From: Dicyema japonicum
Lineage: Eukaryota; Dicyemida; Rhombozoa; Dicyemidae
Direction: 5' to 3'
Assembly (NCBI GenBank): GCA_011109175.1
Contig: RDEW01000037.1
Location: 303,410 to 367,409, forward strand
DNA: 64,000 bases
Shown: positions 1 to 64,000 of the stretch, in pieces
Layout of the letters: each line of letters begins with the position of its first letter
Numbering within the stretch: position 1 is the first letter of the stretch
Notes under the pieces: model-generated
Database searches by the model: none
What the model was told of the DNA's origin: nothing
What the model saw: only the letters and a program-made list of their open reading frames with translations
Translations under genes and position numbers: made by a program

Positions 1-240
1 TACCACAAGGGTTATCTGAAGCATTTGGGGGTAGATAGGAAGCTCCAGGCCTATCTACAGTCCACTGTATTAAAGCGGACCCTAGAGAGCCTGACACTGG
101 AGTATAGGAGGCAGAGCACTGAGATGCCATATTGGCAAAGGGTTCAATTCGACAAGGCGCTCTCCGAGTTGTTTCAACAACCTTCCTCGCCTGCCTGTTC
201 GGCAGCCTCTTCAGGCAGGCGAAGAAGGTTATTGATTATT
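1..240 (+). mobile_element. 3' end fragment of R2-like (restriction-like endonuclease) retroelement
   Basis: An open frame runs from the window edge to about 270. Its residues resemble the segment that follows the nuclease domain in the two other copies of this family at 840-1400 and 42275-42912: a YHKGYLKHL stretch corresponds to YKHHLSHLN in the 42.9 kb copy, and LQSTVLKRTLESLTLEYRR corresponds to a decayed STVIKKTLERMRIEHK reading near 1146-1185. It is therefore the C-terminal tail of a non-LTR element whose body lies left of the window. A separate host gene is possible but unlikely. Confidence 0.45.
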
Positions 241-299
241 AAATATATTAACTTTTTTATTGTTGGTTAAATAAAGTGGTTTAATTTATCGATCGAAAA

Positions 300-456
300 A
301 GTACCCTAATAAGTGGGGTTTTGTACTTTAAATTTAGGCTTCCTATTGGTCAAAAAATGTAAGAATCATTCAAAATAATATTTATTAAAAAAATCGCCCC
401 CAAAACAGATGGTACCCCAAGGCCGGGGTTTTATTGGGGCGGGGTCGTACTGTATT
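300..456. mobile_element. Tigger/pogo-like terminal fragment
   Basis: The segment ends with an inverted copy of a terminal sequence that reads TACAGTACGACC on the minus strand, followed by a C-rich stretch with CCAATAAAACCCCGG. The 13643 end of the element at 13.6-14.3 kb starts TACAGTACAACC and continues with AATAAAACCCCGA. No transposase reading remains. The left edge is uncertain. Confidence 0.4.
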
Positions 457-529
457 CTCACAAAATATTTGCCCATCTATCCAGTTGAAAAAATCTGAGT
501 CTTGTATCAATTTCTTATAAGCCAAACAA

Positions 530-830
530 ACCATTGAATTATCACCGCGAGGCGCCATGTGGTGCTACATGGCTAATTGGTTGAAGTTTTCTGTTTTTTT
601 GTCTGTTCCTCCTTTTCTCATTCCTACTAGAGTTGCGCCATGTGATCCGCATGTCTCAGGTGGCGCATAGTGTTAGACTGACACGAAAAATGATTATTTA
701 CTCTCCCCCACTCCATTGGAAAAGTTTCCACAGCTGCAAATGTTTCTGTAACTGTGGAAACTAGATACTCTCAATTGGTTGTATGCAACTTTTTTCTTGG
801 TATATCTGGTGTTAATAAATTAATTATATG
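530..830 (+). repeat. SINE-2 copy
   Basis: This is one of about eleven dispersed copies. The 41865-42140 copy reads in the same direction, and those at 33490, 43800 and 54065 are reversed. Landmarks are a head around GGCTAATTGGTTGAAG (a near match to a tRNA-type A box), the block GTGATCC followed by a GGCGC motif, and CTCCACT...GGAAAAGTTTCCACAG in the body. This copy has lost the terminal hairpin seen in full copies. Confidence 0.65.
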
Positions 831-839
831 ACAAACTAG

Positions 840-1400
840 TGGATACAGCAATAAGCACAGATACGAAAGTACAGAACAACAAAGCAGATATCTTCGTATA
901 AGACAGAAGGAGGAATTTAATTACGCTCATCGAAGTTAGAATCACCTCTCTTTACGCATTGAAACAAGTCGATGTTGAAAAGCTACACAAATATGACTTG
1001 CCAGTGAATTGGCATTAATCCACAATGGTAAAGTTAATATTATACCAATCGTACTAACATGGGATGTATTGTGAGCAAATTGTACAAACATCATCACAAT
1101 TCCCTAAAAGTTGAGGCACCAACTCGAGCATATATTTAATCAACAGTGATCAAGAAAACCTTGGAGAGAATGCGTATAGAGCACAAATATGGAATGACTT
1201 CCTTGGACGATTCTTAGAAAACTCACAGCCTAAGTGGAACGAATGAAGCATTATCGTCGTGCCAAGAGGCAAAGAAGAAATGCGTATAGAACACAAATAT
1301 GGAATGACTTCCTTGGACGATTCCCAGAAAACTCACAGCCTAAGGGGAACGAATGAAGCAGTATCATCGTGCCAAAGGGCAAAGAAGAAAAAAATAAGTT
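840..1400 (+). mobile_element. decayed R2-like element with restriction-like endonuclease
   Basis: Broken frames read NNKADIFV (855-910), then LITLIEVRITS and VEKLHKYDL, matching the nuclease of the copy at 42.3-42.9 kb (NKPDIFVHD, ITLIKVGITS, VEKGRKYDLL). The PD...(D/E)XK core is visible but mutated, with A for P and several stops. A 115-bp tandem duplication (about 1161-1275 and 1277-1391) sits in its tail. It is non-functional. Confidence 0.55.
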
Positions 1401-1609
1401 AAAGGGAAAAATTATTTGGTTCATTTATTTCTGATAGTTTTGATGTCAATAATACTTATTTTACTTGCCAAACTTCCCTAGGACAACAACACATACGTTA
1501 TCATTGCTTTTTCATCGAGTTCATTTACAGGTAGGTCATTTTAGCATGTTTACTCTTAAATTTTTCACACGAAGGCTATCTGAGAGGCATCTTCTTTCAT
1601 TAGTCACCA

Positions 1610-1835
1610 TGACCTGGTCGAAGGATTCCTTTCTGTTCTTTGCCTTCTGCAATTCCTAAGAGGCGCCTACCTTTCAGACGCCCAGTGGCTGGCCTGCTCG
1701 CTTTTTCCCACTTTACTGGATGAGTTCCCACAATGGCGGATATATATGGACGTGATGCTTGGAAAGGATTCGTCTTACTTAGTTGTGGACTATTGCTTTC
1801 TTTCAAACCCAGTAATCCGTGGGGCAATAAATAAT
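1610..1835 (+). repeat. divergent SINE-2-related copy
   Basis: The order GACGCCCAGTGGC, CTTTTTCCCACTTTACTGGA, TTCCCACAATGG follows the 41.9 kb SINE-2 copy (GGCGCCCAGTACC, CTCCACTCTACTGGA, TTTCCATAACTGC). Divergence is high, so this is either an older subfamily or a related repeat. Confidence 0.4.
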
Positions 1836-1949
1836 AATGGCGTAGGTATCCCATAATTTCATACATTTTACTGTTATCAGATGTTGTGTTTAATAAATTA
1901 TATAGTTTGAGTCAAGACAGTTTATTTATTGAACTAACAGCCAAAAGCG

Positions 1950-2153
1950 ACGCTCCCAGATGTGTTTGGTGCTGTGCAGAACTCGGAGGCTAACCCTGAC
2001 AAAAGAAAAGGTTGCCTGTATTCTGGTAGTCAAGAAAGTATTATTGGAAAATTGGAAAAAACAATTGTCCGATTCTGTTCAGATTGGTTTTCATGTGAGT
2101 CACCTGCTCGTGGAGAAAACTGCCTAAAGTTGTATCTAGCAGACCCAACGTAA
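1950..2153 (+). CDS. unrecognised open reading frame
   Basis: An open frame of about 64 codons ends at 2153. It contains four cysteines in its second half (RFCSDWFSCES and GENCLKLYLAD) and no match I recognise. It lies just upstream of the two-domain lectin-like gene and on the same strand, so it could be an upstream exon of that gene or an independent remnant. No start or splice site is convincing. Confidence 0.25.
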   Translation, partial: TLPDVFGAVQNSEANPDKRKGCLYSGSQESIIGKLEKTIVRFCSDWFSCESPARGENCLKLYLADPT

Positions 2154-2319
2154 ATAATTAATTAATTGTATTTATTATTTTTATTAGAACATGCTTCTGA
2201 AATTAATATCATATACATCTGGAGTATAATTTACTTTAAAAGATATTAATATTCCACATTATAAATGTTGTACATTTTTATCATTTTCATTATTCCCAAG
2301 ACTTATTCTGGTTCATTTA

Positions 2320-3188
2320 CTGCTTATTTGAAGACAAAGTTATCCAAAGTTCAAAAAGCCGCTACAGAATCGTTCATAAATGGGCTACCTTTTTGGAGGC
2401 TGATAAAGACTGCAAAAGCAAAGGGATGGAGTTATTAAGCATTGACTGCAGCGAGGAGAATGACTTTCTATCAAGTTTATTACATTTAATAGCAGATGTC
2501 CTTGAACCTAACCTTGACTACTATATTGGAGTCCTATACCACGATGAATCTGGGGAATACAGAAAATTAGATAATTCGAAATTGGCATGATATTACTATA
2601 ATTAAGACATACACAAATTGGAATGAACTGTTTAGACAGAAATTATATAGATGTGTCGAGATGTACTCGGGTTCCAACGAATGGGTTGACATTGCTTGTT
2701 CGAGACGTCGGTTTTATATTTGTGAACAGAGTTTATCCCAGAAGGGCAAATCGGGTGAATTAAACAGAAATTGTAGTTTATTAATAATTTACGAAAGCTG
2801 AATATTCACAAAATGAGGAAAAGAGGGGGGAAATCTTAGTAGTAGCGGATCAATTAAAATTCTGCGATGCTAAGAAATTTTGCAAAAAACAAAACATGAA
2901 GATGGGAGTTTTCAAACAAACTGAAATCAAAAAAATCATAAACTTACTCCCATCAAATGATTTCTATTTTATTGACCACAGACTGAATTCTAACGGAGTT
3001 TTTGCAGCAAATGGAAACTTGGATGTATAGACTAGAATATAATTTTGTAGAATAGATTTAACATTGTTGCTAGTGACGAGGAAATCAAAAACTACACACC
3101 AAAAAAGAAATGCACACAAATAAAAATAGATGGATCTATACAAGCTGTCTCCTGCAAAACAAAAAATAAATTTATTTGTATACGCTAA
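2320..3188 (+). CDS. protein with two C-type-lectin-like domains
   Basis: Exons with good phase agreement are about 2320-2584, 2607-2754, 2798-3024 and 3051-3188. The first domain shows CLFEDKV, KWATFLEADKDCKSKGMEL, then TYTNWNEL, CVEMYSG, EWVDIACSRRRFYICEQ. These are the usual lectin-like landmarks (EA..C..KGMEL, W..C....YICE). The second domain runs from ILVVADQLKFCDAKKFC to AVSCKTKNKFICIR followed by TAA. Introns are 22 nt (2585-2606, GC...AG ends), 43 nt (2755-2797) and 26 nt (3025-3050). The 26-nt intron removes an in-frame TAG. Typical calcium-binding EPN/WND residues are not obvious, so sugar binding is uncertain; the family is usually extracellular. The 5' start and any signal peptide were not found. 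The 43-nt junction is the weakest. Confidence 0.7.
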
Positions 3189-3240
3189 TCAATACTGACT
3201 AATGGATTCAGTGTTGTTTTAATTATAAAATTTAATACAA

Positions 3241-3478
3241 CTTAACACTTAATGGGAATTATATTAACAAATGTTAATTAGGTGCTTCACACTTTTTTAA
3301 TATAACACAAAAGTAGGACAGTTTAATACTATCTTCTTGCCTTGGAGAGTCCGGACTCTTTAACACTTAATGGGAATTATATTAACAAATGTTAATTAGG
3401 TGCTTCACACTTTTTTAATATAACACAAAAGTAGGACAGTTGAATACTATCTTCTTGCCTTGGAGAGTCCGGACTTTT
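3241..3478. repeat. direct tandem duplication, about 119 bp, two copies
   Basis: The block starting TAACACTTAATGGGAATT is repeated starting near 3361, with one or two differences. No N separates the copies. No coding content was seen in 3200-3870. Confidence 0.85.
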
Positions 3479-3913
3479 TACTAGAGTCCCTCCCAACTGG
3501 TTTAATCCATAGTAAGTTTAATATATGATGCCAAGCCACAGGTATTCTTACGGAAGACGTAATCCTCTACTTTACAGTCTCTACGATCTTTTTCAATACT
3601 GTCCCTTGAACCATTCAGTTTCATATTAGGTCTCGATTTTTCCCATGTTATTCACGGATTACACAAAGTTTATATTTTAGTCACATTTTATACAAAAACA
3701 GAGAGCTTGATTTTCTAATCCAATAATAGTAAATTGCATTTAGAGAAAGTCATTTATTTACCATTTCTCCTTTAAGTGAAGAAAAACGGCGGCTAGCTGA
3801 AACGAGGCAGACAAAAATGGACTCAGAGCTGGAAAGTGCATAAAAATGAAGCCAATGAACCCAATCTCTTTCCCTTACTATCAAATAGTTTGATAATTAT
3901 TATAATACTAGGG

Positions 3914-4270
3914 TTAATCTACCCTTATATGACTTTGCCACCTCATACCTAACTAACAAGTAGGAGGCTGGTTGCCATCAAGCGTACAGCTGAGTAATAT
4001 ACTTAGGTGATCAGGTAAAAGAATCCAAAAACTCAAATCATCTCAGAGGTGGATGGTGATAAGATTCGTGATAGGATTCTTTTGGAATTATTNAATCTAC
4101 CCTTATATGACTTTGCCACCTCATACCTAACTAACAAGTAGGAGGCTGGTTGCCATCAAGCGTACAGCTGAGTAATATACTTAGGTGATCAGGTAAAAGA
4201 ATCCAAAAACTCAAATCATCTCAGAGGTGGATGGTGATAAGATTCGTGATAGGATTCTTTTGGAATTATT
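3914..4270. repeat. near-identical 178-bp copies either side of a single N (4093)
   Basis: AATCTACCCTTATATGAC...TTTGGAATTATT occurs on both sides of the N at 4093. This looks like two overlapping contig ends or haplotypes joined by a one-base gap. The sequence itself (TAACTAACAAGTAGGAGGCTGG) resembles a dispersed repeat also hinted at around 45.03-45.2 and 50.15-50.2 kb. Confidence 0.85.
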
Positions 4271-4379
4271 TTCCTTAACTTTCGATCAAAAGTTACCTTC
4301 GTAAACTTTCTACTTATACAACCTCTTTGGATGTTATCTTTTTTTCCTATAGTTACATTAACCGCAAGTAATTTCTATG

Positions 4380-6850
4380 GCTGCTAACAAACAAAAAATC
4401 CTCGGGTAGAACCGTGTACTTTCTCCGTTTTGACCTCTCGGCCTAAACTAGCGACAGAACAGACTCTAGAGCAGAGGTTCCCAACCTGGGTTCCGCGAAG
4501 TTCCAAATTTTTTTTAATTCTTTTTCAAAAGAATAATTTTTCAAAACGAATTAATTTAATTTGCGCGTGTCTAAATGGAGTCTTGTGACACTGCATATCT
4601 TAAAGTTCGATCGTATCGAATAAGTTATATTGCCTTTGGTTTCACATGGACTGGGGACATGGATTGCCCTCTACCATTTTGTGTTGTTTGCGGTGAAAAA
4701 CTTGCGAATAATGCTATGGATGAAAAAAAGAATATTTTATGCGGAAATTGGACTAGAATAAAGTTCAAGCATCCCGTTTTACAAAAATTCAAAATAAACA
4801 AAAAAGCACTGCATGCTAGTTATGCTGCTGCTGAGATTATCGCTAAAAATATGAATTCACATACTCTCGCCGAAACTGTTATTTTGCCTGCATGCAAAAA
4901 ACTAGTGAAGATAATGTTTAGAGAAATTGCTGCCGCTGAGCTCGACTTAATTCCTATTTCTAATAATTCTGTAAGCAGACGCATCAAAGAAATGTCTGAT
5001 GACATTGAAACCACTTTGGTTCGGCGAATAAAAAAATCTGTGTTTTTTGCCCTTCAAGTGGATGAAAACTCAGATATTAAAGGAAGAATGCAACTCCTTG
5101 TTTTCGTTCGATATATGAACGTAAATTCATTGTTGAAGATTTTCTTTGATGCAAAGAGTTGCTCGGAACAAAAAGGGATATGACATTTTCAATCTTATAA
5201 ATTCATATTTTGAGGATATAAAGTTGGATTGAAATGCATTTGTGGGTATCTGCACTGATGGTGCTCCACCAATGACTGGGCAATTTAAAAGTTTTGTTTT
5301 TATTGCGAAAAATAAGAATCCAAACATTATTCACACGCATTGTTTTCTTCATCGCGATGCATTGTTCGCGAAAACTATTGGACACTAACCTAAACATGCT
5401 TTGAACGTGGTTGTAAAAATAATTAATTACATCAAAATGAGGCCGTTGAAATAGTTCTCGAAACTTTGTGAAAATGTAGAACATTCGCTAGTTATTTTTT
5501 GTATTAGTAAAATACTAATAATTGTTAAAAACTATATAAGGGTTCCGTTTTAAATGAAAAATGTAGATAGGGTTCCGTGCTCTCAAAAAGGTTGGTAACC
5601 ACTGTTTTAGAGGCAATCTGATATAGGTTGTAAGGGGCGAATGTTTTGGTGCAGGTGACGACCCAGAAGGATGTTCCCCGGCTTCAAATGGGAAGATGGT
5701 CATCCCATCGGGTCGTTTCCCATCACGCCTGCAAAGATCGACTGGTTCGAGCATAGAAGGGTATCGGGCAGCGTCCAAAGCTCGCCTAACGACTTCGTTT
5801 AAGGCCATGTGTCTGGGAGATCTGCCCGCATTCTTCCTATAAGAGAAAGGGTGCAGGCCAAGACAGTCAATCTGGTCTCCGCATCGGCATGCGGCATACA
5901 GACTTTTAATCCGAGTCGTAATGAGATCCCAATACACATTCACCATGCAGAAAGGAAACCAAAACTCTATTAGGAATGGCATTGAGCCAGGCGTCGCTCT
6001 CAGAAGACGCCCCCAACTCCAAACAAACATGGCATGTTGATTAGATGACACTTCAGATCTTCAAATGACTACCGGTATGCGGCATCGTCCAGACCCCATT
6101 GAGAGGTCATGGATGTTGGGAAAATTGATAGGTATGGCTTCAGGTTTCACGAGCATGACCGACGTCCTGGTTAGTAGAGAATTCAGGGAGGGAGTATAGA
6201 ATCTTCTTGAAAGGTTGTTACAGGCAATGAAAGATATGCAGGGAGAGAAATGTCTACAGGGTTGCGAATTCAAATCCCTCCAGCAGTGTTCCCTGCTTCC
6301 GTGAGATACGCTCCGCTGTCGAACAGAAGATCCCGTCAATGTGTGCAGTTGGTCGCATTGGGTAAAATCGAGAGAATCTTCAGGATATATACAAGCCTCT
6401 GTTCATTAAGGCTGTTCTTTAGAAGGAATAATGATGTATGCATGGCAAGTAGGCACAAGCAGTCCGAAATCTCTTCGAGTAATACTCCCTATTACATGTA
6501 TGGTGATTGGAAATCCGAGGAATACAAGGTCTTCGTCGAGCGTTGAAATACTTTCAGGCAGTTAATTCGCGATAAATAAAATATCGGACAACTTCGGGAA
6601 GTACTCCAGACAGAATCCAGTTCATAAGTGAGGTAATTGAACACGTAAGATAAAATCCTGGATCTCCTACGGACAAGAAATTATGTCTTTTAGATGGTCT
6701 TATTCTGTCAAGCCTACCAATGTTACTAGGGACAAAATTCCGTATTGCGAAAAGTACTTCATAGTTTGATGCAATCAAAAATCTCACTCCGGCTGGGGGA
6801 GCGACTAAGCGTATATTACGAGGGGGCAAAAAATGCTTGCTCAAAAAAAT
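4380..6850 (-). mobile_element. RT-A retroelement copy A1, broken by a hAT insertion
   Basis: Read on the minus strand, residues around 6840-6560 give GRLDRIRPS, FLSVGDPGF and LMNWILSGVLPEVVR. This is the segment that in copy A2 reads RPVYLKDLTSLSVGD and SLMNRIMSGVLPEVIR. Further on (5760-5640) it reads DGMTIFPFEAG, then TSFWVVTCTKTFAPYNLYQ. After the hAT insertion it resumes with AERSKRRKYTVLPEDFLFV (4455-4395). The C-terminal pattern (F..G...WDVTC.DTFA, then F.F.P.A.E) looks like a PD-(D/E)XK-type nuclease fold but I cannot prove it. The catalytic RT region is missing or shifted, so the copy is dead. Confidence 0.6.
4472..5604 (+). mobile_element. hAT element with ZBED5-like transposase remnant, nested in A1
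   Basis: Terminal inverted repeats begin CAGAGGTTCCCAACC at 4472 and, at the other end, CAGTGGTTACCAACC on the minus strand up to 5604. Flanks of 8 bp, CTCTAGAG (4464-4471) and TTTTAGAG (5605-5612), are a slightly decayed target duplication of the right size for hAT. Inside, 4575-5183 is open and reads like ZBED5-type transposase: FTWTGDMDCPLPFCVVCGE, KKALHASYAAAEIIAK, SVSRRIKEMSDDIETTL, FFALQVDENSDI, LLVFVRYM. A frameshift and stops follow (GICTDGAPPMTGQFKSF, THCFLHRDALF). The C-terminal dimerisation region is absent. Confidence 0.85.
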
Positions 6851-7095
6851 ACTCTAGGCATAAGGAGTCGGTTTTCGCGGTCTATTTGAAGAGATTGCAC
6901 TGATAGCTGCCCGGACGAGGAACTTCCCTACATAAGCCGAGGGAGGCATTGCCATAATCCAAACGCGGTTTCTATGTTTATTTTATTTGTTTACTACTAA
7001 ATATTACTAATTATTTAAATATATAAAATATCATTAATTTAATAAAAAGCGCTTTTGAAAATAGTGTTTTGTTGTGAGAGAAGTAAACAATTCTA

Positions 7096-7950
7096 ATGGA
7101 AGAAATAAAACGAGAATTGGCTATATTGGATGAAAAAAAGAAGGACGAAATCGAAAAATTTATAAAGTCTGCGAATAATATTTTCTGGAACCTCATCCGT
7201 GCCCGAAACCGCCTCTTTAAAAAAATCTTTAATTTTTGGCACAATACGGTATCCTTATTATTAAAATCATAGTTTTTGAACTTCCCTGAGATCAACTCAG
7301 TTCTATCTGACATTGATAAAGAACTCCTCCTCCAAGTCTCCGAATTTTATGTTGTAGACTTTTCTGATCACATTTATCTAATCAAAATGGTAGACGTTTT
7401 ACATTACTTTAGGTTTTCGGAGAGAATAAATACTTTCATAATCCGTTTCTCATAAAGAAGGCAACATTTGACTCAACCACTTCCTTTTACATCACCGAGG
7501 GCTGTGTTATCTCATGGAAGCCTGGAATGGTGGTCTATTCTCTTAGTTTTAGGACACTGTCTGTTCGGCCGAGACAAAATCCCTCCTACGTTGGTTTCAG
7601 AAATCTTCAGCAATCGACGTCATTGCAAAGTTAATCATAGAGAAGTTGTGGACTAATCCTCTTCCTTATTTTCTTGTATGGTGGGAGGTCACTTTTAGGG
7701 AGGAAAACTGTCTGCTGACCAAATTGTCATTAAGAGTGACTATGAGTTGGATGAGGATGCTGTTCTGTTTGATGATGAGGACGGTCAATCGTTACTTTCA
7801 GAGGACCTCAATGACAGAGAAGTTGAACTAATGAAACTAAACGGAATGACTCATGCATTAATATTCCAGGATAATGCCAACAGTGAATCTCCACAAGGAG
7901 ATGAAGAGTCTACTATGGATTTAGATGATTCCTCTAGTTCTGAATTTTAA
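7096..7950 (+). CDS. SET/NAP-family histone chaperone
   Basis: Five exons (7096-7248, 7273-7389, 7413-7529, 7553-7675, 7699-7950) give 253 residues in one frame; the introns are 24, 23, 23 and 23 nt, all phase 0. The N-terminal helix (MEEIKRELAILDEKKKDEIE...) leads to IFNFWHNTFLNFPEINSVL, matching IPNFWVTTFVNHPQVSALL of SET. FGENKYFHNPFL corresponds to FDENPYFENKVL, SLLRWFQ to SFFTWF, and LWTNPLPYFL to IWPNPLQYYL. The C-terminus is acidic and serine-rich (DEDAVLFDDEDG, MDLDDSSSSEF), as in the family. Expected role: nuclear histone binding and chromatin remodelling. It is slightly shorter than animal SET, with a weaker acidic tail. The first ATG in frame is used as the start. Confidence 0.9.
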
Positions 7951-8399
7951 CAAAGTTTTTATCAAAATTTAATTAATTATGGTAATAAGTGTATGATTCT
8001 TAATATAAAGTGATCTATTCTGGGGGATTTTGTGTTTATCAGATATTTCAATATTTTGAATATTGTATATTTGTATCCACCGTTTAGTCTATTTGTTAGT
8101 AAATTTATTACTGTAATTCTATTATGTCGGTTAGAATGCACAGAATGTTTACTACTTCTTCAATCCTTTACATTAGTGAGTAATGAGTACTTTTGTGTTT
8201 GTTCCACCAAATCCTCCATTTAATGAACCTGTGCATGTTTGTCGTTTATAGTAGTAATCGTAACGATGTTCTAATGGTCGATGCTTGTTTTATTGACTAA
8301 TAATTAAAATATATTACTATTAATATATTATTGTCTACTCGTAGCATAAACTATGATTTAATGTGTTTCCTTAATCAATACACTTAGTTAATTACTAAT

Positions 8400-8640
8400 G
8401 GAATACATCTCATTACCCCAGGATCACTGAGTCTTAAGTCAGATTCACAGACACTTTTTTCCAAGTATCCGCCATCATAGGAACCCCTCTACGGAAGTAT
8501 GGAAGATCATTTTGTATGTCGGCCTAATTTTAGCACTCTCTCTTACAGGTGGGTCACATTCGCCTTTTAGGAAAAAGTCAAATAGCAGAAAGGAATCCTT
8601 TACCAGGCAAGTATCGTTGTGGAAATCAAACCCCCAATTA
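8400..8640 (-). repeat. divergent SINE-2-like repeat
   Basis: The order TTACCCCAGGATCACTGAG, GAACCCCTCTACGGAAG, GATCATTTTG, ACAGGTGGGTCACATTCG parallels the reversed SINE-2 copies (GGAAACCCCTCCAGTGG, GATCCTTTTTCGTG, ACAGGTGGATCACATG). It is highly diverged. Confidence 0.4.
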
Positions 8641-8719
8641 TTATTATTACCTCCAGGATCACTGGGCCAAAAAAAATAAATAAAAGGTTTTCAACTAACT
8701 AAGTTATCCCAGACCGACA

Positions 8720-11232
8720 AGGAAGGGGACGAGTCATGTGGGGTCGAGAATCCTCTTCTCATTGGACATGCCATCGGCTCAAAATTTTTGTGATTGTAGA
8801 TATTTCGATAGTGTATGGAATAGAAGGCAGCTCGGTAAACTAGCCTCCTTTAAAAGTTTCCGATGTAGTTCGATTAAGAGATTCTCAATGGGCTGGATTT
8901 TGTGTACTACGGCCTCCTATCCTTATTGCGGTCTCCTCGATTGCGGGTAGTTTCAATTGGGAGGATCGTGAAATCTGCATTACCCACGAAGGACTTGCAT
9001 ACGTCATCGTTGGTTGGATAAATTGTTCATAAATCGTGGCAAGGCCACCAGTTTAATCTCTAAGTATTTTTAAAGCATTTTTAAAATTCTTATTTTCCTC
9101 AGAGCAGAAGTTACTATATTCTCAACATGTCAGATAAAGGTGAGTTCCTGGTCAAAAGTGACTCCCAGAATCTTCGGTGTTTTGTTAATAGAAATAACCT
9201 CGTTCGTCATATGGATTTCTGGTTTGACACAGCTGTCTTTGTAAGTGATAAACAGCGTGAGAGGACTTAGTTGCTGATGTGTCGATTCTCCGCTTCGAGA
9301 GCCATAGTTCCAACTTGTCAAGCATTATTTGAGCGGACTGAGTCGCTGATTGAATGGTTCTGTCCTCGGAGGCAAGAATAATATCGTCGGCATAGGAGAG
9401 GATTAGATAGTTTTCATTACAGGTTTGTGGCATGTCGTTTATGTAGAGATTGAAAAAGGCTGGCGATAGTGGGGATCCTTGAGGGACTCCATTTGGTATG
9501 AGACGGGATTTTGACTTATGTTATTGCAATTGTCCACGTCTCCCATTTAAGAAGTGGCAATCCATAGTTTTATGTTTGGGTGGATGCATGTATCGTAAAT
9601 TTTCTCAGTAAGGAGTTTTCTTGAGACTGTGTCGAAAGCCTTTGTTATATCAACAAAAACCAAGACTGTTCGTTAATGTGGTTTAGTGGAATTGAATCTT
9701 TCCGCAATGAACTGGCACAGGGACGTTAGGTATGTTGCTGTGGAGTGTTTAGCCCGGAATCCATGTTGGAAAGGAGAGAGCGGGATGTAGTCTTTGATAT
9801 TTTCAAGAACTAATCTTTCGAGTATTCGGGAAAGTGAACATAGGATCGAGATTGGTCTGTAGGAAGAGGGTTCATTTTCGGATTTTCCTGACTTCAAGAT
9901 CGGTTTGATGTATGATCTCATCCAGACATCCGGAATAATGTTCACATTTATTGACACTGTGAATATATAAGCAATTAAATCTAAAGCAAGAGGTCCTAGA
10001 TGCTTTAGTTCCGTTGTAGAAATATTGTCTGGACTTCGGGCTTTTGAGATTCGGGCCTTTGATATTGCCCATTGGACGTCCTTCGCCGTAAATATGGTCC
10101 ACACGTATGATCATTTCGGTTTTGTTCTGTTTAAGAGTACTTGGTGTTCTTTGGAGTGGTTTTTATGAGCTATGGAAACATAGTATTTCATTAAGGTGTT
10201 TGGTTGTAATGATATCCCATTTTGCGGTTCATCAAAAGACCTTTTGATAGACTTGATTTTGTTCCAGACCTTCTGTACTGACGGATTTTCTGTTAGGGCA
10301 ATTGATAGTTCTGTCCAGCGTTTCTCGTTTGTTTTACTGATATATTTGTTAATCTCCTTGTTTAGTGTAAGAATTCTTATTATATCCTCCTTCGACGGTA
10401 TGTTCTTTTTCTTTAAATAGTTTCTTTCTTTGACTAAATGTTTGGCTGTTTAATTGAATCGCCTGTTTGTCGGTTGTCTTCCCATTGGAATAAATAATTT
10501 TCTTGCTTTTTGAATGATTAAGAGAACTGCTTTATGATGTTGTTTAGTGATGAGGCTGCATGTAGTTTTGATAACTTGATCTGCATGTCAATATAGCTCG
10601 CAAATCTTGGCCAGTCAGCAAGATTATAGTTTATCAAAGTAGGAAGTGACCTTCGATAATTTGATCTTGTTTTTATTTGTAAAATGATTGGATTATGATT
10701 AATCATAGTTTCGTATTTCACGGTCCATGAAAATGAAGAAGACAGAAGGGGAGACGCGATTGAGACGTCAGAGGATGACGGTTTATTACTTTGTCTTGAG
10801 AGGGTTCTTGTGTGAAAGTTAGGGTCGTTTAGGATGCAAAAAATTCCCAACTCTTCGATTAGCATATCTTCCCGCCTGTTTGACGTCTGACCTCTCTTAG
10901 GTCACCGTAAATAAGAACGTTCATTAATGAGCTGATCGACGAAAGTTTTGGGTAAGTGGCTGATGTTGAAGGAGGTAGATATCAATTGATCAGAGTAAGA
11001 CGTAACCTTGGGAGTTGGATTTTTGTGGCCAGAATTTCGATACTTTCATGGTTTTGGAGGCGGTTTACGTATTTGGTGATATCTTCATAAGGGATCCCGT
11101 TTTGTATGATAGTTAGTAAGCCTCTCCCAAGTTTTCCACATTTATCTTTGGGGATAACTGAATATCCACGAAATTTTAGAGTTGTGTTCTTACTTCTGAA
11201 TTTGGATTCTTGTAATAGAACTCCCAACTAAT
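8720..11232 (-). mobile_element. LINE-C: APE endonuclease plus reverse transcriptase, near complete but broken
   Basis: Reading on the minus strand: the endonuclease lies at 11227-10518 (IPKDKCGKLGRGLLTIIQNG, then RLTLINIYLPPSTS, later HNPIILQIKTRS). The reverse transcriptase spans 10104-9130 with SPDNISTTELKHLGPLAL, SSYRPISILCSLSRILERL, QHGFRAKHSTATYLTSL, FVDITKAFDTVSRK and the catalytic LILSYADDIILASED, then KILGVTFDQELTF. Frameshifts separate the pieces. The layout is that of jockey/I/CR1-type LINEs. The 3' part to about 8720 resembles 12720-12990, suggesting a shared 3' end. It is not functional as assembled. Confidence 0.85.
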
Positions 11233-11306
11233 GCGACATCAATGGCCATTAAAAACCTATTCCTTACCACAAAAATAAAAAAAATATGAAATTTCATTAC
11301 CAATAA

Positions 11307-11630
11307 TTAAGGATAATTATTTAATAAATTAGAATTATTTTGTTGATAGTTGTAGTGAAACCCCCTATCGTGGTTATTTTCTTGATTTAAAAACGATATA
11401 TTTTTGCAATTCTTTTTTTCCCTTAACTTTAAACAAGCTAATTTTGGATTATAGTTTTTATCTGAAAACATATAATTAAAATGACCTTTAACTTTCTGTT
11501 CCATGTCGATTATTAATTTCGCGGCTTCTCTCAAAATGTTAAGTTTACTTTGGAGATTTTTTTTATTCCCAAATAACGAACAGACACGTCCCAATTCTTT
11601 AAATGACACGTTGATGTCGTGAACTCGCAT
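11307..11630 (-). CDS. possible ORF1 of LINE-C or unrelated small ORF
   Basis: An open frame of 107 codons lies 75 bp upstream of the LINE-C endonuclease on the same strand. The N-terminal part is predicted helical (KNLQSKLNILREAAKLIIDM) and the C-terminus is Asn/Gln-rich (YQQNNSNLLNNYP). Its position suits a LINE ORF1 remnant, but no CCHC knuckle or RRM is seen. It could equally be an ORF by chance in AT-rich sequence. Confidence 0.3.
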   Translation of the reverse strand: MRVHDINVSFKELGRVCSLFGNKKNLQSKLNILREAAKLIIDMEQKVKGHFNYMFSDKNYNPKLACLKLREKKNCKNISFLNQENNHDRGFHYNYQQNNSNLLNNYP

Positions 11631-12719
11631 TCTTAAATATTTTATGAATTATGCCTTTCTCTACTGTTATTCGCATAACGGCGGTATTTCTCCTTGCAGA
11701 CCTTCTCCGACTCTGTCAAATTTTGATTATTTGGAAAGTTCGATTGGTTAAATCCACTTTCTAACAATTAAATTCAATTGAACCATTTGTGTCTAAATAA
11801 CCTTGTTGTTGTGGTTGTCTCTGATCCTGGATAGGGGGATACTATTAATTTATGAAATATTGAACATCGTAGTAGTAATAGTTTTCTGACTGAGGAAGTG
11901 ATCTATAATACTGTGGATTGTTCTAGAAATCAATGGAAATATAAACGTAGTCGATATAATATTCTTGGGGGTTGTATTCTAAAATATATCATTTTGCTGA
12001 AAACCACACAAATTCTGAAAATAATCATTTTCCTTGAAATAATAATAATCATCTGATTAAATACAACTGATTACTTTGTATGTAGTCATCTCGGTAGTGG
12101 TCTGTGGGTTCTTCAATCACTAAGGAAATAAACCGTTATTAGAGTAATCAAAGTTGTCCATATATTTAATTACAATAATTATTATTTTATATTGGTAAAT
12201 CACATCTGCTGCATTAATAAGTCATTGATTCTACGTACTTAATAATAAATTTGGTTTAACTTACAAGAAAATCACTAATTAATTATTCTAACAAATTGTG
12301 GTTTATGTCTCATTTACTTTATTCTCGTTACCTACTCCACCTATTACCATTCTGCTCTTTTCCTTATACATTTCCTAGATTGGGTCCACTTAACATAAAC
12401 TGTCATCTAAAAATAATTTTCTATTAAAGGGGTTCCTGGATAGGATAAGTCCACTCTGATTGGGAGAACTAGATAAAACCTCGGGAGTTATTAAAACAAA
12501 TGTCTAATCGGTCATTAAATGACATAATTAATATTTACTTAGGAAGAACTGAAAGTTAAAAAATAAATTAACTTTAGCATAACTAAAACAGCAGTCATTC
12601 TCATCAAATCAATATAGAGATCAAGATTATTCGGAAAGTAAGTTATGGGGACTATATAGTAATGTTCAAAAATATATTTATTTTATTGCCCCAAGATCAC
12701 TGAGTAAAAAGAGAAAAGT

Positions 12720-13440
12720 AATGTCATTAGTTAACTAAGTGAATCAGACCGACAAGTGGGAGGCTGACACCAGCGAGGACAAGCATCCTGTACTACTATC
12801 TTTCTTAAAGATGGTTTCATCTCATATTTTGGGAGTTTTCAAAGTGTCCAAGAAAGATTTTGCGGGGAGAGCTGTTTGGAAGATTGACTGCTCTTAGAAA
12901 TTTTCGTTCTCATGTAAGTAAAACTGCTTCAACAGATATATTCGTAGAAATAGGACTGTTTGTGGTTTCCTGGATTGTGGATAACTTACGAAGGGAAGAA
13001 CGTGAAATGATTATTAATTCATATGCGTCACTATGGCTAGATAAACTGAGGGTAGATGATGGAAAGGTACCTATCGGTGAGATGATCTTATAAATGTCAG
13101 TCTCTTCATAAGTGATGTCATCAGGTTTTCCATGTCACACAAAACAGTCTTTGGTCGAATGTGACTTCCAGAATGTTTAGTGTATTGTCACGAATAATCA
13201 TGTTGTTTAGGGAGAGGTATGGTTTAATGGTGCACCTTTTACATGTAGTATATGAAGTTATTAAGAATTTTTATGGGGATACTTCGACCAGCAAACAAGA
13301 GGTCAGTAAGTCGACATTTCTCTTACGACCCTAGTGGCAGTTTGATAATTTTTATCTCAGACAGTGAGGGGGTGGAATTTTGGTTAATATGTTGTGGAAC
13401 GTTATGTTGAAGAGTGCTGGCAAAGTGAAGAACATTGGCC
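12720..13440 (-). mobile_element. decayed LINE 3' fragment
   Basis: The minus strand around 13210-13100 reads NTLNILEVTFDQRLF, equivalent to KILGVTFDQELTF of LINE-C. Sequence near 12720-12990 resembles the 3' flank of LINE-C (CAGACCGACAAG shared). Stops are frequent and there is no catalytic box. Confidence 0.45.
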
Positions 13441-13642
13441 GGGAAACATTTTTTTATTATAATTAAATAACAAACTATTGGTTGTCTTAAAAATTAAAAA
13501 AACTAGGTTCTTTAAATAACGGCAGGACTTTCCACCATCAAAATCAATATATTGTATTTTGTTTTCTGGTTCAATAAATTTAATTTAATATATTGTATTT
13601 AATGAGCAACTCCAAACCATCTGGATGATATTTCGACAATTA

Positions 13643-14306
13643 TACAGTACAACCAATAAAACCCCGACTTGGAGCACCCTCTATATATGGGACACTTTTT
13701 TATAAAGTTCATTATATGATGTTATGTTGAAGTTTTCAGAAAACTCGATCGTCTAGTTTTTGAAGTTTTCAGAAACCTGAGGCAAGATGGAATTTCAGTT
13801 TCCGAATATTTGATTAAAAACATTGCTAGAATCATCACGGCTCCTGAATTGAAATTTTAAAAATTTCAAAGGCTTAAATTGATGTCTCGATCGTTATAGG
13901 AAACGTCACGAACTATCTTTTAAAGCAATTTCTGGTTAAAAGAATTCCTGCGACAAAAATTCAATTAAAAAATTACTAAGAAAATGACGAAATTTACGAC
14001 GAGTACTATGAAATTGAAACTCATAGCTTCAAAGACACAGTAAATATAATGAATAATCTTGAAATTCATTATTTAATGATAGTCCTGAAACACTTTGAGA
14101 ACATTATGATACTCAATTTATTAAGAAAATACGGAATAAATACAATATTGGGAAAAATTAGCAATTACTTTTTTAATTAATAAATAAAATGGCTTTTTTA
14201 TTTTCAACATGCTATTTAATTCAAAAAAATTAAAAAATAGAGCAATTTGGATAAATTATTTACTCTATTCGGGGCGCTTTTCTATTGGGGCAGGGGTAGA
14301 ACTGCA
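13643..14306 (+). mobile_element. Tigger/pogo-like (CENP-B-type) element, internally deleted
   Basis: TA dinucleotides flank a 664-bp unit (13641-13642 and 14307-14308). The left terminus reads TACAGTACAACC and the right terminus, on the minus strand, TGCAGTTCTACC. Inside, in broken frames, DRYRKRHELSFKAIS corresponds to the helix-turn-helix segment of Tigger-like transposases (RFKKRHNISFKALSGE). The DDE domain is gone, so this is a non-autonomous remnant. Confidence 0.6.
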
Positions 14307-14779
14307 TATCCTCCACTGTGTTTATGACTTTTTTGTGAAGAAACAAAGTCGAAGACTTAATTAAATTAAAAATTTTGTCTTCCTTGTTTCTGGATTCTAT
14401 GAAGAAAAAGAAGAGGCATATGACATCCTCTCATTTTATAAGTAAACGAAGAAAGGTGAATATCAACGGATTTCGACTCTAAAAATTCCAAGTGAAACTT
14501 ATAAATAAAAGCTTGAAGTCGCAAAGTCAGAGACAATACTTTGCAAATATCTTATGCTTTGAGACAATACTCTGCCAATAAAATGATTAAAATGAAGACT
14601 ATTTTATTAAAAGTCTGATTCCTGGGTGCATCACTCACATTGAAGATATTGCCAATAACGATTGATTGGTTCGATGTATAGAAAAGGTAAAGTTCAAAGA
14701 AATGCCTAGTAGGCGGTCATTGGATTTGAACATTTCCACCAGAAATCACAAATTAATTCATTCTAGGAAACCCCTTTAT

Positions 14780-15180
14780 TCTGATAGAATCTATAATTTT
14801 GTTCATCAAAAACTTGATTGCTTTCTACCGTTTCAATTGTAAAAAGTGGGAAAAATTGTCCCAGAGCTGTTTCTACATTGGTACAACAACATGCGTTAAT
14901 GCTCCTCCCTCGCCCCTTCACAAACACGAATGACTGGATCTTCGTAGTCACGGTGACACTTTACACGCTTCATGCGGATCATTGATTCTAGAAGCGTTGG
15001 AGACTGGAAGGCTCTTTTTAAGCAACCTGGATTTTCAAAACATTTGTCCAGGAAATGAATGGATCCCAGAAGCAACATGCATAGGAAATGCATGGTTCTA
15101 TTTATTGGTTGTATATAGAATTCAAAATATGATAATTTCCGATCTTCCATAAGCCAGATAGACATTTATACACGTTAGTC
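14780..15180 (-). mobile_element. LINE 3' end fragment
   Basis: The minus strand reads HRDYEDPVIRVCEGAREE near 14960-14900, the same C-terminal motif as in the fragment at 46200-46440 (DYEDPVIRAMRTCVDSREEH). A similar tail lies at 23520-24000. This is the end of an APE-type LINE; no RT core is present. Confidence 0.5.
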
Positions 15181-15329
15181 TTCATACATTTTTTTATAAT
15201 ATTTTCAACATGGGGAAGAATGACGTGTCAAAAATCACTCCAACGATCTTTTGAGATTTTCTAAAAGGGATAATACCATTGTTTATTTTTAAATTGCCAT
15301 ATATTGTTATCGACTTATCTCAGCCAGGA

Positions 15330-15620
15330 CACACACTATGTTTAAGCAAAAAACAGTTATGATAACTAATCGTAGATCGAGAACCAAGGAATGCTCTTCA
15401 ATTCTTTTTTTTGTTTGTGAGTGCTTTATAGACTATCTGGCTCCGCAGTAAAAAGTTCACTGATGACGGTGTCACTCGTCAAGGCAAAGCATGGTAGATA
15501 CATGGAACTTTGTACAGCAGCGAGATTCGAACTAAGCCATTTCCCCGGAACTCGTTGCAATGCGCCGCCAGACGTTTTACAAATATAGGGTTTCTTGACT
15601 TTTAGCTTCATTTTCCTGAT
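15330..15620 (-). repeat. SINE-1 copy (tRNA-derived)
   Basis: On the minus strand the head contains an A-box-like segment near 15570-15545 and a B-box-like AGTTCGAATCTCGC near 15525, followed by the family body (CATGTATCTACCATGC, GACACCGTCATCAGTGAAC) and the tail CTTGGTTCTCGAT...AGTTATCATAACTG. The best copy is at 35810-36275. Confidence 0.6.
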
Positions 15621-15980
15621 CAATATGTTATGTTGTCCAATTTAGTCGTGTCCGACCCTTGGAGATCTCATGAACGAATACCGTCACTAAATTTTTAAAG
15701 GGTAAAAACAAGCATTCTTAAAATTTTCTCATTTTCAGCCGCTCCTCTGGAAACAAATAGTNAACTCGTTGCACTGCGCCGCCCGGCGTTTTACAAATAT
15801 AGGGTTTCTTGACTTTTAGCTTCATTTTCCTGATCAATATGTTATGTTATGTTGTCCAATTTAGTCGTGTCCGACCCTTGGAGATTTCATGAACAAATAC
15901 CGTCACTAAATTTTTTAAGGGTAAAAACAAGCATTTTTAAAAATTTCTCATTTTCAGCCGCTCCTCTGGGAACAAATAGT
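15549..15980. repeat. near-identical copies either side of a single N (15762), carrying an RTE 3' tail
   Basis: About 214 bp starting AACTCGTTGC are duplicated across the N. Each copy holds, on the minus strand, the last 60 bases of LINE-G (GAGATCTCCAAGGGTCGGAC followed by ACGACTAAATTGGACAACAT), so a 3'-truncated RTE tail had inserted next to SINE-1 here. Confidence 0.8.
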
Positions 15981-15999
15981 TTTTCCACGTAAGAATAAG

Positions 16000-16410
16000 T
16001 TATCAATTGGATTGAGAACTGGAGAGTAAAGGGCAATGGAACATGGAGGTTTCTACTTGAATGAATTCTTTAATGTTCGTATAATGACGAATACAGGAAT
16101 TATCAAAAATAAATATCGGGTCTTCAATTCCCTCTTTATAACAAAGATTTTTTTAAAGATTCCATAAAAATTAGTCGTCGATGTAATTTCTGATTCTGAT
16201 GTTCCTCCTGAAGCAGTTCTTCCTCGTCTCCGTCTTTAGTGAAAATCGACGAGAAATGGGATAAAATTAAAAAATTAATATAAAGAAGATTAGAAGCAGT
16301 AATAGTTGCACAGGTAATGCAACACAGTATTAATAACGTACTGTACCAACACTTAGTGATCTCTAAATAACAATTAAAATTTTTAAAACTTGTTTTCTGC
16401 TTATCCAATA
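16000..16410 (-). pseudogene. Tc1/mariner-like (DDE_3) transposase remnant
   Basis: The minus strand at about 16130-15995 reads EDPIFIFDNSCIRHYTNIKE and then MFHCPLLSSQSN. This has the order of the Tc1-type catalytic region (FI.DNA..H....K, LPPYSPQLNP). The part from 16408 to 16136 is open for 90 codons but its relation to the transposase is unclear. The remnant is truncated and has stops. Confidence 0.45.
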
Positions 16411-16576
16411 TTAAATTAGAGTACTTTTCTTATACTGGACTTTTTAATTTTAAACATTTAAAAGTCAACTAGTTTATATTATATATAAGAAAATAAAAAA
16501 TAGTGAAAATTCTCAATCAGATGAATTTTTGATCTTACTTTAAGTAATCATCATTGGCGAGAGTGTTGTACACAGA

Positions 16577-17030
16577 TTAATTATATATAATCTGTGAAGG
16601 GAATCTTACGAAACACAAAAAATCTATTCCAGTAATATTTATAGTTTATTTCAGGGACTAATAACTTTATAGGGACGAGAAAAACTGGCTATTAACTTTA
16701 AAGTTTCCTACTTGCCAATACTGGTGGAAGACAACAGTTCGGTATATTTCTAGATGAATCACTTCCTTTTTATTGATGATTATAAAGTCGTTGTAAGANT
16801 GTGTAGAATTATATATAATCTGTGAAGGGAATCTTACGAATCACGAAAAATCTATTTCAGTAATATTTATAGTTTATTTCAGGGACTAATAACTTTATAG
16901 GGACGAGAAAAACTGGCTATTAACTTTAAAGTTTCCTACTTGCCAATACTGGTGGAAGACAACAGTTCGGTATATTTCTAGATGAATCACTTCCTTTTTA
17001 TTGATGATTATAAACTCGTTGTAAGAAGCC
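16577..17030. repeat. near-identical copies either side of a single N (16799)
   Basis: About 220 bp from ATATATAATCTGTGAAGGG to CTCGTTGTAAGA are present twice with a few substitutions. No coding content was recognised here or in 17030-17430. Confidence 0.85.
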
Positions 17031-17429
17031 ATAACTAATAATGGAAGACATAATAAGGCTTCAGAATTGAAAAAAAAAAATTAATCCCCCAATTAAAGTG
17101 AAATGTTAACAATAAATTATTACAACTTAACTAATACGCCTTATCACAGTAAATTTGTTATATTGGATTGTTGAATCTGAACACTCCGTCTGAGAAATTG
17201 GATAAGTTTGGCCAAAAACAGCTAGAAAACCTTAAAATTTCACCTCAGACCTACGTGCAAAAATTCCTTTAGAGAGAATTGTAACTATTTTTCTTAGTCA
17301 GAAAATATACTACTGGAATTCAAGAAAACGTGAAAGCATTCAGGAAACATGATATTTGGTTGAACGACTTCTTGTATTGTTTTAAAGCCTTTTACTAAGT
17401 TCAACTTTACATTAAATTAATTTTAAACC

Positions 17430-17800
17430 ACCGTCATAGTCAAGTGATCCCAGCCTCCCACAGCAGTCTCTGGTGCTCGGAATAGAAGGAGGTTCCATCC
17501 AGGGGGAATTCCTCTGGATGGTTGTTGAATGGTCTTTTGGGATATAATTTAGGATTATATTTGGGGCCACCAAAGATGATTAACCAAATAACGCACGCTA
17601 ACAATTGAAGCTCCTTGGATCCAAAGAGTTTTCTTTAGCGTGGCTTAGTCACTAGTTTTCTTTAGCGTGAAACAGTGAGATTCTTAGTGGTTGTCCATCT
17701 TCCTCGCAAATGGGAGAAATCCGGAACCACATCTACGAGTTGTAGATTCCGTCAGCAGAGGAGGTATTGTTGTTCTACATTGTGATCCTAGCAGTTTTTA
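17430..17800 (-). mobile_element. LINE 3' terminal fragment
   Basis: The minus strand contains GCTGTGGGAGGCTGGGATCACTTGA, cited here only to its first 20 bases GCTGTGGGAGGCTGGGATCA. It matches the end of LINE-E (GTTGGAGGCTGGGATCACC at 27556). Only the tail remains. Confidence 0.4.
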
Positions 17801-17889
17801 ACCTCTCTAGTGATACAAAAATATTAAAAAATTCTTAAATATTAATATTTTCAAAAACAAATATATTTTTGAAATTTTATTCAATTTGT

Positions 17890-18863
17890 ATGGAGGTTGC
17901 TTTTATTGCATACATTAGGAAGAGGAACAAATTGAATTCACACATTGGGACAGTAGACTCTACAAAGAAGGAATAAAAGCTACGAGTCAATACAATGCAA
18001 AATTACTAAAAGAGAGAAGCTCTCGAGTTCCATTTTTCGACAGACTCACTTGCATATACCAATACGACAGCGCTCTCTGGAAGACAAAGGAGGACCGAAT
18101 CGCTCCAGATGTCCTGGAATATAAAAGATGCAAATATAAACCGCTTCCTCCATTTTCAAGCCTCCAGACCGGGACTGTTTTTGAATATGACTGTAAATAC
18201 CGAAATTTTAGATATTTAGCTCGGAATGTCGCTGATATCGACGTAGAAAGTACGAGCCGACAATTTGATCCGTCGACCTCTGAGGATGAGAGTGTCTCCC
18301 TCGAATCTGACGAGTCTGACGAATTTTCCAGTCGGAAACGGAGGGCTAGGAAAGTTTCACATGTTAATGATGATTAGAGTCAGCCTCAGCGTGCAAAATG
18401 GAAGCCTCCCATGAGCCAATCAATGAATGAGGCTGAAGGAGAGGAGAGTCTGAAATCTGACGCCATGTACTGCGACTTTTGCTTGGGAACCACCACGAGT
18501 AGATCAGGGCAGACCGAGTCTCTAATTACCTGCAGCAATTGCAAGAGATCTGGTAAAGGATTTGATGACTTTTAGGTCATCCCAGCTGCCTGAACTTCAC
18601 CGAGCACATGGTCTCCAGGATTGTGACTTATAATTGGCAATGTATTGAATGCAAGTCCTGCACAATTTGCGGAACGTCTGACAATGACGTTTGAGTTAGT
18701 TTATTGTGCAGGAAAAACTGTTATTTTGTGATGACTGTGACCGCGGATATCACATGTACTGTCTAAGACCCCCACTGACTGAAGCTCCAGATGGTTGTCT
18801 ACCTTCGTTAATTTATTAGGAAAATGGTGTTGTCATCTATGTATGTCCGCCTATAGAAGTTAA
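17890..18863 (+). CDS. DPF/requiem-like protein with tandem PHD fingers (BAF45-type)
   Basis: Six exons: 17890-17895 (only ATGGAG), 17919-18353, 18378-18552, 18576-18688, 18712-18793 and 18820-18863. Introns are 23, 24, 23, 23 and 26 nt, and the joined frame is 284 residues. The 24-nt intron 18354-18377 removes an in-frame TAG. The N-terminal requiem domain shows [19 protein letters not shown] (DPF2: HNYNARLCAERSVRLPFLD). The tandem PHD fingers show [62 protein letters not shown] and GKWCCHLC, with the zinc ligands present. The Kruppel-type C2H2 finger of vertebrate DPF1-3 is absent; a basic/acidic linker takes its place. Expected role: reading acylated histone H3 tails in SWI/SNF (BAF) complexes. 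Confidence 0.92.
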
Positions 18864-18904
18864 CTTATTAGTTTTTTGTTGATTTTCATAATCTTTTTTG
18901 TTAG

Positions 18905-19080
18905 ATTTAATTTATTAATATAAAGTGGTTAAGGTATATCCAGTTCTCATGGTCAGGGAGTGACGCATCGCCTACATCCATATTTGCTATTGTGGCAACC
19001 CCTCCGTTGAAATAGGAGAGAGATCCTGAGACAGGTGGATCACATTCCACCGTGTTGGTAGCAGTGAAAGGATCTGTTTG
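18905..19080 (-). repeat. SINE-2 copy
   Basis: Reads GGTATATCCAGTTCTCATGG, then ATCCATATTTGCTATTGTGG, CAACCCCTCCGTTG, GACAGGTGGATCACATTCC, in the same order as the 61.0 and 61.4 kb subfamily. The outer half of the terminal hairpin is missing. Confidence 0.6.
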
Positions 19081-19188
19081 TTGTCATCTGTAATACCTGT
19101 ATTGTCCGAATAGTCTAATAATGAGGTAATCTAATGTAGTAGGCTATTCCATGATTTAATAAAAATATTTTTTTAGCAGAAACAATTT

Positions 19189-19945
19189 TTAACACAAAAA
19201 ATTTAGTGAGATAATTTTTTTATTGATAAAAATTTTTTGAAATCTCGGTGTCATTGCGGATAGTGCTACTCTTAGCTCATTATGTACAAATAAACAAGTT
19301 CGATATTTAGATTTCATTGCAGCTAGTGCAAAAAATCCAGTCTCCCATAAATATGAGGTGGCAACAAAACCTACATCGCTTTTATCGACAAAAGTCATAT
19401 TCCTTACATCAACCAAAAATGAATTAGTGGTTCCCTCTCAAATTTTTGTTTCAACAATAACAATTCTATCAATTTTTATTTATCAAAAGTTGTCAATTCA
19501 TTATCTTCATCAATAAATGGATTCTGTATCCATGCCAACGTTTTACAGTTGAGATCTTTAAATAATGAGCATAATGCTTCTAAAAACAACCCAAATGTTT
19601 TTGTTTGCTTGAATATTATAGTGGAACATGTCATATTTTTCTGTACATTAGATTTCCATAACTCCAATTTTTAATGAATGCTTTTGTTTTGTCTTTTTGA
19701 GTAATGAATCAAGTTGTGGTCCCTGATAGATTCAACACACTCAATTTCCCAAAAATGTCAACCAAATAGGCAAATTTGACAATAAAATTATCATTTCTGA
19801 ACAATTTGGCATCTTCAATATCATTTTCATCAAGAAAATCTGCAACTTGATCTTTGAGTTCAAACACCCTTCGAATCACTTTCGCACGAAATAGCTCCAC
19901 AATAATATAAAAGTAATGTATAATTTGCATTCCGTATTGCGAGGA
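19189..19945 (-). pseudogene. ZBED5-like hAT transposase, C-terminal half, broken
   Basis: Three open pieces on the minus strand follow in order: VIRRVFELKDQVADFLDEND...FAYLVDIFGKLSVLNLSG (19954-19709), ELWKSNVQKN...LAWIQNPF (19667-19476), and VATSYLWETGFFALAAMKSK...HNELRVALSAMTPR (19416-19189). The last is the hAT dimerisation region. These are the parts missing from the hAT copy at 4.5-5.6 kb, but sequence and place differ, so this is a second copy. Confidence 0.8.
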
Positions 19946-22800
19946 GAACTTCATCGTTAAATATGATAAGAAGGAATACGGAATTTTGCTCCTAGTAGCA
20001 TTGGCGGGCTCGACGGAATGAGACCTGTCTACCTGAAGGATCTGACCTCTTTGTCCGTAGGAGACCAGGGACTTCGTCTTACAAATTCAGTTACTTCACT
20101 TATGAATCGGATCATGTCTGGAGTTCTTCCCGAAGTTATCCGCCATGTTCTATTCTCCGCCAATTTGATAGCCTTTGATAAGAAGGGAGGCGGAGTACGA
20201 CCAGTTGGGGTCGGGTTTGTCTTCAGAAGACTGGCGGCTAAAATTGCCTCCAGACATTCTATTCCACTCGTCACAAAATTCTTGAACCCCCCTCAAGTAG
20301 GCGTCGGTATTCACTTGGGATGCGAGGCGGCTGTCCATTCAGTGGGGACATTCATTAACCAAAGTATAGAAGATTCCCATGGACATGTCCTGGTCAAACT
20401 GTAACCCTCTCAGGTTGCACCAATGTTCAATCTGGTCAACATACTCCCGGATTCTTCCTTCAGATATGGAAGATTTTAGAGATGTGTCTACCACGATTAC
20501 GTCATCCGCATAAATAAAAAGACTAGTATTAATATTCCTCGAACGTGGAAAACTCGCCATGAATATATTAAACAAAATAGAACTCAAAACCGAACCTTGT
20601 GGTACTCCCTTCTTGAATGATTTCAGAATTCAATAGAAAGAAACAGTCTGCATAGCCTCTCCCGGGACGAAAACCCCACTTCTCCAGAATCAGAAAGTCA
20701 TTCTCTTCTATATGTCCGCTTAGCCTTTTGAAAATGATACGTTCAATCACTTTCATGAAAGAACATATTAAGCTAATAAGTCTGTAGTTTGCAGGATCTC
20801 TCATTGGCTTCTCTGGTTTTGGAATCATCCTCATAACAGCTTTCTTCCATATTAAAGGGAAGTGGTAAACATCCATCATAAAGACATTGCGGATAGTCAA
20901 ATAAATTATCCGGACTTTCTTTGATAAGTTTCATTGATATGTGGTCATATCCTGAGCATTGACCTTGTATTCCTTGATAGCCGTCATCACTTCAAGACGC
21001 TGACAGTGCTATCAGCAATAGGCAGTTCCTCGTCGGAGTGTTTAAATAGATCAGCAGACATCTTCTTTTTGTCATCAGGGATCAAACTCAACGGATCTAC
21101 ACCCTGAATTTTTTGCTCGTCGGAGTGTTTAAATAGATCAGCAGACATCTTCTTTTTGTCATCAGGGATCAAACTCAACGGATCTACACCCTGAATTTTT
21201 TGGAGCTGATCCCTGAGTATCGAAGGTGTTTCCTCCGTCATGCATACTTCCCCGTCTGGTTTATTCAATATATTTTTTCTGCTCCCGACTTTGGACACAT
21301 TATCTTTTGATGGCATTTCCATAAAAAGGGATTCTTCATATCAATTTTCGCAGCCTCAGCCTTCCACATAATGTCAGTTTCCTCCTTCCATATACTGCTG
21401 ATTGCCTCCTTCATCATCCTGATTCTTCTGATATGGATTCCCCTGTGTTGAGAGATGCCCTAATATTTTCGAATTTGTGAGTCAGTCATACAACCTACCT
21501 TCATCCTTACTTTTCGGGGACTACCTAAATGACCAAACATCCGCCCTCAACCTATGGTATCTGGATAATGCGGTCTTCAGAGGACCCCCGGATACTGTTT
21601 TCCGGGATTTGGAAGTTTTAATTCCAGCAGTGTTGGAAGCTGGACTGGAATTAAATTAGACTAAATGCGAAATCTACAATTGCGGACTTTCAGAAGAGAA
21701 ATATTCAAAAGCTTTGTCATGTTTCTGAAATTTACTGCCTGGAAGTATTTCCACACCTGATGAAGAACTTATATTCCTCGGATCCCCAATCACCATAAAT
21801 GCAATGGGAAGAGCTATGCGTGAAAAACGACTGTTACTCGAAGAGAGTCTGGACCGCTTGTGTCTACTTGACATGCATACAGCATTATTTCCTCTGAAAA
21901 ATAGTCTCAACGTACAGAAACTCGCATATGTCTTGAGGACTCTTCCCTATTTCACCCATTGTGGCCAACTCGCACAGATTAACTGGATCTTCCGTAAGAC
22001 ACCGGAACGTATATTCAACGTCCGGTTCAATGATTATTCATGGAAGCAAGCCACGCTGCCAGTGAGACTGGAGGACTTGGAATTCGCAACCCTGTGGACC
22101 TCTCTCTCCCTTCATACCTATCATCGCTAGTGGACTGTAACTCCCATGTCAAGAGGATTCTACACTCTATACCTGAATTCTCTATTGACAAGGACGCCGG
22201 CCATGCTCGTGAGGCCTGGAACCGCACTTATCAGCTTTCCCTGCCTTCCTCGTTTTCTCAGCTAACATCGCCGTGCCTGTTTTGGCTTACACCCTCTCTC
22301 CTGCAGATTTCCCGGACACATGGCCTTGAAAAAAATCGTTAGGCGAGCTTTGGACGCCGCCGGCTCGAACCTGTCGGTCTTTGCAGGCGGGACGGGAAAC
22401 GACCAGATGGGATTATAATCTTCCCTTTTGATAGGATTATAATCCGGGAAACCTTTTGTCTGGAACGTTACCTGCATCGGCACATTTGCCTCTTGCAACC
22501 TACTCCAAAGTCTCTCTGGAGCCTGTTCTCCCGCTGAGAAAGCCGAGAAGACGAAACGGGAAAATTACGCGGTTCTACCCAACGATTTTTTGTTTGTTCC
22601 ACTTGTCGTTAAGACGTCTGGTTTTTTTTGCGCCTGCGACGCTGGAATTCTTGAGTCGTCTAGGGAATCGGGTAGCTGTACGAACAGGAGAACCTCGTGA
22701 TCGCTGCTGGTTATTTAAGCGAATCTCGCTCGCCATCCTGAGAGGGAATAGTCAGGGCAGCCGCTATGTAACCGTTTACTCTTTTCTCTTTCCTTAATAA
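19946..22800 (+). mobile_element. RT-A retroelement copy A2, split by LINE-B
   Basis: The 5' half (20018-20404) reads RPVYLKDLTSLSVGDQGL, RLTNSVTSLMNRIMSGVLPE, FDKKGGGVRPVGVGFVFRRL, VGVGIHLGCEAAVHSVGTF and ends HGHVLVKL. After the LINE-B insertion it resumes at about 21440 with CPNIFEFVSQSYNLPSSLLFG, then ALNLWYLDNAVFRGPPDTVF (catalytic YLDD is YLDN here), LIPAVLEAGLELN, DEELIFLGSPI, NSLNVQKLAYVLRTLPYF, WKQATLPVRLEDLE. The C-terminal nuclease-like part (22360-22790) includes VWNVTCIGTFAS and NDFLFVPLVVKTSGFF. Stops and shifts make it inactive. The RT family is common in invertebrate genomes, but its formal clade is unclear to me. Confidence 0.75.
20405..21440 (-). mobile_element. LINE-B (APE-type LINE RT fragment), nested in A2
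   Basis: The minus strand reads WKEETDIMWKAEAAK near 21400, then KPDGEVCMTEETP. It continues with RT motifs FPLIWKKAVMRMIPKPEKP, NYRLISLICSFMKVIERII, ILEKWGFRPGRG, then SSILFNIFMASF and SLFIYADDVIVVDTS (catalytic YADD intact), and ends inside EHWCNLRGLQF. It is 5'-truncated. A segment of 29 codons (KIQGVDPLSLIPDDKKK...) is tandemly duplicated at 21029-21203. The stretch between motif 2 and the GxPQG box is deleted. Confidence 0.8.
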
Positions 22801-23519
22801 AATTCCATATTTTGTAAATATGAAAATTTTAAAACTCTATTGGTTCATACAGAGGTAAGATGGTTATCCAAAGGTCTGAGGAAGACTAGTGAATATGTGG
22901 GAACCAATAATCAATTTTTTTAGTCAAAACTGACTCATTCCAACAGCAAGCTGATAAAGCTAATAAAATTTTGGAAGGAATTAAGTCTAATGCTGTTGGA
23001 TTTGAAAGAAAATGTAAAACTGAGAACAAGAGTTGATAAAGGTGTCATTGCCTACATATTAATAAGACTCACACCAAAATTTTTTTCCAGCATGTAGAAC
23101 AAGCAAAATTTCTTTACTTGCCACATGGATGGTTGAATCTGCCTTTTTAGCTGTTTTGGATGTTTTTACTAAAAAAGACTTGTGGATTAGGAAATGTATA
23201 TACTCTTGCAAAGCAAACCACCTGTGCTAAGGTGATTTTTGTTTATATTTCTGTTAGATTTTTATCAGATGTCTTAACATTTAATAATTATAGTGAATCA
23301 CAGTCACTTTAGGCGAAATTTTATAAATTCTGAGATTGGTTGTGAGAAAATGAATAGAAAAACAAGTCTAAATGTCTAACTGCAGGACAAAATGTGGATT
23401 ATAATTTTCTGGTATAAGTATATAAATTAAAAAGTCTTAGAATTTATGTGGAGAAAACAAATCCGATGTTATGATGATTCATTCAGAAAGATTTTATTGA
23501 AATTTATTTCCAAAGACAA

Positions 23520-24000
23520 TAGTTAAAGACAAAAACAAGAATTATGTGATCCCGGAGAATTTCAATAGGGCTCTCAGCTTGGTCCGGTGGTCTTCTCTCG
23601 ATTCAACACAAGCACGAGTGATTTCAGAACGAGATGACTTCCGATCTTCCATAAACCAGAGATCCCCTTCAAGAGGTTTTATGGGTATCAAACGTCCGCA
23701 ATAGTCATAATTTTTCAAACAATTAAAATTGCCGATTGTAGTTTGAAAGACCTGGATATAGTTCTTCCAATCCTGATTGACAGATCAGTACTAGAGAGCA
23801 GTACTTGGATAGACCTTTGCAACGATTGGTCCACAAATTGTTTTAGGACATCCATTAGCTTGTCTGCTAATAGTGTCGAAAGTTCTTGACATTTTGATTC
23901 CTATGATGGTCGTGGCATTTTTATATATTTGAGCTGTTGCACAGGGATGCTTTAATGTTCGCTGTCGAATTTCCTATAAGAAATCCACCTATGACTCCAC
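23520..24000 (-). mobile_element. LINE C-terminal/3' fragment
   Basis: The minus strand reads TAQIYKNATTIIGIKM near 23940 and SEITRACVESREDHRTKLRA near 23630-23560, the same C-terminal motif as the LINE-D tail. A short second copy of the first part lies at about 28145-28190. Confidence 0.5.
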
Positions 24001-24060
24001 ACGCTTATTTAAAAAAACTAGAAAAAACAAATAAGTAAAAAAATATATAAATTTATAAAA

Positions 24061-25830
24061 TTAAAGATCAGAACCAACTTGATCCTTCTTAGATGCCTTA
24101 TAATTGCCTTCTTGGGCAGACAGCAACTTTTCAATTTCCTTAGTTTTCCGTCTCCGTTCATTGTCACTGCAAATAAACCCACAACATACGCAAAGATGGT
24201 CTCCTTGAGTTTCCTTCTTGCCTCACATCCACTATCCCTTCTGATCTCCCTTAACTGAGATCTCTTCTTCCGTTTCTCCATTTTCATATCTGAGGTCACC
24301 CTCATCCTACACTATAACCGTATATCACATACGTTTCGCCAATCCGCGGAAAATACTGCTTTATCTGCTTCACTTCCTTAGGGGGATAGACCAAATAGAC
24401 TTTAACGCTCTCTCCACAAATCCTATCAAATGTTTCCAGCACATTTGTTAACAACCCCTTCCATAAATAACAACTCAACCTTAATATGGGAAGGGACTCG
24501 TTTATTCTCACAAACAGAAATAATAGTAGTCCTCAGATTATGGAATAAATCTTCAAATGAAGGCAAATGCTTATAAATATCAAAAATATTGTGCAAATGC
24601 ACACATATGGAGTTCAGAATAACCACACTACTCTCAATCACCTAACAACCTCGTCATATCACATATTCCAGTCAAGTCCAGTTCAGCCACGGGAATCACA
24701 GGAGTCTCCGTGATTTCAATGGCCTTTGCTGTGAGAAAGCCAGAATCACTTTGAACGAAAGATTCCAGAACATTTAAACACGCACCGATCAGTTGGGGAA
24801 CCAAAAGCTTGTCATCCTTAACAATCTAGGCTACAAAAACGAGACAAACTTCATAAACAAGCTTAATGGAGACAACCGTGTTGAAAATTCCCTCCATCGT
24901 TAAAAAAGGAGCCGAAACTAAAAAGGGGATGAATTTCGAAATGTTGATTTTAGGTTTTTTCGATTTCTTGCCCTCAAAATTAGAGGAGGACTCAAAGTTA
25001 AGTATGAACTCACTGAATAATCATAAAATATCAACAATTCGTCTTCCAAGGCGTCAGCCGACCGCAGAATGCGCTGTTTCCTCATTCTTACATATTCAGT
25101 GTCCTCGAATCCAACCAATTCTTCCTTCATTTCATTTTGTTTCTCAGTTTTTTCCAATTTGTTAACGTTCTGGACATAAAAATACGGAGATACAGATTTC
25201 GGAGGACATGACTTTAGATTAACAACAAGGGAGTCGTACTGATCCACCTTGGAAAAAGGGATATCTTTTATTGACTTTTGGCTGATTGTGGTACCCTTTT
25301 CAATTCCACTCCATTCGAAATTGAGCCCGTCGAGGATATGGAAGCTCTTGTCAGCCATTCTCCGTGATTTAGCCTGGAATATGAATTCTATTCCATACTT
25401 GACTGGTCTTTGATTTACTGATAATTTCTGTCATTCGATCATGCTTTAATTGATCAGGTTGAAGCTTTTCAGTGGTTTTTCTGTTATTTTGGTTAATTTC
25501 CCGGTCAAATGATTCAATTTGCGATAGAGACTGACCAACATTAACGTAAGCGTCGTCCTCGTTGTCAGAAAGATTGAAACATGTTTTCCTTCTTTTTGGT
25601 TTGTCGTTTAGAAACGTAAAATTTCCAGTTTTTGACTGTTTTCTAGATCTTTCTGCAACTCTTTCCTCTCTCTATGGGTTTAGTCGTTATGTTACTTTGG
25701 TGTTACTAGAAGTCCTTAGAACGCTCCTTGAGTCCTTGCCGATTATATTTTGTTTTGTTTTGCTGAAAAAGACATCAAAGGGATTTTTATTTATTCCCTT
25801 GTCAGCATTTTTTAATATTTGAGATGGCAT
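24061..25830 (-). CDS. NOP14: NOP14, small-subunit processome / 40S biogenesis factor
   Basis: Ten exons on the minus strand join into 515 residues. Introns (plus coordinates) are 25672-25695, 25374-25398, 25170-25193, 25013-25035, 24817-24849, 24628-24649, 24458-24479, 24307-24332 and 24167-24189 (22-33 nt). The N-terminus KNPFDVFFSKTKQN matches SNPFEVKVNRQKFQ, VNVGQSLSQIESFD matches THYGQSLADIEKHN, and SQAKSRRMADKSFHILDGLN the kinase-like EDALELTEKLDQ region. KDIPFSKVDQYDSLVVNL matches DELPYTFAAPESYEELRSL. Further on, LLVPQLIGACLNVL, SICVHLHNIFDIYKHLPSFE and KRSQLREIRRDSGCEARRKL follow the family, ending NERRRKTKEIEKLLSAQEGN. Human NOP14 is 857 aa, so the acidic middle is strongly reduced. 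Expected to act in the nucleolus in 18S rRNA maturation. The 33-nt intron and the 25170-25193 intron are the least certain. Confidence 0.88.
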
Positions 25831-25924
25831 ACAACAATGCTCACTAAATTCACGTTTAAAAAATTTAATTTAAAAATATATTTTGTATTTAATTAAATAT
25901 TTTATTAATACAATTAAAAAATCG

Positions 25925-27660
25925 AAATATGCTCTCGAAGCCACAAGAACCATATTCCACCTTCTTCACTCCCGATGATGTTGACAAAGCTATTAAACTA
26001 CGTATCAATCAGCCATAAAGATTTTTTTCGCTCTCCACATGTTGAACGGCGCGGGCCGCAACAAAAACCGTATTCCACCTTCACCTCCCATGATGTTGAC
26101 AAGGCTTTAAATTGCTACATCCCACTCGTGCTTGTGGTCCCGACGGTATTTGCCCTATTCATATCAAACACCTTGGATTTCAGGCACGGGCCATATTATC
26201 AAGACTGTACAACGAGTCTATCAAATACAATACGCTACCTAATATATGGAAAAACTTTCTGATTATGCCAAACCTAAAGCCCAGAAGTCCAAAAGACGTT
26301 CCCTCTTCTTATCGCCCCATCTCAATAACTTATGTTTTATCAAAAATATTGGAAAAGTTTGTGTTAATGCGCATTTCTTTTGTTCTACATCTACCAGAGT
26401 TTCAACATGGTTTCAGGCAGACCGTTCGACAACGACTCATTTTGTCTATCTCCCAGTTTATTACTGACGGCTTCAACATGAGAACACACTTACGGACGGC
26501 CTTAGTATCCATCGATATATAGAAGGCTTTTGATTCTGTTCCGAGGAAACTCCAAACGCATAAGATTTTTAATTAGAACTTACATCCAAACATCAAGCTA
26601 TGGTTGGAAAACCTCTTAACTGAGCGACGCGGAAGGGTCCGGATTGACAAAACCACTTCAAAATCAAGACTACTCCCCAATGGGGTCCCGCAAGGCTCCC
26701 CTTTATCTTCTCTCCTTTTCAACTTATTTTTACATGACCTACCTACTACCAATGACCAGGACACTATGTTTTTATCCTATGCGGACGACCTAAGTATCGC
26801 TGCAAGAGATAAATCTCCTTCCATGGCTGTAGCAACTGCTCAGACACACCTAAACCGAATTTGTGACTGGCTATCTGCAAATATGTTATGTGTATCAGCA
26901 TTCACTTATGAATCGGATCATGTCTAGAGTTCTTTCCGAAGTTATCCGCCATGTCCTGTTCTCCGCCAAAATTATTCACTACGGACAGAAGGTTTAAAGG
27001 TGGGCTTGAGATTTCCATCGGAAACATTCCCATCCCTTCTACACGGACCCAGAAGATCCTTGGTGTAATTTTCGACTCTCTGTTGACGTTCTCGAGTCAC
27101 ATGGAGGAGGTGCTTGCCAAGGGTCTTCGGAAATGGAACATTCTGAATGCGATGATAAAGAAGAGCCCTTTCCCCCCGGCTGCTTGCGTAGCAAGGTCTA
27201 TCAATAAGTCATCGTACCTACCATTGAGTATCCCTGCTCCGCCTGGAGGATTGAGATTCCCCCTTCGAGAGTGGACCGTTTGAACTCCCTCAAGCGGAGA
27301 ATTATGCACCACACGGACATACCCCATTGGCGACCTTGCTTCTGATAAGGCTACGTTGAAAATTGGCCAGGGTTTCCTACGTTTCTGCAAGGAACTGGGA
27401 AACCCACTCAAGGAAAAGGTGGCTCATGAAGAGGAATTTCGGTCGGTAATAAAAAAGTGCACGCCGATTGAATTCCTTTGTAGAAGAAAGAGAAGACGCT
27501 TCCGGAGTGCGGTTGGATCATCAGAAGACTAAATGGAGAGAGTTCGGATGTTGTTGGAGGCTGGGATCACCTAATTAGTTAGTTTTGACCTATCTTTCCT
27601 GGTGGTCTTGGGGTTAAATAAATAAAGCCACACAGGCTCACTTAGATTCTGGTGACCTTT
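25925..27660 (+). mobile_element. LINE-E: APE-type LINE reverse transcriptase with a foreign insert
   Basis: RT motifs in order: ACGPDGICPIHIKHLGF (26112 on), SSYRPISITYVLSKILEKF, EFQHGFRQTVRQ, SIDI then a stop and KAFDSVPRKL, LLPNGVPQGSPLSSLLFNLF, MFLSYADDLSIAARD, then RICDWLSANML. Positions 26897-26968 are not LINE sequence but a piece of RT-A. The LINE resumes with LFTTDRRFKGGL, RTQKILGVIFDSLLTFSSHM and runs to a tail GTTGGAGGCTGGGATCACCT. The start has an imperfect local duplication (25930-26000 versus 26045-26115). It is inactive. Confidence 0.85.
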
Positions 27661-27729
27661 TAAATCATCAAGCCGATCTAAAACTATTGTTAGAAGAAAT
27701 AGTTTTAAATGTCAGTTTATTAATACGGT

Positions 27730-27920
27730 TATTTTGTGTATTTAAGTGATAATACTGTACAACTCAGGAACGTGGAGAACGTTAGAGCAGCTCTTAAGAG
27801 ACTTGATGGATACCACAGGAGCCAACTGAGGAAAATAGTAGAAATCTACTGCCCGAAGAACATGAAAACAGGACTCTTTAGGAGCTATGCAAGTGCAAGT
27901 CGATCAGCGAGAAACTGATA
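27730..27920 (+). mobile_element. reverse transcriptase C-terminal fragment
   Basis: Open for 60 codons: NVRAALKRLDGYHRSQLRKI then VEIYCPKNMKTGLF. It resembles the RT tail pattern FHRRQLRKVLGIHYP.RISNEELY found in RTE/CR1-type elements. No upstream RT core is attached. Confidence 0.45.
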
Positions 27921-28319
27921 TAAATTTGTTATCGATTTTTGGATGTGGTGAAATCATGTAACCTTATTATAAATAAATTTTTCAACCAAAATAGGATTGA
28001 ATGCTTTCGCGGACGATAGATAATTGCGATTCCTCTTAATAAAACCATGAAATTTTTGTTTCCGATTACAATCACTAAGGATAATTTAATATCTTTTATT
28101 TTGAGATCGCATATATAAAAGATTTACTTATAATTAATCTTTTCCTATGATGGTCGTGGCATTTTTACATCTTTGAGCTGTTGCAATAGATCAGCTTTAC
28201 TCAGAAGGTTCCTAAAGAGTCTTTGATTTTCTCTGGGGAACAACACAGCTTTGCTCCATGTCACACAGTTAAAAATATTGACTACTAAAATAAAAATGAA
28301 CTTTTAAAAAAATTAAATA

Positions 28320-29790
28320 TTGATGTATCTAAAAATAAAAGTATACTCAATCTTGAGTACATATGAGTACATCTTGAGTACATATAATCAAGGGTCAAAA
28401 GTCGACTTATTCCTGTGGTCCGGACGGAATCCCTGCAATAGTTCTGAAAAACATAGGCCCCTATGCTATCATGGCCCTCACAAAAATTTTCAGCTTTTCA
28501 ATCAACGAAAATTGTATTCCTTTCATATGGAAGCTATCAAACATACGACCAATCCTGAAACCCGGGCGACCAAAGGGATCACCAGCCTCATACAGACCAA
28601 TATCTTCCTATGTGTTACATCAAAACTTTTGGAAAAGCTGATTCTTGAACTAATCAAACCATACCTTCCTGATGCACCTTTTCAACACGGATTCAGAAAA
28701 GGACACTCCACAGAAACGCATCTTACATGCCTTACAAATTTCATCAAGGATGGACTAAAGCGCAAACCTCATCAGAAGTCTTTGTTATGCTCCATCGATA
28801 TTGAAAAGGCTTTTGATACTGTCCCAAGAAAGCGTTTGACAAGGAATATCTTTACGTCAAAAATTCCAAACAACCTGAAAATCTGGATCGCAAATTTCCT
28901 AAATGGGAGAAGAAAAAAAGTAACTGCTGGAAAAACTAGATCAGTGACCAAGTTCCTTCCAAATGGGGTCCCTCAAGGATCTCTACTTTCACCACACCTA
29001 TTCAACCTATTCTTGAATAATATGCCCTCCCTTACCAGTGACGATACTCTGGTTCTGACATATGCAGATGATATAATCGTCGCACTCAAAGACCAGTGCG
29101 TTTACACTACTGTTTACCGGATACAAGCTTCATTGGACGATCTGAACTGTTGGCTCGTTAAGAACATTTTACATACAAGTCCCTAAAAGTCTTATACAAC
29201 AATTTTCACAACAAACAGAAGATTGACAAACTCCGCTCCATGTGTAACCATAAATGGAAACTCAATCCCCACGACCAACTCGGTCAAGATACTGGGCGTA
29301 ACTTACGACCCACTCTTGACCTTCAGCAAACACATCGACAACGTCATCTCCTCGGCACAACGAAAGCTAAATTTTGTTAAAACACTCCTTGGACAATATA
29401 ATGGGTGTTTCAACTCAAATTTGGACTCCTTCTACGTGCACTATATTCAATCGTCTCTAACTTACGGGTGTGCTGCATGGGGAACCAACTTATCAAACAG
29501 GAATATAGAAAAAATCAATACCTTCCAAAAATGGCTAGTAAAGTTTTGCAATGGTTTTCTTGGACACCTCTAAACCCTACACCTTTTGAGGAATTAGTGA
29601 GGAAAACCGGAGCCTTACTACCCTTCAAAAAAGTTAGAAACCCCCGCCCAATCTGGAAATGCGTTGGAACCTAGGAAGAACATCGAGCAACAATGAGATG
29701 GCTACTCGAGGCGGCCGAAATCACCTGACGGATATGTAGTTAATTAATTTGTCGGTGATTTGTGGTTTTTAATAATAATATCAAATTCTT
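28320..29790 (+). mobile_element. LINE-F: APE-type LINE reverse transcriptase
   Basis: From about 28610 the frame is open: LCVTSKLLEKLILELIKPYL, PFQHGFRKGHSTETHLTCL, SIDIEKAFDTVPRKR, PNGVPQGSLLSPHLFNLFL, LVLTYADDIIVALKDQ. After one stop, NSVKILGVTYDPLLTFSKHI and YIQSSLTYGCAAWGTNLSN follow. Upstream (28400-28600) the fingers region is frameshifted. YADD is intact and the decay is mild, so it is one of the younger copies. The 3' end is around 29790. Confidence 0.87.
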
Positions 29791-29933
29791 AACTTGTGTT
29801 ATTCCAGGTTTTGTGCCGTATTGATTATTGCGAGCATCGAAAATTACTAGATTAAGCATGTGAGGTTCAGTAATTCCTACTTCTGTCCCCAAATGTTGAT
29901 TTCAATTAATTTTTAATAAGAAAAATCATGGAA

Positions 29934-30348
29934 ATAAATATTTTAACTTGATTGACCTAAAAATTATATTTTGACATTTTTGGATGAATCGGTGACGTCG
30001 CTTTTGAAAGAATTACGAAAACCCCGAAACCTTAATTCCATGGAATTTTGTATTCTTAATTGTTGTGAGCTCTCAAGGGGAATTAGGGAATTCTTATAGA
30101 AATATAAAGTTTTATCGGCTACCACCGGGCAACTGTAATGGNTAAATATTTTAACTTGATTGACCTAAAAATTATATTTTGACATTTTTGGATGAATCGG
30201 TGACGTCGCTTTTGAAAGAATTACGAAAACTCCGAACTCTTAATTCCATGGAATTTTGTATTCTTAATTGTTATGAGCTCTCAAGGGGAATCAGGGAATT
30301 CTTATAGAAATATAAAGTTTTATCGGCTACCACCGGGCAACTGTAATG
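29934..30348. repeat. near-identical copies either side of a single N (30142)
   Basis: About 207 bp beginning TAAATATTTTAACTTGATTG occur on both sides with four or five substitutions. No gene was seen in 29800-30880. Confidence 0.85.
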
Positions 30349-30879
30349 GTCAACCAAAGAAAATCGAGAATATCATCGAATCTTTTATCACAGTGGTCGA
30401 AACACCTCGGATTTAACAATGACCCAAATATCTTAATACTTAGACAGCAAAGACCCTATTTGGGAGTTACAATTCTAAATGAAAGATTATATTCTTTCTA
30501 AAACCTATCTAACTAATACAAACGTTTACTAATTTAAAAGCGGATGGATCCAGAAAAACCCGAGGAAAGTATGGTTTCTATGCAGCACAATCAATAGTGT
30601 ACTGCGAACATTCACACCCCCATTAATATTTATCGTTAAAGTTGATACTTGAGGCAATACTGAAGAAATCCAAAAAAGTTTTAGTTGAAAACTATTGCGA
30701 GGTGATAATCCATTACTCGGCAACAATGTCTCTTTGTGCACAGCCAAACACAAAACTATATAGTCAGGGCGTAGGAAAAAAACCGACAGTCAACCGCAAT
30801 AATCTACAACAAACTTGAGAATATGATAGAGACTGAATCATTGTAATTTCCATTCTTAGGACGGAGGGATGAATAAGTC

Positions 30880-31240
30880 CTCAAGGAGACACATTATCTC
30901 CAATTCCTGTTCATTATATATCTCGGATCAGCAATAAGATATCTGAAACCGCACTACTCATAAAAGATAAACACTCTAGCTGATGATGTGGACTATCTTT
31001 GACGACAAGAAAGCCCTTGGTCATTTACTTGAAACGATTCCAGAAAAAACTGTGAGGTTGTTTTTGGTGGTTGACACAACTAAAACGAAGACGGTAGAAC
31101 TCATGGTGCAAAAAAGAGGACCGACAAGTAGTAACGTAAAACCAAAAAGTTGGCACCTTCTTAGACGGTTACGAAGATATGACACAAGTATATTTGATGT
31201 TCGACTCAATTATTTGATAATACGGGTCACAGGAGTTAAT
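30880..31240 (+). mobile_element. probable RTE-like reverse transcriptase fragment
   Basis: Around 30977 the frame reads TLADDVDYL followed (shifted) by DDKKALGHLLETIPEKTVRL and TTKTKTVELMV. This is the order YADDV.L.......L......A...GL..N..KTK of RTE-type RT. It is interrupted at about 31245 by SINE-1. Decay is heavy. Confidence 0.4.
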
Positions 31241-31249
31241 AATAATTTT

Positions 31250-31515
31250 GACACAAGTGATTTTTTTAATCAAAAACAATTTATTACGTTACAAGATGAA
31301 GGAGAACCAAGGAATGCTCTTCACATCTTTTTGTTGGGTGTATGTCCTATATAGACGATCCGGTTCCACAGTGAAATTTTCACCTTCAGTCGTCAATCCA
31401 AAGCATAGAGATGGGTGGAACCTTCTACCGAAATGTAGAGTAACGGGATTCGAACTAGCGACCTTCAGGCCTCTTTCTCTGCACTCGTTACACTGCGTCA
31501 AAACAATCTAATAAT
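31250..31515 (-). repeat. SINE-1 copy (tRNA-derived)
   Basis: Minus strand: an A-box-like GACGCAGTGTAACGAG (31501 down), a B box AGTTCGAATCCCG (31455 region), then the body GGTAGAAGGTTCCACCCATC and the tail GAGCATTCCTTGGTTCTCC. It sits within an RTE-like fragment. Confidence 0.65.
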
Positions 31516-32000
31516 CCAGCTGACAATATGGAATGGTTGATTCCCTTGACAACTACCAGAGAAATCCTGTCGAACAGTCACTCGGTTTCCCGACGCTTAT
31601 TACTCACTTTCGATATCATTGACCCAGGCGATCTTAGAAAAGAGACCGTATTGGGCCGGAAGACTTCGCTCTTCTCGACGACAACGTGCTGTACATGGAA
31701 TCTGAGGAGAGACTATTGTAGTAACCTAATCCACTTATAACTTAATCACATAAAAAGAATTTTTATTCAAATTCAAAACCAAGAAACCACATTAATGAAA
31801 ATCAGTCACTAACTAACTCGACATAAAGTCAGAAGGGCACAGAGAACCCGTGGTTGAGTATTAAGCATATATTGCTCAGCTGACTTGGCAACATCACAGA
31901 TAGATGGTTCAACAAGACAAACCTCAGCTACAGCGTCATCAAGGTATTTCTTCGACTAACAAATTAAAGTACCCTCATATTTTCTGTCTGAAGAACAGTC

Positions 32001-32320
32001 ACAACAGTAGTACATAACATACACTCAACATCTCCTGCTTTTATCACTGGAGTATTCTCGGAATGAGACTCACGTGGTTTGCACCTGCTGTTCTTTTCGC
32101 ACAATTCACGTGCGTCTCCGACCTTTAGACCTGAGTTAATTTTTCCATTCTAAAGTTTGCACAACAGTAGTACATAACATACACTCAACATCTCCTGCTT
32201 TTATCACTGGAGTATTCTCGGAATGAGACTCACGTGGTTTGCACCTGCTGTTCTTTTCGCACAATTCACGTGCGTCTCCGACCTTTAGACCTGAGTTAAT
32301 TTTTCCATTCTAAAGTTTGA
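32001..32320. repeat. 160-bp tandem duplication
   Basis: ACAACAGTAGTACATAACAT... through AATTTTTCCATTCTAAAGTTTG occurs twice, starting at 32001 and 32161, essentially identical. Nothing else was recognised in 31520-33150. Confidence 0.9.
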
Positions 32321-33182
32321 AGAAATTGAAACCAAAAAATAAGAAATCGTATTCATGCTGTTTATGCATTGGTTACAGTCCATATCCTCACTTGGACTGT
32401 TTGTATCGATTTCAATAGATAATCTCTCAATAACCCTCTCGGAGGTAAGCTAAATTAGAGAAAGCAATCCTATTACCAGTGGTAATCCATAAAGAAGTAC
32501 AGCTAAAAGCATTAACAAAAACGAATACCAAAAAGGCTCAACATAACAATAGAATAAATATTAATTAATATATCTTCAAAACAGGTTCTCCATATTAAAA
32601 CCAAAAATTGTTTTAAATTAATACTTAATAAAATATTGTTTATATTTTATTGATTTACCCCCGCTCCCTTAAAGTGAAGGAAACCATTTGCTAACAAAAA
32701 CATAATTGACGGACGTTCTCAGAGGCCAGGACACGAGAAAGGGTGATCTGTTCCGTTGTCATCAAATGTACATGAAAAGAAAAGTGGAGACTTTGCCTGC
32801 CCGGTCTTGTAAAGTAGGCGCTAAGATTATTTAAGTGCATTTTTTAAAGAATTGGGACTACTATGTGATTGACTGAGTATTCAATTAAGTAAGGAAAAGC
32901 GTGAATTCCACTCGAACCGATATATTTTAGATGGTGTATGTCATCAGGACCTCTAGCATCGACAAATTTCGTAATTAGTCGATAACGGAATAAAGATAAA
33001 GTGACTTATTTTCGCATAATGACTTATAAATAAGTTGGCCCGGTCTCGGAAGGCTAACACACAGTTTTTGTCTGAGAGACCAGTTGAGTGGGATCGGGGG
33101 GAAGTCTGTCTGGTTGTATTTCTTTATAGGGATTAAGAGTGTAAATAAAATCATTCCATTCATTGGTCTTGTATTTTTAGAT

Positions 33183-33485
33183 TATGTCTTCAATAAGATA
33201 TTCTACCCTCACCAGAGTTCATCGATTTGATCCTCCACGTTCTTTGAAAAGATTGATAATCCCAGGAGGGAGGTAGAGGTCACAATTAGCGATGAAACCA
33301 TTGGAAATATATTTTTGCCGGGAGCAATTAGACAGTTTGCTAAGAAATTGACAACATCAAAGGAGTTGAAAGATGCGTAAGAAAAGTCTCTGAGTACACT
33401 TTCGGTTTTGTTTTTGTAGGAATCCCACTTTTCACATTTATAGTCTATATTCGTCTTTGTGATTCTCTTCTTCGTAGGTTTTTTA
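33183..33485 (+). CDS. candidate small membrane protein gene (unrecognised)
   Basis: From ATG at 33184, MSSIRYSTLTRVHRFDPPRS, then in another frame NPRREVEVTISDETIGNIFL, GAIRQFAKKLTTSKELKDA, and after a GT...AG interval ending near 33420 a hydrophobic stretch IPLFTFIVYIRL. The pieces look like exons of one short protein with a C-terminal membrane segment, but I could not place introns that keep one frame throughout. The family is unknown. Confidence 0.3.
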
Positions 33486-33489
33486 ATTT

Positions 33490-33815
33490 AATTTTAATTT
33501 AATAACCCCGGATACACCGAGAAAGAAGTTAAAGTAAACAACTAATTAAGTGTATCCAGTTTCCACTTCTACAGAGTCCATCCGGAATTAACATAAAAGG
33601 TAAATGACGTCCATATTTGCAGACGTGGAAACCCCTCCAGTGGAGTGGGGAAGAGCAAATGATCCTTTTTCGTGCCGGCCTGGCACTGGGCGCCACCTAG
33701 ACAGGTGGATCACATGATGCCACTTTAATAGGAAGAGAGGAGGAACAGACGAACAAACAGAAACTTCAACCAATTAACCACGCAGCACCACATGGCGCCA
33801 CACAGCTTATTAATA
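33490..33815 (-). repeat. SINE-2 copy, near full length
   Basis: Plus-strand landmarks: AATAACCCCGGATACACCG, GTGTATCCAGTTTCC, AACCCCTCCAGTGGAGTGGG, ATGATCCTTTTTCGTGC, AGGTGGATCACATGATGCC, AACTTCAACCAATTAACCAC. The tRNA-like head (minus strand) is GGTTAATTGGTTGAAG. The far end shows the hairpin GGATACAC/GTGTATCC and an AT-rich tail. Confidence 0.75.
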
Positions 33816-34144
33816 ATCGTAGGTTGATAGTTGGAGGTAATTAAAATTGTGTTGTGATCAGTCGGGAGATCATAAAGGACATACCATTGAACGCTTCATT
33901 AAAATGAGACCACTAGAGAAATGCAGGGGATTTCTGTTAATGACGTCAAATTGACAGGCTGACTGAACAACCCTGATCATGGTCTGAACTTCTAATACAT
34001 TTCAAATAAACGATTGTCATGAAAAAGAGGCACCTCAGGACAAAACAAAGACTAAAGAGTGATTTTATAATCTTGAATGTTTGATTATAATTGTTATACT
34101 CGGTGTCGTAGAGCGTAATATAGCCGTTTATTGGCAAATTCACT

Positions 34145-34560
34145 TTAATAAGATTACAGTAATTTTCAGATTTGTTGTATACTCAAATTATCTCATGCGG
34201 CCCCTGGAGCTTTTTGAGTTTGACGTGCCTGTGTTAGAGAATAGCACTGCAGGATGGTGAGCATTAAAATCACCACATAAAATACAGTTTTCAATATAAA
34301 AAAGATTTTTTCAGATTTGTTGTATACTCAAATTATCTCATGCGGCCCCTGGAGCTTTTTGAGTTTGACGTGCCTGTGTTAGAGAATAGCACTGCAGGAT
34401 GGTGAGCATTAAAATCACCACATAAAATACAGTTTTCAATATAAAAAAGATTTAAACAACTTATTATGGTAAAATGTGAACAAATAGTCATATAGAGGCC
34501 GCCCTGATGCGTGGCTATTCCCTCTCGAGATTCGATCAAAAAACCAGCAGTCCTCATGGG
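34145..34560 (-). mobile_element. LINE endonuclease fragment with 145-bp tandem duplication
   Basis: The minus strand reads RTAGFLIESREGIATHQGGL then NCILCGDFNAHHPAVLFS, the catalytic GDxNAHHP box of APE-type LINE endonucleases. The region starting TTTGTTGTATACTC at 34171 is repeated at 34316. Confidence 0.6.
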
Positions 34561-35190
34561 GATATCCTGATCGTAGAAATCTGATTCCCTAGACGATTTA
34601 AGAATTCCAGCGTCGCATGGGCAAGGGAACCACGCTTCTCAACGGCGAATGGAACAAACAAAAAATCGTTGGGTAGGACCACATACTCTGCCCGTTTCAA
34701 CCAGAGGTACTCTAGAGTTGGGTGCAAGAGGCAAACGTGTCGGTGCACATGACGTCCCAGGCAAGAGGTTTCACAGCTTCAAAAGGCATCGATGGGATTG
34801 GGGATATGAAGGGAGATATGAATGTATTGTTAGGGAGATATGAAGACATCGATGGGATGTGTACATTAACAAAAGTAAAACANTCCTCACGGGGATATCC
34901 TGATCGTGTAGAAATCTGATTCCCTAGACGATTTAAGAATTCCAGCGTCGCATGAGCAAGGGAACCACGCTTCTCAACGGCGAATGGAACAAACAAAAAA
35001 TCGTTGGGTAGGACCACATACTCTGCCCGTTTCAACCAGAGGTACTCTAGAGTTGGGTGCAAGAGGCAAACGTGTCGGTGCACATGATGTCCCAGGCAAA
35101 AGGTTCCACAGCTTCAAAAGGCGACGTTCGATGTATTATTAGGGAGATATGAAGACATCGATGGGATGTGTACATTAACAAAAGTAAAGC
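34551..35190 (-). mobile_element. RT-A copy A4, C-terminal part, duplicated across an N (34883)
   Basis: Both halves, on the minus strand, read MHRHVCLLHPTLEYLWLKRA, EYVVLPNDFLFVPFAVEKRG and ATLEFLNRLGNQIS. This is the nuclease-like C-terminus seen in A1 and A2. The two copies, about 333 bp each, differ by a few bases and an indel around 34800. Confidence 0.7.
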
Positions 35191-35809
35191 AGGTCGACCT
35201 GGATATACGCAATTTCCATATTGGGATCGTGTGATGGGAAGGTTTTAATCGAAGAGGATAAGTCTAAAAAGCCCTTGTTTAAGCGATCGAACTCTGATGT
35301 GAGCATTGTCCACAGATTTCTTATATAGGAATTATCTCAGATTATCATATTTCTTAGAAATCCCGTTAATATTTAGTAGGATGATTTTCAGCCTTTGAAC
35401 AGTAGAGGGTTTTACTCAACGTTCGCAGAGGATCAATAGAAGTAACTGAGCACGTAAGCTAGGCGCTCGTCTCGTAGTCACTACCAGGTTAACTACTAAA
35501 TAGTTGCTTGACAAGGGAGAGAAGATGGATTTGTTGGTTACAATTGTGTGCAGTTTTTCCACGAGCTGGTGACCCACATGAAAGGCAGACTGTATAACTG
35601 CAACAAGATTCTCTCCTACTCCCACGTTTGACCCTCTTTAACTGGGTGACTTTCTGTCTTTAGGCTGACATTTGACATTTCTGAAAATATAAACTCAAAT
35701 CCATAAAATTCCACAACTGAGCGTCAATGATATAAATCTGAGGAATTGTGACATTCTTGATCTACCATTTTAATAGCCTTTTCACGAAAGCCATAGTATT
35801 TATAGCTCC

Positions 35810-36275
35810 GCATAGGCAGGACACACACTTTATTTAAGTAGAGAACAGTTAATTTTAACTAATCGTAGAACCAAGGTTTGATCTTCACTTCTTTTTCTTG
35901 TATGTGGGTCCTTTCTAGACAATCCAGTTCCGCAGTGAATTTCCACTGATAACGGCGTCACTTTTTTGCATCGTAGATACGTGGAACCTTCCACCAGGTG
36001 AACAGCAGCGAGANCACACACTTTATTTAAGTAGAGAACAGTTAATTTTAACTAATCGTAGAACCAAGGAGTGATCTTACTTCTTTTTTTCTTTTTCTTG
36101 TATGTGGGTCCTTTCTAGACAATCCAGTTCTGCAGTGAATTTCCACTGATGACGGCGTCATTTTTTTGCATCGTAGATGCGTGGAACCTTCCACCAGGTG
36201 AACAGCAGCGAAAATCGAACCCGTAACCTAAGCCACTTATGCCCAACATTTAACCACTATGCCACCCGCTTGATC
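35810..36275 (-). repeat. SINE-1 copy, best example, duplicated across an N (36014)
   Basis: The minus strand starts GGGTGGCATAGTGGTTAAAT: TGGCATAGTGG fits the RNA polymerase III A-box consensus at every position. About 35 bases on, GGGTTCGATTTTCG is a near B box. The body has CTGTTCACCTGGTGGAAGG, the tail TAGTTAAAATTAACTG and TAAATAAAGTGTGTG. About 190 bp of body and tail are repeated either side of the N. Confidence 0.75.
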
Positions 36276-36455
36276 TCCCATTATATGCTTTTATTCAGAA
36301 AAGTTCTCACAAACAAGACTTACTCCTTCCTTTCGTAACTACTCTTGTTCCTTGTTTGATCCGTTGATGAGTAAATTAGTGAGTTACTTGTTAATCTTGG
36401 TTAACTCTTGATTTGTATTTATACATTTGTAAGTAAATTGGTTAATGAAATTCAT

Positions 36456-37260
36456 AATCAGCCGGTCAAAAGGTTCATTGGACTAAATGTGCAAAGCACA
36501 TGTCTCTTATTCTCCTGACCCTGGACAAAATTCTGTCGTGGAAGATATCAGAAACCCGAAGTTCTGAACAAACGAAGCGTCGGGTAAGTGACGAATCCGT
36601 GTTCAAATTACATCCTTCAATAGCATGTTTTCATTGATCATCCCAATATAGATATTAGTTTAACAAGAGCCAACTGGTGTGACCACCCTATATTTATATT
36701 CTACTCACAAGACTCATCTAGATCACTATATTTTGAATGCCCTTAGAGTGTGTTTTGATGATCTTTATAAAAATTCTTCACAATACTATCATAGTACTAT
36801 GACTACTATGTTCACTATGGGATCACGGATTAACGATAATTCATCAGTCAGTAGATCNAATCAGCCGGTCAAAAGGTTCATTGGACTAAATGTGCAAAAC
36901 ACATGTCTCTTATTCTCCTGACCCTGGACAAAATTCTGTCTTGGAAGATATCAGAAACCCGAAGTTCTAAACAAACGAAGCGTCTTGTAAGTGACGAATC
37001 CGTGTTCAAATTACATCCTTCAATAGCATGTTTTCATTGATCATCCCAATATAGATATTAGTTTAACATTAGCCAACTGGTCTGACCAACCTATATTTAT
37101 ATTCTACTCACAAGACTCATCTAGATCACTATATTTTGAATGCCCGTAGAGTGTGTTTTGATGATCTTTATAAAAATTCTTCACAATACTATCATAGTAC
37201 TATGACTACTATGTTCACTATGGGATCACGGATTAACGATAATTCATCAGTCAGTAGATC
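36456..37260. repeat. 402-bp near-identical copies either side of a single N (36858)
   Basis: AATCAGCCGGTCAAAAGG through TCAGTCAGTAGATC occurs twice with a few substitutions. There is no coding signal. Confidence 0.88.
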
Positions 37261-37447
37261 CTAATTATATAACTTCCTCACTTCTACTTGCTTTAATGAC
37301 TGTTTTGATCCAAATATCTATCATGTGATCGCAAACACAAATACATATATTATGCGCATTTGTTTCCGTGCTTATTGTCGAATCTACGACTATAGATTAC
37401 AGAGTTTTCAGTTCTTTGACAGTTTATTCTATATTACCACATAGTTG

Positions 37448-37797
37448 TGGAGATGTGCACCTGCATATGTTCAGCATTAGACCACATCTTACTGTTAGTG
37501 GTCAACATTTTTCCTGACAGAAAATAATTAATTTATGAAGAGTAATAATATATTCAAACACATAAATTGAACCAATTAAATGACCTCAGGATCACGTGAG
37601 CCTCTTATCACTACCTTTTCGNGTGGAGATGTGCACCTGCATATGTTCAGCATTCGACCACATCTTACTGTTAGTGGTCAACATTTTTCCTAACAGAAAA
37701 TAATTAATTTATGAACAGTAATAATATATTCAAACACATAAATTGAACCAATTAAATGACCTCAGGATCACGTGAGCCTCTTATCACTACCTTTTCG
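37448..37797. repeat. about 174-bp near-identical copies either side of a single N (37622)
   Basis: GTGGAGATGTGCACCTGCAT through CACTACCTTTTCG is duplicated. No gene was seen in 37260-38380. Confidence 0.88.
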
Positions 37798-38388
37798 CCT
37801 CTTATCACAACCTCTGTATAATCCAAAGTCCTTCGCAAGGTTCTTCTCGAAGCGATCTTTCCACCAATGTTGGATAGAAAGACGTCCGTCCTCTTTCCCA
37901 TAACTTTGAGGCTCTAAATGTCAATTATTAGATGGAACGCTCATGCGATCTTGACCTCTCAGTTAAAGGACTTTAGTTGTTTTTTTTAATGTCACAATAA
38001 AATTTATAAAATATAATAGAAAATGAGTCACTAAGATCGAGGAAATGAAAAAAGGGTTTTCAGAGCAAGGGAGCTGTAGATTTATGGGAAACATCGTACC
38101 TGACCGACTCCTCTGGAGGCCCTTATGAGAGTGGACTCCAGAATGCGTGAATGCGGCCCTGTAAATTAAGTCAGCCACCTTGTACGATCATGTACGGGAA
38201 CTAGGGAGTGACACCGGTCTCTAATGGAACTCACCGGGATACGTGATAATTATTATGGTTTAACCGTGGTCTTTGAATGTTAAATAATAATGACGACAAT
38301 ACATTCATTAACCTCAAAAATAATCTGAAACTTAACACCCACGTGACCACGTGATAGTAAAGTGAAAACCTCAAAAAATAATTAAAAA

Positions 38389-39288
38389 TCATGTCTCTCC
38401 CGATAAAATGCTTTCGATATACTCAGCCACAAACATGACGGAAGATCCAATTAGCATCCAAATGATAGACAGTGTCCTCACATAAATATCATTCGAGAAT
38501 ATACTCCCAAGGGGGAACTCATGGAAAAAGAGAACCTCCAAGATAAGTCCCGATGACAACACGTAAATAACCACAGACATTGTCGTAGTATTACAAAAGT
38601 CCAATTTATGAATAATGAGTCGAGTCAAAATAACCCCAATCGGTGAAGACAGAGAGAAAACAAGTCCACAAAGCACGTGCCAGATTTTCCGAAAATCCTG
38701 ATTCATAGTCTTGGCAGCCAAGGCCGTGGAGATGCAGAATCTGTGAGCCATTGTGGCCACAAAAAAGAGTGTGAACCTCTCCTGTTGAATTCCCATGGTG
38801 AGACCGTCAAAAAGTGAATGGATTGTGAAAACCATGAAAATGCTCATGTATTCAATTATAGTGGATCTCCTGTGGACATGGTCGTCTTCATAGTAAATAT
38901 ACAATTCTGAGGATTTTTCTTTTTTCATGTTAGAGAGAAATCCGTTTATAATAAGCAAAAGTAGGATAATCATAACTACAGAAAATGGAACTAGGTTAAT
39001 GCTTTCAAAAGAAGGCCAGCATTCTTTGATCCCTGTCTGGTAGTCCAATATTCCTTGAGGAAAGAGAATTCCAAGCGATAAGGCAAGGAGGATTCCATCG
39101 ACAAAACAAGTCCCATATCGGTTGCAAAAAAAAATCAAAGATTCGAATCTCCAGAGAATTCTATTTAGCAGATAAGGCAGGGAAAACATGATCAACGTTA
39201 TGATAAACATGGCTAGAACCAAACTAAACTCATACAGAGTTATTTTAAACACATTCAGCAAATACATAATGATTAAATTTCCCGTCAA
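38389..39288 (-). CDS. ZIP-family (SLC39) metal transporter
   Basis: A single uninterrupted frame of 299 residues. About eight hydrophobic segments fit ZIP topology, with a longer charged loop after segment 3 containing EDDHVHRR, a short histidine/acidic loop as in ZIPs. The signature segment FTIHSLFDGLTMGIQQ (residues 155-170) matches the HS..DG...G metal-binding helix of ZIP TM4. AHRFCISTALAAK (181-193) occupies the TM5 metal-site position. LVFSLSSPIGVILTRLI resembles the following TM6 of ZIP1-3. Likely imports zinc or another divalent cation across a membrane. It is unusual among the host genes here in having no intron. A start at 39288 gives the full TM1; an in-frame ATG eight codons on is also possible. 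Confidence 0.85.
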   Translation of the reverse strand: MTGNLIIMYLLNVFKITLYEFSLVLAMFIITLIMFSLPYLLNRILWRFESLIFFCNRYGTCFVDGILLALSLGILFPQGILDYQTGIKECWPSFESINLVPFSVVMIILLLLIINGFLSNMKKEKSSELYIYYEDDHVHRRSTIIEYMSIFMVFTIHSLFDGLTMGIQQERFTLFFVATMAHRFCISTALAAKTMNQDFRKIWHVLCGLVFSLSSPIGVILTRLIIHKLDFCNTTTMSVVIYVLSSGLILEVLFFHEFPLGSIFSNDIYVRTLSIIWMLIGSSVMFVAEYIESILSGET

Positions 39289-39423
39289 AAATTTATAAAT
39301 TTAAATAATAATTTAACTTAATTAAATCATTTATATAAAATAAATAAATTATAATTATTTTTTCGAAACATATTATCAATTCAGAGGAGTTCTACCTGGA
39401 CTGCACTTCCTTCAAGTCCAAGT

Positions 39424-39636
39424 ATGCGAAGACTGCTGAGGGAGGGCTGGATTTTTTTCATTCTGGCTATGGCGGTGGTTTTCTTGTTCAATAAATTTAA
39501 TTTAATTAAAGCATTTGAGAAGTATAACTACCCTTGGCTACCCAATGCAAGTAATCATCTCATTTTGAAGCTGAACAAACCATCCACCAATAACTCCTCC
39601 TTGTCTCCACCATCTGTGTCAATTCTCAAATGCTGA
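39424..39636 (+). CDS. possible small single-pass membrane protein
   Basis: Seventy codons open from ATG. A positively charged start (MRRLLREG) precedes one hydrophobic segment WIFFILAMAVVFLFNKF and a polar serine/asparagine-rich end. It is divergent to the ZIP gene with 135 bp between the starts. No family is recognised; it could be a mitochondrial or ER small protein, or chance. Confidence 0.35.
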   Translation: MRRLLREGWIFFILAMAVVFLFNKFNLIKAFEKYNYPWLPNASNHLILKLNKPSTNNSSLSPPSVSILKC

Positions 39637-39699
39637 ATAAACTTGACTTTATAAAAATCTGTCCGTTTTTCGACCTACCCACTTTCCATCACTGCAACT

Positions 39700-40290
39700 C
39701 ATTTTTTCAAGGGTGTTCAGTTCAATTATGACGGCCTAAACACTTTAAGCTCATCCAATGATAGTGCTCTTGGTGGATATTTGGAAGGCGTTTGACTTTG
39801 TCAAGAGATCAGCAAAAATTCTCTCGACTTCAATCAATCCTAATCTCAGCTCATTGGTGCCAACCTTTAAGTATGGCCTTCGATATAAAGATTTCCATTA
39901 TAAGCAATTTTCTCGCGACCAGGCAACCACATGAAAACCACCTAGAAAGTGTCTAAGATTTTATTGCTTCTTTTCTTGTGAACACAGCTCACAAAATCAA
40001 GGGTTTGATTCTGAAAAATTTCAAAATAATCGATGAAAGGAATTACTTAAGAAAAGACACATCGAGATTGTNTAAGTATGGCCTTCGATATAAAGATTTC
40101 CATTATAAGCAATTTTCTCGCGACCAGGCAACCACATGAAAACCACCTAGAAAGTGTCTAAGATTTTATTGCTTCTTTTCTTGTGATCACAGCTCACAAA
40201 ATCAAGGGTTTGATTCTGAAAAATTTCAAAATAATCGATGAAAGGAATTACTTAAGAAAAGACACATCGAGATTGTTTATTTCATTTTAG
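39700..40290 (+). mobile_element. LINE RT scrap followed by N-joined duplication (40072)
   Basis: Near 39755-39800 the frame reads ALVDIWKAFDFV, the RT motif D..KAFD. The next 205 bp (TAAGTATGGCCTTCGATATA...) are repeated across the N at 40072. Confidence 0.45.
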
Positions 40291-40595
40291 TTCAGTAATT
40301 TTCAAATGCAACATAAAAGCAGTATGCCTAGACATACTTTAAGCAAATACTTTTATTTAACAAGATATTAGGAGTTAGAGGGTATATTATTAAAGTTCTG
40401 CTCCTCAAGTTGGACAATCCGCCACATCCCCTCTTCTCTTTTTTTAACCGGGAGTTCCAAGGGTTCAAAAAGCCATTGAGCCCATAATGGGTCTAGACAA
40501 CCGTAGTACCCATAAAAGCCCTCTAACTTCTTGTTAAATAAAAGTGTTTGTATTTGCTATGAACCCATACTGGCTCGAATAACATCAGCTGGTAT

Positions 40596-41860
40596 TTAGC
40601 GTTTTCGATCACTAACTCGTGATCTGATAATTTGTTCTACCTCAATTTCGGTTACTTCATAACGGTGCCATTGTACGATGAGCTGGATTTTCGCCCTGAT
40701 CTCCTCTTTAAGGACCTTGTCACCAACTTTTAAAGTTTCTTGTCGTTTCTCCACCTTCCTTTTTCAATCATTTTTTGTGCTGTACTTGCGTATATATTCA
40801 TGCCTCCTCCCTTGCTTCATCCACTTCATAAGACAGAAAATTCGACAAATCCTCCGGAATTGCTTCCTGTGGATACTTAGATCCCATAAATATGAAGAAT
40901 GGCATTTGTTTTTTTGTCTCGTGTATCGAAATGTTGTAATCAAAAACAATTTTTTTTAATGAAGAACATAGCTCCCAAATTCTCCATTGGAAGCTGATGT
41001 GGAGGAAATCCATTTTTAATTGATTGGTTAAATCTAAATTTATAATTTCTTTTTTTACCTCTTTACTTGACCTTGTATCCATGGAGCAAGCGGTCTACCA
41101 TAGACATATTTGACCCGAAGCTCCATTAACATATTGGTCATCAATTCATTTTTAAATTCTTTTCCGTTATCCGTGTGTAATAATAACGGGGGTCATATGT
41201 ATAAAAATTTTTTTGAAAAGTTTCAACTACTTCCTTTGAATTTTTGGAGTAGAGAGTTTCGACCATACCAAATTTGCTGAAACAATCAACAACTGTCAAA
41301 AGCTACAGAAAATTAATGAGAAAAAATACCCATGAATAACCCAAGTTTTTGTAATAATAACGTGGTAAATGGATCAGATCGGCTATATATCTGTTGCGCT
41401 GGTATTTTGCCACAATTGGTGTTATCGGTAGTTTTGTTTCCAAAAGCCTCTTATACACAAAAATAGACACCACTTTACAATATCTCCAACTTCGTTCTTT
41501 GTCACATTGTAGTAAAGCCTTTTCAAAATACTAAAAAGTCTGTTCCTGCCCATGTGGGATTTGTTGTGTTCAGACTAAAAACATAAAGATTGAATAATAG
41601 TTAATCGTTTTAGCTATAAGTAGTCGTTTGTAAAAAATCGTAATTTATAATTTGTTTCCTACAATTAAGCAATAATAAATATACGTAGATATATGGCACA
41701 TCGTTTTCAAACGTAAAATTACTGGCTTGCCTATTATAACGCCTCTTAACGGATATTGCCAGATCTGAAGGGATCAAGTCAAATTCTTTAAATTCCTTAA
41801 TTATTTTCAGATTGTAATAATAGCCGCGTGATATTGCCAGATCTGAAGGGATCAAGTCAA
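40596..41860 (-). CDS. spliced retroviral-type (Gin/KRBA2-like) integrase
   Basis: Minus strand, in order: VKRRYNRQASNFTFEND (41750-41690), a zinc motif HNKSHMGRNRLFSILKRLYY...DIVKWC (41575-41480), then YIADLIHLPR, VVDCFSKFGMVETLYSKN, HTDNGKEFKNELMTNML, LAPWIQGQVKR, FDYNISIHETKKQMPFFIFM and a C-terminal VGDKVLKEEIRAKIQ. This is the H2C2 plus D,D,E order of Gin/KRBA2-type integrases. At least two short GT...AG introns (27 nt near 41312-41338, 25 nt near 41039-41063) interrupt it. One frame change near 41000 is unresolved, and a 78-bp duplication (41754/41832) affects the 5' end. TAA at 40596 ends it. It could be a domesticated host gene or a transposon gene; no terminal repeats were seen. Confidence 0.65.
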
Positions 41861-41864
41861 AGCT

Positions 41865-42140
41865 AATTGGTTGAAGTTTCTGTTTGGTCGTATGTTCCTC
41901 CTCTCTCTTCCTATTAGAGTGGCGTCATGTGATCCAACTGTCTAGATGGCGCCCAGTACCAGGCAGGCACAAGAATGGATCATTTGCTCTCCTCCACTCT
42001 ACTGGAGGGGTTTCCATAACTGCAACTATGGACGTCTTTACCTTTTATGATGATTTTGGATGGACTCCGTTTCTGTGAAAGTGTAAACTGGATACATTTA
42101 ATTAGTTGTTTACTTTAACTTCTTTATCGTTGTATAAATA
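41865..42140 (+). repeat. SINE-2 copy
   Basis: Reads GCTAATTGGTTGAAGTTTCTG, cited here as its first 20 bases GCTAATTGGTTGAAGTTTCT. It continues with GTGGCGTCATGTGATCC, TGGCGCCCAGTACC, GGATCATTTGCTC, GGAGGGGTTTCCATAAC, GGACTCCGTTTCTGTG and CTGGATACATTTAATTAG. The end of the hairpin is degraded. Confidence 0.7.
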
Positions 42141-42274
42141 AATCGTGAAGAAACAACTGAACAACAAAAACTATCAGTCGCGTGTTAATGTTAATAAAAG
42201 CGTGCTAAATAATTTTTTAAATAATTTAAATTAATTATTATTAAGACTCTCCAAAGGACCTTAGACCGATCACG

Positions 42275-42912
42275 TGCATGTCTAACCTCTATCAATTGAC
42301 ATCAAAGTGGGTGAATAGCAAGCTGAGCAATTATATAGAAGCATTCGATTTAATCAGTGACAACAAGTTAGGAACTCGTAGAATGTGCTGGGGCACAAAG
42401 GAACAAGCCTTGGTCAATGCATTAACAAACAGTCTGCAGCCATTGCAACTCAGCGAAAAAAACAGTGGATCATTTGGCAACAAAGTGTGGAAGAATGCTC
42501 AATAATGACTACATACGTCGTGATAATGAGGTCGTCAGGTGCATACACACACCTGTGCAGGCAGTATGGAATAAAGAAATCGAAAAGACTAAAGTCTCAT
42601 TCAGTGCAATCAACGGTTGTAACTGAATTTGTGGAAATTCGCGTTGACACAACAGACACGAGAATAGAGAATAACAAGCCAGATATATTCGTGCATGACA
42701 AAATCAAAAACAAAATAACGCTAATAAAAGTGGGAATAACCTCCAAGATTTTTTTGAAACATGTAGAAGTTGAGAAAGGCCGCAAGTACGATCTTCTCGC
42801 AAGTGAGGTGGGGATGATACACAAAGCAAAAGTATACGTGATCCCAGTAGTCATCCTTAGGGATGGAGTCGTAAGCAAATTTTATAAACACCACCTGAGC
42901 CACTTAAATTAG
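42275..42912 (+). mobile_element. R2-like element: RT scrap fused to PD-(D/E)XK endonuclease
   Basis: The first part reads KLSNYIEAFDLISDNKLGTR then WGTKEQALVNALTNSL, an early RT segment of R2/NeSL-like elements. After an internal deletion the frame 42500-42912 gives TRIENNKPDIFVHDKIKNKI and ITLIKVGITSKI, the P-D...(about 12)...K pattern of the restriction-like endonuclease. It ends VEVEKGRKYDLLASEVGMIH and VIPVVILRDGVVSKFYKHHL. The nuclease half is open and is the best-kept copy of three. The element is inactive because the RT core is missing. Confidence 0.65.
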
Positions 42913-43390
42913 GAATGCTTTGTAAGAGCCTACATGCAGACGATAACGATCAAAAAAACGATGAAAAGCGTTTTGGGAGATCACGTTTGCATGTCGGAGT
43001 ATTTGTCGAAATGAAAATGGAATTTGATGTTAACTAACTATTAACTATTTTTGTTTGTTTACAAATAAACTAAATTAAGAAACAATTTATATATAAAAAC
43101 TAAGTAAAATTAGCCGGGAAAAGAGCCTCCAAAATCACGGAACGCTGGATTTCTGGAGAGTTCTAACCACCATTTCCACTTGACTTGATACGAATGAACC
43201 ATGGAACGCGCCGTCGTGACTGCGAAACTCCAGTCACTTGACCGATACGTCCTTGTGTGTGTCTAGGAAAAAGAAACGGGCCAAGGTGAGGTCCCTGACA
43301 GTACCAAATTGTTAGAAAAAAGTAATAGTTGTGAAATAAAAATACATCAAATTTGACTCTCAGAATTATCCCATATCTGTGAAATAAAAA

Positions 43391-43680
43391 TGAACCCTTA
43401 TTTGGGAATTTCTACATTTTCAGAAATTCTAAAAAATTGTGAAAGTTGGAAAACTGAAAATACAATTAACAAGTCAAGAGCCAAGTGGTAAACATCATCA
43501 ACTTGATAATTCATTTGCTGAATGGATGAAATTATGAACCCTTATTTGGGAATTTCTACATTTTCAGAAATTCTAAAAAATTGTGAAAGTTGGAAAACTG
43601 AAAATACGATTAACAAGTCAAGAGCCAAGTGGTAAACATCATCAACTTGATAATTCATTTGCTGAATGGATGAAATTAAT
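43391..43680. repeat. 144-bp tandem duplication
   Basis: TGAACCCTTATTTGGGAATT through CTGAATGGATGAAATTA occurs at 43391 and again at 43535, nearly identical. A short AT-rich region with no gene follows. Confidence 0.88.
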
Positions 43681-43799
43681 GGTTTTATTACTGAAGATAT
43701 CAATTCATAAGCTAAAGTTAAAAAATTATTCTTAAAAAAATACAAAAAATAAGCTAAAGTATTTTGTAAAAAGCTTAGAATCAATGATTTTATTATTAT

Positions 43800-43955
43800 T
43801 TATTTATTAACCCCGGAAACACCGAGAAAGAAGTTAAAGTAAACAACTAATTAAGTGTATCCAGTTTCCACTTCTACAGAGTCCATCCGGAATCAACATA
43901 AAGGGTAAGACGTCCATTACATGCAGTTTGGAAACCCCTCCAGTGGATTTTGACT
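43800..43955 (-). repeat. SINE-2 copy, truncated
   Basis: TTATTTATTAACCCCGGAAA, then GTGTATCCAGTTTCCACTTC, then GAAACCCCTCCAGTGGA, where homology stops. The hairpin stem has one mismatch (GGAAACAC). An ATTT-rich tail precedes it. Confidence 0.7.
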
Positions 43956-44039
43956 TTAAAAATTATTGTGCTATGTAAATAAACGGGTTTGAATGACAAC
44001 AGAAGTTTTTAATGTTTTCATCAGTTATCATTGTGATGA

Positions 44040-44670
44040 ATTACAATGTTACAGAAAAAAGTACTTTTTACTGATAATGCTCCACGTTTTAACGAAATTT
44101 TTTGAAAATTAAAATTGTATTCCTTCCAAAAAACACAACTGCACATCTTCAATCATGGATGCAGGCATAATCAAGAACTTTAAGCATTATTATAGAAAAA
44201 GGCTTATTTTGGATTATTTACCATTGATTAGGAAAAAAAGATTTTTTTGTGAATGTACGGAAAGCCAGCATTATGACATCTTACACACAAAGTAAAAGAA
44301 GACCATAAAAATTGTTTAAAAAGACTGAGGCAATTAAATGTCTTGATTAATTTGCTAATGAAAATATAATGCAAGATCCTGTTTTTAATGGGTACCGAAA
44401 GAACTGAACATGCTAATGAATAAGAGATTACTCAAACAGAATTGCTCGACGAGAAGGAAATCATCATTCTTTGTGAAGATCATAATGTCGACGAGGAAAT
44501 TATTGATGCTAAGTGAAAAGATTATATGTGAAAACATAAATATTAACTACAATGAAATTAATATATTTAGTCCCTTCACAATCCGAAAACCCTCACAATC
44601 CGAAAGGCATACAAATTTTTTTAGTTGGGATTAATGAAGGTTTACTGTATTTTGATACTGTACCCATTCT
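44040..44670 (+). pseudogene. Tigger/pogo-like DDE transposase remnant
   Basis: Broken frames read VLFTDNAPRF, then FLPKNTTAHLQSW and AGIIKNFKHYYRKRLILDYL. These are the second catalytic block (DNAP) and the LPPNTT..LQPMD-AGII region of Tigger/jerky-type transposases. The rest (to 44634) is open but not recognisable. It ends near a candidate inverted end GGTTTACTGTATTTTGATAC. Confidence 0.65.
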
Positions 44671-45559
44671 TCAATTTTATTTTTTTCCAAAAAACTCAAA
44701 AAAGTGATTATTCTAAAATAAAAAAATATATTTGTAATCCTTATTTAATAACGAACAAAAATATATAATTATTTTTTTAATGATTAAAATCCTTGACCTG
44801 GTGTGAGCCGATACCACGTAACATTATAATTTTTGTTTTTAGAATATATCAAAAAATAATTTATTAGTTAACCCCTGATCTCCCATTCCAATGAAAAGTT
44901 CCCAAACTGCAAAGATTTGATGTTTTCTTCCATTTCTTTTACTTCCAGATAAACTAATTTTGGGAAGTCTCTGAGGACACTAGGAACTGGATACATTAGC
45001 TGTAAATTATAAATTAATTCTCGCTATATACGGAGTTAGTTACCCCCACCTCATTAACATGTAAAGACCAATCAAGCGTCCAACTAAAAGCGTTGGAGGT
45101 TCACACAAGTCCCTTAGATTCATCGGTCTTCATGGTCCAAAAAAGATTTGATCGATAATAAGATCAAGATTCTCAGGTAAAAAGATCCAGATTTTTCACA
45201 AAGTTGAAAATGTTCTGTGATAGTATTTTTCTGAAATCTCCATCAAGGGTTATTTCTGAGTCGTCTATTGGAGGGAGGAGATCTCCATCAGCACGCTTCC
45301 CTTTAAGAAACAAAAGGCTTTAGTTGATCGATCAATTTCGTAATTGTGGATTTTTTGGTTTATTTTTTGGAGATGAAGGAGGAATTTTCTTTAGCATCTT
45401 TGATGTAGGTCACTACTTCTTATCAAAATTTGGATGTTATCTTCTTTGTAGCAACTACAAGACACTCTTCTCGTTCCCACAAGGACCTTCCTCTCAAAAA
45501 TCCCTTAGGCTGTTGTCCAACTGGTGCTAAGCCAACTACAAGCATACAAGGTTAATTAC

Positions 45560-46160
45560 AATTTATTAATCAAATATCAATACCCCCATAAATAACTGAG
45601 TGATACCAACATGTTTCAACATTGCCCTCAGCTTGGTACAATGATTCTCTCTAATTCACAAACACTTAATGGACAGAGAACTGTTTGATAGAACAAATAA
45701 CCCGCACCGTTCTCCGTATTAATGACTCCAGGAATGTTGGCGGTGGGCGTTTCTTTACGGAAATCCATTGATCTGTCACTCTGCATGCTTTTTCTGTGTT
45801 GCTAGATATCAGAATTAGTCCAAGAAATGAATGAGTCCATGAATCACATGCATAGGAGATACCTGGCTGGTCAGGACTGTATTGTTTCTGATATACTTTT
45901 AAGAAGGTTAATATTTCTAACATTTGGAAACTGAATAGACAACGACAGTGTTAGCTGCACAAGTTATCAGGATAGATGATCCCTTAGGGACGCTATTTGG
46001 AAAAAATCTTGATGCGATATTAAATCTCCAAATAAACACGTTTTCCCAACCACTAAGAAAGTTAAAAAGTCTGAGTTTAAGGCTTCCAGGGATTTCCGAT
46101 TGCAATATTTCCAGTTAAATTTTTTTATAGGGACGGAGTTAAACACTTTATAAATATCCA
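45560..46160 (-). mobile_element. LINE-D2: truncated APE-type LINE RT fragment
   Basis: The minus strand reads DIYKVFNSVPIKKFN (46161 down), then SGWENVFIWRFNIASRFFPN followed by SVPKGSSILITC, equivalent to KAFDSVP..., FLSGR...F.PNGVPQGSIL. A C-terminal part with GISYACDSWTHSFLGL ends near 45560. It lies directly downstream of another LINE tail, so two copies are head to tail. Confidence 0.65.
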
Positions 46161-46199
46161 AAGAAAATAATAGAGTCTTTAAATTTAATCAGGTGATCT

Positions 46200-48365
46200 G
46201 TGATCCCAGCAAGCTACAATAGAGGCTTAGCTTGGCACGATGTTCTTCCCTCGAGTCCACGCAAGTACGCATCGCTCGTATAACTGGATCTTCGTAGTCG
46301 CAACATGTTCCTTGTTTCACGAATTAAGGATTCCAGAGGCATTGGAGACTGAACTTTCCAAAAGTCCATCGTTTCGTAATCTTAAAGCCATTTTTTGGCT
46401 AGTTTTGATTTTCATGGAATTTGTCAAAGATAAACTGGCTTGAGAAAGTTCCCGAGCCATCTATGGGAAATGCTGGTGATTTCTGAGCAGTAGATCTTCA
46501 TCGTTAAGAGTTTTCTGGGAACCGAGTCAAAAGCCCTACGGATGTCAACCGAGCACAATAAAGTTTTGAGGTGCCTGGACTTTGGGGCTTTGACCCAATT
46601 CCCTCCATAATAAAGTTAGTGTATATTTTTCAAGTGCGTACTTGTAGATAGGTATTTCTTAAATCTGTGCAGGAAGGATTCTTTAGGTGAATATGGGAAG
46701 ATGTGGTCCAAAACCATTTTCTCAAGAATTTTCGACAAAGCGCATAATAGGGATATTGGCCGATAAGAAAAAGGGGACTCTTTGTGTTTTCCAGGTTTCT
46801 AAACTGGGTGGATGTGGGCCAACTTCCAAATAGTTGGAATTGTGTTTCTATTTATGGATATGTTGTATATCTGTGTTAGTACTGTGAGTGCCCTGAGTCC
46901 AAGCTTTTTGATAACAATCATAGGAATTTTATCTGGTCCGCTTGAGTAGGTTAGTTTTTGGGATTTAATGGCATTTTCAACTTCCATTGGTGAAAACGAT
47001 GTATGTACATGACATCTTAGTTTCATCAGTGACAGAGGGACCCTCGTACTTTCTATGGAGTAAGTAGCGAAGAACTTCATCATTCTATCAAGTTCATTTT
47101 TGCAGAAAACATGACTGTTTCTCTTCTCAGGGTTTTTGATGAGGGAGAAAGTCTTCCACATAATTGACAAGGACCCCTGTTTGTTAAACACGGAGGTCAT
47201 TTTTCTTCGTTTGTCTATTTTCCTTTTCTTAGATTTTCTTTATTTCGCTATCAAGCACTCGAATTCGGTATATAATTTCTGGTGATGGCCTTTGACGCTC
47301 TTGAGTCGATTACGTTCATTCATAATCCTCTTCGTTTTGTGATCAAAACGTTTGATGTAGGATTTGATTGATCCTTCCCTGATAAATATCTTCATTGCCT
47401 TATGGATCTTTTTGTTTACATAGTATACTGCATTATCGAGTGAGTTGAAACGTACAGCGTTGAAATCGGCTAAGTTCATGTCCACATATTGAGCAAAGCT
47501 TTTCCAATTCACGTTTCTGTTATCCATGAAAGTGTTTCGTCTTCTTTCCGAGATTAGCGTGCCCTTCATCCGAATGAAAATCGGATTGTGGTCGCTCTGG
47601 AAGTCATAATTCACAGACCAGTTGGCAAGAGAAGCAATGTTAGGGGTGACAAGGGTAAAATCAATTGAAGTCGTGTTGTCATAAGCTCTATAGGATGTTC
47701 TTGTGTTCATCCGACAGTCGTTAAGGATTATGAAGTTGTCCAGTAGAGATAGAAGGAGATTTCGCCTTACATCAGCAGTTTGGCTTTTGTACCAGGTCGG
47801 GTGTTTCGCGTTGAGGTCGCCACATATCAACAAATGTTGGTATTGGAGAAGGTAAATTCCTTTGGGCAGGAGCTGGCGGGGGTAATGTACATGTTCGCAA
47901 TTGTGATATTTTCAATTCTTGGACGGATGGTAATTCCAATGTATTCCACAGGAGACGGAGGATTGTAATGTATTGTAATCGTGTGCCCGATCTCACTTGT
48001 CAAGAGAGTAATAACTCCTCCTCCACGGTTGAACTGGCGCTCTTTCTTGATAACAGTGTATCCGGGAAGTGTTGGAGTGGTGGAAGAGTGTGCCAGTTTC
48101 GTCTCCTGTGGGAGACAAACGTCGATCGTATTTCTTCAAGAAATTCCTGAGCTCAATTATCTTTCCTCTCAATCCATTTATGTTGAGCTGGATGATGGAA
48201 AGAGATTTCGTTTGATGTCTTAGGTTTGATGACTCCAGAGATGATTAAGGGCGTTTGAGAGAGCCGTCCAACAAAAACATTCTTCTTGGATTGGGGTGAG
48301 CAAATGATTCGTTTTATTGTGTGACTAATTCCACAGTTGACGCCACCAGAAACGGCGAACCACAT
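46200..48365 (-). mobile_element. LINE-D1: APE endonuclease and RT with internal deletion
   Basis: Minus strand: the endonuclease starts near 48200 (IIQLNINGLRGKI, one frameshift), then LLICGDLNAKHPTWYKSQTA, NDCRMNTRTSYRAYDNTTSI and NYDFQSDHNPIFIRMKG, with the catalytic D-N and SDH boxes visible. The RT begins at 47200: YSSGPDKIPMIVIKKLG, TIPTIWKLAHIHPV, SYRPISLLCALSKILEKM, SVDIRRAFDSVPRKLL. At about 46450 it jumps to the C-terminal motif DYEDPVIRAMRTCVDSREEH, so the YADD part is deleted. Confidence 0.85.
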
Positions 48366-48479
48366 GACGAACGCTTAAGTTATAAAATCTTATTCAATAT
48401 ATATTTTGAATATTTAAATATTTGAATAACAACATTTTTAGTTCATGTGGGGCCGGGTTTTTGTTCGTTCTCAATATTT

Positions 48480-48916
48480 TTTAATATCCTCTCTTTTTAA
48501 AAGAAAATGCACCTACAACACTTCAACTAAAATACTAAACAAAGTAATCTAATAGACTAACCATAGTTAACGAATAATTTGAGTTTTAAGTCCCGTACTT
48601 TTGCCTTCGTCAAACCTTTCACTAAAAAACTAATAGAGGAAAGGATAATATTGGTTTTGTGTCTTTTTGACAAAATCAACCCATCACATGTAGATTTAAT
48701 AACAATTTCAGCTCACATTGAAGTCCAATTTCAAAACTGACCTTGGTTTGGACAGCTTTGATCAAGTGGAGATTGTTATACAAATGGAGGAGGAATTCCG
48801 TATTTCATGAATTATATATTGTAGAGCTTGAAATTCCTGATGTGGATGCTGAACGCATGGAGACCCCCAATGACTTGGTTCAGTACATTATTGATAAAAT
48901 GGACGTTATTGACTAA
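48480..48916 (+). CDS. NDUFAB1: mitochondrial acyl carrier protein / complex I subunit
   Basis: Exons 48567-48689, 48712-48799 and 48825-48916 join in one frame. A 23-nt intron at 48544-48566 implies an upstream exon whose start I could not fix. Introns are 23, 22 and 25 nt. The protein reads IEERIILVLCLFDKINPSH, LTLKSNFKTDLGLDSFDQVE, EIVIQMEEEF, QLEIPDVDAERMETPNDLVQ and ends YIIDKMDVID. Human NDUFAB1 has [21 protein letters not shown] and FEIPDIDAEKL. The serine of GLDSF is the 4'-phosphopantetheine site. It serves mitochondrial fatty-acid synthesis, lipoylation and complex I. A targeting peptide would be in the missing first exon. Confidence 0.9.
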
Positions 48917-49721
48917 TTTTACTGACTTGTTTAATTTTTACTTTTATTTCTGTCTCCTTCCGATTATTGTGTTGATTAAGTCGGTGGGGGTGGCCAATTA
49001 GCAAAATAAATCGATACTAGCTACCTTCAGACCATTATTATCTCCCCACGTGGCACAGTTTGAAGGAGCTTTGTATACTACAGAAAAGTAAAAAAGAACG
49101 GTTGGATAGCTAAGGAAACTTAATAATCTGTAACTAAGGAAACTTTTAAAGGTTTCTTAATAGATAATTGTACTTCCCTTGATAAAGCAGTGGTTCTCTA
49201 TAACTAAGTCGTACTGTCAACCGACAAAGAAATACTATTGACAAATGAGTTATATATGAAGCCACTTGACCTCATCACAAGGTTAAATCAAAAACTCCAG
49301 TAGCTCCCTTACCACTTGTATGAGGTTTTGGCTCACCTCCCTATAACGTCATATAGATGTGTTCGAATTAACTTCCGAATTTATTTTTAACATTAATATA
49401 AAAAATAAAATTTTGACCTCTTCTATCTTGGAACCAGCCAACATGGCTTCTTTAATGTACCGGCGATGAATATACAAGTGATCGTCTTACATAGCACACG
49501 ATAAAAGAAGCACTTACTCTCTCCATCTGCCTTTCCAAAGGAGATTCCAATGGGGGAAAACGAGAATATTGTGATTTAGAAGACAAATAATTGATATGAT
49601 CTGACAATTCACATTGTCAAATTCCTCCCCTTTCATTAAGACTAATCGGCATGCCTTCGTCAAACAGAGTAGTCAATTCAAATACTGAGGATTTTCTCTT
49701 TTTAAGTTTTGATTTCATGAC

Positions 49722-49892
49722 TGTGCTCAACAAGAATGCTCTCAAGTGTCCTACTTAACACGATTGACTGAATGTCGATTATCTAATCAATTGATCAAAA
49801 TAACATTGTGCTCAACAAGAATGCTCTCAAGTGTCCTACTTAACACGATTGACTGAATGTCGATTATCTAATCAATTGATCAAAATAACATG
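49722..49892. repeat. 85-bp tandem duplication
   Basis: TGTGCTCAACAAGAATGCTC... occurs at 49722 and 49807, essentially identical. Nothing coding was recognised in 48920-50260. Confidence 0.88.
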
Positions 49893-50262
49893 TCATCAGG
49901 TTGAGGCAATTGGGATTATTTACACGTGAGCACAACATCTTTAATTCTCATGCAGCTTCTCAACTTTACTTATGAGATGTTATTCCATTTCAATGATCAC
50001 AATATGTTGTATACATAAATATTAGGTTCATTGGTATGACCACCACTCATCATAGAAGTGCTCACTTGTATTTTGACTTTGACAATTGACTGAACTGAGT
50101 GACTTTTTGATGCCTTACAAACACAATCACATACCACTTGTTAGTTAGTTAAGTAACCCCAGCGTAACTAACTTGTAGGAGGCCAGCAGCTATTAAGTAG
50201 GATGTTGGTCGCTCCCATAGATCGGCCACTTGTTATAGCTTTTTACAATCACTATTAAGTAT

Positions 50263-50458
50263 ATTAAGCATTATAGACAAGAATTTTAAGAGTTTATATC
50301 TTTTATTATTAATTTATAAAAATACACCAAGAGCTAAACGGCTAATTAAATGTTTCCACAATTAAGCATTATAGACAAGAATTTTAAGAGTTTATATCTT
50401 TTATTATTAATTTATAAAAATACACCAAGAGCTAAACGGCTAATTAAATGTTTCCACA
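50263..50458. repeat. 98-bp tandem duplication
   Basis: ATTAAGCATTATAGACAAGA... occurs at 50263 and 50361, identical to the eye. A second partial repeat (ATGTGAGACAATCTAATATC) follows at 50462 and 50511. Confidence 0.88.
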
Positions 50459-50644
50459 AAGATGTGAGACAATCTAATATCGCACACGGATAATTAAATG
50501 TCGCATAAGATGTGAGACAATCTAATATCGCACAAAACCATCTAGAACTAGCGGGAAAAAGAACACTTTAAGTCCTTACAGTTTTAGGAATTCTTCCAAT
50601 GGAGTGGGTGAAGTAAATTATTTTGGGAGAATACGATAAACGAA

Positions 50645-50868
50645 CATATCGCGGGAAGACTTGAAGATGCAGGATATCCTGTGCAACTGGAACGAAAAAG
50701 AGAAAAGATAACTGAGAAGGGGGATGTCTGCTTGAGTGTATTTTCATGAAAATTAACATATCGCGGGAAGACTTGAAGATGCAGGATATCCTGTGCAACT
50801 GGAACGAAAAAGAGAAAAGATAACTGAGAAGGGGGATGTCTGCTTGAGTGTATTTTCATGAAAATTGT
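50645..50868. repeat. 112-bp tandem duplication
   Basis: CATATCGCGGGAAGACTTGA... occurs at 50645 and 50757, identical to the eye. Open minus-strand readings across it exist only because of the repeat. Confidence 0.88.
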
Positions 50869-51177
50869 AAGAGGAGTAAAATATTTGTCATTTAACGCTG
50901 AGAGTGACTAATATTTCTTTGTGATAATAGTAAATACAAATTTAACCACAGTATAATGGGAGTTGACAAAAATGACTAAAACCTTGACGTAATACATAAA
51001 TCGTCCAACAAATGTACAAATTAATGGTAGTTTGGATATTATCACATAATAGCAGGAACACTGAATTTTGTTAAAAACCTCAGTGATGACGTAAGTAATA
51101 AACGTCACAATGTAAATTAAACAGAATTAAAATCAATTATAGCGTTAAGTGAACAATATAAATATTCATTAGTCTCC

Positions 51178-51579
51178 ATGGCGTTAACCCTCAAATATGT
51201 AAGCATCATCTATATTCTTAGGCCAAAACCACAAACAAAAGCAACTCCTGAGAAAATCAAAAGAGTCCAGACAACCTCGGTCAACTCAATGATTTACTTG
51301 TAGACTAAGATTACGACCACCAAGTCATCTAAAGGCAATAAAAATGCTGCAAATTCTCCAAATACTCCAAAAAAATCAAAACTTTTAACAAAAAAGAAAA
51401 AAATTAAGAAAAATGTTAAGCCAGAAAAGCCAGTAGGGGATCCAACTGGTTCAGAAGCAATAAAAAATCTCTATTATGTTTCCCACAACGCTCCACATGC
51501 CCTGAGTCTTTGTGGCTTCAAATCAATATATCTCCAAACAGCTCCCAAAATTAAGTCTGCAAAAAAACAAAAAAAATAA
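51178..51579 (+). CDS. SMKR1: SMKR1-like small lysine-rich protein
   Basis: Two exons, 51178-51279 and 51304-51579, separated by a 24-nt intron that removes an in-frame TAG; 125 residues. The N-terminus is basic and Ser/Thr-rich, then KLLTKKKKIKKNVKPEKP. The conserved C-terminus is AIKNLYYVSHNAPHALSLCG, matching MLNLYYIAHNVADCLHLRG of human SMKR1, and a lysine-rich end (KSAKKQKK). SMKR1 is a poorly characterised conserved protein; a role in cilia has been suggested but I cannot confirm it here. The start is the first ATG in frame; the first few codons are not conserved. Confidence 0.8.
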
Positions 51580-52959
51580 TATAATAATTTTATATTTTTA
51601 AGTTTACAATATTTTTAATAGAATGTATATACTAAATACTTATTTACTTTAGTTCTCTCAACTAAGCCTTTAAGGATTAAGAATAACTATGCACGACCAT
51701 TAGTCAATTTTCTTTCCATGGTTAATTACTTATTATCATTTTACTAAACGATTAGGGTTTAAGGAAACATAATAATTTTAATCACATAACAGATTCATTA
51801 TTATCTAAGATATTTATATCATTAGGAAACACGCCTCCAAGACAGGTCACTCCCAAAAATCATACACTTTCATGTCAAGTCCTGGTAGGATGAAGCAAGC
51901 AAAGAGATTTCGAACTTCTCTTCAGCCCAGAGATTCACTATGGCACATCGTAGCTGTGCGAGTTCTACTCTGTCCGCTGGACAAATTGACGGTTTATGGC
52001 GGTGAGGAATCCAGTATTTTTCCAAGAGCTTTTGAGACGATCTTTAAAATCGGAGTAACCCTGCTTCTCACATGTTTGGGGAAATAAAATCCTGCTCAAA
52101 CATTACTCCAGGATATTTGACATGCTATTGACTGGTATAGTCGAGATAGCCTATCGGGCCTGGAGAACACAATCAAGTCATCTGATTTTCTTGGCTTATT
52201 CTCCTTCAGACATTCGAAAAGTTTTTGTGGAATATAGATGCTTAAAACTTTATTCAGTAGTTCGGTTTGACTTAGACATTTTTGTGTCGTTCAGTTGTAG
52301 ATCTCCTCAGCGATTTAACTTTGTTCTAGGCCTCTCTCATATAAGGATTTCCAATGATTACTTTGGATAGCTCTTCCAACGTTTCAAGGCATTAAATTAA
52401 ATTTTTATCCCAGTTACGCTAATTTGTAGGAAACTGACGACCGTCAAAAAATATGCCCCTAAGGTAGGAGCTCTCAGAGTTCTACCACCTTCACTTTGAG
52501 TCCTAATTGTTCAGACAAAACAAAGAAGTCCTGAACTACTCTCCCAACCAGAAACGGATGATGACCACATTACAAGCATGAATGTTTCACTCTGACGGTC
52601 CTCGGAAGCTTTAATCTCAGGAGGTATGTGCTCCAATATTTTGTTCTCTTCGAGGGTTCGTAGAACACACACAAACAATCATGTATACTTTTGGTCCAGG
52701 TTTGATATTTTGAAGGAGGTGGAATTTTCCTTAGTAGTCGTCGGAGATAAGAGAAGGTCCTCCATATGTTTCTGATATTAGTGAATTCAAGTACGGGTTG
52801 GGGTCAACGAATTGTCTGAGATATTGTAAGCTCCTCATTTCAAAGGGTAGGCTAAGGGAAAAATTTTCGACTTCCAGTTTAAGTGATAAACGGGAGATGA
52901 TTTTAAACACCCCGTTATAACTCTCAATACTAAATTTTGTACCTGCTTCGGCTTTTGTT

Positions 52960-54530
52960 GTAGGGAGAGTGATATTCCCTCTTCAAGTCAGAGTTGGAGT
53001 ACGCCTCAGATCTGAGGCTGCAGTTCACTCCATCCTTATTTTCAAAAACCGCATTATTGAGGATTCTATGAAGCCTGTAACGAAAAATGTCCAAACATCT
53101 TAGATATGGTCAACCAATGATACGGAAAACAATCATCTCTTCTCTTCAGCACATATTCAATCCCTGCGCCTTCTGGGGTTCAACAGTTGACCCCTGAGGA
53201 ACCTCTCCTTTTCTCTTTATATATATAAAAAATTACCAAACTTCCTCGGTCCCTTCTAAACATCTGGTTCCTTGTAAGACCACCGGAGACGATCTTCTGC
53301 TATTTAGAAGTGTAGATTCCTACCTTGTCTGAAGCTGAATTGGAACAGAATACGGATAGGTGCTACAATTGTGGGCTTCTCGATGTGGATTTTTAAATAG
53401 CCGCTATCTCTTTCACGATGTTGTTCCCCGGAGAAAATTTTACCCCTGACAAAGACCTTGTGTTTCTCGGATCCTCAATCACTGGGTGTGCAATATGGAA
53501 AGTTCTATGAAACGAGCAACAACTACTTGTTCTCACACCTCATTATTACTCCTAGAGAGCAGTCCAACATACAGAGTTTTGCATATGTCTTCAGGACTTC
53601 CTTCCATTTCACCAAATGTGACAAACTCGCGCAAATTGACGGGATCTTCAACTCAACAGAGGAGCGTATCTTCGATGTTCAACTTGAGGAAGCTTCATTA
53701 AAGCAGGCCACACTACCGATCAGATTCGGCGATCTGAGAATTCGCCGCTCTAAGGGCATTTCTCATTATCTCCCTGGTATACGATACCCTTGTCAAGAGG
53801 ATTCTACACTCTACATTCTACAATCCGTTTCAGAATTCTCTACTAACCACGTCAAGCCTAGAGGCGTAATTATCTGTTTCTCCCTTTATCAAGAACTCTC
53901 AACGGAGTTTGGACAATGCCTTGCGTCGAAAGTGATTTTAAGATCTACTGGTGTCACCTAACCTATACCGCTATGCTTTTTGGTTGTCGACTCGCCTGGA
54001 AGAAGAGTGTTGGCAGATCTCCCAGAAGGCGTTAGACAAGCTTTGGATGCAGCCGGACACCATTTATTTATTTATTAACCCCGGATACACCGGGTTTAAG
54101 TTAAAGTAACCAACTAATTAAGTGTATCCAGTTTCCACTTCTACAGAGAGTCCATCTGGAATCAGCATAAAAGGTAAGACGTCCATTACATGCAGTTGTG
54201 GAAACCCCTCCAGTGGAGTGGGGGAGAGCAAATGATCCTTTTTCGTGCAAGCAAGGGACTGGGCACCACCTAGATAAGTGGATCACATGACGCCACTCTA
54301 ATAGGAAGAGAGAGGAGGAACAGACGATCAAACAGAAAACTTCAACCAATTAGCTACCCAGCATCACATTGCGCCACGCGGCGGTATTTTGAAATAATGT
54401 TCCCATATAAGCTCAAATTCCTGGGCCAACTAGAGATTCAGATTTATGGAGATTTCCGCGAGCGCTGCTGACTATTTGAGCGAATCTGAATCGTAATCCT
54501 GAAAAGCAATATCCACGCTGTCATGGCCGT
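52960..54530 (+). mobile_element. RT-A copy A3, decayed, with SINE-2 inside
   Basis: Broken frames read VGVRLRSEAAVHSILIFKN (52995 on), LLNIWFLVRPPETIFCYLEV, LSEAELEQNTDRCYNCGLLD, DKDLVFLGSSITG, SFAYVFRTSFHFTKCDKLA, KQATLPIRFGDLRI, and after the SINE (54065-54385) LKFLGQLEIQIYGDF. This is the same order as in A2. The catalytic YLDD is lost (WFLV). Sequence from 51850 to 52950 may include more LINE or RT-A debris, but I cannot assign it. Confidence 0.65.
54065..54385 (-). repeat. SINE-2 copy, full length, nested in RT-A3
   Basis: TTTATTTATTAACCCCGGAT at the tail, GTGTATCCAGTTTCCAC, AACCCCTCCAGTGGAGTGGG, ATGATCCTTTTTCGTGC, AGTGGATCACATGACGCCAC, AACTTCAACCAATTAGC and ATTGCGCCACGCGGCG at the head. 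On the minus strand the head GGTAGCTAATTGGTTGAAG is tRNA-like. Confidence 0.78.
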
Positions 54531-54632
54531 ATGCCAAAATTGATTGGTTAACTATTTATTTTTTTATTTTATTGAACCAAAAAATTGGTTAACTAAAAGT
54601 TTATGAAAATAAAATATTTAAAACTAAAATAA

Positions 54633-56537
54633 ATGTCTACTGAGATTGACTCATGCGAGTAGGTTTATTAAAATAACCCTCATAATATATACCATAACTA
54701 TTAATTTAGTGTTATCAGACTAATACAACAATTTCTGAAGGAAAGTAATCTCTCTAAATCCTATGACGTCCTTACAGTAATAAACCATCTAACCTTCAGG
54801 AAGAATCTGGTGTCTATCTAAACACAGTCGAGTCAACTGATGTCTTCATTCAGGATGTAATTCAGGGAAACTGGGACAAAGTACTCATAACTGTGAGATC
54901 ACTCAAACTCCCAGAAAATAAGATAATCGACTTGTACGAACAAATATGTCTCGAATTGATCGAATTGAGAGAGTTTGGCGCCGTCAGGTCCCTTCTTCGT
55001 CAATCTGAACCAATGTTACTTTTGAAATCTACAAATCCTGAAAGGTTCCTTCGTTTAGAGACCTTTATGGGTCACCCAGTCTTCGATCCCAGAGTATTCC
55101 TTATATAATATGTAAGGTTTACGGAGAAAGCAAACAACAAAAGCGGAGTGACCTCGCCCAGTCTCTCTCTAAGGAGATCCACGTGGTTCCTTCTTCTCGA
55201 TTACTTTTCCTGTTGGGCCAGTCTTTGAAATGGCAGCAGGAACAAGGTCTTCTACCTCCTGGTTGTTATTTTACTTATATCAGGTAACTCCATCGACATC
55301 TTCAGAGGAAAGACGGGGACCAAGACTGAGGAGGTTGAACAATTCCCTAAAGAAAACAGCAAAACCATAAAAGTACCAGATTTAACATATTTCTAGTTTG
55401 GACAAAAATCACATGCCAAAGTGGTACAGTTTTCGCCAGATGGACAGTACTTGGTCTCTGGAACAGTGGACGGCTTTATTGAAGTATGGAACTTTACCAC
55501 AGGGAAACTAAGAAAGGACCTTCCATATCAAGCCAACGAAAGTGGTACAGTTTTCGCCAGATGGACAGTACTTGGTCTCTGGAACAGTGGACGGCTTTAT
55601 TGAAGTATGGAACTTTACCACAGGGAAACTAAGAAAGGACCTTCCATATCAAGCCAACGATAACTTCATGATGATTGACGATTCTGTTTTGTCTTTGGCA
55701 TTCTCTAAAGATTCTGAGTTGTTGGCCTCTGGTAGTTCCTCGGGAGAAATAAAGGTACCACGTGGGCTATAATATAGATTTGGAGAATATCGAACGGAGA
55801 TGTGTTTAAAAGGTTTACTAATGCGCATTCTGCTGCTGTCACGTGTCTAAACTTTACTAAAGACTCTGCACAACTGTTGAGTTCCTCTAATGACAAGTCA
55901 ATCAGGTTTTTAGTGGTTAATTTGTAGGATTCACGGACTCAAGTCTGGGAGAATGCTTAAAGAATTCCTTGGTCATAATTCGTATGTTAACTCAGCTATT
56001 TACCTCTCAGATTCACTTCACGTTGTCAGGTACCCCCAGTTTGCTTATATAAGTGCTTCTGCCGACAGCACAATCAAAATTTGGAGTATAAAGACATGTG
56101 AGTGTCTCAACACTTTCAAAACATTTGGTGGTAACTCTGGTGATTCTGCCGTGTTTTTTTTGTCTCCTTTGATGATGGTAGATGGACAGTTTGCTGTGTG
56201 TAATCACTCCAATTCACTGTTTGTAATGGATATACATGGACAGGTCTATTATTCATTAATTTGTAGGTTGTGAAGACGTTTTCATCAGCAAAGAAGGATA
56301 TTTTCTTTTTATCAGCAGTTTTGTCCCCAAAAAACGAATATTTATACGGTGTAGGGGAGGACAAAGTGCTTTATTGTTTTTCGTTGGGGAGTGGAAAGTT
56401 GGAGAGAACGATATTTGTTAATAGTTGTTTGATTGTAGATTAACGGTGGAGAGGTGATTGGTGTATGTCATCACCCATTCCAGAATATGTTGGCGACGTA
56501 TTGCACTCACGGATTAGTTAAGTTGTGGAAAGCCTGA
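54633..56537 (+). CDS. SMU1: SMU1 spliceosome WD40 protein
   Basis: Eleven exons: 54633-54658, 54710-54776, 54800-55093, 55117-55261, 55284-55372, 55397-55754, 55778-55905, 55928-56029, 56054-56243, 56267-56416 and 56439-56537. Introns are 51, 23, 23, 22, 24, 23, 22, 24, 23 and 22 nt. Without a 121-bp tandem repeat in exon 6 (55419-55539 versus 55540-55660), which breaks the frame, the total is 508 residues against 513 in human. The LisH/CTLH N-terminus reads [20 protein letters not shown] and [20 protein letters not shown]. The WD repeats include [31 protein letters not shown] and [17 protein letters not shown]1 partners RED/IK in activating the spliceosomal B complex and is linked to splicing of short introns, which is notable in this genome. 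Confidence 0.96.
55419..55660 (+). repeat. 121-bp tandem duplication inside SMU1 exon 6
   Basis: AAGTGGTACAGTTTTCGCC through CATATCAAGCCAACGA occurs twice with no difference seen. The length is not a multiple of three, so it shifts the reading frame. All other exons are in phase when it is counted once. Confidence 0.95.
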
Positions 56538-56819
56538 GTTTGTGATTGATGGTTCAATTTCTAAAGCTAATTGTGTTGTATAATCGAGGTTATGTCAAAG
56601 GAAATGTAATTTTGTTATTACAAAAGATACCACAAATAATACCATTCAGGGAATTACATTTGCTTAACATTAGTCTGCCTTATCAGATAGTACTCCAATG
56701 TGAGCAAATACCTTCCATGCCTATCGGAAAGTCATCGAGCGATTTGAGGAATCCAAGGAAGAAAACAAGTTCTTAAATAAAAAGAGAATTCTTGAGAAGG
56801 AACAAGGCCTAGACTATTT

Positions 56820-57170
56820 TTTCGTTAGGTTTGAGGAAGAGATTTTTTTGCATAAAAAATTACCTGCCTTTCACCCTTAACGGCAAAATGTAATAATACC
56901 TCTGGGGTTCGATGCTCTGGATAGAGGAATTTATAAGGAAAGTTAACTATTTCTGCCTTCCGCATGTGAACATTATTTTCTATATCTGACAGAACAGGAA
57001 TGAGTTCTTCTGCCATATTGAGAATTGTCAAGGTATCATAATTTGAGAGACCATAATTATCTTGATGACAATGTCGATCGTCAAGTCAGATTTCTTTGTA
57101 GTACACCCATCCATAAGTTAATTACGTACTCCCCAAAAATCAGTAATCTCTTTGACACGTAGGCAATAGT
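56820..57170 (-). CDS. candidate minus-strand gene fragment (unrecognised)
   Basis: Minus strand: a reading DNYGLSNYDTLTILNMAEEL then PVLSDIENNVHMRKAEIVNF and PYKFLYPEHRTPE (about 57075-56900) looks protein-like and conserved in style. MDYCLRVKEITDFWG lies upstream near 57175-57130. GT...AG intervals of intron size separate them but the phases do not all agree. The family is unknown; it is convergent with SMU1. Confidence 0.3.
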
Positions 57171-57224
57171 CCATTGACAGCTTTTATTATTATTTATTAA
57201 CCCCGGATACTGTTGATGGGGAAA

Positions 57225-59900
57225 GACCTGACAACCTACCCTTTATTTAAATGCCAAGAAAATCTTATGAACAAACCCTGCTACGATCTAATTAAAAGCA
57301 CGTTGCTGCAAAACATCAAATCTCGAGTCTTCGTCACACAAAATCTCACAAGTTCGCAACATGGAACGTAAAAGGATTAAGCGAAGGGAAACTAGAAGTC
57401 GTAAAAAAAGAATTGAGATGGCTTGATATTGCTTGGAGTAAGCGAATTTCACTGGATCGACAGTAGTTATTTCGTTCTGATGGTTTCGTCATATATTAGG
57501 TAACATTAATGCGAAGAGAAATGGAATGACCTTAATTGCTTCAAAGAAAATAGCAGCTGCTATTGAAAGTCAGAATATTCAATGATCGGATAATACTAAT
57601 CCACGTCCGTGGACGACCATTGAATATTATGGTCATGCAAGTGTATTCCCAAACATCTATTGCCAAGGATGACGAAATTGACCAATTTTATTATGAATTT
57701 CAAGAGGCACTAAAACTAATACCCAAAAAGGACATAATCTACATAATGGGGGATTTCAATTCAAAAGTTGGGTATATGCCACATACGGATATTGTGGGAA
57801 GTTTTGGTTTGGGAAATAGAAATGATGCTGGGGATCGACTGGTCCATTTCTGTCAGGAAAATGGATTTCAGATAACTAACACATGGTTTAAACAGCACAA
57901 ACGACGATTGTGCACGTGGATGTCGCCAAATGGAATGTCTAGGAACCATATTGATTATATTTTGTGCGCCAAACGCTGAAAAACCTCTATAACAGCCGTC
58001 AAAACATATCCAGGGGCAGACTGTGGAACAGATCATCAGCTACTTGTTGCAAAAATTAAAACGAACTTCAGTAACACTTGGAATACCACCCGAGTAAAGA
58101 AATTTGATGTTTCAAACATACCACCAGAATACGCAATGTAAGTTAAGCACACTATTGGATTACTGAATTTGAACGGAAGGATGCCTGATGAATTATGGAA
58201 TGATGTGCAGTTGGTTATCAGGAACGCTGCAATAAAACATGTCAAATACAAAACGCCTGCCAAGTGCTCTGAGTGGCTCTCTGCTAACACCCTAAACATT
58301 GCTGAGGTTAGTAAAGCTGCTAAAGTTTCTGGGAATATAGACGAGACAAGAAAACTTAACTCTGAATTCAAAAAGGATAAAGACTACTGGAGGTTACGCT
58401 GCAAAAAATGGAAGATGACTATAAGAGAGGTCACACTAGGAATGCGTATTTACAACTAAAAAGATTACGAACCCCCCTTACGAAAATGATGGGCAAAATC
58501 AAGGACACGATGGTGTTGAATTGCTAGGCCAACAGAACATCCGAAATCGTTGGAGAGAATATACGAAACGACTATATTCAGAAACTGTGTGCCCACTCAT
58601 ATGTGTTGATGAAGCAACGTTGGATGAAGGGCATAAAATCCTTGAGGAGGAATGCGTGTGGGCTACACGCCAATTAACGGGGAACAAGGCACCGGGGATT
58701 GACAACATCTCAAGCGATTTGTTGAAGGCTATACCGGTATTTGGCTACGCGAGTGGAAAAGATCTATATTTATTCCAATACCGAAAAAAGGGATAGCAAG
58801 GAGTGTTCAAACTATTGTACAATAGCCTTAATTCCCACGTCAGCAAATTACTTCTAAAAATAATACGAAATCGTCTAATGCCAAATGCCGAAATGATTTT
58901 ACCGGATGTCCAAGCAGGATTCAAGAAGGGACGAGGCACACGTGACTATATAGAAAATGTCCGGTGGATTATGGAGAAAGCTCATGAATCCCAAACAAAA
59001 TTGGTAGAGGAGTAAGACAAAGATGCTTATTATCTCCCATCATATTCAATATTTATGCCGAAATGATCATGACTAAATTGGATAATGTATCAATTAACGG
59101 GATTAAAATTAAAGGCAGGAACATCAATAATTTGCGCTATGCTGACGACACAACCTTACTGGCTGAAACAGAGGATGGCCTCGGAGTTGATTCTAAGATT
59201 CAGAGAAGAGAGCGCCGTCTCTGGTTTATTGCTAAATATCAAGACCAAAATTATGACTACTGCTAATAATGGAACTAAAAATTGGGAATGAGAAAATAGA
59301 GAGTAGCGATAATGTTGTCTTTTTGGGATATCTAATTAATCGGAATGGTGACGGAGGCTTGGAAACCAAGAGGCGAATTGCCATGGGACCTTCCAGAAAA
59401 TGAATAGAATTTGGACAAGTAAAGATATTTGCTTAAGGACCAAATGCAGACTGGTTAATGCAACCGTGTTCCAGGCTTTTCTATACGGCGCAGAATCATG
59501 GATACTGTAAAAAGCGGATAGACGAAAAGTTAATGCTTTTGAACTGTGGTGCTGGAGGAGGTTACTAAGAATCCCTTAGACTTCCAAAGTAACAAACATC
59601 GATGTACTCAACCGGGTGGAGATGGACATTTCGCTAGAAGGAAGAATCGTAAAACACAGATTGCCGTTCTTTGGGCATGTTGTCCGCTCTGACTCCTTGG
59701 AAAGAACCATTATGCTGAGCAATATTACTAAGAAGAGAAGACCAGTCGACTGAGGATTCGGTGGTTATCCACGGTGGAAGACTTCACGGAAATGCCTATA
59801 TCAAGGCTACTCCAAATTGCGACGGATCGGAGAGAGTGGAGGAAACTCGTTCATGAGATCTCCAAGGGTCGGACACGACTAAATTGGACAACATAACATA
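57225..59900 (+). mobile_element. LINE-G: RTE-like retrotransposon, full layout, decayed
   Basis: The endonuclease is at 57563-57979: PLNIMVMQVYSQTSIAKDDE, IIYIMGDFNSKVGY, TNTWFKQHKRRLCTWMSPNG, RNHIDYIL and then DCGTDHQLLVAKIK. The RT part is broken: NKAPGIDNISSDLLKAI, LPDVQAGFKKGRGTRDYIEN, LRYADDTTLLAETEDGL (catalytic YADD), FLGYLINRNGDGGLETKRRI, and a C-terminus with LPFFGHVVRSDSLERTIML and a DREEWRKL-like motif. It ends near CGGACACGACTAAATTGGAC followed by ACATAACATA. This is the pattern of RTE/BovB-type elements. Its last 60 bases recur at 15.6-15.9 kb. Confidence 0.88.
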
Positions 59901-59957
59901 ACCCCGGATAAACCGAGACAGAAGTTAAAGTAAACAACTATTTAAGTGTATCCAGCT
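59896..59957 (-). repeat. SINE-2 fragment abutting LINE-G
   Basis: ATAACCCCGGATAAACCGAG followed by GTGTATCCAGCT: only the hairpin end of SINE-2, in the opposite sense to LINE-G and joined directly to its tail. A 15-bp scrap of the same end (TTATTAACCCCGGATAC) lies at 57195-57211 just before LINE-G. Confidence 0.6.
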
Positions 59958-60394
59958 GAGTCAAGGATATCTCTTTACTAACTCAGACAAACATGTTTCC
60001 GAAGTGGTTCTAAAAATTATGTCCTTAAAAAACATTATGAAGACCTCAAACATTTTTTAGACTATTGGAATAACCTAATTAAATTATTATAAAGACCAAG
60101 GTAAAACCAAACTAATTTATTGATCCTAACGCGTTCAGCAGAACCTTCAGCAAGCACAGTGACCCAGAGAGCGTTCTCCGGGAAGTTTATGTCGATTCCA
60201 GAATTTGTCTCCCGATGGAATGAAGGGATGGATCTTCTAGAATGCCGACCAACAATTAGGCTTATCCCGAGTAAGGTGGATCCAATGGTGCCACCAGAAG
60301 GAAGAAAGGGAAATTCTGCTACGACAAAAAACTTAAATAGAAATGACCTTGTGCTAATCTCTCTCGGCGCGTAATATCACAGGGTTACAAAGTA

Positions 60395-60440
60395 AATAGT
60401 AGGGGGTCGACTTATACACCGGAAAATACGGTAATTCTTT
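60395..60440. repeat. short transposon-end-like motif
   Basis: GGGGGTCGACTTATACACCG followed by GAAAATACGGTA resembles the end motif of some pogo/Tigger elements. There is no partner end or transposase beside it. Confidence 0.25.
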
Positions 60441-60469
60441 TTTCATTTGTCCACCGTGAAAAATCGACA

Positions 60470-60960
60470 AAAATTGACATAAAGGGAATACATCAGTTCC
60501 TGAGAGAAACACTGGGTGATTTTGAGGTCGGAATTACCAGATGGCTTTCCCTTATAAGTGGTTAATAGCAGTTCCTACACTCAACTTCCATGACAAAACC
60601 CTTCAGTGGTCACTAGAAGACTAAATTTATTACAGCTCTCCACTAAACTTTAATCTGATGAAAGGGAAGATTCCTGAAATGAGGGTCTGGCAAATACAAA
60701 ATCTACCAAAAAGTAACCATATTAAAATCCAAAAAGGAAACTGAGAATGAGTTCATGGTGTTACAATTACAAATTTGCTTACTGACAGTTGCCTGGGAAA
60801 TATTTTCTTATGGTTTACCTACCTTGATTAAGTGGTCGCCTATATTAACCATGTCAACATTCCACTCCTCCAATGGCAAAATGACCATAATTAGAAAATC
60901 TTCGTATAATGCTAATACCTCATCCCAGAGGTCATTCGAGTGCTCTCATCCTTGAGTAAG
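60470..60960 (-). CDS. candidate minus-strand gene (unrecognised, spliced)
   Basis: Minus strand: EHSNDLWDEVLALYEDFLIM, ILPLEEWNVDMVNIGDHLIK (60945-60820), then after about 30 nt with GT...AG ends ATVSKQICNCNTMNSFS, then ILYLPDPHFRNLPFHQIK and later TYKGKPSGNSDLKITQCFS, QELMYSLYVNF. Three candidate short introns (about 30, 39 and 28 nt) connect them; one junction does not hold phase. The composition is non-repetitive and looks like a real protein, but I know no family for it. Confidence 0.35.
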
Positions 60961-60977
60961 AATAAATTTATTTCATA

Positions 60978-61700
60978 AGTTTGGAAGACTGAAGCTGACG
61001 AAAGGGCACATGGGGAGAAGAATATATTTCGGAAATTTTGATTTGTTATTATTTATTTATTAATCCTGGATATACCGGAAAAGACAAGAGTTAATTAACA
61101 TATAATTATGGTATATCCAATACCCACGGTCGGAATGAGACACATCACTTCAAAGCATCGCGTTTATACATATCCACAGTTGTAGCAACCACTCAATACG
61201 GAAGATAGTGATCCTTTTTGGATCCCATCAAGCACCGGACGTCTCTTGGAACAGGTGGGTCATATGCGTGTCTTAGGATTCGAAGAAAGCACAGACCACT
61301 AGGAAATGGTTCAACCAGATAAGCATGAGAATCGAGTANAGTTTGGAAGACAGAAGCTGACGAAAGGGCACATGAGGAGAAGAATATATTTCGGAAATTT
61401 CGATTTGTTATTATTTATTAATTGATCCCGGATATACCGGAAAAGACAAGAGTTAATTAACGTATAATTATGGTATATCCAGTACCCACGGTCGGAATGA
61501 GACACATCACTTCAAAGCATCGCGTTTATACATATCCACAGTTGTAGCAACCACTCAATACGGAAGATAGTGATCCTTTTTAAATCCCAGTCAAGCACCG
61601 GACGTCTCTTGGAACAGGTGGGTCATATGCGTGTCTTAGGATTCGAAGAAAGCACAGACCACTATGAAATGGTTCAACCAGATAAGCATGAGAATCGAGT
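60978..61700 (-). repeat. SINE-2 subfamily copy duplicated across an N (61339)
   Basis: About 360 bp beginning AGTTTGGAAGACTGAAGCTG are present twice, either side of the N. Each holds a SINE-2 subfamily copy (61040-61310 and 61395-61660): TCCTGGATATACCGG or TCCCGGATATACCGG, then GGTATATCCA, CACAGTTGTAGCAACCACTC, GATCCTTTTT, GGAACAGGTGGGTCATATGC. The stem pair is GGATATACC/GGTATATCC. Confidence 0.8.
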
Positions 61701-61813
61701 AAAGCTTAGCAAAATTATGTGCAATATAAGAAATATTAATACGGTCGAGAGATAGTGGAAAGTATGTCAAATAATTATATATATCTGAATCTGCGCCAAA
61801 CTAACTGAAAAAT

Positions 61814-62825
61814 ATGCTACAGGAATCGTCTATCGAAAAGATTCAATTTGATGACTTATTGGGATGGTTTTCAGTCCTACTTGATCGACATTTGAAGATG
61901 AAGAATACATTCATGATAAATTATGAGAAATTATTTACGGAAAATAAAAATTTGAGGTTAATTCAGGGATAATATTAGGGATGGTCTAAGGAAAACATCT
62001 TTAATGTCAGACAAAGCTCAGAATACGGTATCCAATGTAGATTTAGGATTTTTAGATAGAGGAAGCCTGTGACCTAAATTCCAAAAATTCAGAAGAAGAA
62101 GAAGAAGAAGAAGAAGAAGAAGAAAAATTGAATACGGGGCAATTATGGAACTCGTACTTGAGTCAGAAGAAAATGGTTTGCCAAAGTATTAATCGGAGAT
62201 ATCAAATTTGGAGTATTTAGTTGCAAACTACAAACAGAAGGATGAAACGTTCTTATATGAGAATCACGAAATTATAATTTCTCTGAAAGTAAGTCTATCA
62301 TTCAGTTTTTGGCTTTACAAGACAGAATTACTGTCGCGGGACAAATAAAGAAGCTCGATCAAGTGGAAGAAGAAAGTAACTACAAAGAGAAATTGGATTC
62401 GTTTTGTTCTCTCTCAGTAGATAAACAGAGAGAAATACTTTTGGGGCTGTTTCTCAGAAATTATCAGCTCCAGAAAAAGGTCGAAGTCTTTATGAAGCAT
62501 GTGGCTGACTTTACACGTGGGAATATTATATAATCACTAGTTGTGAGTATTTGCGAGAACAAAGAGGAAATGGATGAGCTTGCGAATGTTTGCCGCATCC
62601 TAAGCACCACTGAATGCGCAAATAACGAAATCCTTTCAATTTGCAAAGTCGTCTGTGAGCTATGTAGATATCCCCCGGTGACATATAAACTAATTCTTAT
62701 AGACCGAATCTTCCAAATTTGACGAAAATTTAGAGATAATTGTCCAAATGTACGACTCCCTCTTTTCCCAAGCGAAGACGATTCAGAGACTCCTAAATAA
62801 AGTAAAGTGCCCACGTGTACTTTAG
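61814..62825 (+). CDS. unrecognised acidic, helix-rich protein (cluster gene 1)
   Basis: Seven exons: 61814-61956, 61979-62027, 62056-62175, 62199-62288, 62306-62516, 62541-62677 and 62703-62825. Introns are 22, 28, 23, 17, 24 and 25 nt. All junctions keep phase, giving 290 residues. It starts MLQESSIEKIQFDDLLGWFS, contains a run of about 11 glutamates coded by a GAA repeat (62095-62130), then probable coiled coil (LEYLVANYKQKDETFLYENH, DRITVAGQIKKLDQVEEESN). It ends with a cysteine-containing helical part (ICKVVCELCRY) and TIQRLLNKVKCPRVL. No family is recognised. Two cluster genes follow on the same strand after 21 and 46 bp. The 17-nt intron is the least sure. Confidence 0.7.
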
Positions 62826-62846
62826 TTGAATAAATATTTTACAAAA

Positions 62847-63478
62847 ATGCAATATTGCAGTAATTGTCGTAAAAATGTATCTCTGCTTTTATTTTTCAGA
62901 GATTCTCGGGGGACTCAGATTTGCTGGTCCTAAAAGTTGCCATGTTTCTAAGTTTCAGGAAAGTTGTGAAGATTTCAATGATTTAAATGAAATTTCCTTG
63001 TCTAAACGTGATGACCATGATGATGTATTCGATGAGTCCTCGATTTCGTCATACGACCAAACTTGTATGCCTTTAGATTCAGCTGATAAATTGTATGTTA
63101 TCAAACAAGACCACCTAAAGTCGAGACTTGAAAGCCATGAATTCTTATGCATGCTGAAAAATATTTCACAACTTCTGAACTTCAAATCTGTTCAGACATA
63201 CTTACTAATAATTAGAAGTTACAGAAAGATCCCCCGTCTACAGGCAAGGAGGTAATCCTTATTAAACTATATTTTAGACGAAAATTTCATGGGCGAAGCG
63301 GTCTTTGATCGAGAAAGAGCATGAATTTGTAAAATTCTTCCTTAAAAAAGTACATAATTGGGTGAACTAATGCTAGGAACATGAACTCCCAAATTATGAT
63401 AACTTCCCGGAAATTAAAATTCATTACAGCACATTGGATCACGTAGTTGATTGTTGTAAAGTGTTAGGTAACCAATGA
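62847..63478 (+). CDS. unrecognised protein (cluster gene 2)
   Basis: Five exons: 62847-62868, 62900-63189, 63216-63251, 63278-63349 and 63377-63478. Introns are 31, 26, 26 and 27 nt, and 173 residues are in phase. It starts MQYCSNCQILGGLRFAGPKS with a C..C pair and further cysteines (CHVSKFQESCED), then a charged DDHDDVFDESS region, and a C-terminal part KRSLIEKEHEFVKFFLKK and IHYSTLDHVVDCCKVLGNQ. The intron at 63252-63277 follows GGCAAGGAG. A zinc-binding start is possible. The start is the first ATG after the upstream stop, 21 bp away. The family is unknown. Confidence 0.65.
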
Positions 63479-63524
63479 AGTCTGTATCCAGAGTAAAATA
63501 TCAGGGGAAATACACAGCTCAGAC

Positions 63525-64000
63525 ATGACAGATAAAGAAAGAAGTGATTCTGAAGCAATAAAAGAGACCAGCACTGATTTTGAGGAGTCGGAAGAATTTA
63601 GTAGTTGTGAAAAGAATGCTGAGTCCTTAAGAAAGGGTATAAACGACGTCCTTGTTTTAGAGAAAGAAAAATCTTATAAGGAATTTGTAGAATCAGGGGA
63701 AATAAAATTGGACCAAACTACCTTTGAAGCAGTTGATGTATTAAAAGATGTCCAGGTTGAATTGATTGCGGTGGAAACTCAAGTACACCAAGTAAGTGTA
63801 TTTTAGTCGAGTGAGAGTCCTAAAGGTGCAATACCTGATGCTCAAGGTGAAGATGAAATGTCAGTTCAAACTCAAAAATCAAAAGATGAGGTTTTTGAGT
63901 GTGAGTGATGTAGCCTAAAATTATAATTGGCACTGGGGATGTCGTACCAGACGTATATTTACGAAGTGAAACCGAGATTTCAAAAACAACTTCGCCGTTT
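63525..64000 (+). CDS. unrecognised acidic protein, 5' part (cluster gene 3, runs off the window)
   Basis: Exons 63525-63782, 63807-63890 and 63914 to the end of the window. Introns are 24 and 23 nt, the first removing an in-frame TAG and the second a TGA and a TAG. The protein is rich in Glu, Ser and Lys: MTDKERSDSEAIKETSTDFE, KGINDVLVLEKEKSYKEFVE, then PKIIIGTGDVVPDVYLRSET. Low complexity prevents a family call. It begins 46 bp after the stop of cluster gene 2. Confidence 0.6.

Follow-up and report, generated by a model that had tools for sequence, protein, structure and literature searches.

A positioned branch-site-like element in the miniature introns of Dicyema japonicum

Genes in a 64,000-nt stretch of the Dicyema japonicum genome (the window, from an assembly of 64.67 Mb in 191 contigs) are interrupted by GT-AG intervals of little more than 20 nt. 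This raises the question of how a spliceosome could recognize and remove introns of this size. Dicyemid miniature introns themselves are already known, and Dicyema introns were reportedly also the subject of a study by Ogino in 2010. They were in print in 2007, 2008 and 2019 (PMC2222250, PMC2483917, PMC6543705, PMC6736024). Published values for Dicyema are a mean intron length of 26.2 ± 1.9 nt (n = 16), a median of 27 nt with uniform lengths, and a genome of 67.5 Mb with a GC content of 36.7% and a mean intron of 38.2 bp (PMC2222250 for D. acuticephalum, PMC6543705 for Dicyema sp., PMC6736024 for D. japonicum). The GC content was 37.1% in the window and 37.3% across 20 sampled 10-kb loci.

Intron lengths were obtained by aligning homologous proteins to the DNA of seven genes with a spliced aligner (BLOSUM62, flat intron cost) that is blind to splice sites. 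SET, DPF and SMU1 lie in the window; PLRG1, CDC40, WDR33 and LIS1 were taken from loci elsewhere in the genome. By protein similarity the seven are securely those named (Table 1 for the window; PLRG1, E 3.7e-163; LIS1, 5.9e-116; CDC40/PRP17, 4.1e-145; WDR33, 1.7e-121). From homology alone, the insertion lengths in nt were 22, 28, 23, 22 in PLRG1; 26, 22, 24, 22 in WDR33; 23, 22, 25, 23, 22, 22, 23 in LIS1; 23, 23, 26 in the PHD region of DPF; 24, 50, 24, 23 in SET; 254, 263, 75, 25, 10, 10, 25, 23, 24 in CDC40; and 51, 23, 20, 22, 24, 121, 23, 22, 24, 23, 22 in SMU1 (reference P0014). Thirty-three of the 42 insertions measure 22–28 nt, the nine others belonging to CDC40 (five), SMU1 (three) and SET (one). 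An anchored set was then derived with a modest reward for GT/GC-AG ends. Two rows, a 10-nt CDC40 piece and a 121-bp copy in SMU1, were dropped, and two introns were slid to GT-AG. All 36 introns of this set have GT-AG or, in one case, GC-AG ends, and 35 measure 22–28 nt with a mode of 22–24 nt (22 nt, 11 introns; 23 nt, 13; 24 nt, 5; 25 nt, 3; 26 nt, 2; 28 nt, 1; 51 nt, 1). An earlier sequence-only reading of the window had likewise proposed introns of mostly 22–28 nt with GT-AG ends. Sixteen are inside the window (three in SET, three in DPF and ten in SMU1), of which 15 are 22–26 nt long.

WD40 exon matches served as seeds for a hidden-Markov gene finder, unsupervised training having been discarded after it drifted to transposon-like sequence and spurious long introns. 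When told only of GT and AG, with a flat prior over 15–45 nt, it placed 70 of 184 introns at 22–25 nt, against 23.7 expected (p 8e-18). With a flat prior over 15–300 nt the main class on gene loci was already 22–25 nt, accompanied by spurious long introns. Under that wide prior, GT-AG ranked only fourth among 256 dinucleotide pairs for introns of 20–29 nt in held-out, transposon-rich sequence (16, against a mean of 7.1 and a maximum of 19 for other pairs), a poor outcome. On gene-anchored loci it ranked first (18, against a mean of 3.4 and a maximum of 13); there, some decoy pairs such as TT-AT (13) echo true introns displaced by one or two bases. On real sequence the trained finder called 51 genes with 153 introns, and on reversed sequence 11 with 35. 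Over the window and the 20 sampled loci it gave 165 introns in 56 genes with a mode of 23 nt; 149 of them are 20–31 nt long, a figure that leans on the trained length prior. For window genes of at least 80 aa, 36 of 39 introns are 22–28 nt long. A few of the 39 are doubtful, namely two of 117 and 204 nt, one placed in a transposon-like region and one that falls within the tandem copy of SMU1. The finder is blind to stop-free introns of 3n length and the anchored introns number 36, so nothing is claimed on length modulo 3. Taken with the protein alignments, uniform GT-AG introns of 22–28 nt in these genes are confirmed as real at the level of the genomic sequence.

Table 1. Predicted genes, introns and tandem copy in the window (positions counted from its first nucleotide; lengths in nt in brackets).
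Feature	Position	Strand	Basis
SET/NAP-like gene, 253 aa	7096..7950	+	gene model; Pfam NAP E 2.6e-10; human SET 7mto E 1.9e-17
SET introns	7249-7272 (24), 7390-7412 (23), 7530-7552 (23), 7676-7698 (23)	+	first three also by spliced alignment
DPF-like gene, 284 aa	17890..18863	+	gene model; Pfam PHD E 9.6e-20, DPF1-3_N E 1.5e-11; DPF3 2kwj E 1.5e-48
DPF introns	17896-17918 (23), 18354-18377 (24), 18553-18575 (23), 18689-18711 (23), 18794-18819 (26)	+	last three also by spliced alignment
NOP14-like gene, 394 aa model	24061..25434	-	Pfam Nop14 E 7.2e-17; human NOP14 7mq8 E 1.4e-5, C-terminal part only
NOP14 introns, eight, 22-26 nt	25374-25398, 25170-25193, 25013-25035, 24826-24849, 24628-24649, 24458-24479, 24307-24332, 24167-24189	-	gene finder only
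Small predicted gene, 111 aa	31809..32191	-	gene finder only; no Pfam match
Introns of the 111-aa gene	31950-31972 (23), 32150-32173 (24)	-	gene finder only
SMU1, ten introns	54659..56438	+	spliced alignment with three SMU1 proteins from animals; one intron moved to GT-AG; human SMU1 5o9z E 8.7e-116
SMU1 introns 1-5	54659-54709 (51), 54777-54799 (23), 55094-55116 (23), 55262-55283 (22), 55373-55396 (24)	+	
SMU1 introns 6-10	55755-55777 (23), 55906-55927 (22), 56030-56053 (24), 56244-56266 (23), 56417-56438 (22)	+	
Exact 121-bp tandem copy in SMU1 WD40 exon	55418..55660	+	frame shifted
Predicted gene, 245 aa	62847..63908	+	gene finder only; no Pfam match
Introns of the 245-aa gene	62877-62899 (23), 62936-62958 (23), 63252-63277 (26), 63301-63504 (204, doubtful), 63637-63660 (24), 63783-63806 (24)	+	

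The gene list of the sequence-only reading was recovered in part. Introns were supported by homology in SET, DPF and SMU1; those assigned to ACP, SMKR1 and a lectin-like gene stay unconfirmed. The protein lengths given for SET (253 aa) and DPF (284 aa) were reproduced exactly, while the NOP14 model reaches 394 aa instead of 515. Exons were said to sum to whole codons throughout, which the gene models bear out but which fails for SMU1 as assembled, where the 121-bp copy shifts the frame. Pfam searches of whole minus-strand frames of 17–27 kb returned a reverse transcriptase as their sole match.

The SMU1 copy is exact and contains neither AGGT nor N. As the unit is without AGGT, the copy is not excisable as a GT-AG intron of exact length, and an intron born by tandem duplication was rejected on that ground. 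Two-copy tandem duplications number 18 in the window versus 4 in the 20 sampled loci, and 8 of the 10 single Ns of the window lie at most 3.5 bases from the centre of one. Unmerged overlaps at N joins are typical of scaffolders linking contigs. The D. japonicum assembly was made with SSPACE and GapCloser (PMC6736024). The SMU1 copy is thus probably an assembly artefact, like the other duplications of the window. That the short intervals themselves are frameshifts or assembly artefacts, as these duplications and the broken SMU1 frame might suggest, is scarcely credible, since homologous proteins align straight through them and many genes share the GT-AG ends, the 22–25 nt mode and a positioned motif.

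The introns resemble those published for Dicyema in their uniform shortness, and the dicyemid character claimed for them agrees with the trait in print (PMC2222250, PMC6543705, PMC6736024); they differ in their mode, which is 22–23 nt here. A further likeness is the very weak 5' splice site, with 0.51, 0.12, 0.27 and 0.16 bits at +3 to +6 in the anchored set; that of Dicyema has been described as the weakest known (PMC2483917). Among the anchored introns the median length of the longest pyrimidine run is 5 nt, and 2 of 35 have one of at least 8 nt. Overall the median is 4.5–5 nt. By this measure the introns have no canonical polypyrimidine tract, in agreement with the sequence-only reading.

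That reading had also seen no room for a branch point. A degenerate motif, TNAY, was found at a preferred distance from the 3' end. With its A at −6 to −12, it occurs in 30 of the 35 short anchored introns, compared with 15.0 ± 2.8 after shuffling each intron's own interior, and none of 2000 shuffles reached 30. Among 144 distinct introns of 21–28 nt called by the gene finder blind to the acceptor, 97 have the motif (shuffles 59.3 ± 5.5, maximum 75). Calls of off-peak length showed no excess (22 of 87; shuffles 27.8 ± 4.0), and only 21% of 3817 exonic AGs have TNAY upstream. In the 144 introns the A stands at −7 in 35 cases versus 9.8 ± 2.9, and at −8 in 24 versus 9.9 ± 3.1; the excess is confined to these two positions, weak at the flanking ones and absent from −13 to −20. 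Removal of introns shared with the homology set left 125, with 31 at −7 (8.1 ± 2.7 in shuffles) and 20 at −8 (8.4 ± 2.9). Where an anchored intron has the element, a median of 15 nt stands ahead of the A (interquartile range 14–16). Between the A and the intron end there are 6–7 nt. Since this A mostly follows a T or another A, the classic CTRAY is rare (10 of 144). Judged from these counts, a degenerate branch-site-like TNAY with its A fixed at −7/−8 is present in these miniature introns, so that recognition without a branch point need not be assumed.

A survey of 41 Dicyema introns in 2008 reported "no signature of branch points" (PMC2483917), in contrast to the positioned element found here. 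The hexamers counted in that paper are WCTRAY and CTRAYN, and the null may have arisen because these are rare. What comes into doubt on the present counts is the published absence of a branch-point signature as a trait, not dicyemid membership. The survey nevertheless lends weight to a reading in which genuine introns lack a branch motif, the signal being a by-product of T/A-rich composition, with any A used and quality control exerted by length and nonsense-mediated decay. The rarity of CTRAY fits that reading, as do the 5 of 35 anchored introns without TNAY at −6 to −12; together with 47 of 144 gene-finder introns they indicate that the element is not universal, or that some intron calls are wrong. 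Composition would, however, be preserved by shuffling each intron's own interior, which the excess outlasts, and the position at −7/−8, the lack of signal from −13 to −20 and the absence of an excess in off-peak calls leave this reading improbable.

The machinery encoded in the genome was searched with profiles. Among the 25 U2 matches listed, 22 exceed the cut-off, and the branch-pairing GTAGTA is present in all eight copies read, in agreement with the U2 alignment; as far as these gene copies tell, the part of U2 that pairs with the branch site is canonical. The best U1 match scored 69.0 bits, just below the cut-off of 69.5. SF1-HH and RED_N gave one match each (80.5 and 64.3 bits). A U2AF2-like gene on one contig was recognized exon by exon as U2AF_lg pieces (profile positions 168–313 and 353–510), none passing the whole-protein cut-off. 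The searches suggested in the sequence-only reading thus succeeded for U2 and SF1 and, in part, for U2AF. Its conclusion that splice-site recognition must work differently is too strong in view of the branch-like element, the canonical U2 pairing and the SF1, U2AF2-like and RED matches. SMU1 does lie in the window, as that reading had noted; its presence there says nothing by itself, since the gene is conserved in animals, with 1013 homologues found at E <= 1e-60. The best matches of SMU1 include lophotrochozoan relatives.

An SPF45/RBM17-type route could stand in for U2AF in recognition, as it does for short human introns whose polypyrimidine tracts are truncated (PMC8363638), but this is rather unlikely. 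The tract is indeed truncated, only 6–7 nt following the A, and RBM17 and SMU1 are described as conserved in short-intron ciliates (PMC12862383). Against such a replacement, the U2AF2-like gene is retained and the HCNGP (SAP30BP) profile found no match in the genome search, although its control was silent too.

The reading preferred here, with a probability of roughly 0.7, is that of ordinary spliceosomal introns of U2 type, shrunk to 22–25 nt, whose removal by the major spliceosome would involve canonical pairing of U2 with the branch site. The 3' end would act as a single compact block, its branch A 7–8 nt from the AG, and would be read by SF1 and U2 pairing with little contact between U2AF2 and a tract. 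A 23-nt intron is too short to hold U1 on the 5' site and U2 on the branch at the same time, so its two splice sites are probably defined at first across exons or in succession. SMU1-RED may then aid the activation of B complexes with a 5' site-to-branch spacing far under the human limit. For efficient assembly, the human spliceosome requires a distance of about 50 nt from 5' splice site to branch; assembly fails at 35 nt, and short spacing makes Smu1/RED necessary (PMC6692369). The present introns resemble the human ones that depend on SMU1/RED or SPF45 (PMC6692369, PMC8363638) in their short spacing or truncated tract and in the SMU1 and RED matches; they differ in scale, the human spacing being about 50–70 nt and that found here about 15. 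Another parallel is Stentor coeruleus, whose introns of 15–16 nt have their branch A at base 10 or 11 (PMC9505925). Miniature GT-AG introns, a weak branch consensus, a near-invariant position of the branch A and a canonical GUAGUA in U2 are common to both; Stentor is a ciliate, while the present case is an animal with introns of 22–25 nt and about 15 nt ahead of the A.

Candidates for minor-class snRNAs were also found, U12, U11 and U6atac scoring 85.4, 67.6 and 37.0 bits, each above its gathering score; controls gave weak matches in a few bacteria and archaea, none above cut-off. The pattern TATCCTT-N{0,30}-TTCCTTAAC matched 7 times versus 4 in the reversed control, and with N{30,60} once versus 3 times, so that the totals are not over control. 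The gaps at the eight pattern sites are 26, 24, 27, 25, 23, 29, 7 and 37, six of which fall within 23–29 (p 5e-5, for a band picked post hoc). Two of these sites, picked as the most intron-like, were read: both can be taken as candidate AT-AC introns, 50 and 48 nt long, with an open frame after splicing and a putative branch A at −8. These candidates would resemble minor (U12-type) introns in their ATATCCTT and TTCCTTAAC motifs and AT-AC ends, in a genome with U11, U12 and U6atac matches. Unlike surveyed minor introns, these two candidates of 48 and 50 nt occur amid major introns of about 23 nt; the shortest average minor introns of the survey, those of Blastocystis, are just under 42 bp (PMC10639083). 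Introns below 30 bp have been left out of pan-eukaryotic surveys. The word "dicyema" is absent from the text of that survey, and no report of minor or U12 introns in dicyemids was found in the open-access PMC literature. Dicyema and the minor spliceosome are both mentioned in the available part of PMC2483917, though apart. A 52-nt U12-like candidate from a lenient scan of all sequence fetched, at locus L020, was judged to be at chance level.

A wider reading, in which both spliceosomes act on class-specific miniature introns, is tentative and less likely than not. The major class would comprise introns of about 23 nt with the A at −7/−8 and about 15 nt ahead of it, and the minor class AT-AC introns about 50 nt long, in which about 41 nt precede an A at −8. 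The major-class spacing is about one third of the span of the human B complex, so that the dicyemid B complex would have been rebuilt or the sites would be engaged sequentially, and SMU1-RED would be essential for most introns.

Of these results, the positioned element and the minor-class snRNAs merit further pursuit. The TNAY element would correct the published view of dicyemid introns as free of a branch signature, and the minor-class snRNA matches point to a minor spliceosome retained in a strongly reduced animal genome. Should branching take place at the A at −7/−8, a spliceosome in an animal would manage with about 15 nt from 5' splice site to branch, against about 50 in human extracts. 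Were this true, it would pose the structural question of how a B complex forms without a linker between the U6/5' splice site and U2/branch helices.

Tandem duplications of exactly two copies each (85–403 bp) occur at 18 places in the window, one of them breaking SMU1, and eight of the window's ten single Ns lie at the centres of such duplications. These duplications are probably uncollapsed contig overlaps. Five further sites are fragments of non-LTR retrotransposons (table). A ZIP zinc transporter ORF without introns is surrounded by intron-rich genes.

Features of the window and of other loci of the assembly
Feature	Location	Strand	Match
RVT_1 fragment	28317–29183	+	
RVT_1 fragment	26577–26924	+	
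RVT_1 fragment	about 20395–20614	-	
RVT_1	9676–10110	-	weak, below cut-off
Exo_endo_phos_2 fragment	47243–47911	-	
ZIP ORF, ~300 aa	38389–39300	-	Pfam Zip, E 8.1e-14
Two-copy duplication (example)	3914–4270		
Two-copy duplication (example)	36456–37260		
Two-copy duplication (example)	55418–55660		
U12 snRNA	locus L049		above gathering score
U6atac snRNA	locus L050		above gathering score
U11 snRNA	G000:C1:1591391–1591510		above gathering score

In a reversed locus outside the window (L046, 1286–1311), WDR33 contains a GC-AG intron of 26 nt, the position of which was set by homology.

Matches to three snRNAs of the minor spliceosome were found in the assembly. The first intron of SET (7249–7272, 24 nt) starts with GTATCCTT, a minor-class 5' site, and a minor-class branch site is absent from it; this start may be due to chance or to conversion of the intron. 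In loci L051 and L052, two intervals with lengths of 50 and 48 nt look like AT-AC introns, and in both the branch A lies at -8.
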